Source of the DNA: Strobilurus pachycystidiatus
Taxonomy: Eukaryota; Basidiomycota; Agaricomycetes; Agaricales; Physalacriaceae
DNA length: 64,000 bases
Assembly: GCA_019915135.1 (NCBI GenBank)
Contig: JAHLMK010000018.1
Coordinates: forward strand, 620,001 to 684,000
Direction of reading: 5' to 3'
Shown here: positions 1 to 64,000 of the stretch, one piece after another
Position numbering within the stretch: the first letter of the stretch is position 1
How the letters are laid out: every line of letters begins with the position of its first letter
Made by a program: the position numbers and the translations under genes
The notes under the pieces: generated by a model
Databases searched by the model: none
Told to the model about the DNA's origin: nothing
The model's input: only the letters and a program-made list of their open reading frames with translations

Positions 1-629
1 AGACCCGGGGCCGCGTCCGTCGTGCGCGTCGTCGAGCCAATATGTGGCCCAATATGTGGACCAATTTTGCGAGATCTGTTTTCTTGTTTTTCACAGAGGT
101 TGATATGCTGCTGCCATCGGCCTCTTGATTGTTGTCCACTTCTGCTCTTTATGACAATGATTAGCGTCCCTGGATTTTTCCATTACGCAGGTGACGAAAA
201 GTCGCAAAAGGGAGCGTGGAGGATGACGAGTCTCGAGGTTCGAACTTCGGTGATAAGGAGTAGGGCAAGAGGCGCATGCCCATCTTTGGACATATCTAAT
301 CGGGAAAGCCGAACCGCTTTCCCGCCCTCTCGTTGTCGTCGCCCATGCAAGCTAAAATCCCATTCTAAACATCCAGATATCCATTCCTTGAGTATTGCGC
401 CGCATGAAATACTGCCAAATCTTGGCGCACCTTTTGGGGATCTCTGATTGAAAGTTCAAAGCGGTAATCCACTCGATGACGCACTTCTCTTCCTGCCATC
501 ATAAGTAATGGCGCGCCTGTCTTTGCTTTTGTACCATCACCACTACTTGCTTCTCTGCCCACGACACTGCTCTGCGACAAGTGAACTTGACATAACAGCC
601 CACTCAACGCACACATCTACACCATAACC
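1..629. other. Region upstream of the PTEN-type gene
   Basis: No gene is supported here. Short open frames on both strands lack any recognisable protein pattern and lack convincing splice continuation. The last 100-200 bases before 630 are presumably the promoter and 5' untranslated region of the phosphatase gene. The start of the window may also include the end of an unseen neighbour. Confidence 0.4.
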
Positions 630-2716
630 ATGACATCGTATGTTCGCCGCCTCGTCTCTGGCGCCAAAGCGCGCTTCACCGACCCGACGACGGCGCTCGA
701 GCTCGATCTGGTCTATGTTACACCGCGTGTCATAATCATGGGCTTTCCTGCACAGGGCTTGGAGGGTTTGTATAGAAATCGGAGGGCGGATGTCGTCAAG
801 TGCGTCTCTTCCTTATCACCCCGCCCATTGACTTTGCGCCGCAGTGTCTTTTTCACTCTCGACTGACGAATTCTTACCCCAGATTTCTCTCTACGCACCA
901 CGCCTCGTCTTTCTGGGTTTGGAATCTCTGTCCGCTTGGGGAGAACGGGTATGACGATGACGTCTTTGGGGGACGTGTTAGGTGTGTTTCTCTCTCATCG
1001 ATACATGTCACCTTGTCTCACATTGCCACTATTACAGCCGCTGGCCCTGGCCAGATCACCATGCGCCGCCACTTGCGTACCTCCCGCTGATTGCAAAAGA
1101 GATGAAGCTTTGGCTGGATGGAGGTCCGGATAGAGTGGCCGTCATTCATTGTAAAGGTGTGTTTTGTTTCTGATCTCCTTAAGGATCATTCTGACTATCA
1201 TTGTTCAGCTGGTAAAGGCCGTTCTGGTACAGTCGCATGCTCGTATCTCCTTTTCGATCCTCCCGTCTCTTCCAACTCGGAAGATACCGAATCCAAAGAT
1301 CCTCGCTCGGATATCTCCAAGAAAACGACGGGCGATATTGACAAGATCATCAACGAGATTCCGACGCTAAAGGATGATGATGCGGATCGCGTAGAAAGGA
1401 CTGGGGAAGGAGAGGACGAAAGTCTTGCTCCCAGTGTCAAGGGCAAAGAGACACCGAAGAATACGTCGCCACCAAGCAACGAGGATTCGACACCAACGCT
1501 ACGCATGGAATCGACGTCAGAGGATTTGATGCCAAAGATGAACTACGAGGACTCGACACCAACCACAGACGATGGCCCAGCCCTAGAAAGTCTGGCGAGG
1601 AAAGACACGACTTCTACAGCGAGTCCTGCATCGACGACACTCCTTTCGAGGCCTGTGTCCATAGCGTCTACACATAGGCCTGTGTCGGCGATCTCCACCG
1701 CGGCATCGGTCCACACAAACGCGACCGATGCCAGCGGGGATGCCCTTCCTACACTCAAGGAGGCTGCAAAAGGTATGCTTACTACTCCTGGTAACAATGA
1801 TGATGATTATAATCATCATGCAGCGGCTTCGGATTCGGAGGACAAGGCGAACCCTACTGCAACACTTCAGCGCGTCCTTGCCTTACACACGGCGCGTCGG
1901 ATGAAGCCGACAGGGAAGGACAATCAGAAACAGGGAGTGAGTATCCCGAGTCAGAGACGATGGCTGCATTACTGGGCCAAGCTGTTGGAGGGCAGGGGCG
2001 AGGACTGGTTGGGTATGAGGATCTTGTTACCGGAATTCCAAACGATGCTGATCTCGTTGACAGACACTCGTACGCTGACGCCTGCTTCATCATCACGCAT
2101 CCTCCGCATCACAAGTCTCACGCTGCGCATGTATCCGCCGCCGCGGCTTTTGAGGGGCGCGGTGACAGCGAGCTTTGCGCGGTATGATGAGGAGCTGCTC
2201 AGCAAGCTTGACGGGCATGCGAAGGACGTGTTGGAGACTGCGCCTGCTGCTACGCCTGCCAAACGTTCTGGGCGTGTTGGACACGAGCTATTCAACAAGG
2301 AGGGGCGCTGGGATCGCGGGAAGATGGTTCGCAGGTTCGCGGAGATGCGGGTAGTCGAGAATGGAAAGAGTGAGAGTGAGGGTGAGGAGGGGAAGATCGT
2401 CACGTACAAGCTGGGGATGGGGAAGGAGGGCGAGGGTGTGGAGGTGGATGCGGGCCGGGAGGTGAGGGTGAAGGTGTATATGGGGCAGGTGAGTTTTTCT
2501 GGTTACGGTATCTGACGGCAAGATAATAAACGTTTGTAGGCGTTCTTGTTCTGGACGTGGTTCATACCGGTGTTCGAGGTGCCCTCGGAGCAGGAGGGAA
2601 CGTATGAGATGGACCTCCCAAGGAAGAGTCTAGACTTTCCGGTTGGGCTTGGGAAGTGGGTCCTAGATGTAAAGCTAGGGATGGAGTGGAAGAGGCCCAG
2701 CGAAGCGCAAGTGTAG
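630..2716 (+). CDS. PTEN/Tep1-type phosphoinositide 3-phosphatase
   Basis: Predicted 614-residue lipid phosphatase that would remove the 3-phosphate of PtdIns(3,4,5)P3 at membranes. Exons are 630-799, 883-981, 1038-1156, 1209-2488 and 2540-2716, and all phases agree. The N-terminus carries the PTEN hallmarks (DLVYVTPRVIIMGFPAQGLE, then YRNRRADVVK). The active-site loop is HCKAGKGRSG, and an intron splits it after HCK. The phosphatase domain closes with GVSIPSQRRWLHYW. The C2-like part ends with AFLFWTWFIPVFEV, comparable to the PTEN C2 strand and HFW...NTFFIPG region. A low-complexity acidic/Ser-Thr insert of about 200 residues lies between the P-loop helix (CSYLLFD) and the segment LQRVLALHTARRMKP. 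Human PTEN is shorter (403 aa). The start at 630 matches the PTEN N-terminus. The next gene converges with it 222 bp downstream. Confidence 0.9.
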
Positions 2717-2938
2717 GCATCTTTGGGATGAAATCAGAGGGCTCTACACACGAGGCGCTTGGGATCTATTGTAAGCTTACTGGGCTCTATCGGTGCGAGA
2801 AATTCAACCGAATTACCAGCGACTTCAATTTATACATTACACGACATTCGAATTCTAAGAAACTTATGATATTATTCCAGATAGGAACCAGGCGGCATTC
2901 TCTTCATCGTCCGGACGGATACAAAAGTCATCCCGTCG

Positions 2939-4306
<1,368 letters not shown>

Positions 4307-4719
4307 AGTGTGGTTGCGATGAGGGATTTCAACTACAAGGTTCAAGCTACTGAGTCGTGGCGTCTATATACACGAAATCAGTAAAATGTATTCAATGCAC
4401 TCCATTTCCTGAGGTTTCGTCGGTGGCCCGTCGGCCTCGGGACCGTGGCTGACATTACTACTGTATTTCTTTACTCGTCTTCGCGATATCCGCACATCCG
4501 ACGGCATTTCCTAACTTCCGTTGCAGACCTGCTTCCCATCTGACAAACATGCAACGGTCAGAGTGGCGTACTATATAAAGTAATACTTAATTACAACTAG
4601 GAAAAAACAAGCACGTAAGTAGTCTTAGACATCTACTGCGACATGTGAGATCGCTATTTCCGCCTTTCCACGTCGGCCAATCTGTAAGTACATATTCCTC
4701 AGGGGACTGGTGAAGTTAA
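4307..4719. other. Intergenic region, promoter side of OYE copy 1
   Basis: This 413-bp gap lies 5' of the OYE gene and 3' of the kinase-fold gene, both on the minus strand. No coding region or repeat is recognised. A TATATAAA-like run near 4571 is present, but its distance from the OYE start makes its role unclear. Confidence 0.4.
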
Positions 4720-6128
4720 CTAACGCGCTCGCCAGAAGCGCGTCATTTTGTGCAAAGCTATTACGCCCAACACCGTGCACGTCCCAACCTTCAGCCAACA
4801 AGAAGGAGACTTCAAGGAGGCCAATAGACGTCCTCTACATGCAGCCATCCTGTTACGCCATCGCCACTCCCACACATCAGCACTCAACAGTATCCTACCC
4901 ACGCGGGGTTTCTCGAGAATATGATCCCGCCAGAATGCCTCCGGATCTGTGCGCTCGAAATCTTTGACAAGATCCTCGAACATCGCGAGCGCCTCTCCTG
5001 CCCGACAGCGCTGCGCCGGATCCGGCAACGTCATTTTGTCAGCAAGTGGTTGGAGGAACTCCAGTCCTTCGTAGAACTGTGCTGGTCAATAACACACTTT
5101 GGACACGACAAGGGAGCTAACTCACGTCTATGAATTTCCATTTGAGTATGGTCTTCCCAACCTGGTAGATATCCAATCGGAAGGGATTGTAAGGATATGC
5201 ACGATCGTCTTCGGCATCCGGAGGCGGGAGCTCTGGTGCGTTGCGTGCCAAGCCCTGTCCACTTCTACCGAAGCTCTGAGTGCTTGGATGCTCGGGTCCG
5301 AGCGGATGATATTCCGAAGTTTCGAAATCAATGTAATAATACGGAACCTTGTCCTTCAGAGCCGATCGTCTCAAGACAGTAATGGGAGTTCGGCCGCCAT
5401 CAGTGGTATACGGACGGACAGCTGAGAACCCGCTTGGTATAAGTTCTGTGGCGTCCATCATGATGTTCCCGGAGCAGGCGTCTCTGAGAAGTGGGATGAG
5501 TAACTTCAATCACAGATGGATCATTCCTACACACTTATGCGCAATTTTGTTGTCGTGCATGAATTTTAGGCCCTGCGAGCATTGTCAACAAACAGACCAT
5601 ATTATGGAAGGGGTGACAGTACCTGAAGAATCTGGCGAATCGCGTCGAGACACTCACTCCGTTGCTTGAAAGGTGGGGTGTTGAAGTCCCTAAGATGTGG
5701 CATAACAAGGATCAAGGTATCGCCAATGAAGAATGAGTCAAGAAGCGGAACAGTCTTATTGCATGGGGAGTGGATGTTCTGGAGCATGGTGAGGATGGGA
5801 AGCTCGCAATGATCTGGAGGAATCCGTAGGAAGACTTTTCTCCTGTCTGAAAGTCGCGTTGCAAAGGTTAGATTGGCATGCTATATATTTCAGTCGAGAG
5901 CCCTGAAGCAGAACAGACAACGCTTACTATGGGTGTCGAAGAGTAGTTATTTTCCGGCATCGGGAGATACTCCCTGATAGATTGCACGAGGTCTGGTTCT
6001 GGCTCCGGCGTCCAGCCCGGTTTGTATCGACCTCGCAACTCGTAACCACGGCACAGGAGCTCATCGTACAGGTCTATCCAGTGCAGCTCGTGCTCTTGTA
6101 TTTTAGGAAGGTGAAGGTGCAAAGACAT
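4720..6128 (-). CDS. Kinase-fold protein, copy A
   Basis: Predicted 403-residue protein-kinase-like protein. Exons on the minus strand are 6128-5928, 5880-5623, 5572-5535, 5483-5126 and 5076-4720. The catalytic loop is assembled by splicing: GLKFMHDNKIAH ends a 38-bp exon and joins DACSGNIMMD to give H-K-D-x4-N. The DFG site reads IDFE (Gly to Glu). The hinge is LILVMPHL, and the C-lobe has DPAQRCRAGEALAMFEDL. No glycine-rich loop is visible, and the beta-3 strand reads VFLRIP, with Arg where Lys is expected. Catalytic activity is therefore doubtful although HKD, Asn and the DFG Asp are kept. Two close paralogues with the same exon lengths lie at 48827-50235 and 50821-52232. The C-terminus has a hydrophobic stretch (CWLKVGTCTVLGVIAL) that could be a membrane anchor. 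Confidence 0.8.
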
Positions 6129-6232
6129 GTTGAGAGGAGAATCGGAGTGAGCTCCTCATTTGTGGCGAGAAGCTGATGTTATATACGCGCCTCATTATGA
6201 CAATGACTAAGAAGAGAACAATAACCACATCA

Positions 6233-6520
6233 GACCCTGTGTACAGCTGGCGGGAAGTCCAAGGTTCGATTTTTCAATCGACCTTGATTTGCCAACTTCC
6301 GATCGACGGTCACTCGATCGAGTCCCGCAAATGTCAAATATGTATATGCCTCACAGCTTTTGAGGCTCTGTGTTTGGGGTGAACTGAGCCCAAAATATGG
6401 TAGATGTAGCTATATAACACCATATATCAGCTTAACACTATATCCAGCTTGTGTAGATAGCCTGCGGGATGAGGTATGGTCGGCATGCGCCACTACTTCC
6501 TAATTTGGAAGACCGAGGGC
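6233..6520. repeat. Dispersed repeat, inverted partner at about 48300-48600
   Basis: The block 6233-6385 is nearly the reverse complement of about 48447-48600, with GTTCGATTTTTCAATCGA (a short palindrome) in both. A second matched piece, around 6487-6515 (CACTACTTCCTAATTTGGA), corresponds to about 48320-48345. Between these pieces the similarity is degraded. The two copies lie near kinase-fold genes A and B, and no open frame is conserved through them. Confidence 0.7.
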
Positions 6521-7330
6521 GGAGGGCCGACGCTGCGCGCGGGCGAACTTCAACTTGTAGGGATCCGTACCGTAATTGTGTATCTGACAGTGGAGAGGCG
6601 GAAAAAGTCGTCAGACGGGGAGTGGCAGATGTGCTGATACAATCGGAGTGAATGCTGCTACTTGTGGTCCCAATCTACTGTACTACAAGGCGCGTGAGCC
6701 ACGGCAAAGCCTCTGCTACCATGGTGTCGGGATCCTCTCCTCCAACGGTGGCTTACAATAGGACATGACAAACAGGATGATGTTTATCTCTCACATCGGC
6801 TATACTGTATCGATGACTATACCCTGGTGGGCTCTCATGTGTAGATTCCCTTGCGCCGTTGAACAATGAAGTCCACCTGTCACTGTTCTTGCCTACCCAC
6901 TTGGTGATGTCAATGGAGTTAGCGGCGGGACTTACACAGGCCGCGGTGTGCGGTGCAGGCGAGGGTCAGCAGCATTCTATCTTGGGTGACCGCAGCAGCA
7001 TTGCGCTTGTTCAAGATGACCGGTGACCTCAATAAAGAGGACAACTGCAAGTATTTGTTACTCATTGTTCGACTTGATCTCCACGTCGGATAGTGATGGT
7101 GCTTCCAACATTGCTAGATTCCATGACAGATTCAAGCGTACGGCTGGAAAGATGCCGTATCCTCCTGATAGCTACTATAGTACGAAAGTCCAGGGCATAC
7201 CGTAGATTCAATACATGCTCTGCTTGCTATAGCCTGCAAAGCGGGCGTACAGGAACGCGGTTATAGCCAACATTGCAGGCCGTGCTAAAGCGTGTAAAAG
7301 CTACCCGAAGGGCTTGCATGCCCTTGGTCC
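6521..7330. other. Intergenic region without recognised gene
   Basis: About 800 bp with only short open frames and no splice-supported coding pattern. It may include decayed mobile DNA continuing from the repeat on its left. Confidence 0.35.
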
Positions 7331-7440
7331 GCGTTGTCCCCGCTTTGGGTTTGCTGGATCGCCGCGCCTCGCGCTGCCCCGAATGCCCGCTTTGGGTTTG
7401 TTGAATCACCGCGCCTCGCGCTGGCCTGGGCGCGTAGTGG
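7331..7440. repeat. Short GC-rich tandem duplication (about 48-bp unit)
   Basis: Two adjacent units begin CCCGCTTTGGGTTTG and continue through a GCCGCGCCTCGCGCTG-like segment, at about 7336-7383 and 7384-7432, with a few mismatches. The function is unknown. Confidence 0.65.
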
Positions 7441-7540
7441 AAAAGGGGCGCGTAGTAAAATCAATCAATCAATAAATTCACGATCGTAGAATTCAAACAC
7501 AATCAAAAAGATAGCGGGTAAGGCCGGCCGCTACCGGCAG

Positions 7541-7735
7541 CTGACGTTAGCAGAGCAGAGTATCTGATATTCTGAAATTACATCATTCTGACTTCGCCTT
7601 CTCCCATCATCGTCGTACTACTACCAGCCCAGCAGCCCCACTGCGTGTATACGCGTGAGCGCTGTCTCTCTTTGACATTGTATCTGGCCTCCCAATCTCT
7701 CGCGCCGTCGACTTTATCCACCGGCGATTTCGTTC
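7541..7735 (+). repeat. Leader repeat, copy 1 (upstream of the chromodomain gene)
   Basis: About 195 bp starting CTGACGTTAGCAGAGCAGAG and ending CCACCGGCGATTTCGTT. It is closely similar to about 18073-18266 and 39049-39242. In each case it ends 130-170 bp or more before a following gene or gene remnant on the plus strand, so it behaves like a transplanted promoter or 5' leader. Confidence 0.75.
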
Positions 7736-7887
7736 TTTTATCAACACTCCGACCAGCAGCCGTCGACCTCCCACGCATTGCCCTCGAATATGTGGTTCTC
7801 GTCATTGCCGCTTGATTGCCGTTGTGCGGCTTCCGTCGCCGTTCGAGACAGTTAGCGCTGATCGCGACTTTCTTGTCTGCACCCGCC

Positions 7888-8651
7888 ATGGTCCTCCGCA
7901 GTATCGAGACTGGCCCGCACACGAAAACGATATACAAAGTCACCGGTATGAAATCCTGGTCTGTCTGTTGCCGCACCATTTGACTCTTTCAGCATCCGGC
8001 TTGGTTCCCCTCGCCACTCATACAACTCGAAAGGTTACCGTTGTCAATGACTCGGAGCTATATTCTGTCGGTAAGTTCTATCTTACTTCGAGTGTGTTGC
8101 ACTGACTGATTCGCATTTGACATTATAGAGGCCATCACTCAAATCAAACGCGTTCAGTCGGACGTCGGGTTTACCACTCTATTCTATGTCCATTGGTACG
8201 GCTATCCGTCAGGCCATACGTTCGTTTCCTTCCCGTTTCAAACTCATGAATATTCTGAATGATGATTATCCAGTTGGGAACCGGCTAGTTCCTTCGAATC
8301 GGGTGGCCGGAGCTCCCAAAAGTTACTCGAACGTACTCGTGCACACATTCTTGGGCGATACGAGATATCTGAGGAGGACATGGAAATCGACGTGTCCTAT
8401 CGAGCGACGAGTGCGTGGATCAGTGAGTCGACGCTGATAAATAACATTCCTTCACTGATCGATGAACAGAACAGGAGAAAGCCAACTTCAAGGATAACAG
8501 AGATGAAGAAGGAGATGCTGGCAGTTCTGTCGCCTCAAACATCGGGGATTCGTCTTCCTCTCGCGACAAGGAGGGACACAAGTCTGCGGTTGCTTCTGAT
8601 ATCGGCAGTCCCTTGACTTCCCTCCCGTCTGATTTCGACGATGACAACTAA
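7888..8651 (+). CDS. Small chromodomain protein
   Basis: Predicted 185-residue nuclear protein from exons 7888-7945, 7993-8070, 8129-8219, 8274-8422 and 8470-8651; all phases agree. Splicing builds one chromodomain at about residues 42-85. It begins ELYSVEAITQIKRVQ, continues TTLFYVHWYGYPSGHT and ends WEPASSF. An intron falls between SGH(T) and WEP, inside the domain. Tyr of LYSVEA and the two Trp residues sit where HP1-like chromodomains place the aromatic cage for methyl-lysine. A helix (SSQKLLERTRAHILGRYE) follows, then a Ser/Asp-rich tail (GDSSSSRDKEGHK). Family knowledge suggests binding to methylated histone H3; that is inferred. The leader repeat at 7541-7735 lies just upstream. Retrotransposon integrases can carry chromodomains, but no integrase is present here. 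Confidence 0.82.
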
Positions 8652-9029
8652 GTTGCGAACATTAGTACTTCATTGTATTCTACATTATTCTGGTCGGATA
8701 TATACACGAAAATCCATACACTCATGTTCAAGTCAATGAATCTTTTTGCCATCACCAAATGAATTTTTTTTTTAAACATCATGGATTGAATTTCAATATG
8801 CGATGCGACGTTCAGCGAGCCACTGATCTTAGGATGCCGACGCCGACCCCGCCGACCTACTTTGGCCCGCGGCATTCGGCTTCGAGCCGAGATCAAATTT
8901 GATGATGTGAAAAAACTTACTCTCGAGTCTCAAGCTTTCCCTGCGATCATCTCCTTACGGTACCTACAGTAGGGTACGCCGTCCCTGTATCCTGGGCAGG
9001 GTCTTGCTGATAACTTTCAAGCAAAACAG

Positions 9030-9564
9030 ATGTCCGATTCGTTATCTCCGGAACAAATCGCCTTCCTCCAAGACCATCTCCCTGAATTTCGTGCCTCCGC
9101 CGCTACGTGGGTGGCCCAGTGGGTCCGGCAGTCGTTTGCGCCCACTTTTTGCCCCGAAAGGGCCAACGAACGGGAGCTGGTCGAGGTGCGTGATTGTCTT
9201 GTTGTACGCTTGGCAAGCAAGCTGATGTTCTGCCCAGGTAGTCACGGAGGCCTTTTTTCGCCTCGACGCAGACACCGAACCCGAGGAAACGGCTCCACTC
9301 AACCGGCAGAAATCGAGCGACACGTCCACCACCTCCGTCGTCAGCGCTGCCACTGCCTCAGCGTCTCCTCGCCACGGCGAAAATAAAGACGACGAAGAAG
9401 AGGAGACACCGGAAATGGCTGATTTACGCGAGTATCTGGCTGTAGAGCATGAGAAGTGGCGCGCTGCAAACGGAGGTCGCAGTCTCCGCGAGATCCTCAA
9501 GGACGTCAGGGCCAAGCATTACCGCTGGCGCACTCCCTCGTCTAGCTGGGGACCCGAATTTTGA
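9030..9564 (+). CDS. Hypothetical protein with the T/S-x-x-Q ... W N-terminal module
   Basis: Predicted 160-residue protein from exons 9030-9185 and 9238-9564, phase 0. The N-terminus LSPEQIAFLQDHLPEFRAS followed by WVAQWVRQSF resembles the N-terminal module of the large protein at 12521-15593 and of three other small genes in the window. The middle is Ser/Thr-rich and acidic (ENKDDEEEETPE). The C-terminal half has YLAVEHEKWRAANGGRSLRE, which looks helical. I do not recognise the family. It stands alone, 378 bp after the chromodomain gene, and the gap between them holds nothing recognisable. Confidence 0.65.
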
Positions 9565-10008
9565 TCATTCCCCCTCCCCCCTGTCCACATATCATCCCAC
9601 CTTGCTCGAGTCGTATGTAACGATGCCGAGTGGCATCTCTGAAATGCTTTCCGTTCCATGTACTTACTCACAGTAATCTTGTACCTTACTATTTGAGCTG
9701 TATTTCTTGTCAAAGTGTCGAACGTCTAATATTACGTCTTGTTACATCATCAGCTCAATGTCCTTGAGGGAATGCAAACTCAAGTCAAAGCCGCCGAAAG
9801 ACAATGTGAACTCGAATGAAAATATGTGGCGGGTACCGCGAAGTCAATGTAAGTAAAAAGTTGACTGTATCTCCTGCCTGATATTGCAGCCCATTGGGGA
9901 CTGGCTTTAGAGCTAGTTTACCGGCTCTGAAGCCAGTTCGTCAATGGGCCGCACTGAATACGAAGCTTTTTGGGTTTTGACCCTTCATATTACGAGAGGA
10001 CATACATC

Positions 10009-10195
10009 GTCAACACGCCACGGCAATATCTTGTGCTCGTTAACACGCCATACACCATATCTTATCAACATGCGACATGTAACCCTTGTCTCGTTAACAC
10101 ACATATATCGTCAACGCGCCACGGCAATATCTTTGCGTGCTCGTTAACACGCCATTTCCATAACTTCTTATCATCAACACGCCACAGGTAATCTT
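10009..10195 (+). repeat. Cluster of GTTAACACGCC-core motifs
   Basis: About seven versions of the core, such as TCGTTAACACGCCA and CGTCAACACGCCACGG, lie 20-45 bp apart between two converging genes. The phrase CACGCCACGGCAATATCTT occurs twice. This is the leftmost block of the dispersed motif described in the findings. The rest of the gap 9565-10336 shows nothing else. Confidence 0.75.
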
Positions 10196-10336
10196 AACCT
10201 GCTTTGCTGTTGCTGTTCTGGATCTTGCTGGCACAGAAAGAGCACAATAACAAAATGCATTTTTCAAGAAGAAGATATTCGTACAACAATCATCCTCGCG
10301 CCCGGAGTAGCTGGGCCCGCCGCCTCGGAAGTGACC

Positions 10337-10935
10337 TCAAACATTCTGCTCGCCGGCTTCGTTCGCTGTCCCGATATTTGTGCCTGCACCATTCATACCC
10401 TCCTGCCTGCTGGAATCTTCGTCAATCCGGTCCTCAATGTTGTCCGTCTTGCTTCTCCTACTCCTTTTTGCTTTGTTGGGGTTCGCGCTTGATGAGGAAC
10501 GCGTCAGAATGTGTATGGGAGGAGATGAAGGGAAGGGAAGGAAGTTGACACACAGAGCTCGGCGTTGCTTGCTCTTGTCGCGCAACGTATCTCGGTGGCT
10601 CTCGCGATATTGCGCGTCATGTTCGAGCCGCGCAGAATGATACGACATCGCTGCGCCTAACGGCCCTGCTTTAACCGCTGCGCGACGCCTACATTCGTGA
10701 CGATGAAACATAAGCTCAGGCAATAGAGTGAAAACAAAGCTACGCACCGTTCCATGGATTCTCTCGAGCGACGATTACACTCCTCACGATTACGCTTTCG
10801 GTATAGCATCTTGGACGCGTTAGCTTTGGCCCTTTTCCCGCTCTCCTGCCCATCTTGCATCTCCTGGTCTGGCATCTGGGCTGCAGTTACATCGGGAGCC
10901 GAGATTTTGACGTGAGGGGTTTTGCTCTTTGCCAT
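10337..10935 (-). CDS. Basic nuclear-type hypothetical protein (Arg-rich)
   Basis: Predicted 179-residue protein from minus-strand exons 10935-10748 and 10688-10337; the splice restores Arg at the junction. It is rich in Arg/Lys: KMLYRKRNREECNRRSRES, then RRRAAVKAG, YRESHRDTLRDKSKQRRA and NKAKRSRRSK. This Y-R-x-R-x-R-E-x-x-N repeat style is a common feature of short, unrecognised agaricomycete proteins and is shared with the N-terminus of the gene at 19702-21637. It is probably DNA- or RNA-binding, which is inference. A second intron around 10480-10560 is possible, so the C-terminal 70 residues are less certain. Confidence 0.55.
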
Positions 10936-11034
10936 GCCGGGAATGCGTCGATAGTTCGTGCACAGATCGTGGTGGAGTGTGTGAAAGTTGGTTGTACAGC
11001 ATCAAGGTACCGAAGCCGAATTAAGAACTTCACG

Positions 11035-11290
11035 TAATGAGTTAACGACCGATGAGTTCATTTCGCTCCCGGCCTTCTTTTGTTTGGCAACCTCAGCTGG
11101 GATGGATAAGGCTAGGGAGGATTTCTGATGATGCAATGCCGTATCATTACTTGCTCATGGGCATGCGATACGACAGCAGACGGGTAACGGTGAGCTGAAA
11201 GAACGTGGCGATGCCAATTTCGGGTGAAATCATAACGACCTCGTCAACTCGCTGCGCAAGTCTCGTTAACACGCCACGTCAGACAGTTCC
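11035..11290. repeat. Mosaic repeat: remnant of a gene 3' end plus GTTAAC motifs
   Basis: The segment 11095-11290 is a diverged copy of about 16683-16960. Shared phrases are GATAAGGCTAGGGAGG, TTTCTGATGATGC, GGGCATGCGATACGA and GCAAGTCTCGTTAACACGCC. In the second copy the first part overlaps the end of a coding region. GAGTTAACGACC at 11037 (inverted motif) and TCGTTAACACGCCACGTC at 11266 flank it. It lies between two divergent genes, so promoter activity is possible. Confidence 0.65.
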
Positions 11291-11440
11291 TGCGAGGCCC
11301 TGCGAAAGCGGGTCAGTTCATGAAAGCCAGAATGGCTTGACACAGGCTTACTTGCTCGTTTCCTAGGTCTTGTTGTCGTCGTTGTTAGCCATGGGTGAAG
11401 AGTCCAGACTGGGCTTATTTGGTTGTTTGGCTAGCTAGCT

Positions 11441-12043
11441 ATGAGCTTACGCCACGCTGATACATTTCCCCAGCTGCCTTCATTCGTTATCGAAAATTTC
11501 TCCGTAAGTCTCCACGCATTCGCATGCCCTATCGAAAGCCGACTGACTATGATTAGGCGATGGCATATGTGTTCACTCGCGATCAAGCCGCCTGCCTCAC
11601 CAAACATATGCTGACATTTCATGTCACCTTCGAATACGCTAACCGAGACGAATATTTTGCGGCATGGCTCGCTCGAGACTTTCAATATCGATTTCCTGAA
11701 ACAGTCGGGCTTGGCAGCATTGTGCTTGAGGTGCGATCCGCTATCACCGAAAGCCTATATGCATCTACTTAATCAGACACTCCAGGCCGCCCTCGCCTAC
11801 ATGCATGTGAATTACAACCCGGAGTTCGAGGAGAGACACCTCAAATTTGTCGACGACCTGGGTTCGATTGAGTTCCGTATGTCGTGTTTGTCATTAATCG
11901 ATCCGGAAGAGGAAGAAAGCCCTTGGGATGCAGAGCGGCGCCAGACGGATAGGAGGGTGTCATGGGGACTTGGGCTGCCAGGTTGGCCTTACATCCCTCG
12001 CAGTGAGCGAGACTACCCGCATCTCCCGTCCAATTGGGATTGA
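11441..12043 (+). CDS. Hypothetical protein with the T/S-x-x-Q ... W N-terminal module
   Basis: Predicted 164-residue protein from exons 11441-11503, 11557-11730 and 11786-12043, all phase 0. After a short leader, the sequence FTRDQAACLTKHMLTFHVTF, then YFAAWLARDFQYRFPE, matches the weak module seen in four other genes of the island. The middle has YMHVNYNPEFEERHLKFVDD. The C-terminal third is acidic then Arg/Trp-rich (EEEESPWDAERRQTDRRVS). No enzyme motif is visible. The start at 11441 gives a complete open frame; starts at later Met codons would delete the first exon. Confidence 0.65.
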
Positions 12044-12109
12044 ACGACAATTCAATATAAGTAGATGTTTTCGTATACAATAATGACAGTAGATTTAGCG
12101 GAGCGTATC

Positions 12110-12430
12110 TGCGGGTGAAATCATACGAATTCGCTAACACGCCACGTGAGGTTCTGATCCTGCCTGGCACGAGTAGAATCAGCCTGAGGGCGAGATTGTC
12201 TTGGAATTTCCAGCGGGTTACGTTGCCGGTTTCCCTTGTCTAGGGTGCAAGAGATTCTGTACTGTGACAGTAGATCCAGCAGAGTATACTGTCTCTTCGG
12301 GTGATATCATACACTCGTTAACACGCCACGTGAAGTTCTGATCCTCGCGTGAGCGCTGTCTCTCGTTGACTCTGTATCTGGCCTCGCAGAACTTGACGTG
12401 GTGAGTTAACGACCGTTGAGTTCATTTCGT
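12110..12430. repeat. GTTAAC-core motif cluster between convergent genes
   Basis: The motif appears as TTCGCTAACACGCCACGTGA (12131), CTCGTTAACACGCCACGTGA (12311) and, inverted, GTGGTGAGTTAACGACC (12399). The first two are embedded in the phrase ending GTTCTGATCCT, also found at 17105, 17290 and 38085. Nearby GTGAGCGCTGTCTCTC is shared with the leader repeat, so this is a mosaic of other repeats in the window. Confidence 0.7.
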
Positions 12431-12520
12431 TCCCGGCCTTGTTTTGTCAGAGTGCCAGCGTCAGGTATTATCAAGAAGTACAGTATATAAAAGTTGCTCT
12501 TCAATTGTAAGGAACGTTAA

Positions 12521-15500
12521 CTAATCAATGAGGACGTCGATACAAGAGCGCACATCCTGAACAGCTGCATCCCAATTCCCTAACTCTTTACCAGATGAAC
12601 CCCACCAAAATAGACCAAGCAAGACGGTGCACAAGCCGTGCGGACCTCCACAGCGCAGGACGGATAAGCTGATGCGGTCGTAATTTGCCACAGGACAAGG
12701 ACCTTGGCCGGCAATTCGACGGCGTAAAGGCGGCTGCATGCTGTCCCACCACGAAAACCATTTCGCTTTGAATGCACCCATATTCCGAATTTCCGGTGGC
12801 GCATTAAAATCACGACCGGCGGTCATCCATGCACGCAACTCAGCTGGCCGGTGAGCGCTTATGGGTAGAGTTTTCTGTCGTACATTATCAGCCAACACGA
12901 CATGGAGTAAAAGGTAGAGACCCACATCGAAGGAAGGATCATCCTTCATTATGGCGCGCTCCAAAGCCTGGAATCGAATGACTAGCTGATCCTATGGATC
13001 ACCCATAACGATAGATCGCATTTGCGCCGTAAGATCGTCTGACCAGAGGGCCGCGTTCTCCTTCTGGGCGAAGGATAATACGATCGGTTCCCGCCCCCGC
13101 CCCCCCGCCTTCCTAGTTCGCGCTGAGCGTTGTCTTTGATCCGTCTCTGGTGCGCCAGTCTTCTCGACTGTTGCTGATGTTTTTCTTTTTTTCGCTGGTG
13201 GCGGATTCTTCGTTTTGGCCGGTGCCGTTCGTTTCAATTTCTTGGTCTCTGGAGTAGCAATGGTCCGGCGAATAGAAGTGCTATCTGGAGTGGCGGGATC
13301 AGTACTGGTCGCTGAAAGGTCCGAAGGAGATATTGTGCCAGCAGCGGAGGCGGGGGGGGTTCCAGAGCGTAATCCGCTAGGGACGGGAACAGGACTTATC
13401 CTCGCAAGATACGCTTCGACACCCTCAGTGTTGTCCTGCTCACCGAAAGGGAATAGCTCTGTTCCCCCGGCCCCCACAGCCGAGCGAGTCTGGTCCGGGT
13501 CAAGCGCCGAACCAGCAGAGTCTGTGAATGGTTGAGAAAACGGTCCCAGAGTGGTACTATGGTTGTTGCAAGTCCCCTGCGCCGCTGACGTAGTAGATAG
13601 AGTACTAGATTGTCTCGTTTCAGGAGAGTTGGAGGATGAAGCCTGTTGATCGTCAAGCGAAGTTCCAAGGTACGCGGCCATGTATTCGTGATCAGTCATG
13701 TATTGGTCATCCGGAGAACGAGACGTCTCGGGCGAGTAAAGATTTGTGATCGGGAGGAGGATGGTGGCGTCACCCGACGGCGAATATGACTGACCGAATG
13801 CCGTCGATATCGATGATTCTGAGGCCAACGGTGGCATTCTTAACTCAAAAGGACTTATCGTCGGGGGGTGGGTGAAGGGGAGCGATGTGAAGGTTCGACT
13901 CAGCATTCCCGGGGAAGCTTGGGCTTGCCATGGGAACATCGAGAGCTGATCAATCCCAGTCGCTGCAGCCTGAAGGGGGGTGTTCGTGAAAGAGGTCAAA
14001 GCCCCCGTGGTTGAGGTGGGTGAATCTGCTCCGTGTGACTCTGACTCTGCGAACAAAGAGGGAAGAGGTTGGAAAGAATTGTCGGCCGAGTGTGCGTCGA
14101 GAGATGGAGATGGTTGAAAAGGATTATGAGGCAAGTCCAGCGGGCTTGCGACGCGTTCTGGTGACACCGGTGCCAATGGTAGGATATCCAATCCATCTTC
14201 GGTCGGAACAAGCGTTATGGGAGGTGAGGTGCCCATTGTCGCCTCATCCGGAGACGGAACCGTATCGATCATGGTAGAGGAGACGGGTTGCTGCGTCGGT
14301 GCGACGCCTGCCGGTGCCATGACTCCTACACCACCGACAATTCGTCCACGACATTGTTCAGGCGCTGTTCAGCGTGTCAGGAACACAGGACTCTGCCGTT
14401 CACACTAAGGGGATAACTCACAGAAGCACGTCTGTACGTGGGCTTTGAATGGGTCGAACACAGAAGCTCTGAACCCGGCATGCGCGTCTTGAAACATATG
14501 GCCGAGTGCGTTCCGAGGTCCGTAGTATGATCTGTGAAGTCGTTAAAGCAATACAAATACTGGATTGAAATACTGACACCTCGGTATCAAAGCCGCCTTT
14601 GGAGTTTGGTCCGCCTGATAAGAGGAAGTATACATGTCCCGTACCGTTCTCTAGCGTGTTGAAGAACTTGTTGAGGTGGACGGGGGCGGTTGTAACATTT
14701 CTACCGGAATGTTAGCGGGAGCCAAGACGATAAGCAATCACTGCGTACGTGTGATAATCCTCTGCAGCCTTACGCCCCTGATCTTCCGTCAGCTCTTTCG
14801 TCGCGTCGTTCCCGCCCTTATTCCTCTTGGACTTCTTCTCTTCCGCCTTCTTCTCCACCTTCGCCTGAATTGCATCGACTGCCAGCTTCTCATACTCAGC
14901 ACGCTGCTCGTCCGTTAATGTGTCCCACGCCAGATTGATGGCCTCCCTGACGAGCTGAATGTTCGGTGTGACATCTAAGCTGTTGATGTCGATGTCGGGA
15001 AGGAATCTGTCCTCGATAGGGAAATCGGCGTCAAGGTTTTTCTCCTTGCGAAAGGCATCTCGCAATCGTTCCTTCTCCTTAGCCACCGCATCGTCGCGTG
15101 CCCGAGCTTTGACAGTGTGAAAAAAAGGTTTGATGGTACCGCCGTAGTCAGACTGGGAAAAGATCTCCTTGGCCGAACGACATCGACCTTGTATAACATC
15201 AAAATCGTACGTATGTTTCTTTGAAACACTGGAGCCCGCAGGTCGCTTGTGCTCGTTGTTGTTCTCAAACCAGTTGCGCAATTTCTGTAATCATCAACGC
15301 TCAATTCGATGAAGAACCCGTTATCAAATACCCATACTTACCCGCTTGATTTTGCCAATGGAAGTTTGAGGTTTTTTGCTGTTTTCGTCTTGGACGTTGG
15401 ACGTGGTGGAGATATCTAGAGGGAGATTGAACTGTCGGCAGAGCTCTGGAACAGACCAGCGATTGAAGAAAACTGATTCCATGGTCACCCAGAACAAGTG

Positions 15501-15593
15501 ATGAGTTCCCTGGGCGACATGTTCGTAGTACGTTGGGCGCAGTTCCGCCAAGACCTTGTACTGTTCCGTCGTTGTCCATCGTCGTGGCGCCAT
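12521..15593 (-). CDS. Large hypothetical protein, expanded agaricomycete type (WTTTEQ / KLRNWFENN / HRPAEL)
   Basis: Predicted 940-residue protein from minus-strand exons 15593-15342, 15284-14749, 14700-14578, 14531-14422, 14364-13010 and 12967-12521; every junction is in phase. Order of features: N-terminal WTTTEQYKVLAELRPTYYEH and FFNRW; KIKRKLRNWFENNNEHKRP (homeodomain-helix-like W-F-x-N); a helical region; FNTLENGTGHVYFLLSGGP with YYGPRNALGHMF; a Ser/Pro-rich linker of about 300 residues; basic KKLKRTAPAK and an AT-hook-like RKAGGRGREP; then a C-terminal block with AHRPAELRAWMTAGRDF, KAKWFSWWDSMQP and GLFWWGSS. From memory this order recalls a large family of unknown function in mushrooms. 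The last intron (13009-12968) is only 42 nt; without it the protein would stop at 12992. It is divergent from the gene at 15899 across 305 bp. Confidence 0.75.
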
Positions 15594-15898
15594 GAATCAG
15601 AGTTTGGAGCAGTATCGGGATCAGGGAATCGGCATGGGTCCAACTGGGTTCGCGGACTCAGGTCGACCCCTTGGCAAAGGAAGAAAAGAAGGAAGGATGC
15701 GTACTAGAACTCCTCCGTGCATCCGCGGAAGCGAAACTATACAATTCTAGTGCCACTCCGTCTCATTCAAATTGAACAGTAAGACGCATCTGGCCGTGCG
15801 ATTGATACAATCAATCGTACAAGTTTGGTGCCATTTGACCTTTAAATTGACTACTATGGGCGCATTCGGCCTTAGTGCGATACATTTCGCCTTTCATT

Positions 15899-16621
15899 AT
15901 GACCCTCAACTTCAGCGACGCTGCTGCTGTCGAACTGCTCCTGGGGGCCCCAATCTCAGGTGACGCTATTTCATAGGTTCGAGATATGTTCCTGATTTTC
16001 CTAGGTACCGTCACCTCTGAGCTTATTGCTACTGCGGTGATTGCTCCCGATGAGGCGTCTTCCGACAATCCAGCCACCTCGAACGGCCCTGGGGTGACTG
16101 GTGCGTTTCCCCACAGCGCTTCGCCTGTAGATCTCATCATAAGAGACGCTCTAGCTCACACCGATTCCCGCGATACTATTCCCTCGATCGGCGACGCTGC
16201 GGCTGGCGACAACTCGGAACATGCTCTTTCAAGGTCGGTAGATCAGAGATTCATTCAAGAGCTCCTTCGCAAATACCCTCCGGTTCCCACCCGTGAGGCC
16301 CTCGCCAGCAAGGCCTGGCACCTTTGCTACCCTCATTTCGCAAAGTATCCTGTCAGTGCTGTTCCACTACCAAGCCATCGTCGCCACAAGATCATCCGGG
16401 GTGCGCTCAAACCGGCGGGACCCATCCCTAACACTGCTGTACAAGGGATGTCACCTGCAACGGTCGAAGCTCTTAGGGCCCTCGATCTTGACACGCCTCC
16501 GGAGGACGATATGTTCCCCTTTCCCTGGTGGTTGGTATCCCGTGGCACCTCAATCGGTATCTTCATAGATTGGTGCGCACTCCAGTCAGAGAGTTTACGC
16601 GGGAGCTCACAGAAAGCGTAG
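15899..16621 (+). CDS. Hypothetical protein ending in a broken RNase H1-N-like domain
   Basis: Predicted 225-residue protein from exons 15899-15959 and 16005-16621. The middle has RFIQELLRKYPPVPTREALA and HLCYPHFAKYP. The end reads FPWWLVSRGTSIGIFIDW, which fits the first strands of the RNase H1 N-terminal/viroplasmin-like fold (W-x-V-x-x-G-x-x-x-G-I-F-x-x-W). The expected second half, reading SYTSGIVGSVRYRVATWDKA, lies downstream at about 16640-16690 in another frame. Joining them by the obvious GT..AG pair (16574-16612) would create a TGA. Either an unusual splice or a small mutation separates the halves. A diverged copy of this 3' region exists at 11095-11290. Confidence 0.55.
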
Positions 16622-16930
16622 GGATTTGGTCAGAAGCTACACCAGCGGGATTGTTGGCTCTGTTCGCTACAGGGTGGCAACCTGGGATAAGGCTAGGGAG
16701 GGATTTCTGATGATGCGTAACCGTGGCCAATGTCGTATCATTCCTTGAATGTACTTATCATCAATTTGATGTGTATGTGCCGCCTCAGTGACGGAGAGAC
16801 TTCGCAAGTTGAGCAGCGGGAGACTGCCTTACAAGTTCAGATCAGTGCGCTGCTCACGGGCATGCGATACGATAGCAGACGGGGGACTGTGAGCTGATTG
16901 AAAGAACAAGGTGATGCGTTAACTCGCCGC

Positions 16931-18397
16931 GCAAGTCTCGTTAACACGCCACGTCAAGATGGCCTCACGAAGAGAATAAACTCGAGGGCGATATTGGGTA
17001 CGCCTGGTCGTTGCGAGCTGATTGAAAGCGAAGGTAAATCCACGAAGCAATAAGGTGGTCGGATGCTCGTGTCGATGGAAGCGTATCTGCGGGTGAAATT
17101 ATGCACTCGTTAACACGCCATGTGACGTTCTGATCCTGCCTCGCTCTTGCTGCCACGAAGACGATAGACCAGATGCCGAGATTGTCTTGAAATTCTCAAG
17201 TAGTTGGTCTCCACCGTCTAGAGTGCAAGCAAAATTGAATTGACAGTAGGTTTAGCGGAGCGTATCTGCGGGTGAAATCATACACTCGTTAACACGCCAT
17301 GTGACGTTCTGATCCTGCCTCGCTCTTGCTGCCACGAAGATGATACCGAGATTGTCTTGGACTTCTCAGGTAGTCATGGTGCCGGTCTCCGCCGTCTAGA
17401 GTGCAAAAAAATGAAATTGAGAGTAGATTCAGCAGACCATAGCTTCGGGTGGATTCATACGAACTCGTCAACACGTCGCAAATGTCGTTAACACACCACA
17501 TGAAATCCCGATGACCATATCTTCGTGGATTCATACGAACTCGTCAACACGTCGCAGATGTCGTTAACACACCACATGAAATTCCGATCCTGCCTCGCTC
17601 TTGCTGGCACGAAGGACGTATCTGAAATCGGAAGTTTCTTGAGGTTCTCAGGGATTTACAGTGAAGTTAAAGGTTTCCCTCGTCTCGAGTGCAAGAAAAA
17701 GTTATCATGATTCCATGCTAACGACGTACGATAGGCGCTATGGCCGTATAATTCGAACTGACCATCCACGCACGTTTTTAAGCCAGTAAGCGACGTTTCC
17801 TGATGTTCCATCCCCTCTGTGTCCTCCTTCGGTGCGAAGGCTAGGCGAACGAAGCGATTGATTGGTCGGATGTCGGTTCCTACAGGGGGTAGTCGTTGTC
17901 TTGTACCCGATACCATTGTATACACAGATGGCAGGGTTTGCGGGAGTTCTAGAAAGACGTGGCGAGACGAGACGTGGCGGCAAATGCAGAAGAGGGAGGC
18001 TGACTGTACCCAGTACCATTGTATACACAGATGGCAGGGTTTCGCGTGGTGGGCAAAGGCAGAGGAGGGTGGCTGACGTTAGCAGAGCAGAGTATCTGAT
18101 ATTCTGCGATTACATCATTCCGACTTCGCCTTTTCCCATTGTCGTCGTACCAGCCCAGCAGCCCAGCAGCCCCACCGCGTGTATACGCGTGAGCGCTGTC
18201 TCTCTTTGAAATTGTATCTGGCCTCCCAATCTCTCGCGCCGTCGACTTTCTCCACCGGCGATTTCGTTTTCGTCGCATTCTAGCCAGCCTGCCCTTGGTT
18301 CTCGTACGCTCGGATAGATTCGCAATCACCTCGCACAGTCTCCTTCTGCTTTCAGACGTGACATTTTTATTGCGGCTAGCCCTGCGTGTACGTGTAC
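16931..18397. repeat. 1.47-kb direct duplication, copy 1
   Basis: Near-identical to 37907-39373 (constant offset of 20,976 bp). By eye one substitution was noted (CCCATTGTC at 18134 against CCCATCGTC). It contains about eight GTTAACACGCC-type motifs, including a duplicated block CACTCGTTAACACGCCATGT at 17101 and 17282 and a pair CAACACGTCGCA(A/G)ATGTCGT at 17466 and 17546. It also contains two copies of CCATTGTATACACAGATGGC (17912 and 18013), the leader repeat at 18073-18266 and further leader sequence to 18397. No splice-supported gene is seen inside it. Confidence 0.9.
18073..18397 (+). repeat. Leader repeat, copy 2 (no gene follows)
   Basis: Same 195-bp leader as at 7541 and 39049, extended here to 18397 as in the second duplication copy. 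Past 18397 the sequence switches to GGTGGCGAATCAG and a lone inverted motif GTGGCGTGTTAACG at 18456. The gene that follows the third copy (39403-42327) is absent, so this leader is orphaned. Confidence 0.8.
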
Positions 18398-18574
18398 GGG
18401 TGGCGAATCAGTACGTATCATCCCCTCGGCGGCAGGATCCGCAGTTCTTTGCGTGGCGTGTTAACGGGAAACAAGGCGTAGGTAAGGTCTCAGGCAAAGA
18501 GTCGCGCGGTATAAGTTTCTTCATTGGAATACATCATAGATGTTTCTTACTCATAACTGGAATTCTATTCACTT

Positions 18575-19524
18575 TCAAATGAAAGATGCGTGACCTTGGA
18601 AGGCGCGTTCATTCAGGAAAGCAAGGCCAAGGTCCCCGTCCCGAGCAACAAAGACCTCACGGTCAAACTTTGACGTTGCCATACTCTGGGCGACGGAGCT
18701 TCCAGACTTTTCAGCAACGAAGTTGGTCGTGGACGGGGAAACACTGACATGGTCTTGGCGCAACCTAAGCGTCTTCCTCGCAGGATGAGATAGACAAGCC
18801 GGGATCCGTTGAGCTCACCCCCCTCCCAGCATGCACTCCAGGCAAGTTTGGCCTCCTCGCGCGTGCGGAATTCCTCATAGTGCACATAGGAGTATCCTGC
18901 TGAAGTCACTTCTGCACTGCAAGTGGCGTCAAATAGACTAAAGAGTGGTAATGGTTTCACGTACTGCGAGTTGAAAACTCCCATGATATCGCCATCAAAG
19001 ACGACAATGGCCTGATTAGCGGTCATATCCAGATCCATGCCACCTAATCTTTCGACTAGGTTGTCGACACCGTCGGAGTCGTGTACGGAGCCGAGGCCGT
19101 CGTCCGAACTTTCATCCGCCTGCGTCTGTTGTGGTTTCTTGCCCATTTGATCGCTCGATGGAAGGGGCAGTGTGGGGGCAGCTGGTTGGGTCTCTTCATC
19201 AGAGCTGATGGAGATGTAGGACGTGGCTACAGAGACGCTTGACAGAGTCGATGCCTGTCTGGCCGTATAAGGTGACCTGGTTGGGGTCTTGGATGGGGTC
19301 TGACGATGCTTGCGGTTGGACGCGGCTGCAGTCAGATTTCAGAGATTGGCGCCGAATTTCGTTAGGAAGACGTACGGCTGGTATATTGGCTCACTTTCAC
19401 AGAGCAGCTCGACGTTGACGCGCGCGCAGGAGTCGAGGTCATGGTTGAGGTCAACAACTTGAATCTCACGTGGGCCCGAGGCGCGAAGTGAGCTGGTGCC
19501 ATCGTCCCGGCCGTCAATCTCCAC
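18575..19524 (-). CDS. RNase H1-N/viroplasmin-like domain protein, ends unresolved
   Basis: Minus-strand coding region with at least two exons. A 5' exon from about 19523 contains REIQVVDLNHDLDSC and splices at GAA-A|GTGAGC to a second exon beginning at about 19327 and running past 19146. The second exon contains SSDDGLGSVHDSDGVDNLVE, AIVVFDGDIMGVFNSQYV and HYEEFRTREEAKLAWSACW. The last two fit an RNase H1-N-like fold, comparable to the gene at 29550. The 5' limit has no Met and is preceded by an in-frame stop, so an upstream exon is missing from the model. Two frames remain open at the 3' end (stops at 18613 and 18575). It may be the 3' part of the gene at 19702-21637 or a decaying copy. Confidence 0.45.
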
Positions 19525-19701
19525 TCAGACCTCTGACTCTCGATGCTACACTCAGTTTCGACCTTACTTCACCTGTACATGTATCAACTTACTGCTTCGT
19601 CAATAACTTATGGCCTCCTTGCGAGACATTGTCGAGATAAGTGCCGTCGCTCGGTGGTAGAAGTATCGTGCTCAATTCAATGGTTGACAAATGACAATAC
19701 A

Positions 19702-21637
19702 TTAGTACGCCGTCTTGGTGCCCTTGTTTCCACGCGTGCTCTGCCGAACGCCACCCAACATAGGAACGTACTTGTGATCCACGTATTGATCCTTTTCCTC
19801 CTTGCTGATAGTTGGGACAGCAATGTAAAAGCGGGCTGGACGAACCATTCGATTTATCTGGGGAGATCTAAGTCACTATCGTGCAGAGGTAGAAGTAGGA
19901 CTCACCTTAGAAGGTTCGACGGACGAGGACTCGGGTAAAGGATCTGCGAGAAGAGCAGGCTTCGCATTCGTCCTCGGTATCAGTGCATGTCCCGAGGTAA
20001 GTGAGCGGGGGTGGGGGGGTGGGCTTACATGTGGATTGGCCAAAGCAGCCTGGCTAGGGCTCAGGATCTACATGAACAGCATGGATCAGAGCTATTTGAC
20101 TGCGCTGTGCTTTATAGATACTCACAGAAGTTGGTGTTGAATGCGCCAGTGCGCTTCCTTCGTTGAGTTGAGCCTTTACTGGAGTCTGTCGCTGGGCTAA
20201 GGCAGCGGTGCGGAATCTCTCCATCTCTGCCACCACTCGGGGATGGGGTTTGGGAGAAGAGAGTTGCGTGAACGAAAATCTTTCCATCGGCTCAGATGAG
20301 GGTTGTGTGAACGAAGCTTCGTGTGGCAAAGAAGGGCTACCTACACTGAGAAGTTGATGACGCATCAGAAAGGCAATCAGCCGGACATTTATCTTTGTTC
20401 TGATGGTTCGCAACTCTAATCACTCTGAAGGCAAACACCAACGAACACCTTCCAGCGAACCCATGTCTTGCATTAGTACTTTTGGGCACAATTTCTAGGC
20501 TCAGCTGATATTCAAAGCATCTGGTAAGACAAACCACTGATTTCGTAAAGCTCACGAAGGCCATCAACATCGTTCTTGTCACCATACTCACTCAACTCCT
20601 CCAGCACGGCCTTCCAGTCTTGCGCCTCCGAGAGATACTCGCTTGCACTAGCCCATTGACGGCATCGTCCATGAACGTTACCCAGACGCTCTACAGTCTT
20701 CCGTAGGGATCTAAAGAGCCGCATGAAGGTAGAGAATTCCGAGGGAATTCGATTTACGCTATTGGTGCGAAGGGCATCCGCGACCAAGTTTTCGCAGTAG
20801 GTGACCACACTGGTGCCCAGCTGCGAGGCAAGACCTTCATACGACGCAGTCGCCTGATTCAGTAAGCGTTGCGCGTATGTCGGCGGCCTGCGCCTGCTGA
20901 TGTGTGAGTGCCAGTCGAAAAGGTAGGTACAAGAATATACACTAACAAGGGAGAAACCGACATTGATTGTGGCGATAGTGACGGGCGTGTCCAAGCCTGG
21001 GATTCTAAAGGCAGGGAAGGATTCTTTCTGTTATGATCTTCAATTGATGCATGAGGTATCGAGACACTGCTTACCGTATGGTCGGTGGTGACGGCGACTG
21101 GAGCCGCGAAGAGCTTGAGGACAACGGGGATGGCGGATCAGAGGGTGGCAGCGGGGAGTTAATCCGCGACGCTCGTGTAATTGTGAGATGTTGATGGATA
21201 TGCCGGGGTGGTGGCGAGGGTGTGAGTGTTGGTAACCTCCGTAGGTGAACGGGCGTCCCCGAACGTGAGGATGCTACACTCGCTTGACGTGGTCGGAAAA
21301 GCACGCGAGGTTTAAGCGGCGCCTTTGTGGCGGCAGATACAGATGATGACGGTAGAATACGAGGGGGTCCCGTGGAAACCGACGACGCAAGAGATGAAGC
21401 ACGGTGGGCGGAGTGAATCACAGAATCCTCGAGTTTTGCGCCACTTTTCTTCATAGCGTACTTCGCTCGCCTTCTGGCATTGATCGACTTGGCGTTGCTG
21501 ATAACCGATCCAGTTGACGACAGAGCAAAGTAGAATGCGACTCACCGAGCATAATATTTATCCCGGGATTCCTTGTAGGCAGCATTTCTTTCTTCCGCGG
21601 TGGCGTATTTCGGCGGTCTACCTTTTCTCTTGGCCAT
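19702..21637 (-). CDS. AT-hook protein of unknown function
   Basis: Minus-strand gene. Exons 21637-21546, 21497-21075, 21027-20962 and 20896 to about 20530 join in phase. Later exons near 20380-20130, 20090-20050, 19965-19910 and 19866-19702 are plausible, but the junction after the fourth exon is unresolved. The N-terminus has an AT-hook (MAKRKGRPPKY) then YKESRDKYYARNAKSINARR, the Arg-rich style seen also at 10337-10935. A Pro/Ser-rich linker follows, then a helical stretch (ATASYEGLASQLGTSVVTYC; RLFRSLRKTVERLGNVHGR). The 3' exons include RPARFYIAVPTISKEEKDQY. It could form one gene with the RNase H1-N-like region immediately downstream. It is probably a nuclear DNA-binding protein by its AT-hook; no catalytic motif is seen. 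Confidence 0.5.
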
Positions 21638-21866
21638 GGGTGGTCGTGGTTGTGATCGAAGGCTTGCTCGGCGTCACGCTGGCCGACTCTGTCACTCCTT
21701 CTCTCGACTCATGGTTGATGTATAGGGTGTCGTCTTCGATAATCATCAGGAACACCTATTGATTCCTTCTGAACGACTGACTGTGGAAGCGATGGGCAGA
21801 TTTCAAGATGATAAAGGTTCGTTACATGTCGGGGACCAAGCGGCTTAGTCCCAGCCCGTAGCCGAA

Positions 21867-22745
21867 CCGAGCAAAGTTCGGTCATGCAGGCGGCGGTCTA
21901 GCCCACCGCGCCATAGACTGTGAGCGCTGTGAGCAATGGGACCACTACATTGTGTGGTCAGTATTGTCATGTTTCACTCCTCGACTGAGACCGAGGTACC
22001 TCCAATCTACGTGCGGCGCAGACTCTAAGTTGAACTTTGATCGTCAGATGGAAATCGTTATCGTCATATGAAAAGTAACTCTTTGAGGGGGCCTCTCTGA
22101 CGGGCAATGCCAGCTCGAACTGGGCAATTGCCAATTTCCCTCATGAATATGACTCGCCAGAGACGCCACACAAACCAGAGCTCCCGCGCGAAAGGGAACT
22201 ATGCACTGACGAATGCATCGTCATATGAAAAAGCACTGTCGTCGTATAAAAAAGCATTGTTGTCAGAATCAACCGCTACCTGTGCTTCGGATGGCTCGGA
22301 ATAGGCCCTTGTACATGTTACAAGGATTCCTAAGGTTTTGCGAGCCATGCGGGGTTCACTACTCTTTCAGGCGACATCCGGGGCTTTTCCGCGCCTATCC
22401 GCTTCGTCAGATAAAAATGCAAAAGATTGGTCGTGTACGTCCCTATCCAAGTCCAACTGAGCGGATTGAGTCCTGGTTGATATCAAGGCATCCCCGCAGT
22501 ATTAGGGAGGTGCAGCGCGCTGATACAAAAGCTAGTCGGTCGACCAAGAAACAGCTTCGAGCGGATGGATACCCCTACCAAAGCACTAGACTGATGTGGT
22601 CTTCCTGTGGTGAAAAAATGAAACACACCCGATTGAAACATACAGTTCTTCTGAGCATTTGCGTCGCGGTGAGACATTCAGAAACTCACTGTGAGAGGCA
22701 ATATTCGTATGTTTGTACCTATTGTTATCTCCGAAAACTGGATTC
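21867..22745. repeat. 880-bp direct repeat, copy 1 (KDZ-associated)
   Basis: Nearly identical to 23657-24535 (offset 1,790 bp; three substitutions seen by eye). Both copies begin CCGAGCAAAGTTCGGTCATG. Read on the minus strand, the start resembles a tRNA-type A box (TGGCGCGGTGGGCTAGAC). In copy 1 a B-box-like GGTTCGGCTACGG follows it, but in copy 2 this is cut off. Open frames inside are shared by both copies but lack protein-like splice structure. Each copy lies 3' of a KDZ transposase coding end. Confidence 0.85.
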
Positions 22746-23520
22746 GTTAACTCGTTACGCATCTCAGTAACATCTCCGGCAACTGGGCTCGTTAACTCGT
22801 TACGTATCTCATTCACATGTCCGAAAACTGGGCTGGTCAACTCGTTACGTGTCTCGGTCACAGCTCCGACAACCTGCTCGTTAACCCGTTACGCATCTCA
22901 AATTGAAAGTAACATCTCCGGCAACTGGGCTCGTTAACTTGTTACGCATCTCAGTAACATCTCCGGCAACTGGGCTCGTTAACTCGTTACGTATCTCATT
23001 CGCATGTCCGAAAACTGGGCTGGTCAACTCGTTACGGAAGGAAGGAAGGAAGGAAGTATATTCCGTCTGGTGGTCCCGATAAAGGAACATGACGGCTCGC
23101 AAAGTATCTACGTACACCGAGCTAAGGTACGATACTTCACCCCTCTACCAGTACGGCAGACGAGCTGACCACGTTTAAGGCCGTAGATCTGACGCCTTCA
23201 GTAGAAGGTCAGACGAGCAACTGCTCGCCGACAACGAACGACGTGTCCGTAGCTCCAGCTAATCAAGATGAAAGAGTTTTTGTTTATATTCCTTTTTACG
23301 TGTCTCGGTCACAGCTCCGACAACCTGTTCGTTAACCCGTTACGCATCTCAAAGTAACATCTCCGGCAACTGGGCTCGTTAACCCGTTACTTATCTCATT
23401 CACATGTCCGAAAACTGTGCTCGTCAACTCGTTACGTGTCTCGGTCACAGCTCCGACAGCTTGCTCGTTAACCCGTTACGCATCTCAATCATATCTCCGA
23501 AAAGAGTATGATATAATACC
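22716..23520. repeat. 45-bp tandem repeat array carrying GTTAAC motifs
   Basis: Units of about 45 bp run like ATCTCCGGCAACTGGGCTCG then TTAACTCGTTACG plus a CATCTCAGTAAC-type end. At least seven units lie at 22726-23035 and four to five more at 23300-23520. They are split by about 260 bp of unrelated sequence that contains a GGAA tandem run at 23037-23054. Variants alternate GTTAACTCG, GTCAACTCG and GTTAACCCG. The array abuts the truncated KDZ remnant. Confidence 0.85.
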
Positions 23521-23550
23521 TTCTTTCCTTCCGGGCTCGTTAACACGTCA

Positions 23551-23656
23551 TGTATATCAGTCAACAATGTCCAAGATGTAATTTTCACCACAAAAGCCAT
23601 CGCGGGGTCACCAACACATGACATTGAATCAAGAGGAGCCTTCTCGAGCAGACGTT
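23551..23656 (-). pseudogene. Truncated 3' end of a second KDZ transposase gene
   Basis: About 105 bp corresponding to the C-terminal codons of the intact KDZ gene. The minus strand reads LLEKAPLDSMSCVGDPA, against LFQKAPLDALACVGDTG in the intact copy at 24569-28360. It is cut exactly where the second 880-bp repeat begins (23657), so the copy lost everything upstream of this point. The reading frame also differs near its end. Confidence 0.7.
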
Positions 23657-24535
23657 CCGAGCAAAGTTCGGTCATGCAGGCGGCGGTCTAGCCCACCGCG
23701 CCATAGACTGTGAGCGCTGTGAGCAATGGGACCACTAAATTGTGTGGTCAGTATTGTCATGTTTCACTCCTCGACTGAGACCGAGGTACCTCCAATCTAC
23801 GTGCGGCGCAGACTCTAAGTTGAACTTTGATCGTCAGATGGAAATCGTTATCGTCATATGAAAAGTAACTCTTTGAGGGGGCCTCTCTGACGGGCAATGC
23901 CAGCTCGAACTGGGCAATTGCCAATTTCCCTCATGAATATGACTCGCCAGAGACGCCACACAAACCAGAGCTCCCGCGCGAAAGGGAACTATGCACTGAC
24001 GAAGGCATCGTCATATGAAAAAGCACTGTCGTCGTATAAAAAAGCATTGTTGTCAGAATCAACCGCTACCTGTGCTTCGGATGGCTCGGAATAGGCCCTT
24101 GTACATGTTACAAGGATTCCTAAGGTTTTGCGAGCCATGCGGGGTTCACTACTCTTTCAGGCGACATCCGGGGCTTTTCCGCGCCTATCCGCTTCGTCAG
24201 ATAAAAATGCAAAAGATTGGTCGTGTACGTCCCTATCCAAGTCCAACTGAGCGGATTGAGTCCTGGTTGATATCAAGGCATCCCCGCAGTATTAGGGAGG
24301 TGCAGCGCGCTGATACAAAAGCTAGTCGGTCGACCAAGAAACAGCTTCGAGCGGATGGATACCCCTACCAAAGCACTAGACTGATGTGGTCTTCCTGTGG
24401 TGAAAAAATGAAACACACCCGATTGAAACATACAGTTCTTCTGAGCATTTGCGTCGCGGTGAGACATTCAGAAACTCACTGTGAGAGGCAATATTCGTAT
24501 GTTTGTACCTATTGTTATCTCCGAAAACTGGACTC
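23657..24535. repeat. 880-bp direct repeat, copy 2 (KDZ-associated)
   Basis: Second copy of the repeat at 21867-22745. It is followed at 24535 by one CTCGTTAACTCGTTACG motif and then, 20-30 bp later, by the end of the intact KDZ coding region. The arrangement repeat / motif / KDZ coding end is therefore present twice in tandem, the first time with the long 45-bp array and only a KDZ remnant. Confidence 0.85.
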
Positions 24536-24568
24536 GTTAACTCGTTACGTGTCTCAGTCAACAATTGT

Positions 24569-27500
24569 TCAAGTTTCAGTATCCACTACACAATCTAGAT
24601 CCTTTGTTACGTCTACATAATCTTTTGCGGGGTCACCGGTGTCACCAACACATGCCAACGCATCGAGAGGAGCCTTCTGGAACAAACGTTTAGCATTCTC
24701 CAACATCTTGCGACGAATGGCCGCCTGCCGTCTTGCGTACGCCTTCGTCCCCTCAACAAAGCCATCGAGGTGAACCGCGCTACTAGCGTCGGGCATCAGA
24801 GCTCTACGGTCCCACTCCAGTGCGTCATGTTGAAACGCTGCCAATACGCGTCGCATTTCCACCCGTAAAAGAATGCACTCCTCTTGCCACCGTTGCGCTC
24901 TGCTACGCGCTTTACACCACTCAATACGCAGAGCTGCAAATGTCTATCAGCATCCTCTGGCCCGGATCGAACCATGTGACACACCTTCTTGCATCTCCCT
25001 ACCGCCAGCCGTTGTATCGACAGCGGTGGTCCATATCCAGGAAAAAATGCGGCGCCCTTCGGAATGAGACCCATGTCGGTTATCTGATCCGTCTGACTCG
25101 TCAATATTGCGGATGTCTTTGTCCTCCAGAACCTTGAGTGAAACCTTCCAAGAGTGGTCTACCATGAATTTGTCCAAGTGGAGCAATGCCTGGTAATGTG
25201 AGCGGTACCGGTCGGCGTCGTCCTTGATGTGGGTGGTTACCTGCTGAAGCAGAGTATTGGCGCGGCCGCTGAGTTTCTGGCCCCGAACCTGCCGTTCCTT
25301 GACACGGTACATGCTGGCGCGGAGCAGGATGTGATTGCGTAATTGAGCCAGACTGTCCTCAGCTCTGGCGACACGCAGCTGGTACTCGACAGCAGCGAGA
25401 GCAAAGTCCAACGGTGTAAGCAGACGAGACATCGAAGAAGGTAGATGGAGTTCCATATCATAGGCAGACTCTGGAACATCGGAACTTTCGCCATCAGCTT
25501 CCATACGGCGCACGGTCGCAGCGGGCATATATACGCCTTGGATTTCGCGCCAGGCCTCTATACGTCTCCTAAGCCGGTTCAGAGTCTCCTGCACGCGGGT
25601 CCTTTGGAGGTGAGTCGCGTGCGGACCGAGGCGCTTATACTCTCGATGGGCTTTGACCCTGTTGAGCAATTGGGTTACAAGTTTCGGTATGCGAGCTTGG
25701 GAACTTACTGAAGTTCTTCCAACTGGAGACCTTGGATCACGAAATCTGACGGGCCGACAGTATGCTTGACGAAATTAACGCTGGGGTTTCGCGCTTCCTC
25801 TTCAGCCAAACGAAGGCGAACAGCATGGTCACTAGGAGCTGGTCAAATCGTGAGTGACAAGACTAGAGAACGCATCGGAGGACGACCGATACGCACTACG
25901 TAGGGTGGGCATATACGGATTGACGACGTCCTTCGCGAAAGGATCGGATTCCCATTTAAGAACCATGCTGCGCCATTCTGGTACAACGTCTGCCTTTTCG
26001 AGGGACGCCTCCAGACCCAAGAACGAAATTACTTTCTCCTCACGCTCCTCGACTGCTTCCTTTAATTTCTCCAATAATGCAGAAGCTACGGGCGAGTAGA
26101 CGTCAGCCCGTACTCGTGAAAGGATATGGAGAACGCACGCATGAGGCAAACTTTGCGCCAATTGGAGTCTCCGAAGTGATCCTCGAGTGTGTCCAAGCGA
26201 GAACCGGGGCCCATCTCCTTCGTACTAGCTGCCGCCGGGTCGTCGCGAGCCCAGCCACGCTCCGGAGCTTCGCCGTCTGTCCGCCCTACGTGCGGAGTCC
26301 TGTTGAAACAATACAAGGCTCGACAGAACGCAATGTGGCCTGGGAGATGGAATTTTGGGACCAGGTACAGAGCGAACCGCATGTTTTGACGTGGCCGCAA
26401 TGAGTCGTCGTATATGTCTAGTCGCCAGACCAGTTTCTTGCTCCATTGACACGCTATATCGTAAGAAATCGCGAGGTCGTCGGGTGTGTTCATGCGTAGC
26501 GTCGACAATAGCGCATAGTCCATGTATACATATCTGAGATGAGGTAAGTCGTGTAGCGTGACCATTCGCCGAGATAGACTGACTTCTCCCCCTTCTTCAA
26601 GTTGACAGCCCCTGATCCGCGTTTCATGTCATGGCGACTACAAACAACGGCGCCGACACCACTGCAAGCCGTACCCTTGCCACCACGCTTGCTGGCCAGC
26701 TTGAGCGCATCATGCTGACTACATGTACTTTGCTCGTCGGGAATGCTGCCTCCGAACTTTTCGATGTGGGCCTCAAAGGCGGTCTGCTCTACGAAATAAG
26801 CAGCACCAGCGTTGAGAGGTGGATCTCGCTCAGTCGAAGAAACATTGTTCCTTTGAAGTCGAAAGTTGGCGTCCATGGCAGCGAAGAAGCGGTTAGTCCA
26901 ACGAGGCCTGCAAAACATTAATAAGGCTGATCCTCAATCCAGGAAGACAACGAACGCTGGGGAGATACCCAATTGTTTGCTGAAACAGTCACCATCAGCG
27001 ATACCGTCGAGCATGATCAAAATTCTAACCTCAGACCAAAGTCTTCTTGCGTGTCCATATTGACACCTGGCCGAGGACAAGCTGGACATTCCACCACTAA
27101 GTCGCCTTTGGTAAGCGAATTTCGGCCAGTGGGGCGGTTCGCGATGCCGAAACGTTTGCAAATCTTCAAGTGCCGCCATTCACGGACCATTCCCAGGAAG
27201 ATTTGGTATCTATCCTGCCGTGCGCGTTGACATTAGGCCATGATTCAGAGAAGAATATTGAGTAGTTACAGGTGGAGTACATGTCCCTGTGTTGTCGGTC
27301 AAGCGACAAGCTGTGTAAAAATACTCATACGCAGAAACCTTCGCGAGAGGATGTGTCAATGACCTGAACAGTGGTCAGTGTGACGAAAGGACTAACTTTG
27401 GACATGAACGTGAGTATCTGGAAGTACTCAAGCGAACGAAACGTCGCGCAGGTCTCAGGATCCACACTAGAAGCAGGGTACAACCGATGGCGAAGGAGTT

Positions 27501-28360
27501 GTATATCACGAGAGACAGTTCCGAGCTCGCAGTCGCAGAAGTTCATGTTGACCTTGTGGACGTAATCTTGGTCGAATACCATAAAGTATTTGGTATTCGA
27601 AGGCCGGGGATTCATACATGGCTGATGAGGGGGATGTCCTAGCTGGATGACGAGTCCTATGGCGGCCAGAGTCGTCGGCCAAAAGTATTCGCCATGCCAT
27701 TGCTATGGTTCAAGGTCAGACAAGGGTGATTAGTGGAAGCGAGCGAAATACCTGGATATGATGGAGATATTGATCAGCGTGATGGTAAAGCGTGCAATCC
27801 AAGCAGAACAAGCGCGTATCTGTGCATGTGAGACATTCGTATACAGCCGCTGTGTCAGAGCACGGTCGACCAGGAACTCCGGGACAGACAGAGCGTTGGG
27901 CAATCTCGAGCCGCATGAGTTCGCCAAGGTATGGGTTACAGCAGCGGTCGCGCCACACCTTCCCACGATCGTCCTGTAGAAGCGTAAGAGGACGTTACAG
28001 TTTGACTGTCAGAGGCCGGCATACAGAGGGAAACCTAGACCGATGCTTGACATGCTCATCGGCGGCTTGAAGAGTAGGATCGATGGCCGGCAGATTTTCG
28101 TAATCGACATGGGTTTCGGTAAAAATTTGACCTGCATGTATGGAGTTGGGTGGTCCAAAGGTGTAGCTGGTTGACCCGTCGTGAAGGAATGCGGATGTGG
28201 AAGTGATGTCGAGAGAGAAGGGTGGCCTCCGTTTATGTGCGACCGAAGCCGTGAGTCGTTGCCTGTTCCGCCAGTCGATATCCTGATCCACGGTCACCGG
28301 CGCGCCGTTGATTGGGGCGGAACGCTTTAAAGATTTGAGTTTGCGCAATTCCGCCTGCAT
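24569..28360 (-). mobile_element. KDZ (Kyakuja-Dileera-Zisupton) transposase gene, apparently intact
   Basis: Predicted 1054-residue transposase. Minus-strand exons are 28360-28052, 27973-27752, 27702-27397, 27338-27270, 27214-27030, 26907-26584, 26533-26139, 26085-25893, 25831-25709, 25658-24985 and 24933-24569; all eleven join in phase with no internal stop. Order of features: a CxC2-like cysteine cluster (CPGVPGRPCSD, YECLTCTDTRLFCLDC with a following His), KVSAYEYFYTACRLTDNTG, CPACPRPGVNMD, DANFRL, YDIACQW, then LVPKFHLPGHIAFCRALYCF, TDGEAPERGWA, STKEMGPGSR and LEDHFGDSNW. The C-terminus has KLSGRANTLLQQV and SEGRRIFSWIW. The acidic residues of DANF, YDIACQW and TDGEAPERG fit an RNase H-type core. 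The family moves DNA by cut and paste. GTTAAC-motif DNA lies on both sides; clear terminal inverted repeats were not found by eye. Confidence 0.93.
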
Positions 28361-28439
28361 GGTAAGTTGAGTGCAGAAGGTGAACCGAGGACGCACCGCA
28401 GGACTCCTCGAGATGATGGACTGGGACGTAATTGGCAGA

Positions 28440-28560
28440 TGATTCGAAGTCATATTCGATAGCGTGTTAACGAAGTTCACGTTAACGCTGTCTGAGCCTT
28501 CTCGCAGGATGATTCGAAGTCTTTGATGGCGTGTTAACGAAAGACACGTCTTCGACCAGA
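28440..28560. promoter_or_regulatory. Inverted GTTAAC motifs in a divergent promoter region
   Basis: GATAGCGTGTTAACGAAGTT at 28460, CACGTTAACGCTGTCTG shortly after and GATGGCGTGTTAACGAAAG at 28528 lie 5' of the KDZ gene and also 5' of the gene starting at 28716. They are mostly in reverse orientation to the copies at 22.7-24.5 kb on the other side of the transposase gene, as expected if these were subterminal repeats of one element. That role is inferred. Confidence 0.5.
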
Positions 28561-28715
28561 GGGCAAAGGGAGCCGTAATCTTGAACCACCTCCTCGCAGC
28601 CGAGGAAAGGGCTTCGTTAATTAATTTATACAAGCGCAGATCACTTCGGTTGACGTACATAGCTTAAATTAAAGGTCAAAAGGTCGGATTGAACCACTCG
28701 ACCTTAAAACCTTGA

Positions 28716-29391
28716 ATGCAAACTGCAGTCAATGCATCAATGACGCCCCGAGAATCTGCCCTGCGCCTGCTGCCACAGCTAAATAAAGAGGTAGACCTAC
28801 TGTCCTGGCTCTTGGCCATCACCCACTCACCCAGTTCAACAGCACCATTCCTCAAAAGAGTCTTCCGGCCTCCGCCGCCGCGAAGGGCGCACCACCATAC
28901 AGCGTTTCGCAGAATCGACAACCGAAGCTTCGGATACTGATGATGAAGTACCGGAGTTGGAGAGTGTTGCGTCGTCGGACACCGAGGACACAATTCCTAC
29001 GAGGGCTGGCGAAGCTCAAGGGCTGCACAGTGTCATGTCATCGGTACGCTCGGCTTTGAGATAAGTTCACCTAGTGCTGAACTCAGAGATACAGACAGGC
29101 TCTCCGACGCTCAGCATGAATGCGCAGGCTCATCAGAGCTTTTGCTTCGTAGTTGCAGTACGTGTTTCCTCATGAGCGCTTAGCCAAACTTTAGCCAACC
29201 AGACCGTATACATCTAGGATTTCGTACGCGGCGAAAGACTCATCTCGCTGGACGCCAACTTTAGGTTGCGAGCCTCAACTGACGAACTAATTGCGGCGGG
29301 GGGAGGATTCGAGGCCCACGGCGAAGCAGTTGAGAATCCATGGCCGCCACCTACTACAAATTACGATATAGCGCCACAGAACCGTCAGTAA
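28716..29391 (+). CDS. Hypothetical 172-residue protein
   Basis: Exons 28716-28790, 28843-29043, 29089-29157 and 29218-29391 join in phase 0 at every junction. The protein starts MQTAVNASMTPRESALRLLP. It has a Glu/Asp/Ser-rich middle (TTEASDTDDEVPELESVASS), then SMNAQAHQSFCFVVADFVRG and ERLISLDANFRLRASTDELI. Its C-terminus contains NPWPPPTTNYD. A later Met at 28740 is an alternative start. I do not recognise the family. It is transcribed away from the KDZ gene across 355 bp and is followed 158 bp later by another gene in the same direction. Confidence 0.65.
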
Positions 29392-29549
29392 AGTCTTGAA
29401 TATTTGAATCCCAACCCAATCAATTCAAAGCGCCGAAGTCTTGCTTGGACATAATAGTAGTCAAATTACCTAAAGAACAGTATTCTCATTGGCACTTAAG
29501 TCGGCTTACACTTCGGTGGTTCCTTTGAAGTTGAACTTGAACTTGAACC

Positions 29550-30906
29550 ATGTCGCAACCTCATGAAAACGCACTCCTACATGCTTCGACTCCCTCCCAC
29601 TCTGTAACAGCTCCGGGGCTGCCAGGTATGCAACAACCTCCTAGGTTGTCTTCTCTTATGTTGACGGTCAACACTCAGGTGCTCCTCCGATGCTCCCTCT
29701 CATCCGGTCTGCGTCACAAATCTCTATTCAAGTTGAGACTCCGTCAAGCGGTTCCCTAGAGAGTGACGGCGAAGACGATGACTTATGGGAGGGCGGGCCA
29801 GATGACGATCTTCTGGTGGCCGCCGTTGAGCAGGTGGGCGATACTATGTGACTCTTGAGAAGGCGCTGACAGCTGGCGACTCCATTCAAGACACGGTTAC
29901 AACATCCGCACCTTTACCCAACCGCGTCCCAGACGCAAGAGATCCTAGAATGTGACGTACGCCAAGAACGATTGATGGCTTTACGAGAGGCCTGTACGAA
30001 GCAACGCGCCGACTTCACGAGTCAGTGGACCGCAATCGACGAGCAGCTCACCAAAGAGCAGGACGAGAACGACGCGCTGTTGGTCAATGCCGACGCCCAG
30101 ATGGCTAAGCTTCAAACTACCATCGATCTTCTTCGACAGAATAAGAAGACTTTCGCCGACCGACGCGTAGTTTTCATGCAGGAGACAGAGGAGCGAAATG
30201 AAAGGATGGCAGCTGAGGATGCCCGAGTAGCGGGTATGCAAGCGGAGTTCGTTGAGCAATGTAGGGAGATGTATCGTCGCCACGAGGAGGAACGGAACTT
30301 ACTGTTCCCAACCGCGTTGAGGTCTACCAACACTCTCCATCATCCATGCACCGACTCCTTCGACTCCCTCGAGACTTGGCAACGGACCTCCATCCCGACT
30401 ACCTGGCCCATTGGCTACATTTCTAAATCTTGTGAAAGTTCGGCATCCCACTTGTTCCTTGGTGACCGATGGTCGCGTCATGGGTGTTCATGAAAGCTGG
30501 TGAGTGGTTATTCTTGTATTTTCTACAAGTGTCTCATGTTTCCTATCAGGACGGAATCCATATTACTCGCTGGATGCATCCCCAGCCACAATCCCCAGGA
30601 TTGGGATAATGTTGAGGATGCCCGTGCGCACTGGAACGCGCTTTGGTCCAGCGGATCAGTCGCAGCGCAGTGGAAGCATAGTTGCTCTAGCGACCAGTTG
30701 TGGTATATCATCTTCTCTGACAAATCTCCTGGAGTGTACTATGGCCGGTAAGCGCCTGACAGCTTTTCTTGGGTTTACTGATGATTTTTCACAGTCATCG
30801 CGCTTTACGCCAGCTTGGATCTACTGGGTCGCCCATTGTCTTTGCCACGTACGAAAGGGAAGACGCCGAAGAATTCTACTACCTGCATCGCGATCACTAC
30901 ATGTAA
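29550..30906 (+). CDS. Coiled-coil protein with two RNase H1-N/viroplasmin-like domains
   Basis: Predicted 365-residue protein from exons 29550-29625, 29679-29833, 29891-30321, 30374-30499, 30550-30747 and 30795-30906, all in phase. The N-terminal third is acidic (SDGEDDDLWEGGPDDDLLVA). A long coiled coil follows, about residues 105-215 (for example DEQLTKEQDENDALLVNADA and KLQTTIDLLRQNKKTFADRR). Two tandem domains come next. The first has SLVTDGRVMGVHESW and VEDARAHWNALWSSG. The second has LWYIIFSDKSPGVYYGR and SPIVFATYEREDAEEFYYLH. Each fits the pattern W/L-x-V-x-x-G-x-x-x-G-V-Y plus an F-x-T/N-x-E-D/E-A helix typical of RNase H1 N-terminal domains, which bind RNA-DNA hybrids. Binding here is inferred; no RNase H catalytic domain is present. 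Confidence 0.75.
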
Positions 30907-31059
30907 ACAATCCTTCCTTGCTTGTTGTATATAATGTGTTGTATTTTTGTTTTTGCCTTTTTGTCGTCTCGTAGTGCTATTTAACATGTGAAGCTCGATT
31001 TATATTTCCCATATCGACTCCAAATCATCATGCGACCCAGCCAACTCCCAGCCATGCAG

Positions 31060-32135
31060 GCGTAAACTTGAACTTCGTCAACACGCTATCAGACTTGACT
31101 TCTGCGAGACGCGTAAACGTGAAGTTCGCTAACACGCCATCAAGATTGATTTTGAATCATCCTGCGAGACAGCCATGCAGTGTGAACGTGAGCTTCGTTA
31201 ACACGCTATCCCATTTGACTTCGAATCATCCGATTCCCAAGCGACGCAGCCAAGGCCTTGAGCCATGCAGGCGTGAACGTGAAGTTCGCTAACACGCCAT
31301 CAAGATTGATTTCGAATCATCCTGCGAGACAGCCATGCAGTGTGAACGTGAACTTCGTCAACACGCTATCCAATTTGACTTCGAATCATCCGATTCCCAA
31401 GCGACGCCGCCAAGGCCTTGAGCCATGCAGGCGTGAACGTGAAGTTCGCTAACACGCCATCAAGATTGATTTCGAATCATCCTGCGAGACAGCCATGCAG
31501 TGTGAACGTGAGCTTCGTTAACACGCTATCCCATTTGACTTCGAATCATCCGATTCCCAAGCGACGCAGCCAAGGCCTTGAGCCATGCAGGCGTGAACGT
31601 GAAGTTCGCTAACACGCCATCAAGATTGATTTCGAATCATCCTGCGAGACAGCCATGCAGTGTGAACGTGAGCTTCGTTAACACGCTATCCATTTGACTT
31701 CGAATCATCCGATTCCCAAGCGACGCAGCCAAGGCCTTGAGCCATGCAGGCGTGAACGTGAAGTTCGCTAACACGCCATCAAGATTGATTTCGAATCATC
31801 CTGCGAGACAGCCATGCAGTGTGAACGTGAACTTCGTCAACACGCTATCCAATTTGACTTCGAATCATCCGATTCCCAAGCGACGCCGCCATGAGCCTAA
31901 ACGTGAAAGTCGCTAACACGCCATCAAGATTGATTTCGAATCATCCTGCGAGACAGCCATGCAGCGTGAACGTGAACTTCGTTAACACGCTATCCAATTT
32001 GATTTCGAATCATCCGATTCCCGCAGCCATGCAGGCGAAACCGTCAAGTTCGCTAACACGCCATCAAAGTTGATTTCGAAACATCCCGCGAGACAGCCAA
32101 AGTAAATTTCGTTAACGCGCCATCAAAGTTGACTT
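31060..32135 (+). repeat. Higher-order tandem array (160-bp unit of two 80-bp halves) with GTTAAC motifs
   Basis: The array consists of alternating half-units. One reads GAAGTTCGCTAACACGCCAT then CAAGATTGATTTCGAATCATCC; the other reads TTCGTTAACACGCTATCC then a TTTGACTTCGAATCATCCGATTCCC-type end. They are joined by GCCATGCAGGCGTGAACGTG. Full 160-bp units start near 31258, 31418, 31578 and 31737, with degraded units on both sides. About fifteen motif copies are present. Short open frames in phase with the repeat are artefacts of its composition. The array lies between two converging genes. Confidence 0.92.
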
Positions 32136-32233
32136 CGGAGACAGAAAGGAACAAGATGGTATTCGAGACAGCAGATAACACGATGCATCACAAGATTTTT
32201 TGACTATAAATACTACCCGCCCGAACGATAGAC

Positions 32234-34289
32234 TCACTCAACCTTCCGTGCAACGGCCCGGGAACGCAACTTGTACGTGTTTGACTAAGAGGCGATTAAT
32301 GGGACAAAAGAGCGAAAAGATTTTGTCTAACTTACAGAGCTAGGCGGATTGTCCTGCTGCTGCTGCAGAAGAGATTCTGCCGCCCGACGGGACATATTCC
32401 TCTGGCGAGGGACCCTGGAAGGCCCAGCGTTAGTGGCCACGAGTGGTCGGGAAGGACCCGGCGCTAGGAAGTCCCTATTCGCGGCAGGCATGCGAATGCT
32501 GGGGGGAGGGAAGATGCCAGAGCCTGTACCCCATCGCCCGCTTTTCTAAGATGGAATGAGATTCCATTTGCGAGTAGAGACTCGATGGAAGACTCACTTT
32601 GCTGGACAGATAGTCATACAGCATGGTTTGCTTAGGGGCGGGCCGAGCCTGCGCCTAATGCGCTATGAGCCCAGTTACCCGAATCACAAAGGCAAAGTAC
32701 TCACAATAGTCGAGACTGAGACCGAGTCCTTTGAGGGACTGACGGAGGGTCTAAAGGAAGAAGCGTTTGAGGAGGAGGAGGGGTAGCTCAAACGAGGCGA
32801 CGAATCCTCGGAGGACGCCTCGGACGGTGAGGAGGGTTGGACGAGTGCGAGTGCAATGTTGTCTTCCTCCTCGCTGGCGGTACGGGTAACAGAGGGCTCC
32901 TCTCCGATAGATGCGGCATCGCTTTCGGCCGCTAGGTTTTGGGTGGTGATGGGGCCATCTTCGCGCTGGGAGCCGGTTTCAACGGCCAAGTTCTCTTTTT
33001 CTGAGAGACCGAGTTCGTCCTCGTCGCTGCCGAAGAGATCATCCTGGAACAAAATCGTCAAGAACCCGAGTGTCATGTTGTGATGAAGTAGCGTACCAGA
33101 TCTCCAGCGGGCGACCCAAAGCCGTAGTCATCGACCACGAACTAGGTAAGAATAGATTTGTTGAGTAACTTGGCAAGTATCCGAAACTAGCCACGCTCAC
33201 CATTCTTTTCGTAGCGCGAACATCTGCGCCGCCGCCGCCGCCGCCGTCCGACTTGCGCTTTTTGTCGCACGGCGTCGGGGTGACTGGGGACCCCGTCAAT
33301 GGATGTTGGCCTAGAGCATTCCCGACGACGACGGTAGTCCATCCAGGGAACGACGACGCTTCGGGAGTGAGAACGCCATGCTGAGCCGTCCCACGGCGGT
33401 TCTTAGGGGTGTGGATTACGCCCAAATGAGGAGGGAACGGCAGCAAGGTGGGGTATACGTCGACGCCCTCTTTGGCGCGGACTGGCGAGGGATAGCCGAT
33501 CGGAAGCAAAGATGTGGCGTGGTTGAGAACGCTGCCGTCCCGTCCGAAGTGGACAACGGGGGAGCGCAGGACGATGGGAGAGCGGAGTCGATCCGAGGAA
33601 CCCGGTACAGGGAGTCGCAGGCGGCTCGAGGTGGGGAGGTCGACAGCGGAAGCCTCGGAGGCTGCTAGTTTTGCGGAAAAATCTAGCAGTTTGACGCAGT
33701 CAGTAGACGCAGAGTATTGAAGCCAAGGGACTCACCCGATACAGTTGCACTATTGTCGGGTTGGACGACAGGTGCCGCGGGTCGGTCGACGTCATAAAGA
33801 TGGTCGATGGCGGCTGCCCGCACGTAGTTGGCTTCAACTTCGTGGGCAACGCGGGCGAGGCGTGCCAAAACAAACTGGGAGTTGGAGTAAGAGGAAGGTA
33901 CATCTGATCAGGCACACGACTTACGGCTTCGCCTCGCTTCTGCCAAATAAAGAGAGACTTGACATCGTTGCCCGCTGGACGCGCAGCGTGTTCCGGGAAT
34001 TTTAGCACGAAGAGAGCCCAAGCTTGGTGGCCAAACTCTGTCAAAGCCTGTGCACCTCCATCGCGAGCGTGCTCGAATGCGGAAAGGAGCCCGCACGCCC
34101 AAGCGTCTTCTTGGCGCGCAACAAAGTCTGCTGCGGGGCCGGGCGAAGTGGGAAAGTCGGTCGTGTAAATCTCCTGTCGGAGGTTGTTAGATAAAGTTTT
34201 GATCCGCGCGGTTCAATTAAGCTCACCCTGAAATTGAAGGTATTGGCAGCCATTGCAGTGAGCGAGAGTATGGTGCGTCGAATGCGCAT
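32234..34289 (-). CDS. Nine-exon hypothetical protein (539 aa)
   Basis: Minus-strand exons are 34289-34227, 34173-33925, 33874-33736, 33682-33201, 33141-33097, 33043-32705, 32654-32598, 32545-32336 and 32269-32234. All junctions use GT..AG and keep phase. The N-terminal part is helical (SAFEHARDGGAQALTEFGHQ; HAARPAGNDVKSLFIWQKRG; LARLARVAHEVEANYVRAAA). The middle is Pro/Ser-rich with a basic patch (CDKKRKSDGGGGGG). An acidic Ser-rich region follows. A 19-residue exon, AQARPAPKQTMLYDYLSSK, resembles a PCNA-interacting peptide (Q-x-x-L-x-x-Y), though the last position is Leu, not aromatic. A Gln/Arg-rich tail ends in LRSRAVARKVE. No catalytic domain is recognised. Nine consistent exons argue strongly for a real gene under constraint. 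Confidence 0.75.
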
Positions 34290-34439
34290 TTTATCGTTGC
34301 ATTTAAACCATCCTGACAGAGTTTCTGGAAAGACTACAGAGTCGCTGCGCTGGGCTCGTGGTTCACCATGAGGCCCGACCTTTTTTTTCGTACGACGATC
34401 CTTGACTTTCTATCAGTCGAGAACCCAGTGGGTCGTCGC

Positions 34440-34900
34440 ACGAATTCAAGTTTCCCTCTTCTTCATTACTCTGCGGCGAAGAACTTCTGCTTTTGCATGA
34501 GGCGACGAGGCCTATCCCATGGAGTTGCTTCTAGTAATTCAATCGGGACGCTTCTTCATTTCTGTGAGGCGAAGGAAGCGTTCCTGCTTTTTCCTGAGGC
34601 GACGCTGACGTGGCCTAGCTATGGGTGAAGGTGCTTCTGGTAATTCAATTTGCGGGCTTCTTGCTGTGAATGGCGTGTTTGCTTTTCCATGAGGCGGTAC
34701 GGACTTCGACTGGCTATCAAACGAGGTTGCTAGTACCGGCTTTCTGTACGGCGATGATGTGCACTTTCTATTCGACGATACGGACCTGGCTGATTCTTGG
34801 GCGACGATGCTTCTAACAGTCCAATTCGAGATCTTCTTGAGATGATTCAACGAGGTTGCTATGGCCTTTCCGTATGGACTTTTATGCGTACAAAATATTT
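34440..34900. repeat. Degenerate tandem repeat, about 95-110 bp units
   Basis: Units share phrases such as CTTCTTCAT, GAGGCGA, TTGCTTCTAGTAATTCAAT and GCTTTTNCATGAGGCG. Examples sit at about 34455-34545, 34546-34640 and 34640-34720, with weaker echoes to 34900. No coding pattern is visible across 34290-35079. Confidence 0.55.
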
Positions 34901-35079
34901 TTTCTGCCAAGATCACTTTTGCATGCTTTTGCGGCAGAGGTATCTACTACACACGGAATGTAGGGCCCTTGCGGGTAACACAATCAGTGTATTGACAAAC
35001 TACTCGAAGAGTATTCACTGCTAGAGATCTTGGTCAGTTGAATCGAATGCAATCAGGACGGCGTCTTACAGGAAAAGAG

Positions 35080-35671
35080 TTATCGCAGCCGCCGCGGGCG
35101 CGGACGCCTGCTCAAATCCGCGGGGTCGCCAGGCTGGAAATCCGGCCCTTTGCGCTGAAAAATACGCCAGGCGTAGAACTTCAAAGTTTTGAAAACGTCC
35201 TGCCAATTTGTTGAACGAAGAATATAGTCGAAGATGATCCTTACCCGTCGGACCACCAGCCGTTGGCCAACCTCCTTCGGTCCGGTCTTCTTGAGGGATC
35301 GCCCGATGGGGAAAAGTTCGAGATACTGGACCCAGAAGCGATCCTCCCAATCGCAATACTGAAAAGGATCCTCTTTGCGCCACACAACGAAAAAGTCTGG
35401 AGCAATGGAGCGAAGAAAGCGATGTTCTTCTGGCTTCAAGATCTGACCGAGATTTGAGATCTAGATGCGTCCAGGGCGACTGTGAATGCATGCTTACTGA
35501 GGAGGCCTTCAAATTGTAGGGCCTCTGGATTGCCAGGTCAGCGAAGCGAAGCGCTTCGACCGTTATGAGCCGCGGCGGCGAAATAGACGAGCAGACGGCG
35601 TCTTGAACGCTGGCAGCTCTGGGACTCGGAGGAGTCAGCGGAGGAGTCAGAGGAGTTGGCGGAGGGCTCAT
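35080..35671 (-). CDS. Hypothetical 163-residue protein
   Basis: Minus-strand exons 35671-35498, 35442-35245 and 35199-35080 join in phase 0. The start Met at 35671 is followed by a Pro/Thr-rich repeat (MSPPPTPLTPPLTPPSP). The core contains ITVEALRFADLAIQRPYNL, then HRFLRSIAPDFFVVWRKEDP and WEDRFWVQYLELFPIGRSL. After the last intron come LKFYAWRIFQRKG and an Arg-rich end (SRRPRPRRLR). The frame remains open 27 bases upstream of the chosen start, so a 5' exon could exist. I do not recognise the family. Confidence 0.55.
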
Positions 35672-36187
35672 GGGTGCTAACTTGCCCCCCCGCACCACAG
35701 CGGCTGATGCCTTTTAAACTGGCGCAGATCATATTCTTGGATGGGGATGCGCTACTTGAGAGGTTGGCAAGGCCGCTTGAGGCTAACAAAGAAGTTCCGA
35801 ACGAGCTCTGAGAAACGTATCATGTAAACAGAGCATTATACTACAAGAACAGGGTATATCGGTACAATCGAAATCTAGGAGAGGACCCCTGAGCATATGA
35901 AGACAAGCTACATAAAATTCCGTACCAATCACGGCAGACGTCGTTTTTGAAGTTTTCTGTGGAATGCCAATGTCCCTGGTTCCACCTACGGGCAATCTGA
36001 ACGCGGGGTTCTACGCGAACGGGCGTGATGCATACCGTTATACCTGTTCGTGTTCTGCGCGGTGTTCCTATTTGACTGAGATAACCGGCATTGATACTTT
36101 GTTGCCATCGGGCTGGGGTCCATCTGTATATGTCGGAAGGGAATCTCTGCGATCAATCCTCTGTGCGCGCGTGAGACGATGCTAATC
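35672..36187. other. Intergenic region without recognised feature
   Basis: About 500 bp. No motif block, repeat or splice-supported frame was found. Confidence 0.35.
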
Positions 36188-36799
36188 TCAAATCGAAGTG
36201 TTCCATACCATTCTGCAGACCAAATGATCCTCCAGTATCTGACCACCCTCCTCCGTGTAGAAGAATGTGTCGCCAAGTCTGCCGACAGGTGGTAGCTGAA
36301 ACTCGCTCGAACTTGCTTTGTGTTCGAGAATGTGGAGTCGTGCGGTGCGATGTAAGACTGTCCTTCCCCGGGACGTCACGGACGGAGTGCGATCCTCTAT
36401 CATCATATCCTCTGCCTCTAGTCTGTGAAATATTCGCTCCAATAGCTAAAAGCCGCTATGAGTTGTCTTTCGTGTCATTGATAGACTGACACGCACCATA
36501 ACACCAGCGGATCGCCATATCATCAAAGAGGACACTGTAGTCTCGTCAAGTCGAGGGTCCGACAGACAGAACGTGTTTTGAAATGTCTTCCAAAGGTCGC
36601 TCAAAAAGTCGGTTACCTCCGAAACTCCTAGTTTCCGAGCAACGTTGTACCGGTGTTGATAATGCAGTGCCCAATCCAAGTGGTCCTTCCGAAACGTGCC
36701 GCTGGAAGACATATTCATCGACGGCAGTAACTCATTTGCTTGGGAGCTTGAAGACATCGGTGGAGTATGGTGATGGTTTGAGAGAGAGGTGGTTCGCAT
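36188..36799 (-). CDS. Hypothetical 186-residue protein
   Basis: Minus-strand exons 36799-36497 and 36445-36188, phase 0. The first exon is Ser/His-rich (SNHHHTPPMSSSSQANELLP), then helical (LDWALHYQHRYNVARKLGVS; TDFLSDLWKTFQNTFCLSD). The second exon has LLERIFHRLEAEDMMIEDRT and FQLPPVGRLGDTFFYTEEGG. Unrecognised. It may be the 3' part of a longer gene that includes the fragment at 37020-37608 on the same strand. Confidence 0.5.
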
Positions 36800-37019
36800 T
36801 ACATCATGCGCCAGTGAATTGACAGTCGTACTAACAGCACGTATCTACACGAACTATGTCTGACTCGAAGGAGGCAAAGCTTCATGCAACGTCACATGTA
36901 GAGGCAGAGAACACGAAGGGAGGGGCTTATCCGAGTTAAGGGGATAACGTTCGCTAGGACGATGTCAGTAAGAGGAAAGAAAGCAATATGGCGGAAAACA
37001 TACTGAAGAGCCCTCATCA

Positions 37020-37608
37020 CTGGATCGGTCAAGCAACGAATACGAGCGGCAGCCCACTTTAAGGCAGAGACGATATCCTGGCGTCATTAGTTGCCTAGCA
37101 TCCGACAAACAAAGATGAGATACCCAGCGACGAATGCGACTATGATACCAAAGGTTATCCGCTCGTACGCCTTCGCGGACGATCTCGGGGTACCGAATGA
37201 ACCAAGTGCGAAAAAAGGCCTTGATCCAGACTTTGATGGCTCGTGCATCGCTTTTTTTCCAAACGTGGAGAAAATTGAGCCCTACAGCAGCGATGGTGTG
37301 CAGTTCGTCGGTGGTGAAACCCTGGTCGCGTCATTCGAATGAGAATCAAACTATTGATGCGCATAAGCGAGAAGCTTACTGTCGGTGTTCTCAGAGGAAC
37401 AGAGTATATCTCGAACAGTGTTTTTGGCGCGTTTGGTGGGACCCGTAAAGAGTGAGGCCGGCAGGTCACAGTCAGAGGTTGTTGGTCTGGCATAACCAAG
37501 AAGGGGCAGTCCGGGATATGTGGTCATGTTGGCGAGACATCCATGCCGTTTTAGTAGAGCAGCCTTGCTCTTCTTCTCCGTTGTACACTCCGGAAGAGAC
37601 GACGGCAA
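37020..37608 (-). pseudogene. Gene fragment with the T/S-x-x-Q ... W-type module, junction out of phase
   Basis: Two coding-like segments lie on the minus strand. The upstream one (to 37380) contains RPTTSDCDLPASLFTGPTKR and ends at a good donor (GTAAGC). The downstream one starts after an acceptor at 37322 and, in one frame, reads GFTTDELHTIAAVGLNFLHV, then KVWIKAFFRTWFIRYPEIV, resembling the module in the genes at 11441 and 43454. The two segments do not join in phase: donor phase is 1 and acceptor phase is 0. The 5' end is also unclear; the first ATG in frame is at 37527. It is best treated as a damaged or mis-modelled gene. Confidence 0.45.
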
Positions 37609-37906
37609 CGCGCTGCGATGGATGTGCCTGACAGTGATAGGAAGAGAAGAGAAGAGGTGCGCATTGATGGACGACTACAAGTAGTGCGTATTTTCCCTAA
37701 ACCAACTTGGCCGTCACGGTGCCTGATTAGCGCATTTGGGCGGCGGAGGAATCCGTAAAATCTGCTATCGCGAGCTGATTGGAAGCGAAGATGAATCCAC
37801 GAAGCAATAAGGTGGTCGGAACGATGGGGTGGTGTGCTCGATGTCTCCTTATAGACCATACTATGGCAGTAGAGTTAGAAGGCGATGCCAATTTCGGGTA
37901 AAATCA

Positions 37907-39373
37907 GCAAGTCTCGTTAACACGCCACGTCAAGATGGCCTCACGAAGAGAATAAACTCGAGGGCGATATTGGGTACGCCTGGTCGTTGCGAGCTGATTG
38001 AAAGCGAAGGTAAATCCACGAAGCAATAAGGTGGTCGGATGCTCGTGTCGATGGAAGCGTATCTGCGGGTGAAATTATGCACTCGTTAACACGCCATGTG
38101 ACGTTCTGATCCTGCCTCGCTCTTGCTGCCACGAAGACGATAGACCAGATGCCGAGATTGTCTTGAAATTCTCAAGTAGTTGGTCTCCACCGTCTAGAGT
38201 GCAAGCAAAATTGAATTGACAGTAGGTTTAGCGGAGCGTATCTGCGGGTGAAATCATACACTCGTTAACACGCCATGTGACGTTCTGATCCTGCCTCGCT
38301 CTTGCTGCCACGAAGATGATACCGAGATTGTCTTGGACTTCTCAGGTAGTCATGGTGCCGGTCTCCGCCGTCTAGAGTGCAAAAAAATGAAATTGAGAGT
38401 AGATTCAGCAGACCATAGCTTCGGGTGGATTCATACGAACTCGTCAACACGTCGCAAATGTCGTTAACACACCACATGAAATCCCGATGACCATATCTTC
38501 GTGGATTCATACGAACTCGTCAACACGTCGCAGATGTCGTTAACACACCACATGAAATTCCGATCCTGCCTCGCTCTTGCTGGCACGAAGGACGTATCTG
38601 AAATCGGAAGTTTCTTGAGGTTCTCAGGGATTTACAGTGAAGTTAAAGGTTTCCCTCGTCTCGAGTGCAAGAAAAAGTTATCATGATTCCATGCTAACGA
38701 CGTACGATAGGCGCTATGGCCGTATAATTCGAACTGACCATCCACGCACGTTTTTAAGCCAGTAAGCGACGTTTCCTGATGTTCCATCCCCTCTGTGTCC
38801 TCCTTCGGTGCGAAGGCTAGGCGAACGAAGCGATTGATTGGTCGGATGTCGGTTCCTACAGGGGGTAGTCGTTGTCTTGTACCCGATACCATTGTATACA
38901 CAGATGGCAGGGTTTGCGGGAGTTCTAGAAAGACGTGGCGAGACGAGACGTGGCGGCAAATGCAGAAGAGGGAGGCTGACTGTACCCAGTACCATTGTAT
39001 ACACAGATGGCAGGGTTTCGCGTGGTGGGCAAAGGCAGAGGAGGGTGGCTGACGTTAGCAGAGCAGAGTATCTGATATTCTGCGATTACATCATTCCGAC
39101 TTCGCCTTTTCCCATCGTCGTCGTACCAGCCCAGCAGCCCAGCAGCCCCACCGCGTGTATACGCGTGAGCGCTGTCTCTCTTTGAAATTGTATCTGGCCT
39201 CCCAATCTCTCGCGCCGTCGACTTTCTCCACCGGCGATTTCGTTTTCGTCGCATTCTAGCCAGCCTGCCCTTGGTTCTCGTACGCTCGGATAGATTCGCA
39301 ATCACCTCGCACAGTCTCCTTCTGCTTTCAGACGTGACATTTTTATTGCGGCTAGCCCTGCGTGTACGTGTAC
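37907..39373. repeat. 1.47-kb direct duplication, copy 2
   Basis: Near-identical to 16931-18397. Copy 2 runs directly into the leader and first exon of the large gene at 39403-42327, with the shared sequence ending just before TACGTGCTGTCTCC. This copy is therefore probably the source or better-preserved location, and copy 1 carries an orphan leader. It contains the same set of GTTAACACGCC motifs. Confidence 0.9.
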
Positions 39374-39402
39374 GTGCTGTCTCCTTAAACACTTCCCGAT
39401 CG

Positions 39403-42327
39403 ATGGCCAATACTCATTGTGCAGCAAGACAGTCGAGTTATTCCGCAAATCTCACCGTGATGAGTCCTCTACATTTCGATCGTCAGGGGAGGTAAGTGTT
39501 CGTGTTTCGTTAGACTGTATAAGTACTCATTATTTTCTATGCGGCCAGAATTCCGCAAGTCATGCATCCTGTTGATGTTCACGAGGATCCCACCTGGAGC
39601 ATCATTCCGAACTCTGAGTGTAGGGTCATCGTCACGCGCAATCTGCATGTGTACTACTCGATGGGTTCCAATACTTTACCACCACTTCCAGATCACAATA
39701 TCATGCCCTTTGATCCCCTCCCCAAACCCGCTCCTGATCCAACGGCATATTTAGATCGCCACTGGGCAAGTGACCACACGCCGTGGCAAGCGTTCTTACC
39801 GCGCGACACAGACAGCGCCTGCCAATGTCAGCTTTTCCAATCACTGTCATTTACGCGGGAGTCGATCACATTGGTACCCGAGGGTCAAAAGGAGTGGCGA
39901 CTTGAACAATGTCACATAGATCAACTCCGAGAACTGGAGTGGATTTTATGCACGCTGCGACAAGCATTCCTCGACAAGATCAAATTCCTCAACGTTGGGT
40001 ACACATCCTTTCCAATCCAGCACTACAACTTGTACGGCCGCCCTCAGCGTACTCGTCTCCGTACAATTCACCAAGCTATACGCGCCCGCTCTGCCTTGCT
40101 TATGCTTGGCGCCGAAGTTTCATTCTTGTTCGCGTACGTACAGGCAACCTCTGGCTCCACTGCGTTGGACTGGCGTAATCTAATCGCCCCCCACGCGATA
40201 CCTCATCATTTGCTTGATTTCATCGAGTTGTCCTGGTTGTTCGACCATGGCCTTTCCTATCAAACTATGCTGTTACCCGAGGAATGGGTCGTCAACAGGA
40301 CAGAACGTATAGGAGCTCTCGTCCATATGAAGCATTGCAGTTGGGTTCCTTTGTTCTTTGTCTTCCATAATTTCCATGTTCCGTTGTGGTTGTATTTCGG
40401 TACTACCACCGACATCTTGAAGCACTCCGTGACTTGTCTGGATCGGGACGCAATCCGAGAAGCTTCCCGTTGGCCGATTGAATCCGTTCCTGCTCCCAAA
40501 TCCATCCCTACGAAGTGTCACAGGCCGGTGATACCACGTCCTCTCTTTCCTCAGCCCCATCCTTCTTCGGTGGAATCTTTCATTGATCCGAGTCCAACAT
40601 CTACTCCCAATCTTCTACCTGTTTATGAACCTGTTTTCCCAGGGGATCGCAAAACCTTCCAGCTCCTGGGCAAGTCGTGGCAGTCTTTCCTGGATCGACG
40701 TGATCAGCACATAGCTGAGCTCCGTCGTGAAGAGGGTGCTTCTGACAGGCAGGCTCGTGAGGAAAGGGAGGCACGAGTCATAGACCAAAACATGCCTTCA
40801 GGGTCTGTCGTATTCGTATGGGAGGAAGGTCCTCGAGGATATCTTGTTCGGAATCACGTTAGAAATTGTATGCTGAGCTCTTACTGGTACAGTTTCACTC
40901 CCTCCCAGCGACTGTATTGTTCGTGGACGGACGAGTGGGATCTAATTGACGAGCTCGGTGTTGATCAACCTGTTGAGTCCAATCTCGATGCCGATATAGA
41001 CGATATAGACGAACCCCTGCCCACTGACGGGCCTATCAACGAGTCTGATGTTGCTTTCACCGACAGTCTTGTCACCGACTCTGGTGTTGCGGAACCCGAA
41101 GAAGGCAAAGAAGGCGAGATTATCGAGACAATACAAACTCCTCCTACGTTGTATACCCCCCCTCCCCCTCGTATAACTGTCACCAGTATGAGTGCTGCGG
41201 ACGTTGCCCCTCTGACTGTGGCCTGCATTTCGCCTGCAGAGCTAATAACGTCACGGTTCGGGATTACGATACCACAGGCTGATCTGGTGGTTCCTTGCGA
41301 CGACAGTCGTTGGAAAGACGCTCTTCACTCGAGTGGCATGCACAAATGCGAGCAGACTCGTCTGCCCGTCAATCGGCTCGCATTTGTCCAAGCAATCGAA
41401 CTCCTTCGGAGTCTTGATGATCTCCCACCCCAGTTCCTAGCTCGCTTCAACAGCTGGAGTGACATGAGTGTCGACAATCCTCTCTCTATCTGCCTCAGGA
41501 CGCGTGCTTTCAATCTGCGAACGGGTGTTGTCGCAAATGCTGAAATGGTTTACGAAATCGTTCCGCTCTCGGAAAGCGCCACATGTCGGCTCTTCGTTTT
41601 CACAGCGACAGATTTCCTCCATTGCTTGCGAGCAGGCGCACACACTGTTGAGGACCTTATCGTGTATCTTGTCGGGCGCGGTATGCGCTATTGTCGCTGC
41701 TTCGTATGGCCCAAGGCCCATTCGTCCAACTCTATACCTCGTATCCCCCGCTACATCCCAATGCGACCTTACCGTTACACACCTGACTCGGCGGAGTTCT
41801 TCCGCTACTTTCGTCGATGCCGGGATCTGTTGTGCGACCCAAAGGTGGCCCGCGCGGCTCTCTCTCGTGGCGGCATTGTGTGGCGCATAACATTAGAGCA
41901 CGTACCGTCATCGTGGGCAAGCAGTGCTCCGAGTATGCGAACCATAGATGAGCATGGAAGGTTTCATTCGACGATTGACAGCGAATTCGCATTGGTAGAA
42001 GAACCACTGACGGACGAACATATCGACATAATCTGCGGGGTTTATCGCGTGGCGAGGTCTCCCATTGAGAAGAGCGTACAACAGACGGAAAATTTCTCGT
42101 GGTTTCCTCTACCCGACATGTGGCAGCACAGTGGGCTGGACTTGGGGGTATGGACACCAGACGCGGAATCATGGTTCAGAGATCGTGTTGCGGCCCACGC
42201 GAACGGTCCTGTTGCAATAAGGAATCAGACAGAATGGCGGCAGGCTCTGCGTGGCGTTCGGCATCTTGGGGAACTTCGGAGACGTGTAGAAGAATGTGCG
42301 AGCGAATGTATATCAAAGTTGAAGTAA
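39403..42327 (+). CDS. Large two-exon hypothetical protein (955 aa)
   Basis: Exons 39403-39491 and 39549-42327; the intron restores Arg. Order of features: N-terminal MANTHCAARQSSYSANLTVM; FRESITLVPEG-type text around residue 120; LRELEWILCTLRQAFLDKIK; an Arg-rich stretch with RPQRTRLRTIHQAIRARSAL followed by hydrophobic LLMLGAEVSFLFAYV; WRNLIAPHAIPHHLLDFIEL; CSWVPLFFVFHNFHVPLWLY; basic ELRREEGASDRQAREEREAR; an acidic linker near residue 500 (DADIDDIDEPLPTDGP); then Pro-rich YTPPPPRITV. The C-terminus has LGELRRRVEECASECISK. I do not recognise a domain, although the composition recalls expanded agaricomycete proteins of unknown function. Upstream in-frame Met codons (39271) lie in the leader repeat; 39403 is chosen because it follows the repeat boundary. 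A partial copy of its 3' end lies at 44055-44200. Confidence 0.75.
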
Positions 42328-42439
42328 CTCAGGCACGGTATCAATCTGGATGTAACTTATTTTCAGTCTGTTAAGGTCAAGATGGAATACATGCAGTGGA
42401 CAAGCTTAAATAAATAGATATAGATTATAACGTAGATCG

Positions 42440-43045
42440 AGGCGGAATGGAATTTGTATACAGCGTGTCAACGAGCTGCAATCTGTACACGGCGTGTTAA
42501 CGAAAATGTGTGGAGAATCAACGAGCTACATTCAGATTCCAACGCTGGAATGTATCTCACGAGTAAGTACACGCTCTCTTGAATCGTTGCTCAATTACGG
42601 GCTTACCTTTGACAGGAAACCCTCGAATTTGACATCCTCCAGAGAGGACATCTGGACGCCGCCTCCTTCGGTCTTCGAAGCGCTAGGTGTCGAAGTGTCT
42701 GTCCGCTGTCTGAGGCTAAGGTAGACCCCGATAGATTTAAACGTAGATCGAGGTAGAATGGAATTTGTACACGGCGTGTTAACGAGCTGCCATACTTACA
42801 CAGCGTGTTAACAGGCTTACCTTTGACAGGATACCTTCGACCTCCTTCGGTCTTTGACCGGCTAGGTGTCGAAGTGCTTGTCTGCTATTCGAGGCAAAGC
42901 AGCACCCCAGATAGATTTGAACGTAGATCGAGGGCGGAATGGAGTTTGTACACGGACGTGTTAACGAACCGTCATCTGTACACGGCGTGTTAACGAACCG
43001 TCATCTGTACACAACGTGTTAACGAGCCGCCATCTGTACACGGCG
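42440..43045 (-). repeat. GTTAAC motif arrays in reverse orientation, with repeated exon-like segments
   Basis: About nine copies of the reverse core lie here, for example ACACGGCGTGTTAACGAACC at 42978. They are spaced about 35 bp apart between 42955 and 43045 (CGTCATCTGTACACGGCGTG repeated). Between motif groups, a segment that would read PPPSVFEALGVE or PPSVFDRLGVE occurs at 42660 and 42840 and again at 43305. This suggests a gene 5' region was copied along with the motifs. Confidence 0.8.
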
Positions 43046-43453
43046 TGTTAACGAAGGTATGTAGTAGTAGTAGCAGAGATTAGCTCCGTTCAGATTCCAA
43101 CGCTGGAGTCTATCTCACGAGTCACGAGTAAGTACAGGCTCTCTTGAATCGTTGCTCAATCTTACCTTTGACAGGAAACCTTCGAGCTCGTCAAGCAGTT
43201 ATTTATCGAGGTGGGTGCTCATCGTTGCAGTCCGTGTCGCTGGCCAGTGTTGACGTCGTGTCAGTCGCTGTCTGGCGATATCCGCCAGAGAGGACATCTG
43301 GACGCCGCCTCCTTCGGTCTTCGAAGCGCTAGGTGTCGAAGCGCCTGTCTGCTGTCCGAGACACAGCAGGACCCCAGACTCCGATTACGTCCTGACCTGT
43401 CCAAGATAAAAGACGTAGCAGCGACTCGTAGGGACAACTCACTTCTTTACGCC

Positions 43454-44031
43454 ATGGCCTATTGTCTTTCTCAATACGTCCTTGACGCGACCAACAGCGA
43501 GAGCCTCGGTACTCCAGCCCCAGACATCGGAAAAGTGGAGCCAGCATCGTAAGTGGGATCGAGCGCGAATGTCGTGGTCTTCTTGCTACCAAACTAAAAC
43601 CGCATCAGCGACCAGATGGTACGGTTGAATCGTGGACAATACCAAGATATTCTTGACGAGGTGGACTCTCTCACGCGCGTCATCGCCAATGCACCGACTT
43701 GGAGTCGCGAAGACTATCTTTTGGCTTGGTTCAAGCACTGGTTTATGATGTATCCGCACGAGCGCGAACAGCGAGAAACCCGCTGCAAGGTAACCATCTC
43801 CCTTGCATTGCTCGCCAACTTCTCATCGTTCCGAAGGAAATCACCCTCGTTTTGACACGCTTGGTGCGTGAGACATGCGAAAGTCGCCACAAGGAGAAGA
43901 AAGTATGCCAGAAGTTGGGATTGGGATTCACGAGGGGTGCGGTTTCGATGTTGGAGCGGGTGGACATATTTGAGAAGTGGGTTAGAGAAGATTTCAAACA
44001 CCCGGATGGTTACCCGCTGTATCTCTGCTGA
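43454..44031 (+). CDS. Hypothetical protein with the T/S-x-x-Q ... W N-terminal module
   Basis: Predicted 156-residue protein from exons 43454-43548, 43609-43789 and 43837-44031, in phase. It has RLNRGQYQDILDEVDSLTRV, then YLLAWFKHWFMMYPHERE, resembling the modules at 11441 and 37321. It continues EITLVLTRLVRETCESRHKE and KKVCQKLGLGFTRGAVSMLE, ending DFKHPDGYPLYLC. A Met at 43454 is used, but the frame is open upstream to 43211. A 5' exon shared with the repeated PPPSVFEALGVE segment is possible. Function unknown. Confidence 0.6.
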
Positions 44032-44054
44032 ACAACCAGCGTAATTGTGTGTCA

Positions 44055-44200
44055 GTATATCATTAGAGCATGTACCGATAACGTGGGCAAGCAGTGTTCC
44101 AGCTATGCAAGCCATAGATGAGCATGGAGTTTCGAGGTCTTTGATTGAGAGGAGCGTACAACTAACAATTTTTTTTCATGATTTCTTCTACCCGACGTGG
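44055..44200 (+). pseudogene. Fragment of the 955-aa gene's 3' coding region
   Basis: The phrases ATTAGAGCATGTACCG, GTGGGCAAGCAGTG, CATAGATGAGCATGGA, GAGCGTACAAC and TTCTACCCGAC parallel 41890-42118 of the large gene. An internal segment of about 90 bp is missing, and substitutions have broken the frame. It is followed by one motif, CGGCGAGTTAACGAACC, at 44208. Confidence 0.75.
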
Positions 44201-44289
44201 TATGCGGCGAGTTAACGAACCAGTCAGAAATTCATTCACTCGGCACGGACCATTCCTGATCGCCATCATCTCCCTTTTCACCTTCACCC

Positions 44290-45600
44290 TCATGTTGTCC
44301 GCTGGAGTCTATCTCTTGAAGTCCGCGCTCCTTTGACTCGTCGTTTGATTGCAAGCTGGAGGTCACCTACAAAGCCATCGAGCTTGGGCTGGAGCCGGCC
44401 ATTGAGGTGAGAATTCTTCGTCATCCTGAGTTCTGTTCCTCACCCTTCCCAAGTCATTCCAAGTCATTCAAGCTATACCGAACGCCGTCATCCTCAACTC
44501 AAGCCGGCGGTCCCTGAGTCCCTCAGAGCAACGAACCATCGAGAAGGAGTAGGAGGAATATACGGACAAGACAGAGAAAGAGCAGATGACGCTGAGGGCA
44601 GAGGCTGAGAGGGAGAAGAAGACAAGGGAGGAGGCCGATAAAAGCTGGATCATCTCCAGACCGTCCTCGAGAAGATGGGGCAAGGCGAATTGCCTGTTCC
44701 TGGACGTATGCCGGGCACACCAACGCGAGGCGTTGACGAAAGAAGAGCGGGTACGCTGTTAAACTATGCATATTAGAAAAAGCAAGCTCACCATCTTTCT
44801 TTAGGCACGAATTCTCTCTCAACAGCGGAGCGAGTACGAACGCCTCCAGTTGGAGGCCACCCAACTAGCTTCCCAACTTGCACAGGCCACTCCGATCGTG
44901 ACACGCCGGCGACCTTGGCGGTCGAGAACGCTCAGAAGTTCTCTAAATCCCAGCGCGAAAACGAACTTCTTCAGGTGTTACTCGATGACCTTGGCCAGCA
45001 GGTGCGGAACCCCTCCGTGAGATTGGGCGTCGCCACAGCAGCGCCGCGAACATCCAGACCTATGTGAAGGAGCGGGACGCGCTGAAGAGCGTCATTGCGC
45101 GCTTGGAGGCAGGAAGTACGTCACATTTCGGCGTCAACGGTAACATACCTGGGTTGTCCACCGGCGTTTCGCAGGATGTGGCGGAGATCCAGACTCAGTT
45201 CGAGACGTACCGCTCTGAAATGGGTCTTGACTCCGTGCGATTACGCGAGGATCAATGGACACGCGTCGACATCGAGTGCAACCGTCTTTCCGCGGACTTT
45301 CTGCGGCCAATGTGCGCATCGAGCAGCTCAGGAACGAGTGCGCCATCCTTCGTGCGGAGAAGAAGATATGGGAGACGAGAACAAGACGCTCTCTTTGGAG
45401 CGTTCGCATCTGTCGGACATGATGACCAATATCCAGAAGATGAACAACGATAATCAGCGTTCCGGGGAGAACGACCGTTGGCGGTTTGAGAGTCAGTTAC
45501 AGCTTTTGGAAGGGCAAATGTGAGTTTGTTGATTGAAAACGCGTCTTCCGTATCTTATATGTTCTTTCAGTCAGGATGTGTGGCGTCGATACGTCGTTTC
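44290..45600 (+). pseudogene. Broken TPR/Mlp1-like nuclear pore basket coiled-coil gene
   Basis: The plus strand shows long coiled-coil text spread over three frames with in-frame stops. Examples are EQRTIEKE followed by TAG, then EQMTLRAEAEREKKTREEA; LDHLQTVLEKMGQGELP; ARILSQQRSEYERLQLEATQ; SQRENELLQVLLDDLGQQVR; LREDQWTRVDIECNRLSA; NVRIEQLRNECAILRAEK; and ENKTLSLERSHLSDMMTNIQ with NDNQRSGENDRWRFESQLQL. The last parts fit the fungal Mlp1/TPR pattern, where leucine-rich coiled coils line the nuclear pore basket. At least one stop and four frameshifts separate the pieces, and only part of a roughly 2000-residue protein is represented. Other long coiled-coil proteins cannot be excluded. Confidence 0.6.
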
Positions 45601-45879
45601 AGAAGCGGTAATTCACTATGCCTCCCGCCCTTGTCGTATCCTACTGACGTGGTTCAGTACAATTCGTTCTGGGTGGACGTCTCAGCAGAAGAGTAAGTCG
45701 ATCTCGCCTTGTTGTTTGTCGGCGCTGAGCACATGTGCAGTTCACGAATGTGTCATCGTAGATTCGGTATATCTTGCCAGCTTACTCAAATGGAGCCGGT
45801 CAGAAAGGAGACCATTTCACTCTCGAGATAGTCCAAGATCAACTCGTGGTTGCACAAATAAGAGTACAAGAGATTCCAA

Positions 45880-45945
45880 GATGGTAAGGTAAGGTGCAAG
45901 ATGGTAAGATACAAGTGCAAAATGGTAAGTATATGATATAGTACA
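45880..45945. repeat. Short AAGATGGTAAG tandem run
   Basis: Five irregular units of the type AAGATGGTAAG / GTGCAAAATGGTAAG in 66 bp. It lies in the region downstream of the broken TPR-like gene and 3' of the gene at 45982. Confidence 0.6.
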
Positions 45946-45981
45946 TGGTAACAACAGGGGATAGACGAGGGACGAGTGATT

Positions 45982-46605
45982 TCAAGAAGGGAGGATGGGA
46001 ATCTGATGTCCCAGTGAGTACGCCAGTCTGGAATAACTGAAAAAAAACCCTCATACCTCGATAGCCTTTGACGCATCGAACCAGACAGCAACTCTCCTCT
46101 GGGCCTCCGGCGTTGAGCTATGCCGGACAATCTGGGCGGCTGTAGTGCCCGGGCGAATCGCGTCGTGGACGAACGACTTGGAGAGGTTGAGGTCCACCCA
46201 CTCGACTGTGCCGATGCACCAGTTCTGCGAGTCGTAGACCCGAATGGTGAGATGACTTTCGCTGAGGCTGGATCTGGCGATGTGCTGCGGCTTCGAAGTG
46301 TGGAAGCCCGTAGCGCTGAAGCATCGATTAGGACTTCCCTCGCAAACTGATGAAACGACCTACGTCAAGGCCATTTTCACGTCTCCGCCCGCGTGGAATT
46401 GGTGGCCGTACTTCCTGCAGGCGTCACTAAGGGCGACTGCGGCCAGACTACCCGACGCTGCGTTGCCGAGGAAGGGAGAGTGGAACGAATTGGGCGCGCG
46501 CCGTGGAATAAACAGACGGATGGAACGGGGGCGGCGAAGCGGGCGCAAAATGTCGGCGACGCGGTGAAGGAGGGCGAAGACAGCGCGCAGAAGGCGCAGA
46601 AACAT
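45982..46605 (-). CDS. Hypothetical 159-residue protein
   Basis: Minus-strand exons 46605-46364, 46273-46057 and 46002-45982 join in phase. The N-terminus is hydrophobic and basic (MFLRLLRAVFALLHRVADIL, then RPLRRPRSIRLFIPRR), which could be a signal anchor or mitochondrial targeting sequence. The second exon reads SSLSESHLTIRVYDSQNWCI and VEWVDLNLSKSFVHDAIRPG, with a beta-rich character, and continues to RRVAVWFDASKAIE. The last exon adds six residues. Family not recognised; the L-T-I-R-V-Y-D text is loosely C2-like. Confidence 0.5.
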
Positions 46606-48300
46606 GGTCTCGGTGTTGAAATGGGCGCTTGAGGCGGCGGGAGACGCAGTGCAGCTTGATGGGATCGCGAGAGACGGCGATCAGGGGTATGACTTGTCTA
46701 GACCCGAATTGGGAACTCCGTAGGACGAGTACCCGGATTTGGAGTACTCATCCCGAAATGGAAACGACCGACGCCTCGACAATACAGCGACGGCATCGGG
46801 GCAGAAATCTCATTAGTACGCTACGTTGACAGCCTCATTTTTCATTACATTAATCGTATCTTCTGTCCTTGGTCAAGTCGTTACTGGCGGGCGGGAGTAT
46901 TTAAAATATCGTTATCTTATCTTACTCATCGCGCAGCGTACAGTTCGAGCGCGTCCTGCTACGCGAAATCATCTAACGGGTAAGATTCATGCGGTTCAGA
47001 ATTACGCGGTCAACGCGTTGAGAGTGGGGCGAACGGGTGGGTCGATCCCCAATATTCGGTTCAGGTGACAAAGGCGCAAAAAGCGCGCAGTGGCGGGTAG
47101 CGCAACGTTGTCCGCAGCGTGTCTCAAAGAAGAGAATACGCTCTAGTCTGGACGGCGCATGCCTACAGGCAGCCGGGAGTTAGCAGGGCATGTATGCTCT
47201 GCCCTTGCTATATCCGGTCTGCATGTACGCTTCTGTCGCAGCTTATAGCCGCAGGGCGTATATGGTATGCCCAGTACCAGGTGGAAAGTCAACTTGAAGT
47301 CTATCTGACTCTATCAAGGGCGTACCTTCTTCCACCGCAGGGAAGTCATCCGACAGACAGTCTGACAGAAGTGGAGTCTCGCTAGAATTTGCTCTCAAAG
47401 ACAGTTGTTAGCACTGACGCGCGTGACTGGAGTGCGAGCAGAGAGCATTGTCAAGTACGAAACGGGTGTTGATTACTGACGGACCAAATCATCACCGAAG
47501 TCACCTAAAAATGACAGGTAAGAAAGTGTGCGCATTGTTAGACATGTACTTGAATAAGTAGGTGTACACTTTGACTCTTGAGCTTGCCCTTCTCTAGCTG
47601 CTACAGGTGATACCAGGCCATCAGATTGTAGACTAATAAGAGAAAGGGCGCCATATTTGAACGAAGCCAGCTTACTGTCGACCTCCTGCGATCCATTAAT
47701 AGTGCGCACCTCACATACTTATCGGCCATAGCCACCAGCACGTTGTGCACTTCGTCAATATCCGGGTGTTAGGCCTGACATGCCCGTTGATGGATGCTAG
47801 AGCGGGCCAGTGGTTGCAAGCGTTTGGTGCTGGCAAACATTGATGGCCGCTGGTGAATCTTCGAGTTCGAACAGGGATCAGGTCATTGCTAAGGTCAAAT
47901 TGAGTGAGATGGTAATACAGTGTAGGTAACCCACCAGACAGTGAGCAAAAGCATTGGGCGCAACACTGATAGTGAATGGATAGTATGTAGGTCATGCATG
48001 AGTAGACACACTATCAACAATCGAGCCTACAGTACTGAGAGCCATGCATCGTTGCCCAAGTTCATTGCCGGAACAGATGAAGGAACACGTCTTGTATAGT
48101 GCGATAGCCTAGTCGTCGCGAGTACCCGAAGACCGCGTCATTGAAGTGGAATGGTTCCGCCTTTCCGTGAGATGCCAAGCGAGCTTATGAGGGCAAGAAA
48201 AGAGCGAGAACATAGTGTCTCGATCACTTTTCGGAAGCCTTCTCACGTCGTGGTGGCGCATGCGTCAGGATCCTGGCCGTATCCGGGATCACGCTGTCCG
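46606..48300. other. Intergenic region without recognised gene
   Basis: About 1.7 kb. Short open frames occur on both strands without consistent splice joins or known patterns. Nothing like the GTTAAC motif is seen. The right end grades into the dispersed repeat at 48300-48600. Confidence 0.4.
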
Positions 48301-48605
48301 AGTCTGCCACGAACCACGGTCTCCAAATTAGGAAGTGGTGGCGCACACCCATCCCATCTCATCCCGCACGCTATCTACATAGTCTGGATATCATTTCAAG
48401 CTGGTAGAAGGGGTTATATGGCTCTATCCACTAGATTACAGGTTTATCTCACCCCAAACACAGAGCCTCAGAAGTTGTGAGGCAAATACTTATTTGACAT
48501 ATCCGGGACTCGATCGAGTGACCGTCGATCGGAAGTTGGCAAATCAAGGTCGATTGAAAAATCGAACCTTGGACTTCCCGCCAGCTGTACCCTGTGGTGA
48601 CTGGA
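48300..48605. repeat. Dispersed repeat, inverted relative to 6233-6520
   Basis: Reverse-complement partner of the repeat described at 6233. It lies 220 bp 3' of kinase-fold gene B, while the other copy lies 100 bp 5' of gene A. It therefore did not simply travel as part of one gene-plus-flank duplication. Confidence 0.7.
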
Positions 48606-48826
48606 ACGACAGCGTCTGGAGTATTTGTCAAGATCTGTGCATGTTTCGGGACTGGACTGCTCTTCATTTCTTTGTGGTTGGATCAAACGAGCGAAAAAGA
48701 CGATGGCCCAGAGTAAGAATGAATTCTAACCCTACGTGCTGTATCGGATTTCGACTACGCGTTCGATCACGTCGTTAGGCAAATATGCATGAATGATAGA
48801 TGTGGTATCCATGATGATTGAGGTCA

Positions 48827-50235
48827 TTAAGGAGCTCGCCAGTAACGCGTCAACCTCTGAAGCGCCAATACGCCCAACACCGTGCACGTTCCAACCTTCA
48901 GCCAACAAGAAGGAGACTTCAGCGAGGCCAAGAGACGTCCTCTGCATACAGCCACCCTGTTGCGCCACCGCCACTCAAACATATCGGCACTCAACAGAAT
49001 TCTACCCAATCGAGGTTTCTCGAGAATATGATCGCGCCAAACTGCTTCCGGATCTGTGCGCTCGAAATTTTTGACGAGATCTTCGAACATCGCGAGCGCC
49101 TCTCCTGCCCGACAGCGCTGCGCCGGATCCGCCAAAGTCATTTTGTCAGCAAGCGGCTGGAGGAATTCGAGTCCTTCGTAAAACTGTGCTGGTCAATATA
49201 CTTCAGACACAACAAGAGATCCAACTCACGTCTATGAAACGCCACTTGAGGACAGTCTTCCCAACCTGGTAGATATCTAACCGGAAGGGATTGTAAGGAT
49301 ATGCATGATCGTCTTCGGCATCCGGAGGCGGGAGCTCTGGTGCGTCGCGTGCCAAGCCCTGTCCACATCTACCAAAGCTCTGAGTGCTGGGATGCTCAGG
49401 GCCTAGAGGATGATATTCCGAGGTTTCAAAGTCGATGAAATAATACGGAACCTTGTTTTTCAGAGCTGACCGTCTTAGGACAGTAATGGGGGTTCGGTCG
49501 CCGTCACTTGTATGCGGATAGACAGCTGAGAAGCCACTTGGTATGAGTTCTGTGGTGTCCATCATGATATTTGTAGAACAGGCGTCTCTGTGAAGTGGGA
49601 TGAGATATTTCGAGTACAATTATGTTTTTCATACACACTTGTGCGCAATATTATTGTCGTGCATGAATTTGAGGCCCTCAAATGATCGTCAACGGAAAGG
49701 CATAGATTTTATTGGCCAAGGCTACCTGGAGAATCTGACGGATCGCATCGAGACATTCGCTACGTTGTTTGAAACGCGGGTTGTCGAAAGCTCTGAGACG
49801 TGGCATGACGAGAATCAAGGTCCCGTCAATGGGCAACATGTCAAGAAGCGGAACGGTTCTGTTGTACGGGGAGTGGATTCCTCGGAGCTTGGCGAGAATG
49901 GTGACCTCTCCATAGTCTCGAGGGATTCGAAGGAAAACATTCTTTCCGTCCGACAAACGTGTTGCGATAGTCAGATTAAGGTACTATGTTGATTCAGCCA
50001 GGAGAGTCGACGCCAAAAGATAGCAAGCACAAACCGTAGGCATCGACGCCTGATTGTTTTCCGGCGACGGGCGATAATCCCTGATAGATTGCATGGAGTC
50101 TGGCTCAGGCTCGGGCGTCCAGCCCGGTTTATATCGACCTCGCAACTCGTAGCCACGGCTAAGAAGCTCGTCGTAGAGGTCTACCCAGTGAAGCTCGTGC
50201 TCCTGAATTTCAGGCAACGGAAGATATAAAGACAT
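48827..50235 (-). CDS. Kinase-fold protein, copy B
   Basis: Predicted 403-residue paralogue of copy A, with minus-strand exons 50235-50035, 49983-49726, 49676-49639, 49587-49230 and 49183-48827, the same lengths as in A. It begins MSLYLPLPEIQEHELHWVDL. The catalytic loop, joined across an intron, is IAHKDACSTNIMMD; the DFG site is IDFE; beta-3 reads NVFLRIP without the usual Lys. The C-lobe has DPAQRCRAGEALAMFEDLV, and the C-terminus is a hydrophobic CWLKVGTCTVLGVLAL. Kinase activity is uncertain for the reasons given for copy A. The downstream flank (48610-48826) is similar to that of copy C (50600-50820), so B and C arose as a tandem duplication. Confidence 0.82.
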
Positions 50236-50820
50236 GCTGAGGTGAGGAATCGGAATAAGTTGCTCATTGTGGCGGGGAGGCGAGACTCTATACGTGCCCT
50301 GAAATGATCCGATCCAACAACAAGCAATTTGGCCGGCATCTGCCGAACATAGGTGTCCGTCTTGACTCTTCCCTGAATCCCAGTCCTTGTTCTCGCCCAG
50401 GGAAAATCCTTGTTTTCTACCAACGATCATAACCTCCCGTTGTTCCACTTGCCATGGTCACTGAACCCTGAAACGATTAAGAAAAAAACAACAATAGACG
50501 GGGCTCTGCTTGTGCTCAGTTTGGGCTACTTATTGTCCGAATTGTTGATAGAACATGCTGTATGCTCAGATTTCCGGAGCTCCTTGAGATTTCTGATCTC
50601 CTTTCTGAGTATTAGTCTGAGGCCGATTTGTGCATGGTTCCAGGGTTGACTGTTCTTCATATCTCGGTGGTAGGATCAAACGAGCGAAAAAGCGATGACT
50701 CAATAAGATTTAATCTGACCAACTCTCTACTGACGGGTCCGTTCCGTGTACGAATGAAATAGAATAAGCTGATCACGTCGTTATGCGAATACACGAATAG
50801 ATGTACTCGAGATGATTAAG
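50236..50820. other. Spacer between tandem kinase-fold genes
   Basis: 585 bp. The part from about 50640 is a diverged copy of the flank at 48650-48826 (shared GGATCAAACGAGCGAAAAA and GAGCTCGCCAGT). The part next to 50236 holds the promoter of copy B. No other gene is seen. Confidence 0.55.
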
Positions 50821-52232
50821 TCACTGATGAGCTCGCCAGTGGCACGTCAACTTGTGTAAAGCCACTACGCCCAACACGGTGCACGTTCCAACCTTCAGCC
50901 AGCAAGAAGGGGACTTCAACGAGGCCGATAGACGTCCCCTGCATGCAGCCATCCTGTTACGCCACCGCCACTCCCACACATCGGCACTCAACAGTACCCT
51001 ACCCACGCGGGGTTTCTCGAGAATATGATCCCGCCAGAACGCCTCCGGATCTGTGCGCTCGAAATCTTTGACAAGATCCTCAAACATCGCGAGCGCCTCG
51101 CCTGCCCGACAGCGCTGCGCCGGATCCGGCAAAGTCATTTTATCAGCAAGGGGTTGGAGGAACTCGAGTCCTTCGTAGAACTGTGCTGGTCAACAAATAC
51201 ATTTTAGACACGACAAGGGATCCAACTCACATCTATGAAACACCACTTGAGGATGGTCATCCCAACCTGGTAGATATCCAATCGGAAGGGATTGTAAGGA
51301 TATGCACGATCGTCTTCAGCATCTGGAGGCGGGAGCTCAGGTGCGTCGCGTGCCAAGCCCTGTCCACATCTACCAAAGCTCTGAGTGCTTGGATGCTCAG
51401 GGCCGAGCGGATGATATTCCGAAGTCTCAAAGTCGATGAAATAATACGGAATCTTGTTCTTGAGAGCCGATCGTCTTAGAACAGTAATGGGGGTTCGGTT
51501 GCCGTCACTTGTATGTGGATAGATAGCTGAAAACCCGCTTGGTATAAGTTCTGTGGTGTCCATCATGAGATTCGCAGAACAGGCGTCTCTGTGAAAGGGG
51601 ATGAGATATTTTGAGTACAAGTATGTTGTTCATACACACTTGTGCGCAATATTGTTGTCGTGCATGAATTTCAGGCCCTTGAATGATCATCAACGGAAAG
51701 GCGTAGAGCTTCTTGGCCGAGGTTACCTGCAGAATTTGACGGATCGCATCGAGACACTCGCTGCGTTGTTTGAAAGGTGGGTCGTCGAAGTCTCTGAGAC
51801 GTGGCATCACGAGAAACAAGTTCTCGCGAATGAAGAACATGTCAAGAAGCGGAACGGTCCTGTTGTCTGGGGTAATAATTTCTTGGAGCTTAGTGAGGAT
51901 GGTGACCTCTCCATAGTCCCGAGGGATCCGCAGGAAGACATTCTTTCCGTCCGACAGACGTGTTGCGATAGTTAAATTAGGGTACTATGTGGTTTCAGGC
52001 ATGAGAGTCGACGAACAAGATAGCGCACACCAACCATAAGCATCGAAGCCTGATTGTTCTCTGGCGACGGGCGATAATCCCTGATAGATTGCATGGAGTC
52101 TGGCTCAGGCTCTGGCGTCCAGCCCGGTTTGTATCGACCTCGTAATTCGTAGCCACGGCTAAGAAGTTCGTTGTAGAAGTCTATCCAGTGAAGCTCATGC
52201 TCCTGGATTTCAGGCAGCGGAGCATACAACAT
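50821..52232 (-). CDS. Kinase-fold protein, copy C
   Basis: Predicted 403-residue paralogue of A and B. Minus-strand exons are 52232-52035, 51984-51727, 51677-51640, 51588-51231 and 51180-50821. It starts MLYAPLPEIQEHELHWIDFY, one residue shorter than B at the start and one longer at the C-terminus (WRAHQ). The catalytic loop is HKDACSANLMMD after splicing, and the DFG site is IDFE. All three copies are open and evenly spliced, so none looks like a pseudogene. An upstream in-frame Met at 52346 is possible but is not shared with A. Confidence 0.82.
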
Positions 52233-52569
52233 GCTAAGGCGAAGAGTGGGAATGAGTTGCTCATTGTGGCGGGAGCTTGAGCCACGATTTATGAAGTTGC
52301 GCCCTTGATCAACATCGAATTGATCCGGCTTACAAAGACGAATCACGATCGGCTGCGAGATCTCAAGCAGTGAGCATGTCCTGTTTTGGAAGCTAGGACA
52401 GGTTACAGTAACAGTGAACTGTAACTTGTAAGGTCTTAGTTTTAAAAGTTAGATTCTGAGTTGGAAGACTGAACACTGTGAACAGTGAAGTTACAAGTTA
52501 CAAGTAACAAGTTGCTGCTTGCTGCTTGCACTCTGAAAGTTGTTACCTGTGGCGCAGTTCAAAACGATT

Positions 52570-52667
52570 AGCCCACCGGGAGGGTCGAACTCCCAGCCTT
52601 CAGATGCCGTCTCGCCTGTGCAGACGCTGTAAGAGTCTGACGCTCTATCCGATTGAGCTAGGCGGGC
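52570..52667 (-). tRNA. tRNA-Lys (CUU) with a 24-nt intron
   Basis: The minus strand reads GCCCGCCTAGCTCAATCGGA at its 5' end and closes with GGGAGTTCGACCCTCCCG and GGTGGGC, giving a 7-bp acceptor stem with one G-U pair and a T arm of normal form. The anticodon arm is TCAGA-CTCTTAA-TCTGA, anticodon CTT at positions 34-36. The intron (52606-52629 on the plus strand) sits one nucleotide 3' of the anticodon, the canonical nuclear tRNA position. Confidence 0.93.
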
Positions 52668-53014
52668 GATAACGTTACTTAGCTCCTGTCCATTGAATTT
52701 TTGCCTGCAATACAAGTCCCGATATGAAGACATCAAACGGAACAGGACGTCGAGGCCTAGGGATGTCGATGAGGGCTAGCCAGTAGCGCTGAATCAAGGC
52801 CTACTTAGTGAGTACTCAGTAACTTATTGCGAAGGTCTATTGCGGACCGTCATTTGCGGACGTGCAGGGACGTCCGCAAACCTCTCGAAGCCAGCCGTTC
52901 GCCGACGAAATGTCTATCAACATATCAAACAAGACATTTAGACGACGTATGAGTCTGTCGACGTCGCATTCCTATCTATATCCAGTAATTGCTAGATTGA
53001 GTATACATAGACAT
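52668..53014. other. Intergenic region
   Basis: About 350 bp between the tRNA and the 3' end of the next gene. It contains a short self-similar segment (GGTCTATTGCGGACCG, GACGTCCGCAAACC) but no gene. Between 52380 and 52510, left of the tRNA, there are also imperfect repeats of GTTACAAGT/CAGTGAA type. Confidence 0.4.
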
Positions 53015-54542
53015 TCACAAGTCCATAGCCACCAAGTCGTTCGAGGCGTTCATTGCAAACAAGGAATAACGTTTGTTCGTGTGCGGTAAACAAACGTTCG
53101 CCAACCATCGTTCCAGGACGCCGCACTCTTCTGAGCTGAAGGAAGGAGGCCCAAGCTCGCGCTCGTTCTCCTCCGAGTGGTCGTCGCATTCCCCCATTTC
53201 CGAGTCAACTACATCAACAGCTCTGAGGTCTCCCATCGACCTTTTGATTTTCAACACGACGGAATGTAACCCAAGATTACTAGGAGAAAGGGCCTGATCG
53301 AGTCTCCACCAGGCCGCTTCATTCTCCTCACCAGCCATGCTCTGAGCATCTTCAAGCGTTACGGGAATATTCTCATCCCCGACGCCAAAGTAGAACGTAA
53401 CGGTTATGGTGACATTTCGGAGTCTAGAGGTCGCTGGCGAGGCATCGAGACTACGTGCCAGCCATTCGAGCATGCCAAGATCCATTAAGACCATGTGTTC
53501 GACAAAAAATGAGAGCTCGAGGGACGGAACGGTGGAGAGGCCTTGTGAAAGACCCGCAGGCCCAGCTAAGGAAGGGACGTTCATGCCAACGCCCGAAGGC
53601 TCGTCGTCTTCTTCGTCGATGATAGCTGGCATCTCTGTTCCTCCCAGCTCGAGCGTCTGGATTGATAGCCGGCTCTGCCTAAGCATCTTATCGAGACGCC
53701 TGGAAGTGGTCGTGCACTTAACTGGAATCATCGCATTGAACTTGAGTCTGTCCACACGACAAAGGGGGGAAATGTCGGCCGAAGCTGACAAGAAGTCGCA
53801 CAGAAGGTAGTCGGTTGGGGTTTGCAGAAACAGTTCTAATATCTCTAGGCTGAGATAGACCGCATTGTTGGGTCGTGCCCCACTGAAATTCTCCTCCATG
53901 CAACCGACGAGGACCTCTTGCTGGCGGAAGGGAGTGGTCCTGGTTTTGATCTCCTTCCGAGCAACTTGCTCGAGCTCCGGGATGAACATCCGCGCGAGCG
54001 TGAGGTCTCGTAAGGTACGCGACACGGAATGAAGAACGGACAAGAGGTCCGAGAAACCCATGTGGCAATCCGTCAGGCTGAGGGTAGAAAGACGCGTACT
54101 CGACCCTAGCGCGTGTACGAAGGCGGCACAGTTGGGCATGACGGTGGGGACACAGTCCAGACCTTGAAGAAGAATGTCTTCGAGGTTCGCCATGCAAGCC
54201 AGGATCATTGGGAGATGGGGATAGCAGGAGACGACAGAGGGAGGACGGGAGCCTCGCGGCATCAAGCGCAATAGAGACTTGACTTCCTCAGAGACATTGA
54301 TGTCCGAGTCCATGACAGGATCATACAGAATCTCGACGCCTGTGAAAGCACGACCAATACATGGGGCTTTCACGAGGATATCGTGGAGTTGGACAAGACT
54401 TTCTACGTCGATGGGACGGCCACGGATATTGAATTCCGAAGGGCTCAGTTTCGCGAGGGAGTCAGCGGTCTAATGAAGCACTGTGAGTGAGGATACCATC
54501 TGAAGAGTCGATCAAGTGACTTACCTCGTTCAAGTTGTTCAT
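53015..54542 (-). CDS. Leucine-rich/F-box-like protein of unknown function
   Basis: Predicted 490-residue protein from minus-strand exons 54542-54525 and 54469-53015. The first exon gives only MNNLNE. Leucine-rich text occurs at several places: LILACMANLEDILLQGLDC-type, STRLSTLSLTDCHMGFSDLL, SRTLRDLTLARMFIPELEQV and LDKMLRQSRLSIQTLELGGT. This is the pattern of the irregular LRR-like C-terminal halves of basidiomycete F-box proteins. A clear N-terminal F-box was not identified, so the ubiquitin-ligase adaptor role is only a suggestion. The ending is acidic (DDHSEENERELGPPSFSSEE). The small first exon is supported by good donor and acceptor sites and a preserved phase. Confidence 0.6.
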
Positions 54543-55119
54543 ATTCTTCTGACAAGACAGGTTATGTGTAGCTGTAGATCGAGTGGTTGCAGTGGTTGTT
54601 GGGGAAAATCTATGACTAGAGGCCACCAATAATCTGTCGATTATATACATGAGTAAGAACAATAGCTCAAGGGAGCGAAACACAAGACCTCCCACTTATG
54701 GTCGCGTCGACACACCGTCCTGACTACTGGTCATTGTCCGGGTATCAAAGGACTGTTTCCGTCGTTATGTTGAAGTTCGCACACTAAGAAAACGTTAACC
54801 GTCAAGCAACCAGCGAAGGTCGTCGACCATGGCAACGCTTGAGCCTCAAAAATGCCTGTGAAACGATCAACATTAAACAGCAACTTCGAATCAAGGAACG
54901 TCAATGAACGAACCAACACTTCCAGACGTGCTCGTCCAGTCCCTTTACCAGGACTACAATACTTGCTATGCGTATGAGAAAAAAAAATCCAATCCAAATC
55001 CGAAATGTAGATGTAATGCAATGTAAGAATACAGGTATAAGTAATAGCATGATGCAGCGATAGATCAAAAAAGCGATAAAGATAATGAATGAGAGAAACT
55101 GAGAATGCGTGATCTACTA
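54543..55119. other. Intergenic region
   Basis: 577 bp between two minus-strand genes, containing the promoter of the gene at 53015-54542 and the terminator region of the ubiquitin protease. No other gene was seen. Confidence 0.45.
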
Positions 55120-58100
55120 TTATGTCTTCTTCCTCTTGTAGCATAGGATGTACGCTTTCGGCGTCTGGAAGGAGTTCAGGGAGGGCGAAAAGCAGCAGCA
55201 GAGTCGACGTACGATGACCTCCGAATTCGCAACGTTCCGAATGATACTGTCATTGCACTCTTTCCAGCGCCCGCCAGACAGGATCATCGAGGTATCTGAA
55301 AGTGAGGACATCAGGACTCGAGATAAGGAATGAGCAAGAAGGACCTACAATGACCACTGTCGATGGTCTGACCGTCGTGATTGACGACGGCGTACAGGTC
55401 GTAACGATACGGTGGTCGCTGCGCGCGGGCGTCGTCCGGAGAGGGCCCACCGACTTCCGGATCCTGTGTGACCATCCACTCCGAGATGTCGAGATCACGC
55501 AGAGGGAAGTCCGCCATGTTCTTCTTCTTCCCATTCGACGAGTCCTCGTAACGGCTGAGCTGCAGCAGCAGGACAGGCGGGGCATGGGAAAGACGGGTCG
55601 TAGCCTTTGCGTCCTGGAGGGATTTGCACACGGGGCATAACCTGGACAGAAACAGGTGAGATCGATACCAATGACAAGACCTGCAAGTGCGTACCATTTG
55701 TTAGTTCCTTTCATATCTTCGTCAGTCTGGAAGATGCTCTCGAAGCATTGTCGTGGCGTCAGTCTTGACGAGCCATACTTTGGCAAGAAAGTGAGGGGAA
55801 GAATAGTGTTCGACAAATAACTTGGACTCTTCTACAAACAACGTCTTGTCAGCCCCATACAATCATCTCAGATCACGAATGAACGCACCTTCATGCACCT
55901 CTGGCACTGCCGCATAGTCCTCGTCAAACTACCAAAGCAATCAAACACGATACTATTCTCCTTCATCAGCTCCTTCTCCCACGCCTTGTAGTTCGACTCC
56001 GCTGGTGGACGTGTCGCGAGGTCCAAGAACCACTCGTCAGGCCGGCTGCCGTCATCAGGGTCCGTCACACGATTGAGCTCGACACTGAGCAGGGCGAGAA
56101 GGTTCCCCATCCATTCGCCTGCGTCATGCTGCCGTTTGTTATTGAACCCGTCATATTGAGTTGCCATATGTCCCTAATATTAAAGCTTAGAGACGTTGAT
56201 AGTGTGGTATGAACACTTACCCAAATGTCGTTGGGCACGATATATGGCAATTCAGATCCCCAGAGCGTACGTAGCGTGTTCGAAAACAGGAAACTTGTCT
56301 TCCCATCCAAAAATTCCTTCGACGCCTTGCTCGACCCCGGCCGCAGCGCGTACTTGTTCACCTCGTTCCGCCATCGACCATCTACTTTATATCAGCGCCC
56401 TTCTTCCCAAGAATCTTTCGGATACACACCGGTAAAGAACCGCGCAAACGGTATTGTCGCACTCAAACACTGCACCGCCGAGTTCATATAACACGTATTC
56501 CCCATATTCCTGAGCCCCGTCATCCCGATCTCCACGTCGCTCCAATACGGTATCATATTCTTCGGCGCAAACAATTGCGGCTTGGGCGGGATAGCCGGGG
56601 GTGTGTTCGTGCTCGACGCCAAGCTCATTTGTCGCGGACGCGTATCGGTGCCGGGCACCGCAGCGGGCGGCGGACGCGCAATCGCCACCGAGTTGCCCGC
56701 CGGGGTTGGGTAGCTCACAGGCCCGGACGGAGATGCTGCACCAGTGCCATTTACAGGAGGATAAGACGGCTGCTCGATGTAGTCACTTCGTCTCCGGGTA
56801 AGAGAGTTGCTGAGAGATACCGGGGCAGGGGATGCGATTTCCGTGCCGGTGGTCGCAGGAGACATTCGCGCGATGGGCGTGGGGTAGTTGATACCGTTCG
56901 TCGGGTATGTGAAGGACGACGGCCCAGCAGATGTTGGCGGGCGCGACAACGCCGGACGGCGCGCCAAGCCCGCGTCTTTCTGCTGTAATCGGCCAGTGTA
57001 ATTGGTCTCCGCTGGTGCTCTGAAAGATGGTGATCCGTCACTGTCAGTGTCCGGAATGATGATGGTAAAGATGATTGACCTTATGTGGTTTGAGCCCTGA
57101 TCCACAGAGAAGGCAGCCCGATGGCCGTAAGGCGGCGTCGAGTTCGGACTCGTGTCTGCGCGGGACCTGGCCGGGGGATTCCAGAGTTGAGTTGGCTCCA
57201 TAGGCTGCGACGCAAAGGTGGGCGACATTGGTCCATTCGAGACAAATCCATTTGAAGGTGGCATGATGCCATTGGTAGTGGACATCATCCCACTGGCTAC
57301 AGTAGGAGACATCATCCCATTAGACATTGCGCTGGAATCGGGCACTTTGAATGGTTCCATGGGCAGCGGCCGTGGCGAGGGAGTAGCCATATTCGAAGGA
57401 GTCGAAGAGAAGGACTTGTTAGCCTCTTTAACAACGAACTCATCTCCAAACTTGGCCTTGCAAGCATCCAATCCTCCAACCAACAGCATCGGTGGATGCT
57501 TGAGCAGCTTCCCATGGACAGAGTTGACAAAGATGGCGTCCATGAGCGTCTTCATGGTGTGGGACGGCGTGATGGAGTTTTGGTCATAGATCACAACATA
57601 CTCGAATATGTGGCGGTTCTGGAACAAAGCCAATTCGGCTTTCGGGTTCAGCTCCAGAGCATTCTCCAGAGCCTCTGCTGTGAGTCTAGAGATTTGTGAG
57701 TCAAAGGCACAAAGGAAATCACGGGAGTAGCTGACCCGGTACGGTTGAGCACAATAGGCTCTATACAGATAATGGGTTGGTTCTCGATGTGCTCCTTCTC
57801 GAACTCGGCGCGTGTCCGTACATCGATCAGGAGGGTGTGGATAGATTTCGATTTCTTGAAGGCCATGAGGTCCTCTGGAGAAGCCGAACTCTTTGGTATC
57901 GCGATGGGCGCGGCGTCCTTTGCGATACCGTTTTGGATTATAGACTGTTTCCGCTGTAATACCGGCTTCATGGGAGATACTGGCCGACTGGGAAGCATAG
58001 AGCTATAGGACGGTGCTGGCGGCACGCTGGAAGCGCGTTCGACGGGATCGAAATGTCGCGCGGCGAAAGAGGAAGCGAGCGGGACATGGATGTTCGGGTT

Positions 58101-59148
58101 CGGAGACGGATGCTGCATCTCAAACTGGCCGATGGATGGATAGGAAGCTTCGGCGTCAAGATAGTCAGCGTCGTCTACCTCCGGCATAGACGACAGGCCC
58201 GTCAGGTTCTGCTGCGGAATGTGCGGGGAAGACGCGGGTGACGAGAGAGGCGAGTCACCAAGAGTGGCTGTGGGTACTAGGGTATGGGGTGCAGAGAATG
58301 ACGGAGGAAAAGGTCGCGCTGGCACGGAAGGCAGGGTAAACTCTGGGAGGGTATAGGGAGCAGAGGGGGGTGGCGGAGGCTGTGAGGGCTCAAGAGGTGT
58401 CGCTAGGGTGCGCTTGAGCGGAGAGGGCGGGGCGGACATGCGCCGCGAGCTTCCGCTGGAATGCGGAGTGAGCACGGGGGTCACGATGGGCGCAGGGGAT
58501 GGCGGTGGCGGTGCTCGCTTGGTCGGCTTGGAGGAGACCTGGAGGCCATTCGCCTGCAGTGCTTTGAGCCTGTCCTGGATCGACTTGACACCCGAGCTCT
58601 CGCTGTGGATCGTCAGCGTCAGAGCCACGACGACGACCGAGGATGGCTCACCTCTCCTCTGCCGTGCTCCGTATCTTCGCCTCCAGATCCTCCACCGATT
58701 TCTTGGCGTCGGTCAGATCCTAGGCCATCATCAGCATTTACGCAGCATGCGCAACAAAATGACCCACATTCCCATAATTGGGCCAGTCTTTCATGGCCTC
58801 GCGAAATTCGTGGGGCGGCACGTTTGCAAAGACGTTGGACATGATCTGGCTCATCTTGACCATGGCCTGCAGCGCCGTCTTGGGATCGCCCGTCCGCTCC
58901 TGGTCCTTGCCGCGGTCGTACAGCGCCCTCGCAGCCCGCACCATCTGCAGTGTTGGCTTGGACTTTGTCTGCAGGTTCGCCTGGTCGGACGCGTTCCGCT
59001 TCAGTGCCGCAATCTCGTCGTCGATGCTGCTGGAGCCCGGCGACGCCCCACCTGGAGGCCCGGTTGGTGCGCTGGGCAATCTGGAGGATGACGGGCCCCC
59101 ATAGCCTCCAAACCCGTTCAACGATGGCTGCGTCGAGACTCCAAGCAT
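55120..59148 (-). CDS. Doa4/Ubp-type ubiquitin carboxyl-terminal hydrolase (USP8-dimer, rhodanese, UCH)
   Basis: Predicted 1182-residue deubiquitinase. Minus-strand exons are 59148-58768, 58719-58652, 58602-57743, 57677-57080, 57019-56430, 56381-56221, 56173-55889, 55831-55695, 55641-55349 and 55295-55120. Phase holds throughout; the third junction (57743/57677) is least certain. Order of features: an N-terminal helical region (ALYDRGKDQERTGDPKTALQ), a Pro/Ser-rich linker, a rhodanese-like domain (KSKSIHTLLIDVRTRAEFEK to HPPMLLVGGLDACKAKFG), a second Ser/Pro linker and the USP domain. Catalytic Cys lies in GLRNMGNTCYMNSAVQC and His in the spliced IDSGHYTSM. The usual DAxE box reads HDAGEW. 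A CPVC and CQRC pair suggests a zinc-binding finger. Yeast Doa4 acts at endosomes to recycle ubiquitin from cargo; this role is inferred from the architecture. Confidence 0.9.
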
Positions 59149-59325
59149 GTTCGGATCAATGTCTGGCCGTCGCTATCCACAACGACGAGCACGGTAGGGA
59201 GAGGGACCGGTAACGGTGACGAGCAAGTGCAAAGTAGGTTTACATAACACAACTGCATCGGGAGTCGATGATTTAATTGTGGATTATTTTTGGCGCCAAG
59301 TACTCCTCTCCTTCCTACATCCATC

Positions 59326-60174
59326 ATGCCCAAAATTCAAACCCCCTCCCAACTCAAGCAGAGTAGGATCAGCTTTTCAAACCAGAAGCGTACGAACAGC
59401 CAGCCCACCGCAAAGAGTGCGACGGCGACAGCGACCAGCACTCCTGCGACCCTCAAGCGCACACCCGCCAAGACTAGGAGCGACTCGGATGAACTCGAGT
59501 CGGTGTCGGCAGACGAGTCCTCGTCTTCGGACGACGAATCTGAGATTGAGGTCGTCGAGCCGGTTGCGGCGAAGAAGACGCCATCCAGAGCTGCAAAAGG
59601 TGTGTATATGCGCTCTGATGGAGCGACATACCGGCTGACATCATTTTCTCCAGCCAAAGCCAAACCCGTCAAGGATGATATCGACGAGTTCGTAGAGGAG
59701 AAAGTGGCCGTCAAGCCTGCTCCCAAGAGAGGTGTGTGTCTAGCTAGCTTCCTTCTCGACTTAAGCTGATAACATCCTAGGCAAAGCCAAGGCCAAGGCT
59801 CCTGTCAAATCCCGTTCTTCCAAAGCCGTCGTCGACGAGCCTGTTGAGACCGTCTTTCCTAGTAATTATACCCAATCTTCCCTCCATCATTCGTTACTCA
59901 TCTCCGCCTGTAGTCCACGCCGAAGGACAGACGCCAGAACACCAAGTCCTCCATGTATTCGACCTGACATACGACTACGGCCCGTGCGTAGGCATCAAGC
60001 GCCTCGACAGATGGCAGCGTGCCCAAGATATGGGGCTTAACCCTCCCCAAGAGGTACTCCTTCCTCCTCCACTCTTCTTCCTTACTCACTGCGTCCCAGG
60101 TCTACGACATCCTCCTCGCCCATGACGAAAGCGACGTCTCTTATCGCCAGAATTGCTTCCACGGTCAACTGTAA
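59326..60174 (+). CDS. DNA polymerase delta subunit 4 (POLD4/Cdm1-like)
   Basis: Predicted 215-residue protein from exons 59326-59599, 59654-59731, 59781-59861, 59914-60053 and 60100-60174, in phase. The conserved C-terminal core reads VFDLTYDYGPCVGIKRLDRW, then QRAQDMGLNPPQEVYDILLA, closely matching the POLD4 pattern of YGPC-x-G-I-x-R-L-x-R-W and GL-x-P-P. The N-terminus has a basic/Ser segment (QLKQSRISFSNQKR) where a PCNA-interacting motif is expected, then Lys/Ala- and acidic Ser-rich spacers (SDELESVSADESSSSDDESE). It would be a small accessory subunit of the replicative polymerase in the nucleus. It is divergent from the ubiquitin protease gene across only 177 bp, so both promoters share that space. 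Confidence 0.88.
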
Positions 60175-61019
60175 AAACCCTTTTTGTAAGCCCCTTCTGT
60201 CTTGCCAGTGATAGGCGACACTGAACTCTTGATAGGCTAGTGTATTCTTGGACTCTCTGTACCTGCTCGCCTGTATCATACGCCACCTTCCTCCTGCTCT
60301 GAATCCGTGTATCACCAATGCTATTTACTATCACCTGGCCGCCCTTGGATTCCGCTGCGAACGTTTAATAGCGCCACTCGTTGGTTGCGTGGTCTTCTTC
60401 CGGTATCTCTCACTGCTATGCTGGACCAGACACGGACGATCTGACAGGTTGAGATACAAGTGACTAATTCTCTAGACTCGACTCCAGTCACTTCGCCAGT
60501 CCGGTCCGATCAGCCCTCTGGCTTCGCCAGGTACTCGATCGACTGTCATTGAGTATTTTGTTGGCGAGCGGCCGGACTCGAGACTACCAATTCTCGGTCA
60601 TTTGCACTATAGTCGAAGAAGCATGGATACGTGCAAAACAAAACGTACGATGCCCATTGTCGACCGAGACCCACGCGTCTGACATGATCGGCGACCAGCG
60701 GGAATACTTGGTGTGGACGTTCGTGCACGAATCCGTGCGAACAAGAAATTCGGATTACATACAAACTTCCTCTGCAAGGGTTCTTGAATGACACTTCTGA
60801 TGAATCTGAGCTGCAATTTGATGTCAAACCTCGGGCTGACCAGCTCAGCCGGTATGGGTTTCTTGATATCAATCATAATAATGACTGTTCATCTTTCCAG
60901 TGAAGCCCGCTGTCGAGCCTTGGAGATTCGTATATATGGTGAAAAACTTCCCTCTCAGATTCTCATCACAACCACTTAGAACTCTTTCCAGTCTGCCAAC
61001 CATTTCTCCCATTCCTACC
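60175..61019. other. Intergenic region upstream of OYE copy 2
   Basis: 845 bp. One plus-strand stretch near 60745-60895 reads like decayed coding text (FLNDTSDESELQFDVKPRAD) but has no partner exons that I can join. The final 120 bp hold the promoter, or an in-frame N-terminal extension (Met at 60900) of the next gene. Confidence 0.4.
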
Positions 61020-62343
<1,324 letters not shown>

Positions 62344-62493
62344 AGAGTTTACCGTTTACCACACCTGAAGAATCACAGTAGCTATTACGAGCGTGCTTTT
62401 TGATTTTAGAGACAGGCCTCATTGAATAGAGACGATGTAACGCTAGAGATTGGTACACCATGACGTTCACAATCTGTCACTTTTGTCAAGTAA

Positions 62494-64000
62494 TTATACA
62501 GTATCTGCATCGGTGACAGCCACAGCTATGCTGCCTGAACCGTCTCCCGCGCTGCGGATTATCCCTTCCAGCACTTTCACGCACTTGGCAAAATGTTCTG
62601 CAGAGTATTGAACGAAGTATCTGTACAGCGTCTTATCAAGCCAATCCTTCCCATTGTCGCTGAAGAAGTCATTCAACGGAAAGTGTGCCAGCGCAGCAGG
62701 AGTACCACAGTTCCGAGAACCCGTCAGAGCGTGAATATGATATTGCCAATCATGCCAAGTGTTGGCCCAGGCTTCGAGGGCCTTCCATGTGCCCAAGGCT
62801 TCAATCCAGGACGGGTGCTCCGGACACATAGCCAGCATGGGCCACTCCTCAGAAAAGGTCAACATTAAAGCGATAGCGAGCTTTCGGGGCTGATATAGAT
62901 AATCAAGAAACCCTTGGCGCCCTTCTTCAGATACGAGTAAAGGGAACCCTCGCAAAAAAGCAGCTGCTGGGGAGCCTTCGATTTGACGAGTTTGCGCGTC
63001 GAGCGTTGCCCAGTGGTGCATGGCGAGTTCCAGCCAATCGTATTGAATGCAGATTCGGTATGCATCTTCTCGGCCTCTCGACAACGAGAGATTTACCAGG
63101 GATAGGAAGGGAGTTGACAAATATCGCGAACCAGAGGGCGCGCAAGTTATGGACGATTGGAAGATTCGATGTAGATGTAGGAAGAGAAAGGCAAATGACT
63201 TGTCATTCCGGGCAATGTTAAGATACATGTCAAGCGCGACAAGCTGTCCCCGACGTTGCCATGCACGGACAGTATCTGTCTCCGCATATGCCACAAAAAG
63301 CTCGAGAAAGCTTGTTGCCGAGTCGAGCGCTGCGTAGACCTCAACTTCATCCATGGAAGGAAAATGGAATTTCGAGATGGCGTGGAGACTGTCCGGCAGA
63401 AGACCACAGTATATCCGACTCGGAGTCTTGTTGACTGGTTGAGTATCAGGCTCAAGCACATCGTCAGACTCATATGAGAAACATCCGGGGTCCTGTGAGA
63501 AGTGAAGACGCGCCAGGTCGCCAGCAGCAAGGCAAATACGCAAGGATAGGGATGGAACCGAGGCCAATGCGTGGTCAAAGGTTGATAGATAGGGCGTTCG
63601 CAAGAAATATGCCGCTACTTGAAGCTGCAGAGGTCTAATTGACATTGCCTGCTTGATACAGCAGATGTCCGACGGCGGAGCAGAAGGGGAGGTGTGTTGT
63701 CCAATACCCTGCACCACGACTTTCAACGTAGAAGGAAAATGCCACGATGGTCTCTCTCTGCTGCTAGAAGCAGCAACATAGAAAAGTCCTTTCCAAACAA
63801 CTGGACGGAGGACAAAATCGCTGTTCGATAAAAGATAGAGTTCACCGCGAACGTCGCCCATTGCACAGTATATCGTCGCCCCAAGGCGGTCATGCCAGCG
63901 TGAGGCACCTGCTAGCGCTGTGCGACCGAGAAGTTTGCGAACCGGGTCGTCCTCCTGGAAGCAAAAGGCTGATGAGCTGACAAGTCGTTCGATTTTCGTG
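62494..64000 (-). CDS. Hypothetical protein, 5' end beyond the window
   Basis: A single minus-strand open frame runs from the stop at 62494 to the window edge without a stop, giving at least about 500 residues. A Met at 63861 is unlikely to be the start, because coding text continues upstream (SSSAFCFQEDDPVRKLLGRT). Sequence includes LRICLAAGDLARLHFSQDPG, YAALDSATSFLELFVAYAET, LVALDMYLNIARNDKSFAFL and WLDKTLYRYFVQYSAEHFAK. The text is helical and Leu/Ala-rich without a signature I recognise. It ends 150 bp from the OYE gene, which converges on it. Confidence 0.65.
   Translation of the reverse strand, partial: TKIERLVSSSAFCFQEDDPVRKLLGRTALAGASRWHDRLGATIYCAMGDVRGELYLLSNSDFVLRPVVWKGLFYVAASSSRERPSWHFPSTLKVVVQGIGQHTSPSAPPSDICCIKQAMSIRPLQLQVAAYFLRTPYLSTFDHALASVPSLSLRICLAAGDLARLHFSQDPGCFSYESDDVLEPDTQPVNKTPSRIYCGLLPDSLHAISKFHFPSMDEVEVYAALDSATSFLELFVAYAETDTVRAWQRRGQLVALDMYLNIARNDKSFAFLFLHLHRIFQSSITCAPSGSRYLSTPFLSLVNLSLSRGREDAYRICIQYDWLELAMHHWATLDAQTRQIEGSPAAAFLRGFPLLVSEEGRQGFLDYLYQPRKLAIALMLTFSEEWPMLAMCPEHPSWIEALGTWKALEAWANTWHDWQYHIHALTGSRNCGTPAALAHFPLNDFFSDNGKDWLDKTLYRYFVQYSAEHFAKCVKVLEGIIRSAGDGSGSIAVAVTDADTV

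Follow-up and report, generated by a model that had tools for sequence, protein, structure and literature searches.

VANDAL elements are MuDR-type transposons. In Arabidopsis, two published accounts describe a short motif that is dense solely in one VANDAL family, where it lies in differing noncoding tandem repeats, and that is bound by the element-encoded VANC protein, which counters silencing (PMC5735166, PMC10398659). Kyakuja elements of Agaricomycetes are described, in a further study, as having a KDZ transposase, 7-bp target duplications and CA..TG ends without true inverted repeats (PMC12730594). For brown and green algae, giant KDZ elements are described that measure about 30 kb and carry accessory genes, most of them without known function, and the part of that paper considered here mentions no comparable motif arrays (PMC12477816).

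The element described here, from the fungus Strobilurus pachycystidiatus, has features of all three. As in VANDALs, a private short motif lies in noncoding tandem repeats, but the superfamily (KDZ) and the kingdom are different. The candidate basic protein has no recognised VANC-like domain and is known from sequence alone, while VANC binding is documented. Transposase type, duplications and ends are those of Kyakuja; the differences are a length of 40 kb, the private-motif arrays and the lack of a TET/JBP match in the element. With the algal elements it shares large size and accessory genes. In the literature on fungal motif-based anti-silencing and on giant fungal KDZ elements with cargo, we found no such arrays by title or abstract, and TCGTTAACACG as a literature word returned, at title level, an insect paper only.

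The giant KDZ element

The window, the whole stretch of 64,000 nucleotides analysed, contains an accessory island that is a single mobile element. Its borders are at 7191 and 47283, and not at 10.0 and 44.2 kb.

7184..7190, no strand: left target site duplication, GAAAGTC
7191..47283, no strand: giant KDZ transposon assigned to the Kyakuja type, 40,093 bp, ends CAGGGCATACC...CCAGGTG, with a second copy in the genome
10337..10935, minus strand: small basic-protein gene, 157 aa, candidate motif binder (exons 10748-10935, 10554-10688 and 10337-10487)
24950..27702, minus strand: KDZ transposase gene region (Pfam), with a CxC2 cysteine cluster in ORF 27328-27702
39523..42324, plus strand: 934-aa ORF without known function, with many genomic paralogues
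47284..47290, no strand: right target site duplication, GAAAGTC

The second copy (C9:950448-991199) is about 99.9% identical and has its own 7-bp duplication, ACATTGA. Such duplications are found in all six elements with both ends visible (GAAAGTC, ACATTGA, ACATATG, GTCAGAC, TCCCTTG and TGGAGAC). The CA..TG ends recur as CAGCGCATAC...CCAGATG in an element on C6, and comparing end with end gave short offset matches only, with no terminal inverted repeats. The KDZ domain lies in ORFs 26493-26933 and 26089-26628 (PF18758, E 4.7e-34 and 1.2e-18), the CxC2 cluster scores E 5.2e-31, and 24950-25774 is the part conserved among KDZ genes. By the sequence of its transposase, ends and duplications we assign the element to the Kyakuja type. 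These KDZ features explain its mobility, and no tyrosine-recombinase captain of the Starship kind was found in the 40 of 140 element ORFs of at least 90 aa scanned with Pfam.

A relative of the element on C2 is decayed by C-to-T changes; the intact CpGs of the element itself may just be a sign of its youth. An inner element with the outermost blocks (10.0 and 44.2 kb) as its borders was considered and rejected, as the C2 relative continues past 10.0 kb with two insertions as the only breaks. The exon-by-exon gene model covers the basic-protein gene only and was made by eye and script from the sequence. Two home-made gene finders had no success on the element, we think from its weak codon bias, and the periodicity of substitutions against the C2 relative gave no clear reading frames.

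The motif and its repeat blocks

Sites were scored with a weight matrix derived from the matches to TCGTTAACACGCCA with at most two mismatches, at a standard cut-off of at least 11 and a stricter one of at least 16. The first-pass annotation had estimated by eye 60-70 copies of a short core between 10.0 and 44.2 kb. The scan counts 65 sites of TCGTTAACACGCCA and its close variants there, and places the blocks where the annotation had put them. The annotation had noticed none at 1-9.9 or 44.3-64 kb, and in the rest of the window we find one weak match only (61089, score 10.1).

10007..10184, plus strand: block of 6 sites located 3' of the basic-protein gene (weight-matrix scan)
11035..11276, no strand: block of 3 sites, 100-340 bp 5' of the ATG of the basic-protein gene
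12131..12412, no strand: motif block, 3 sites
14652..14665, minus strand: single weaker site, score 14.8
16916..17574, plus strand: motif block, 8 sites, spacings 179 and 20 bp, 76-bp tandem repeat
18454..18467, minus strand: single site
22744..23550, plus strand: motif block, 9 sites, 45-bp repeats; an extra site at 22931 is just under the cut-off
24534..24547, plus strand: single site at the end of the 23657-24563 duplicate
28460..28540, minus strand: block of 2 sites located 5' of the transposase region
31075..32122, plus strand: motif block, 15 sites, 160-bp repeats with two sites per unit
37914..38550, plus strand: motif block, 7 sites, within the 37907-39374 copy of 16931-18398
42461..43054, minus strand: motif block, 7 sites, 29-bp repeats
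44205..44218, minus strand: rightmost site

Matches to TCGTTAACACGCCA with at most two mismatches number 44 against 0.29 expected (100 shuffles, largest count 3). A seedless 8-mer count ranks CTCGTTAA first and TCGTTAAC second, the latter with 41 copies against 1.26 expected. Sites are far denser inside the element than around it: against 65 sites in the element, the C18 flank has 1 in 63.9 kb and the C9 flank 4 in 39.2 kb, and at the stricter cut-off the counts are 53, 0 and 1. Long reading frames are avoided, since ORFs of at least 100 aa contain 13 of the 65 sites (45.9 expected, P 0.0005). One weak site falls within the 934-aa ORF (40289, score 12.4), and the block at 28460..28540 falls within an open frame (27998-28663, minus strand) with no Pfam match. 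What the blocks share is longer than the GTTAAC-centred core that had been taken as their only common part: the full site is about 19 bp, TCGTTAACACGCCA-Y-G-Y-R-A. Its 5' edge is sharp across 15 blocks, some of them interrelated, and columns 15-19 are conserved although they were not used in selecting sites.

How far do the blocks share more than this site? The motif is carried by at least five repeat families without mutual match at the BLAST cut-off used. The claim of wholly different flanks stands between families. It does not stand for several blocks that are related at 69-99.9%. The 12.1 kb block is related to the 17 kb block (73-75%), and inverted relatives are found at 28.4 and 31-32 kb (82-86%), 11.0 and 12.4 kb (90%) and 11.15 and 16.85 kb (69%); 37.9-39.4 kb (37907-39374) duplicates 16.9-18.4 kb (16931-18398) at 99.9% identity. 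Common descent from one long repeat accounts for some block pairs, but not all.

Such kinship raises the question whether the motif is simply neutral, satellite-like sequence spread by duplication, whose core persisted by chance or through the way it was copied. In line with this, the site in the decayed C2 relative is kept no better than the rest (25/132 changed against 509/4205), and some flank pairs score above shuffles (10.0 kb with 11, 22.7 and 42 kb, 11 with 42 kb, and 12 with 18 kb), although high scores between unlike blocks may be caused by neighbouring sites within the 40-bp flanks. Against it, we see the sharp 5' border, the conservation of unselected columns and the avoidance of ORFs. 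In 11 chosen repeat pairs the site has diverged less than the remainder (26/298 against 221/1127, Fisher P 2e-6), with two of the 11 showing the opposite trend. Furthermore, a head-to-head site pair is kept at two loci on C35 where the immediately surrounding DNA can no longer be aligned. We consider the neutral explanation unlikely. The edge, the extra columns, the lower divergence, the ORF avoidance and the C35 pair support the first-pass proposal that a binding site has been conserved within unlike repeats.

The basic-protein gene and sites across the genome

The genome has 25 exact copies of the 14-mer TCGTTAACACGCCA, of which the element and its C9 copy hold 11 each, C2 one and C35 two. 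Each of the three copies outside the two element copies lies near a paralogue of the basic-protein gene, which suggests that the motif is probably the landing site of an element-encoded protein controlling the element itself. The looser pattern TCGTTAACNCGYYR has 74 matches in the 51.8 Mb genome against 8 for the reversed control (32 in the element, 32 in the C9 copy, 1 on C2, 5 on C35 and 4 lone).

The gene family has nine loci (11 matches), and seven of these have a site scoring at least 16.6: the two element copies, C2, two on C35, C10 and C5, the last two with an imperfect site (16.7). The background for such high-scoring sites is 1 in 156 kb. The chance of this co-occurrence is about 1e-6 when the two C35 loci and C10 are taken as three independent cases, and about 1e-4 when C35 is counted once. 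The remaining loci, C26 and C13 (E 0.002-0.003), have no site above 8.7. Relative to the gene, sites lie upstream in the element, on C10 and on C5, whereas C35 and C2 have them on the downstream side only; plain autoregulation through the promoter therefore does not suit every locus. The protein has no Pfam family match, and PDB searches gave nothing usable.

A weak match on C10 (711156, score 10.8) was excluded from the counts; we read it as an intron branch point and acceptor. On C9, a good site is also present 4.6 kb beyond the element copy (945862, score 18.4). The tRNA-like hairpins near the C35 sites have no ARAGORN or Rfam match in the stretches scanned.

A host transcription factor whose site was hijacked to drive the element's genes is another explanation, equally improbable to us as neutral spread. 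Sites that avoid ORFs and that also lie beside gene copies on C35, C10 and C5, outside this element, would suit it. A host factor should however have many targets, and beyond C2 and C35 there are just the 4 lone matches in 51.8 Mb, fewer than in the reversed control.

The first-pass annotation had named a transposase among the possible binders, and the motif might be an internal KDZ transposase site that helps a very long element to pair or compact its ends. The element is indeed unusually long, with sites along most of its length, but the outermost 2.8 kb on both sides are free of sites scoring 11 or more. No score of 8 or above is reached in three elements of 2.45 kb that share its ends and are flanked by clean 7-bp duplications, and the listed TCGTTAACNCGYYR matches include none in a 17.5-kb element on C6 that also has such ends. 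The nearest KDZ relative (C27, 69% amino acid identity over the matched part) has neither a site nor tandem repeats within 10 kb. Conversely, the sites on C35, C10 and C5 are without KDZ within 15 kb among the matches listed. Since the same-end elements and the nearest transposase relative are without the motif, it is not the general site of this transposase, and an internal role is, if anything, more doubtful to us than a host factor. The genome distribution points instead to the basic-protein gene; paralogues of the 934-aa ORF (C45, C53, C55, C56, C28, C1 and C19) have no site nearby among the listed matches.

None of the binders named in the first-pass annotation gains support, and nothing seen in this analysis hints at a centromere or an origin. 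Iteron or parS-like sites for replication or partition, which also form short-site arrays with a fixed core, are highly improbable, as the element is integrated with target duplications and no replication or partition domain was found in the 40 of 140 ORFs of at least 90 aa scanned.

A proposed role for the motif arrays

With about even confidence, we suggest that the motif repeats are operator arrays for the element's own basic protein and keep the element expressed or unsilenced. Each motif of about 19 bp would be bound by a sequence-specific protein. Its most likely source is the gene at 10337-10935 (minus strand), whose product would recognise a TCGTTAAC-like or TCGTTAACACGCCACGYRA-like motif. 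The element would carry this gene together with its site. We infer that tandem and segmental duplication would have spread the site into many stretches between long ORFs, and that selection would retain it while the remaining repeat sequence drifts. Dense local sites could then recruit the protein to this element alone and keep its genes expressed, probably by opposing host cytosine-directed silencing as VANC does, or as a plain activator.

A more specific and rather doubtful version is a private anti-silencing system, made of a tiny basic DNA-binding protein and arrays of the 19-bp site, that arose independently of plant VANDALs and possibly replaces the TET/JBP demethylase of some other Kyakuja elements.

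It is an open question how large transposons remain active where genomes mutate or silence repeats. The element offers a testable protein-site pair in a fungus, with the C-to-T decayed C2 relative as a contrast. If the proposal is true, motif-array anti-silencing or self-regulation would have arisen a second time, without relation to the first, and the VANC strategy would be a general one.

The island as a mobile element

The region called an accessory island in the first-pass annotation is a giant Kyakuja-type element that has moved recently. The main features of the window are as follows.

7191-47283: the giant element
10337-10935, minus strand: predicted basic-protein gene, 157 codons in three exons
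24950-27702: KDZ transposase bearing a CxC2 cluster, encoded by ORFs within this range
39523-42324, plus strand: 934-aa ORF with a distant match to Blastosporella zonata, an agaric
4719-6191, 48632-50298 and 50625-52274: separate repeat of about 1.5-1.6 kb beyond the element's borders, three copies 80-85% alike
52570-52667, minus strand: tRNA found by Rfam, uncalled by ARAGORN in the bacterial setting

The identification is based on the transposase, a near-identical second copy, the ends, the 7-bp repeats and the published description of Kyakuja. The window (C18:620001-684000) belongs to a genome of 51.8 Mb in 61 contigs (G000, contigs numbered with C), in which C9:950448-991199 repeats the element at about 99.9% identity. 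The flanks of the two copies have no match of at least 300 bp in common at E 1e-20, with the single exception of a 757-bp inverted match at 66%. Over 40.3 kb of aligned columns the copies differ by 22 substitutions, seven of which fall in 18345-18427, a stretch in which the alignment is confused by a local duplication. Both copies begin with CAGGGCATACC and end with CCAGGTG, and their borders carry different 7-bp direct repeats, GAAAGTC on C18 and ACATTGA on C9. Kojima 2025 (PMC12730594) describes Kyakuja as KDZ elements that have 7-bp duplications and whose CA..TG ends lack inverted repeats. The genome has at least 174 KDZ matches among the matches listed; together with the distant Blastosporella zonata match of the 934-aa ORF, this abundance suggests a fungus, probably a basidiomycete. 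Elements with such ends and their own 7-bp repeats are found at these positions:

C13:1421188-1423648: short element (2439-2461 bp range)
C19:356359-358805: short element (same range)
C9:590249-592687: short element (same range)
C6, about 2013990-2031447: longer element, about 17.5 kb

The three short elements are presumably non-autonomous. Further single-end matches to the element ends lie on C20 and C21.

The shared site and its repeats

The claim that one GTTAAC-centred motif is common to many unlike repeats of the island holds, with 44 matches at up to two mismatches against 0.29 expected. A weight matrix finds 65 sites in the C18 copy, 66 in the C9 copy and few in the flanks, counts that are partly circular because the matrix derives from the very sites it counts, which is not true of a seed-free word count. 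One good flank site (score 18.4) lies 4.6 kb beyond the C9 copy. With one vote per block, information is high from column 1, column 0 being within the null, and remains raised as far as about column 19, even though site picking made no use of columns 15-19. This gives a site some 19 bp long: TCGTTAACACGCCA-Y-G-Y-R-A. The vote took in 15 blocks, 13 from the element and 2 from C35, which are not 15 independent votes because some blocks are related. Columns 15-19 match fully in two of the five C35 sites, both belonging to the voting blocks, in four columns in two others and in two columns in one.

Most element sites (51/65) lie on the plus strand. ORFs of at least 100 aa contain 13 of the 65, where shifts of the pattern predict 45.9 (P 0.0005, the minimum possible with 2000 shifts), and ORFs of at least 200 aa hold 4 against 15.7 (P 0.026). 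Counted by block, 4 of 14 fall in ORFs of at least 100 aa, such ORFs covering 70%.

Descent of all blocks from one longer ancestral repeat, the alternative posed at first pass, applies to several blocks and not to the whole set. One related group comprises the blocks at 12.1, 17.1 and 38.1 kb, and further related sets are 28.4 with 31-32 kb, 11.0 with 12.4 kb and 11.15 with 16.85 kb, but the families at 10.0, 17, 22.7-23.5, 31-32 and 42.4-43.1 kb show no cross-match at E 1e-10. A looser test of 40-bp flanks flagged a few pairs of unlike blocks, including 10.0 with 42 kb, which may be explained by a neighbouring site inside the flanks.

In alignable units the site is less variable than the remainder. 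Across all 135 self-matches below 97% identity, many of them overlapping or reciprocal, changes number 274/4185 in the site against 2714/15761 in the rest; in 11 pairs hand-picked against overlap they number 26/298 against 221/1127, with nine pairs in the same direction. The comparison with an old relative of the element on C2 (C2:1209748-1259515, about 87% alike where matched and C-to-T decayed) counts against better conservation, as differences number 25/132 in the site and 509/4205 in the remainder. In the C2 direction, C to T or G to A accounts for 332 of 405 substitutions, and C-to-T change peaks at CG (150/609) and CC (82/452). Because the site contains CpGs, its faster decay there would be expected from this process.

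Several rearrangements were also observed. Two near-identical internal duplications (16931-18398 = 37907-39374 and 21867-22772 = 23657-24563) each have a breakpoint beside motif sites. Insertions of about 0.44 kb in the C9 copy (window 38117-38124) and of 1.06 and 1.37 kb in the C2 relative (10099-10106 and 10647-10654) show 8-bp overlaps resembling target duplications, and two of the three fall in motif blocks. A 42.8-kb stretch, perhaps another giant element, interrupts the left end of the C2 relative about 240 bp in; its inverted ends begin CACCTGATTG and its flanks are GTTGGGAC/GTTGAGAC.

Sites and the basic-protein gene across the genome

The genome-wide search proposed at first pass gave 74 matches to TCGTTAACNCGYYR against 8 for the reversed control, 64 of them in the two element copies (32 + 32), with one on C2, five on C35 and four lone matches, two on C1 and one each on C7 and C8. 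Exact copies of the 14-mer number 25: 11 in each copy of the element, one on C2 and two on C35. The C2 and C35 sites each have a paralogue of the basic-protein gene no more than about 1.4 kb away. Spliced paralogues share 47% (C35) and 36% (C10) identity with the element protein and conserve the basic stretches YRxRNRExCNRRSRE..RRRAA and YRExHRNxLRAKSExRR. No Pfam family fits the protein, and a search with the C35 protein gave zero matches at E 0.01; a profile search recovered the first stretch in a single short ENA protein (P0005, E 5e-7).

A site with a score of 16.6 or more is present at seven of the nine loci of this family (11 matches), and those on C26 and C13 (E 0.002-0.003) have none. 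Since C5, which gave the weakest match, duplicates C10 at 99.4-99.5% and is interrupted by an insertion, and C2 is the old relative, the independent cases beyond the element are C35, with two paralogous loci, and C10. Both C35 loci keep a pair of head-to-head sites 29 bp apart; alignment between the loci is 72% on one side of the pair and 67% on the other, and the DNA around the pair is unalignable. This pair is downstream of the paralogue, the C10 site precedes the ATG by 275 bp, and the element gene has six sites downstream and three on its upstream side at 100-340 bp. Beside both C35 pairs (adjoining stretches L050 and L020) lies a conserved hairpin that contains the tRNA B-box-like word GGTTCGAGTCC; ARAGORN found no tRNA in L020, and Rfam none in either.

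The transposase, suggested earlier as a binder of the motif, does not share this distribution. Its nearest relative (C27, 69%) aligns to element positions 24594-28223, an interval that the sites at 24534 and 28460 closely bracket, and 10 kb of the C27 locus contain no tandem repeats and no site scoring at least 8; the three 2.45-kb kin elements likewise have zero such sites. KDZ matches are abundant genome-wide and the site is restricted to few loci. The TCGTTAACNCGYYR match list includes none near paralogues of the 934-aa ORF on C45 (two), C53, C55, C56, C28 and C1 (63-69%) or C19 (51%). The site thus tracks the basic-protein gene rather than the transposase.

A possible role for the arrays

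Algae are already known to have giant KDZ elements, of about 30 kb (PMC12477816), and mushrooms to have Kyakuja (PMC12730594). In the chiefly open-access literature covered, we found no report of a fungal KDZ element with a private motif array and a co-travelling gene. A Tet_JBP search, weak in this genome, gave 13 matches, none above the cut-off and none in the element, so no demethylase is seen there. Three of these weak matches (C10:584586, C15:1392990, C27:139562) each have a distant paralogue of the 934-aa ORF some 4-5 kb away, so the family of this ORF may be part of TET-carrying transposons.

The closest model is VANC of the Arabidopsis VANDAL elements, which binds a short motif amassed in the noncoding parts of its own elements, in tandem repeats that differ from one another (PMC5735166, PMC10398659). 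In the reading proposed here, the candidate basic protein would bind the motif arrays. Cytosines of the C2 relative are mutated, and CpG in the element stands at 1.09 of expectation against 0.98-1.01 in the flanks, a retention that may reflect youth alone. Binding to the arrays might activate the element's own genes, or it might shield the element from the host's cytosine-directed silencing.
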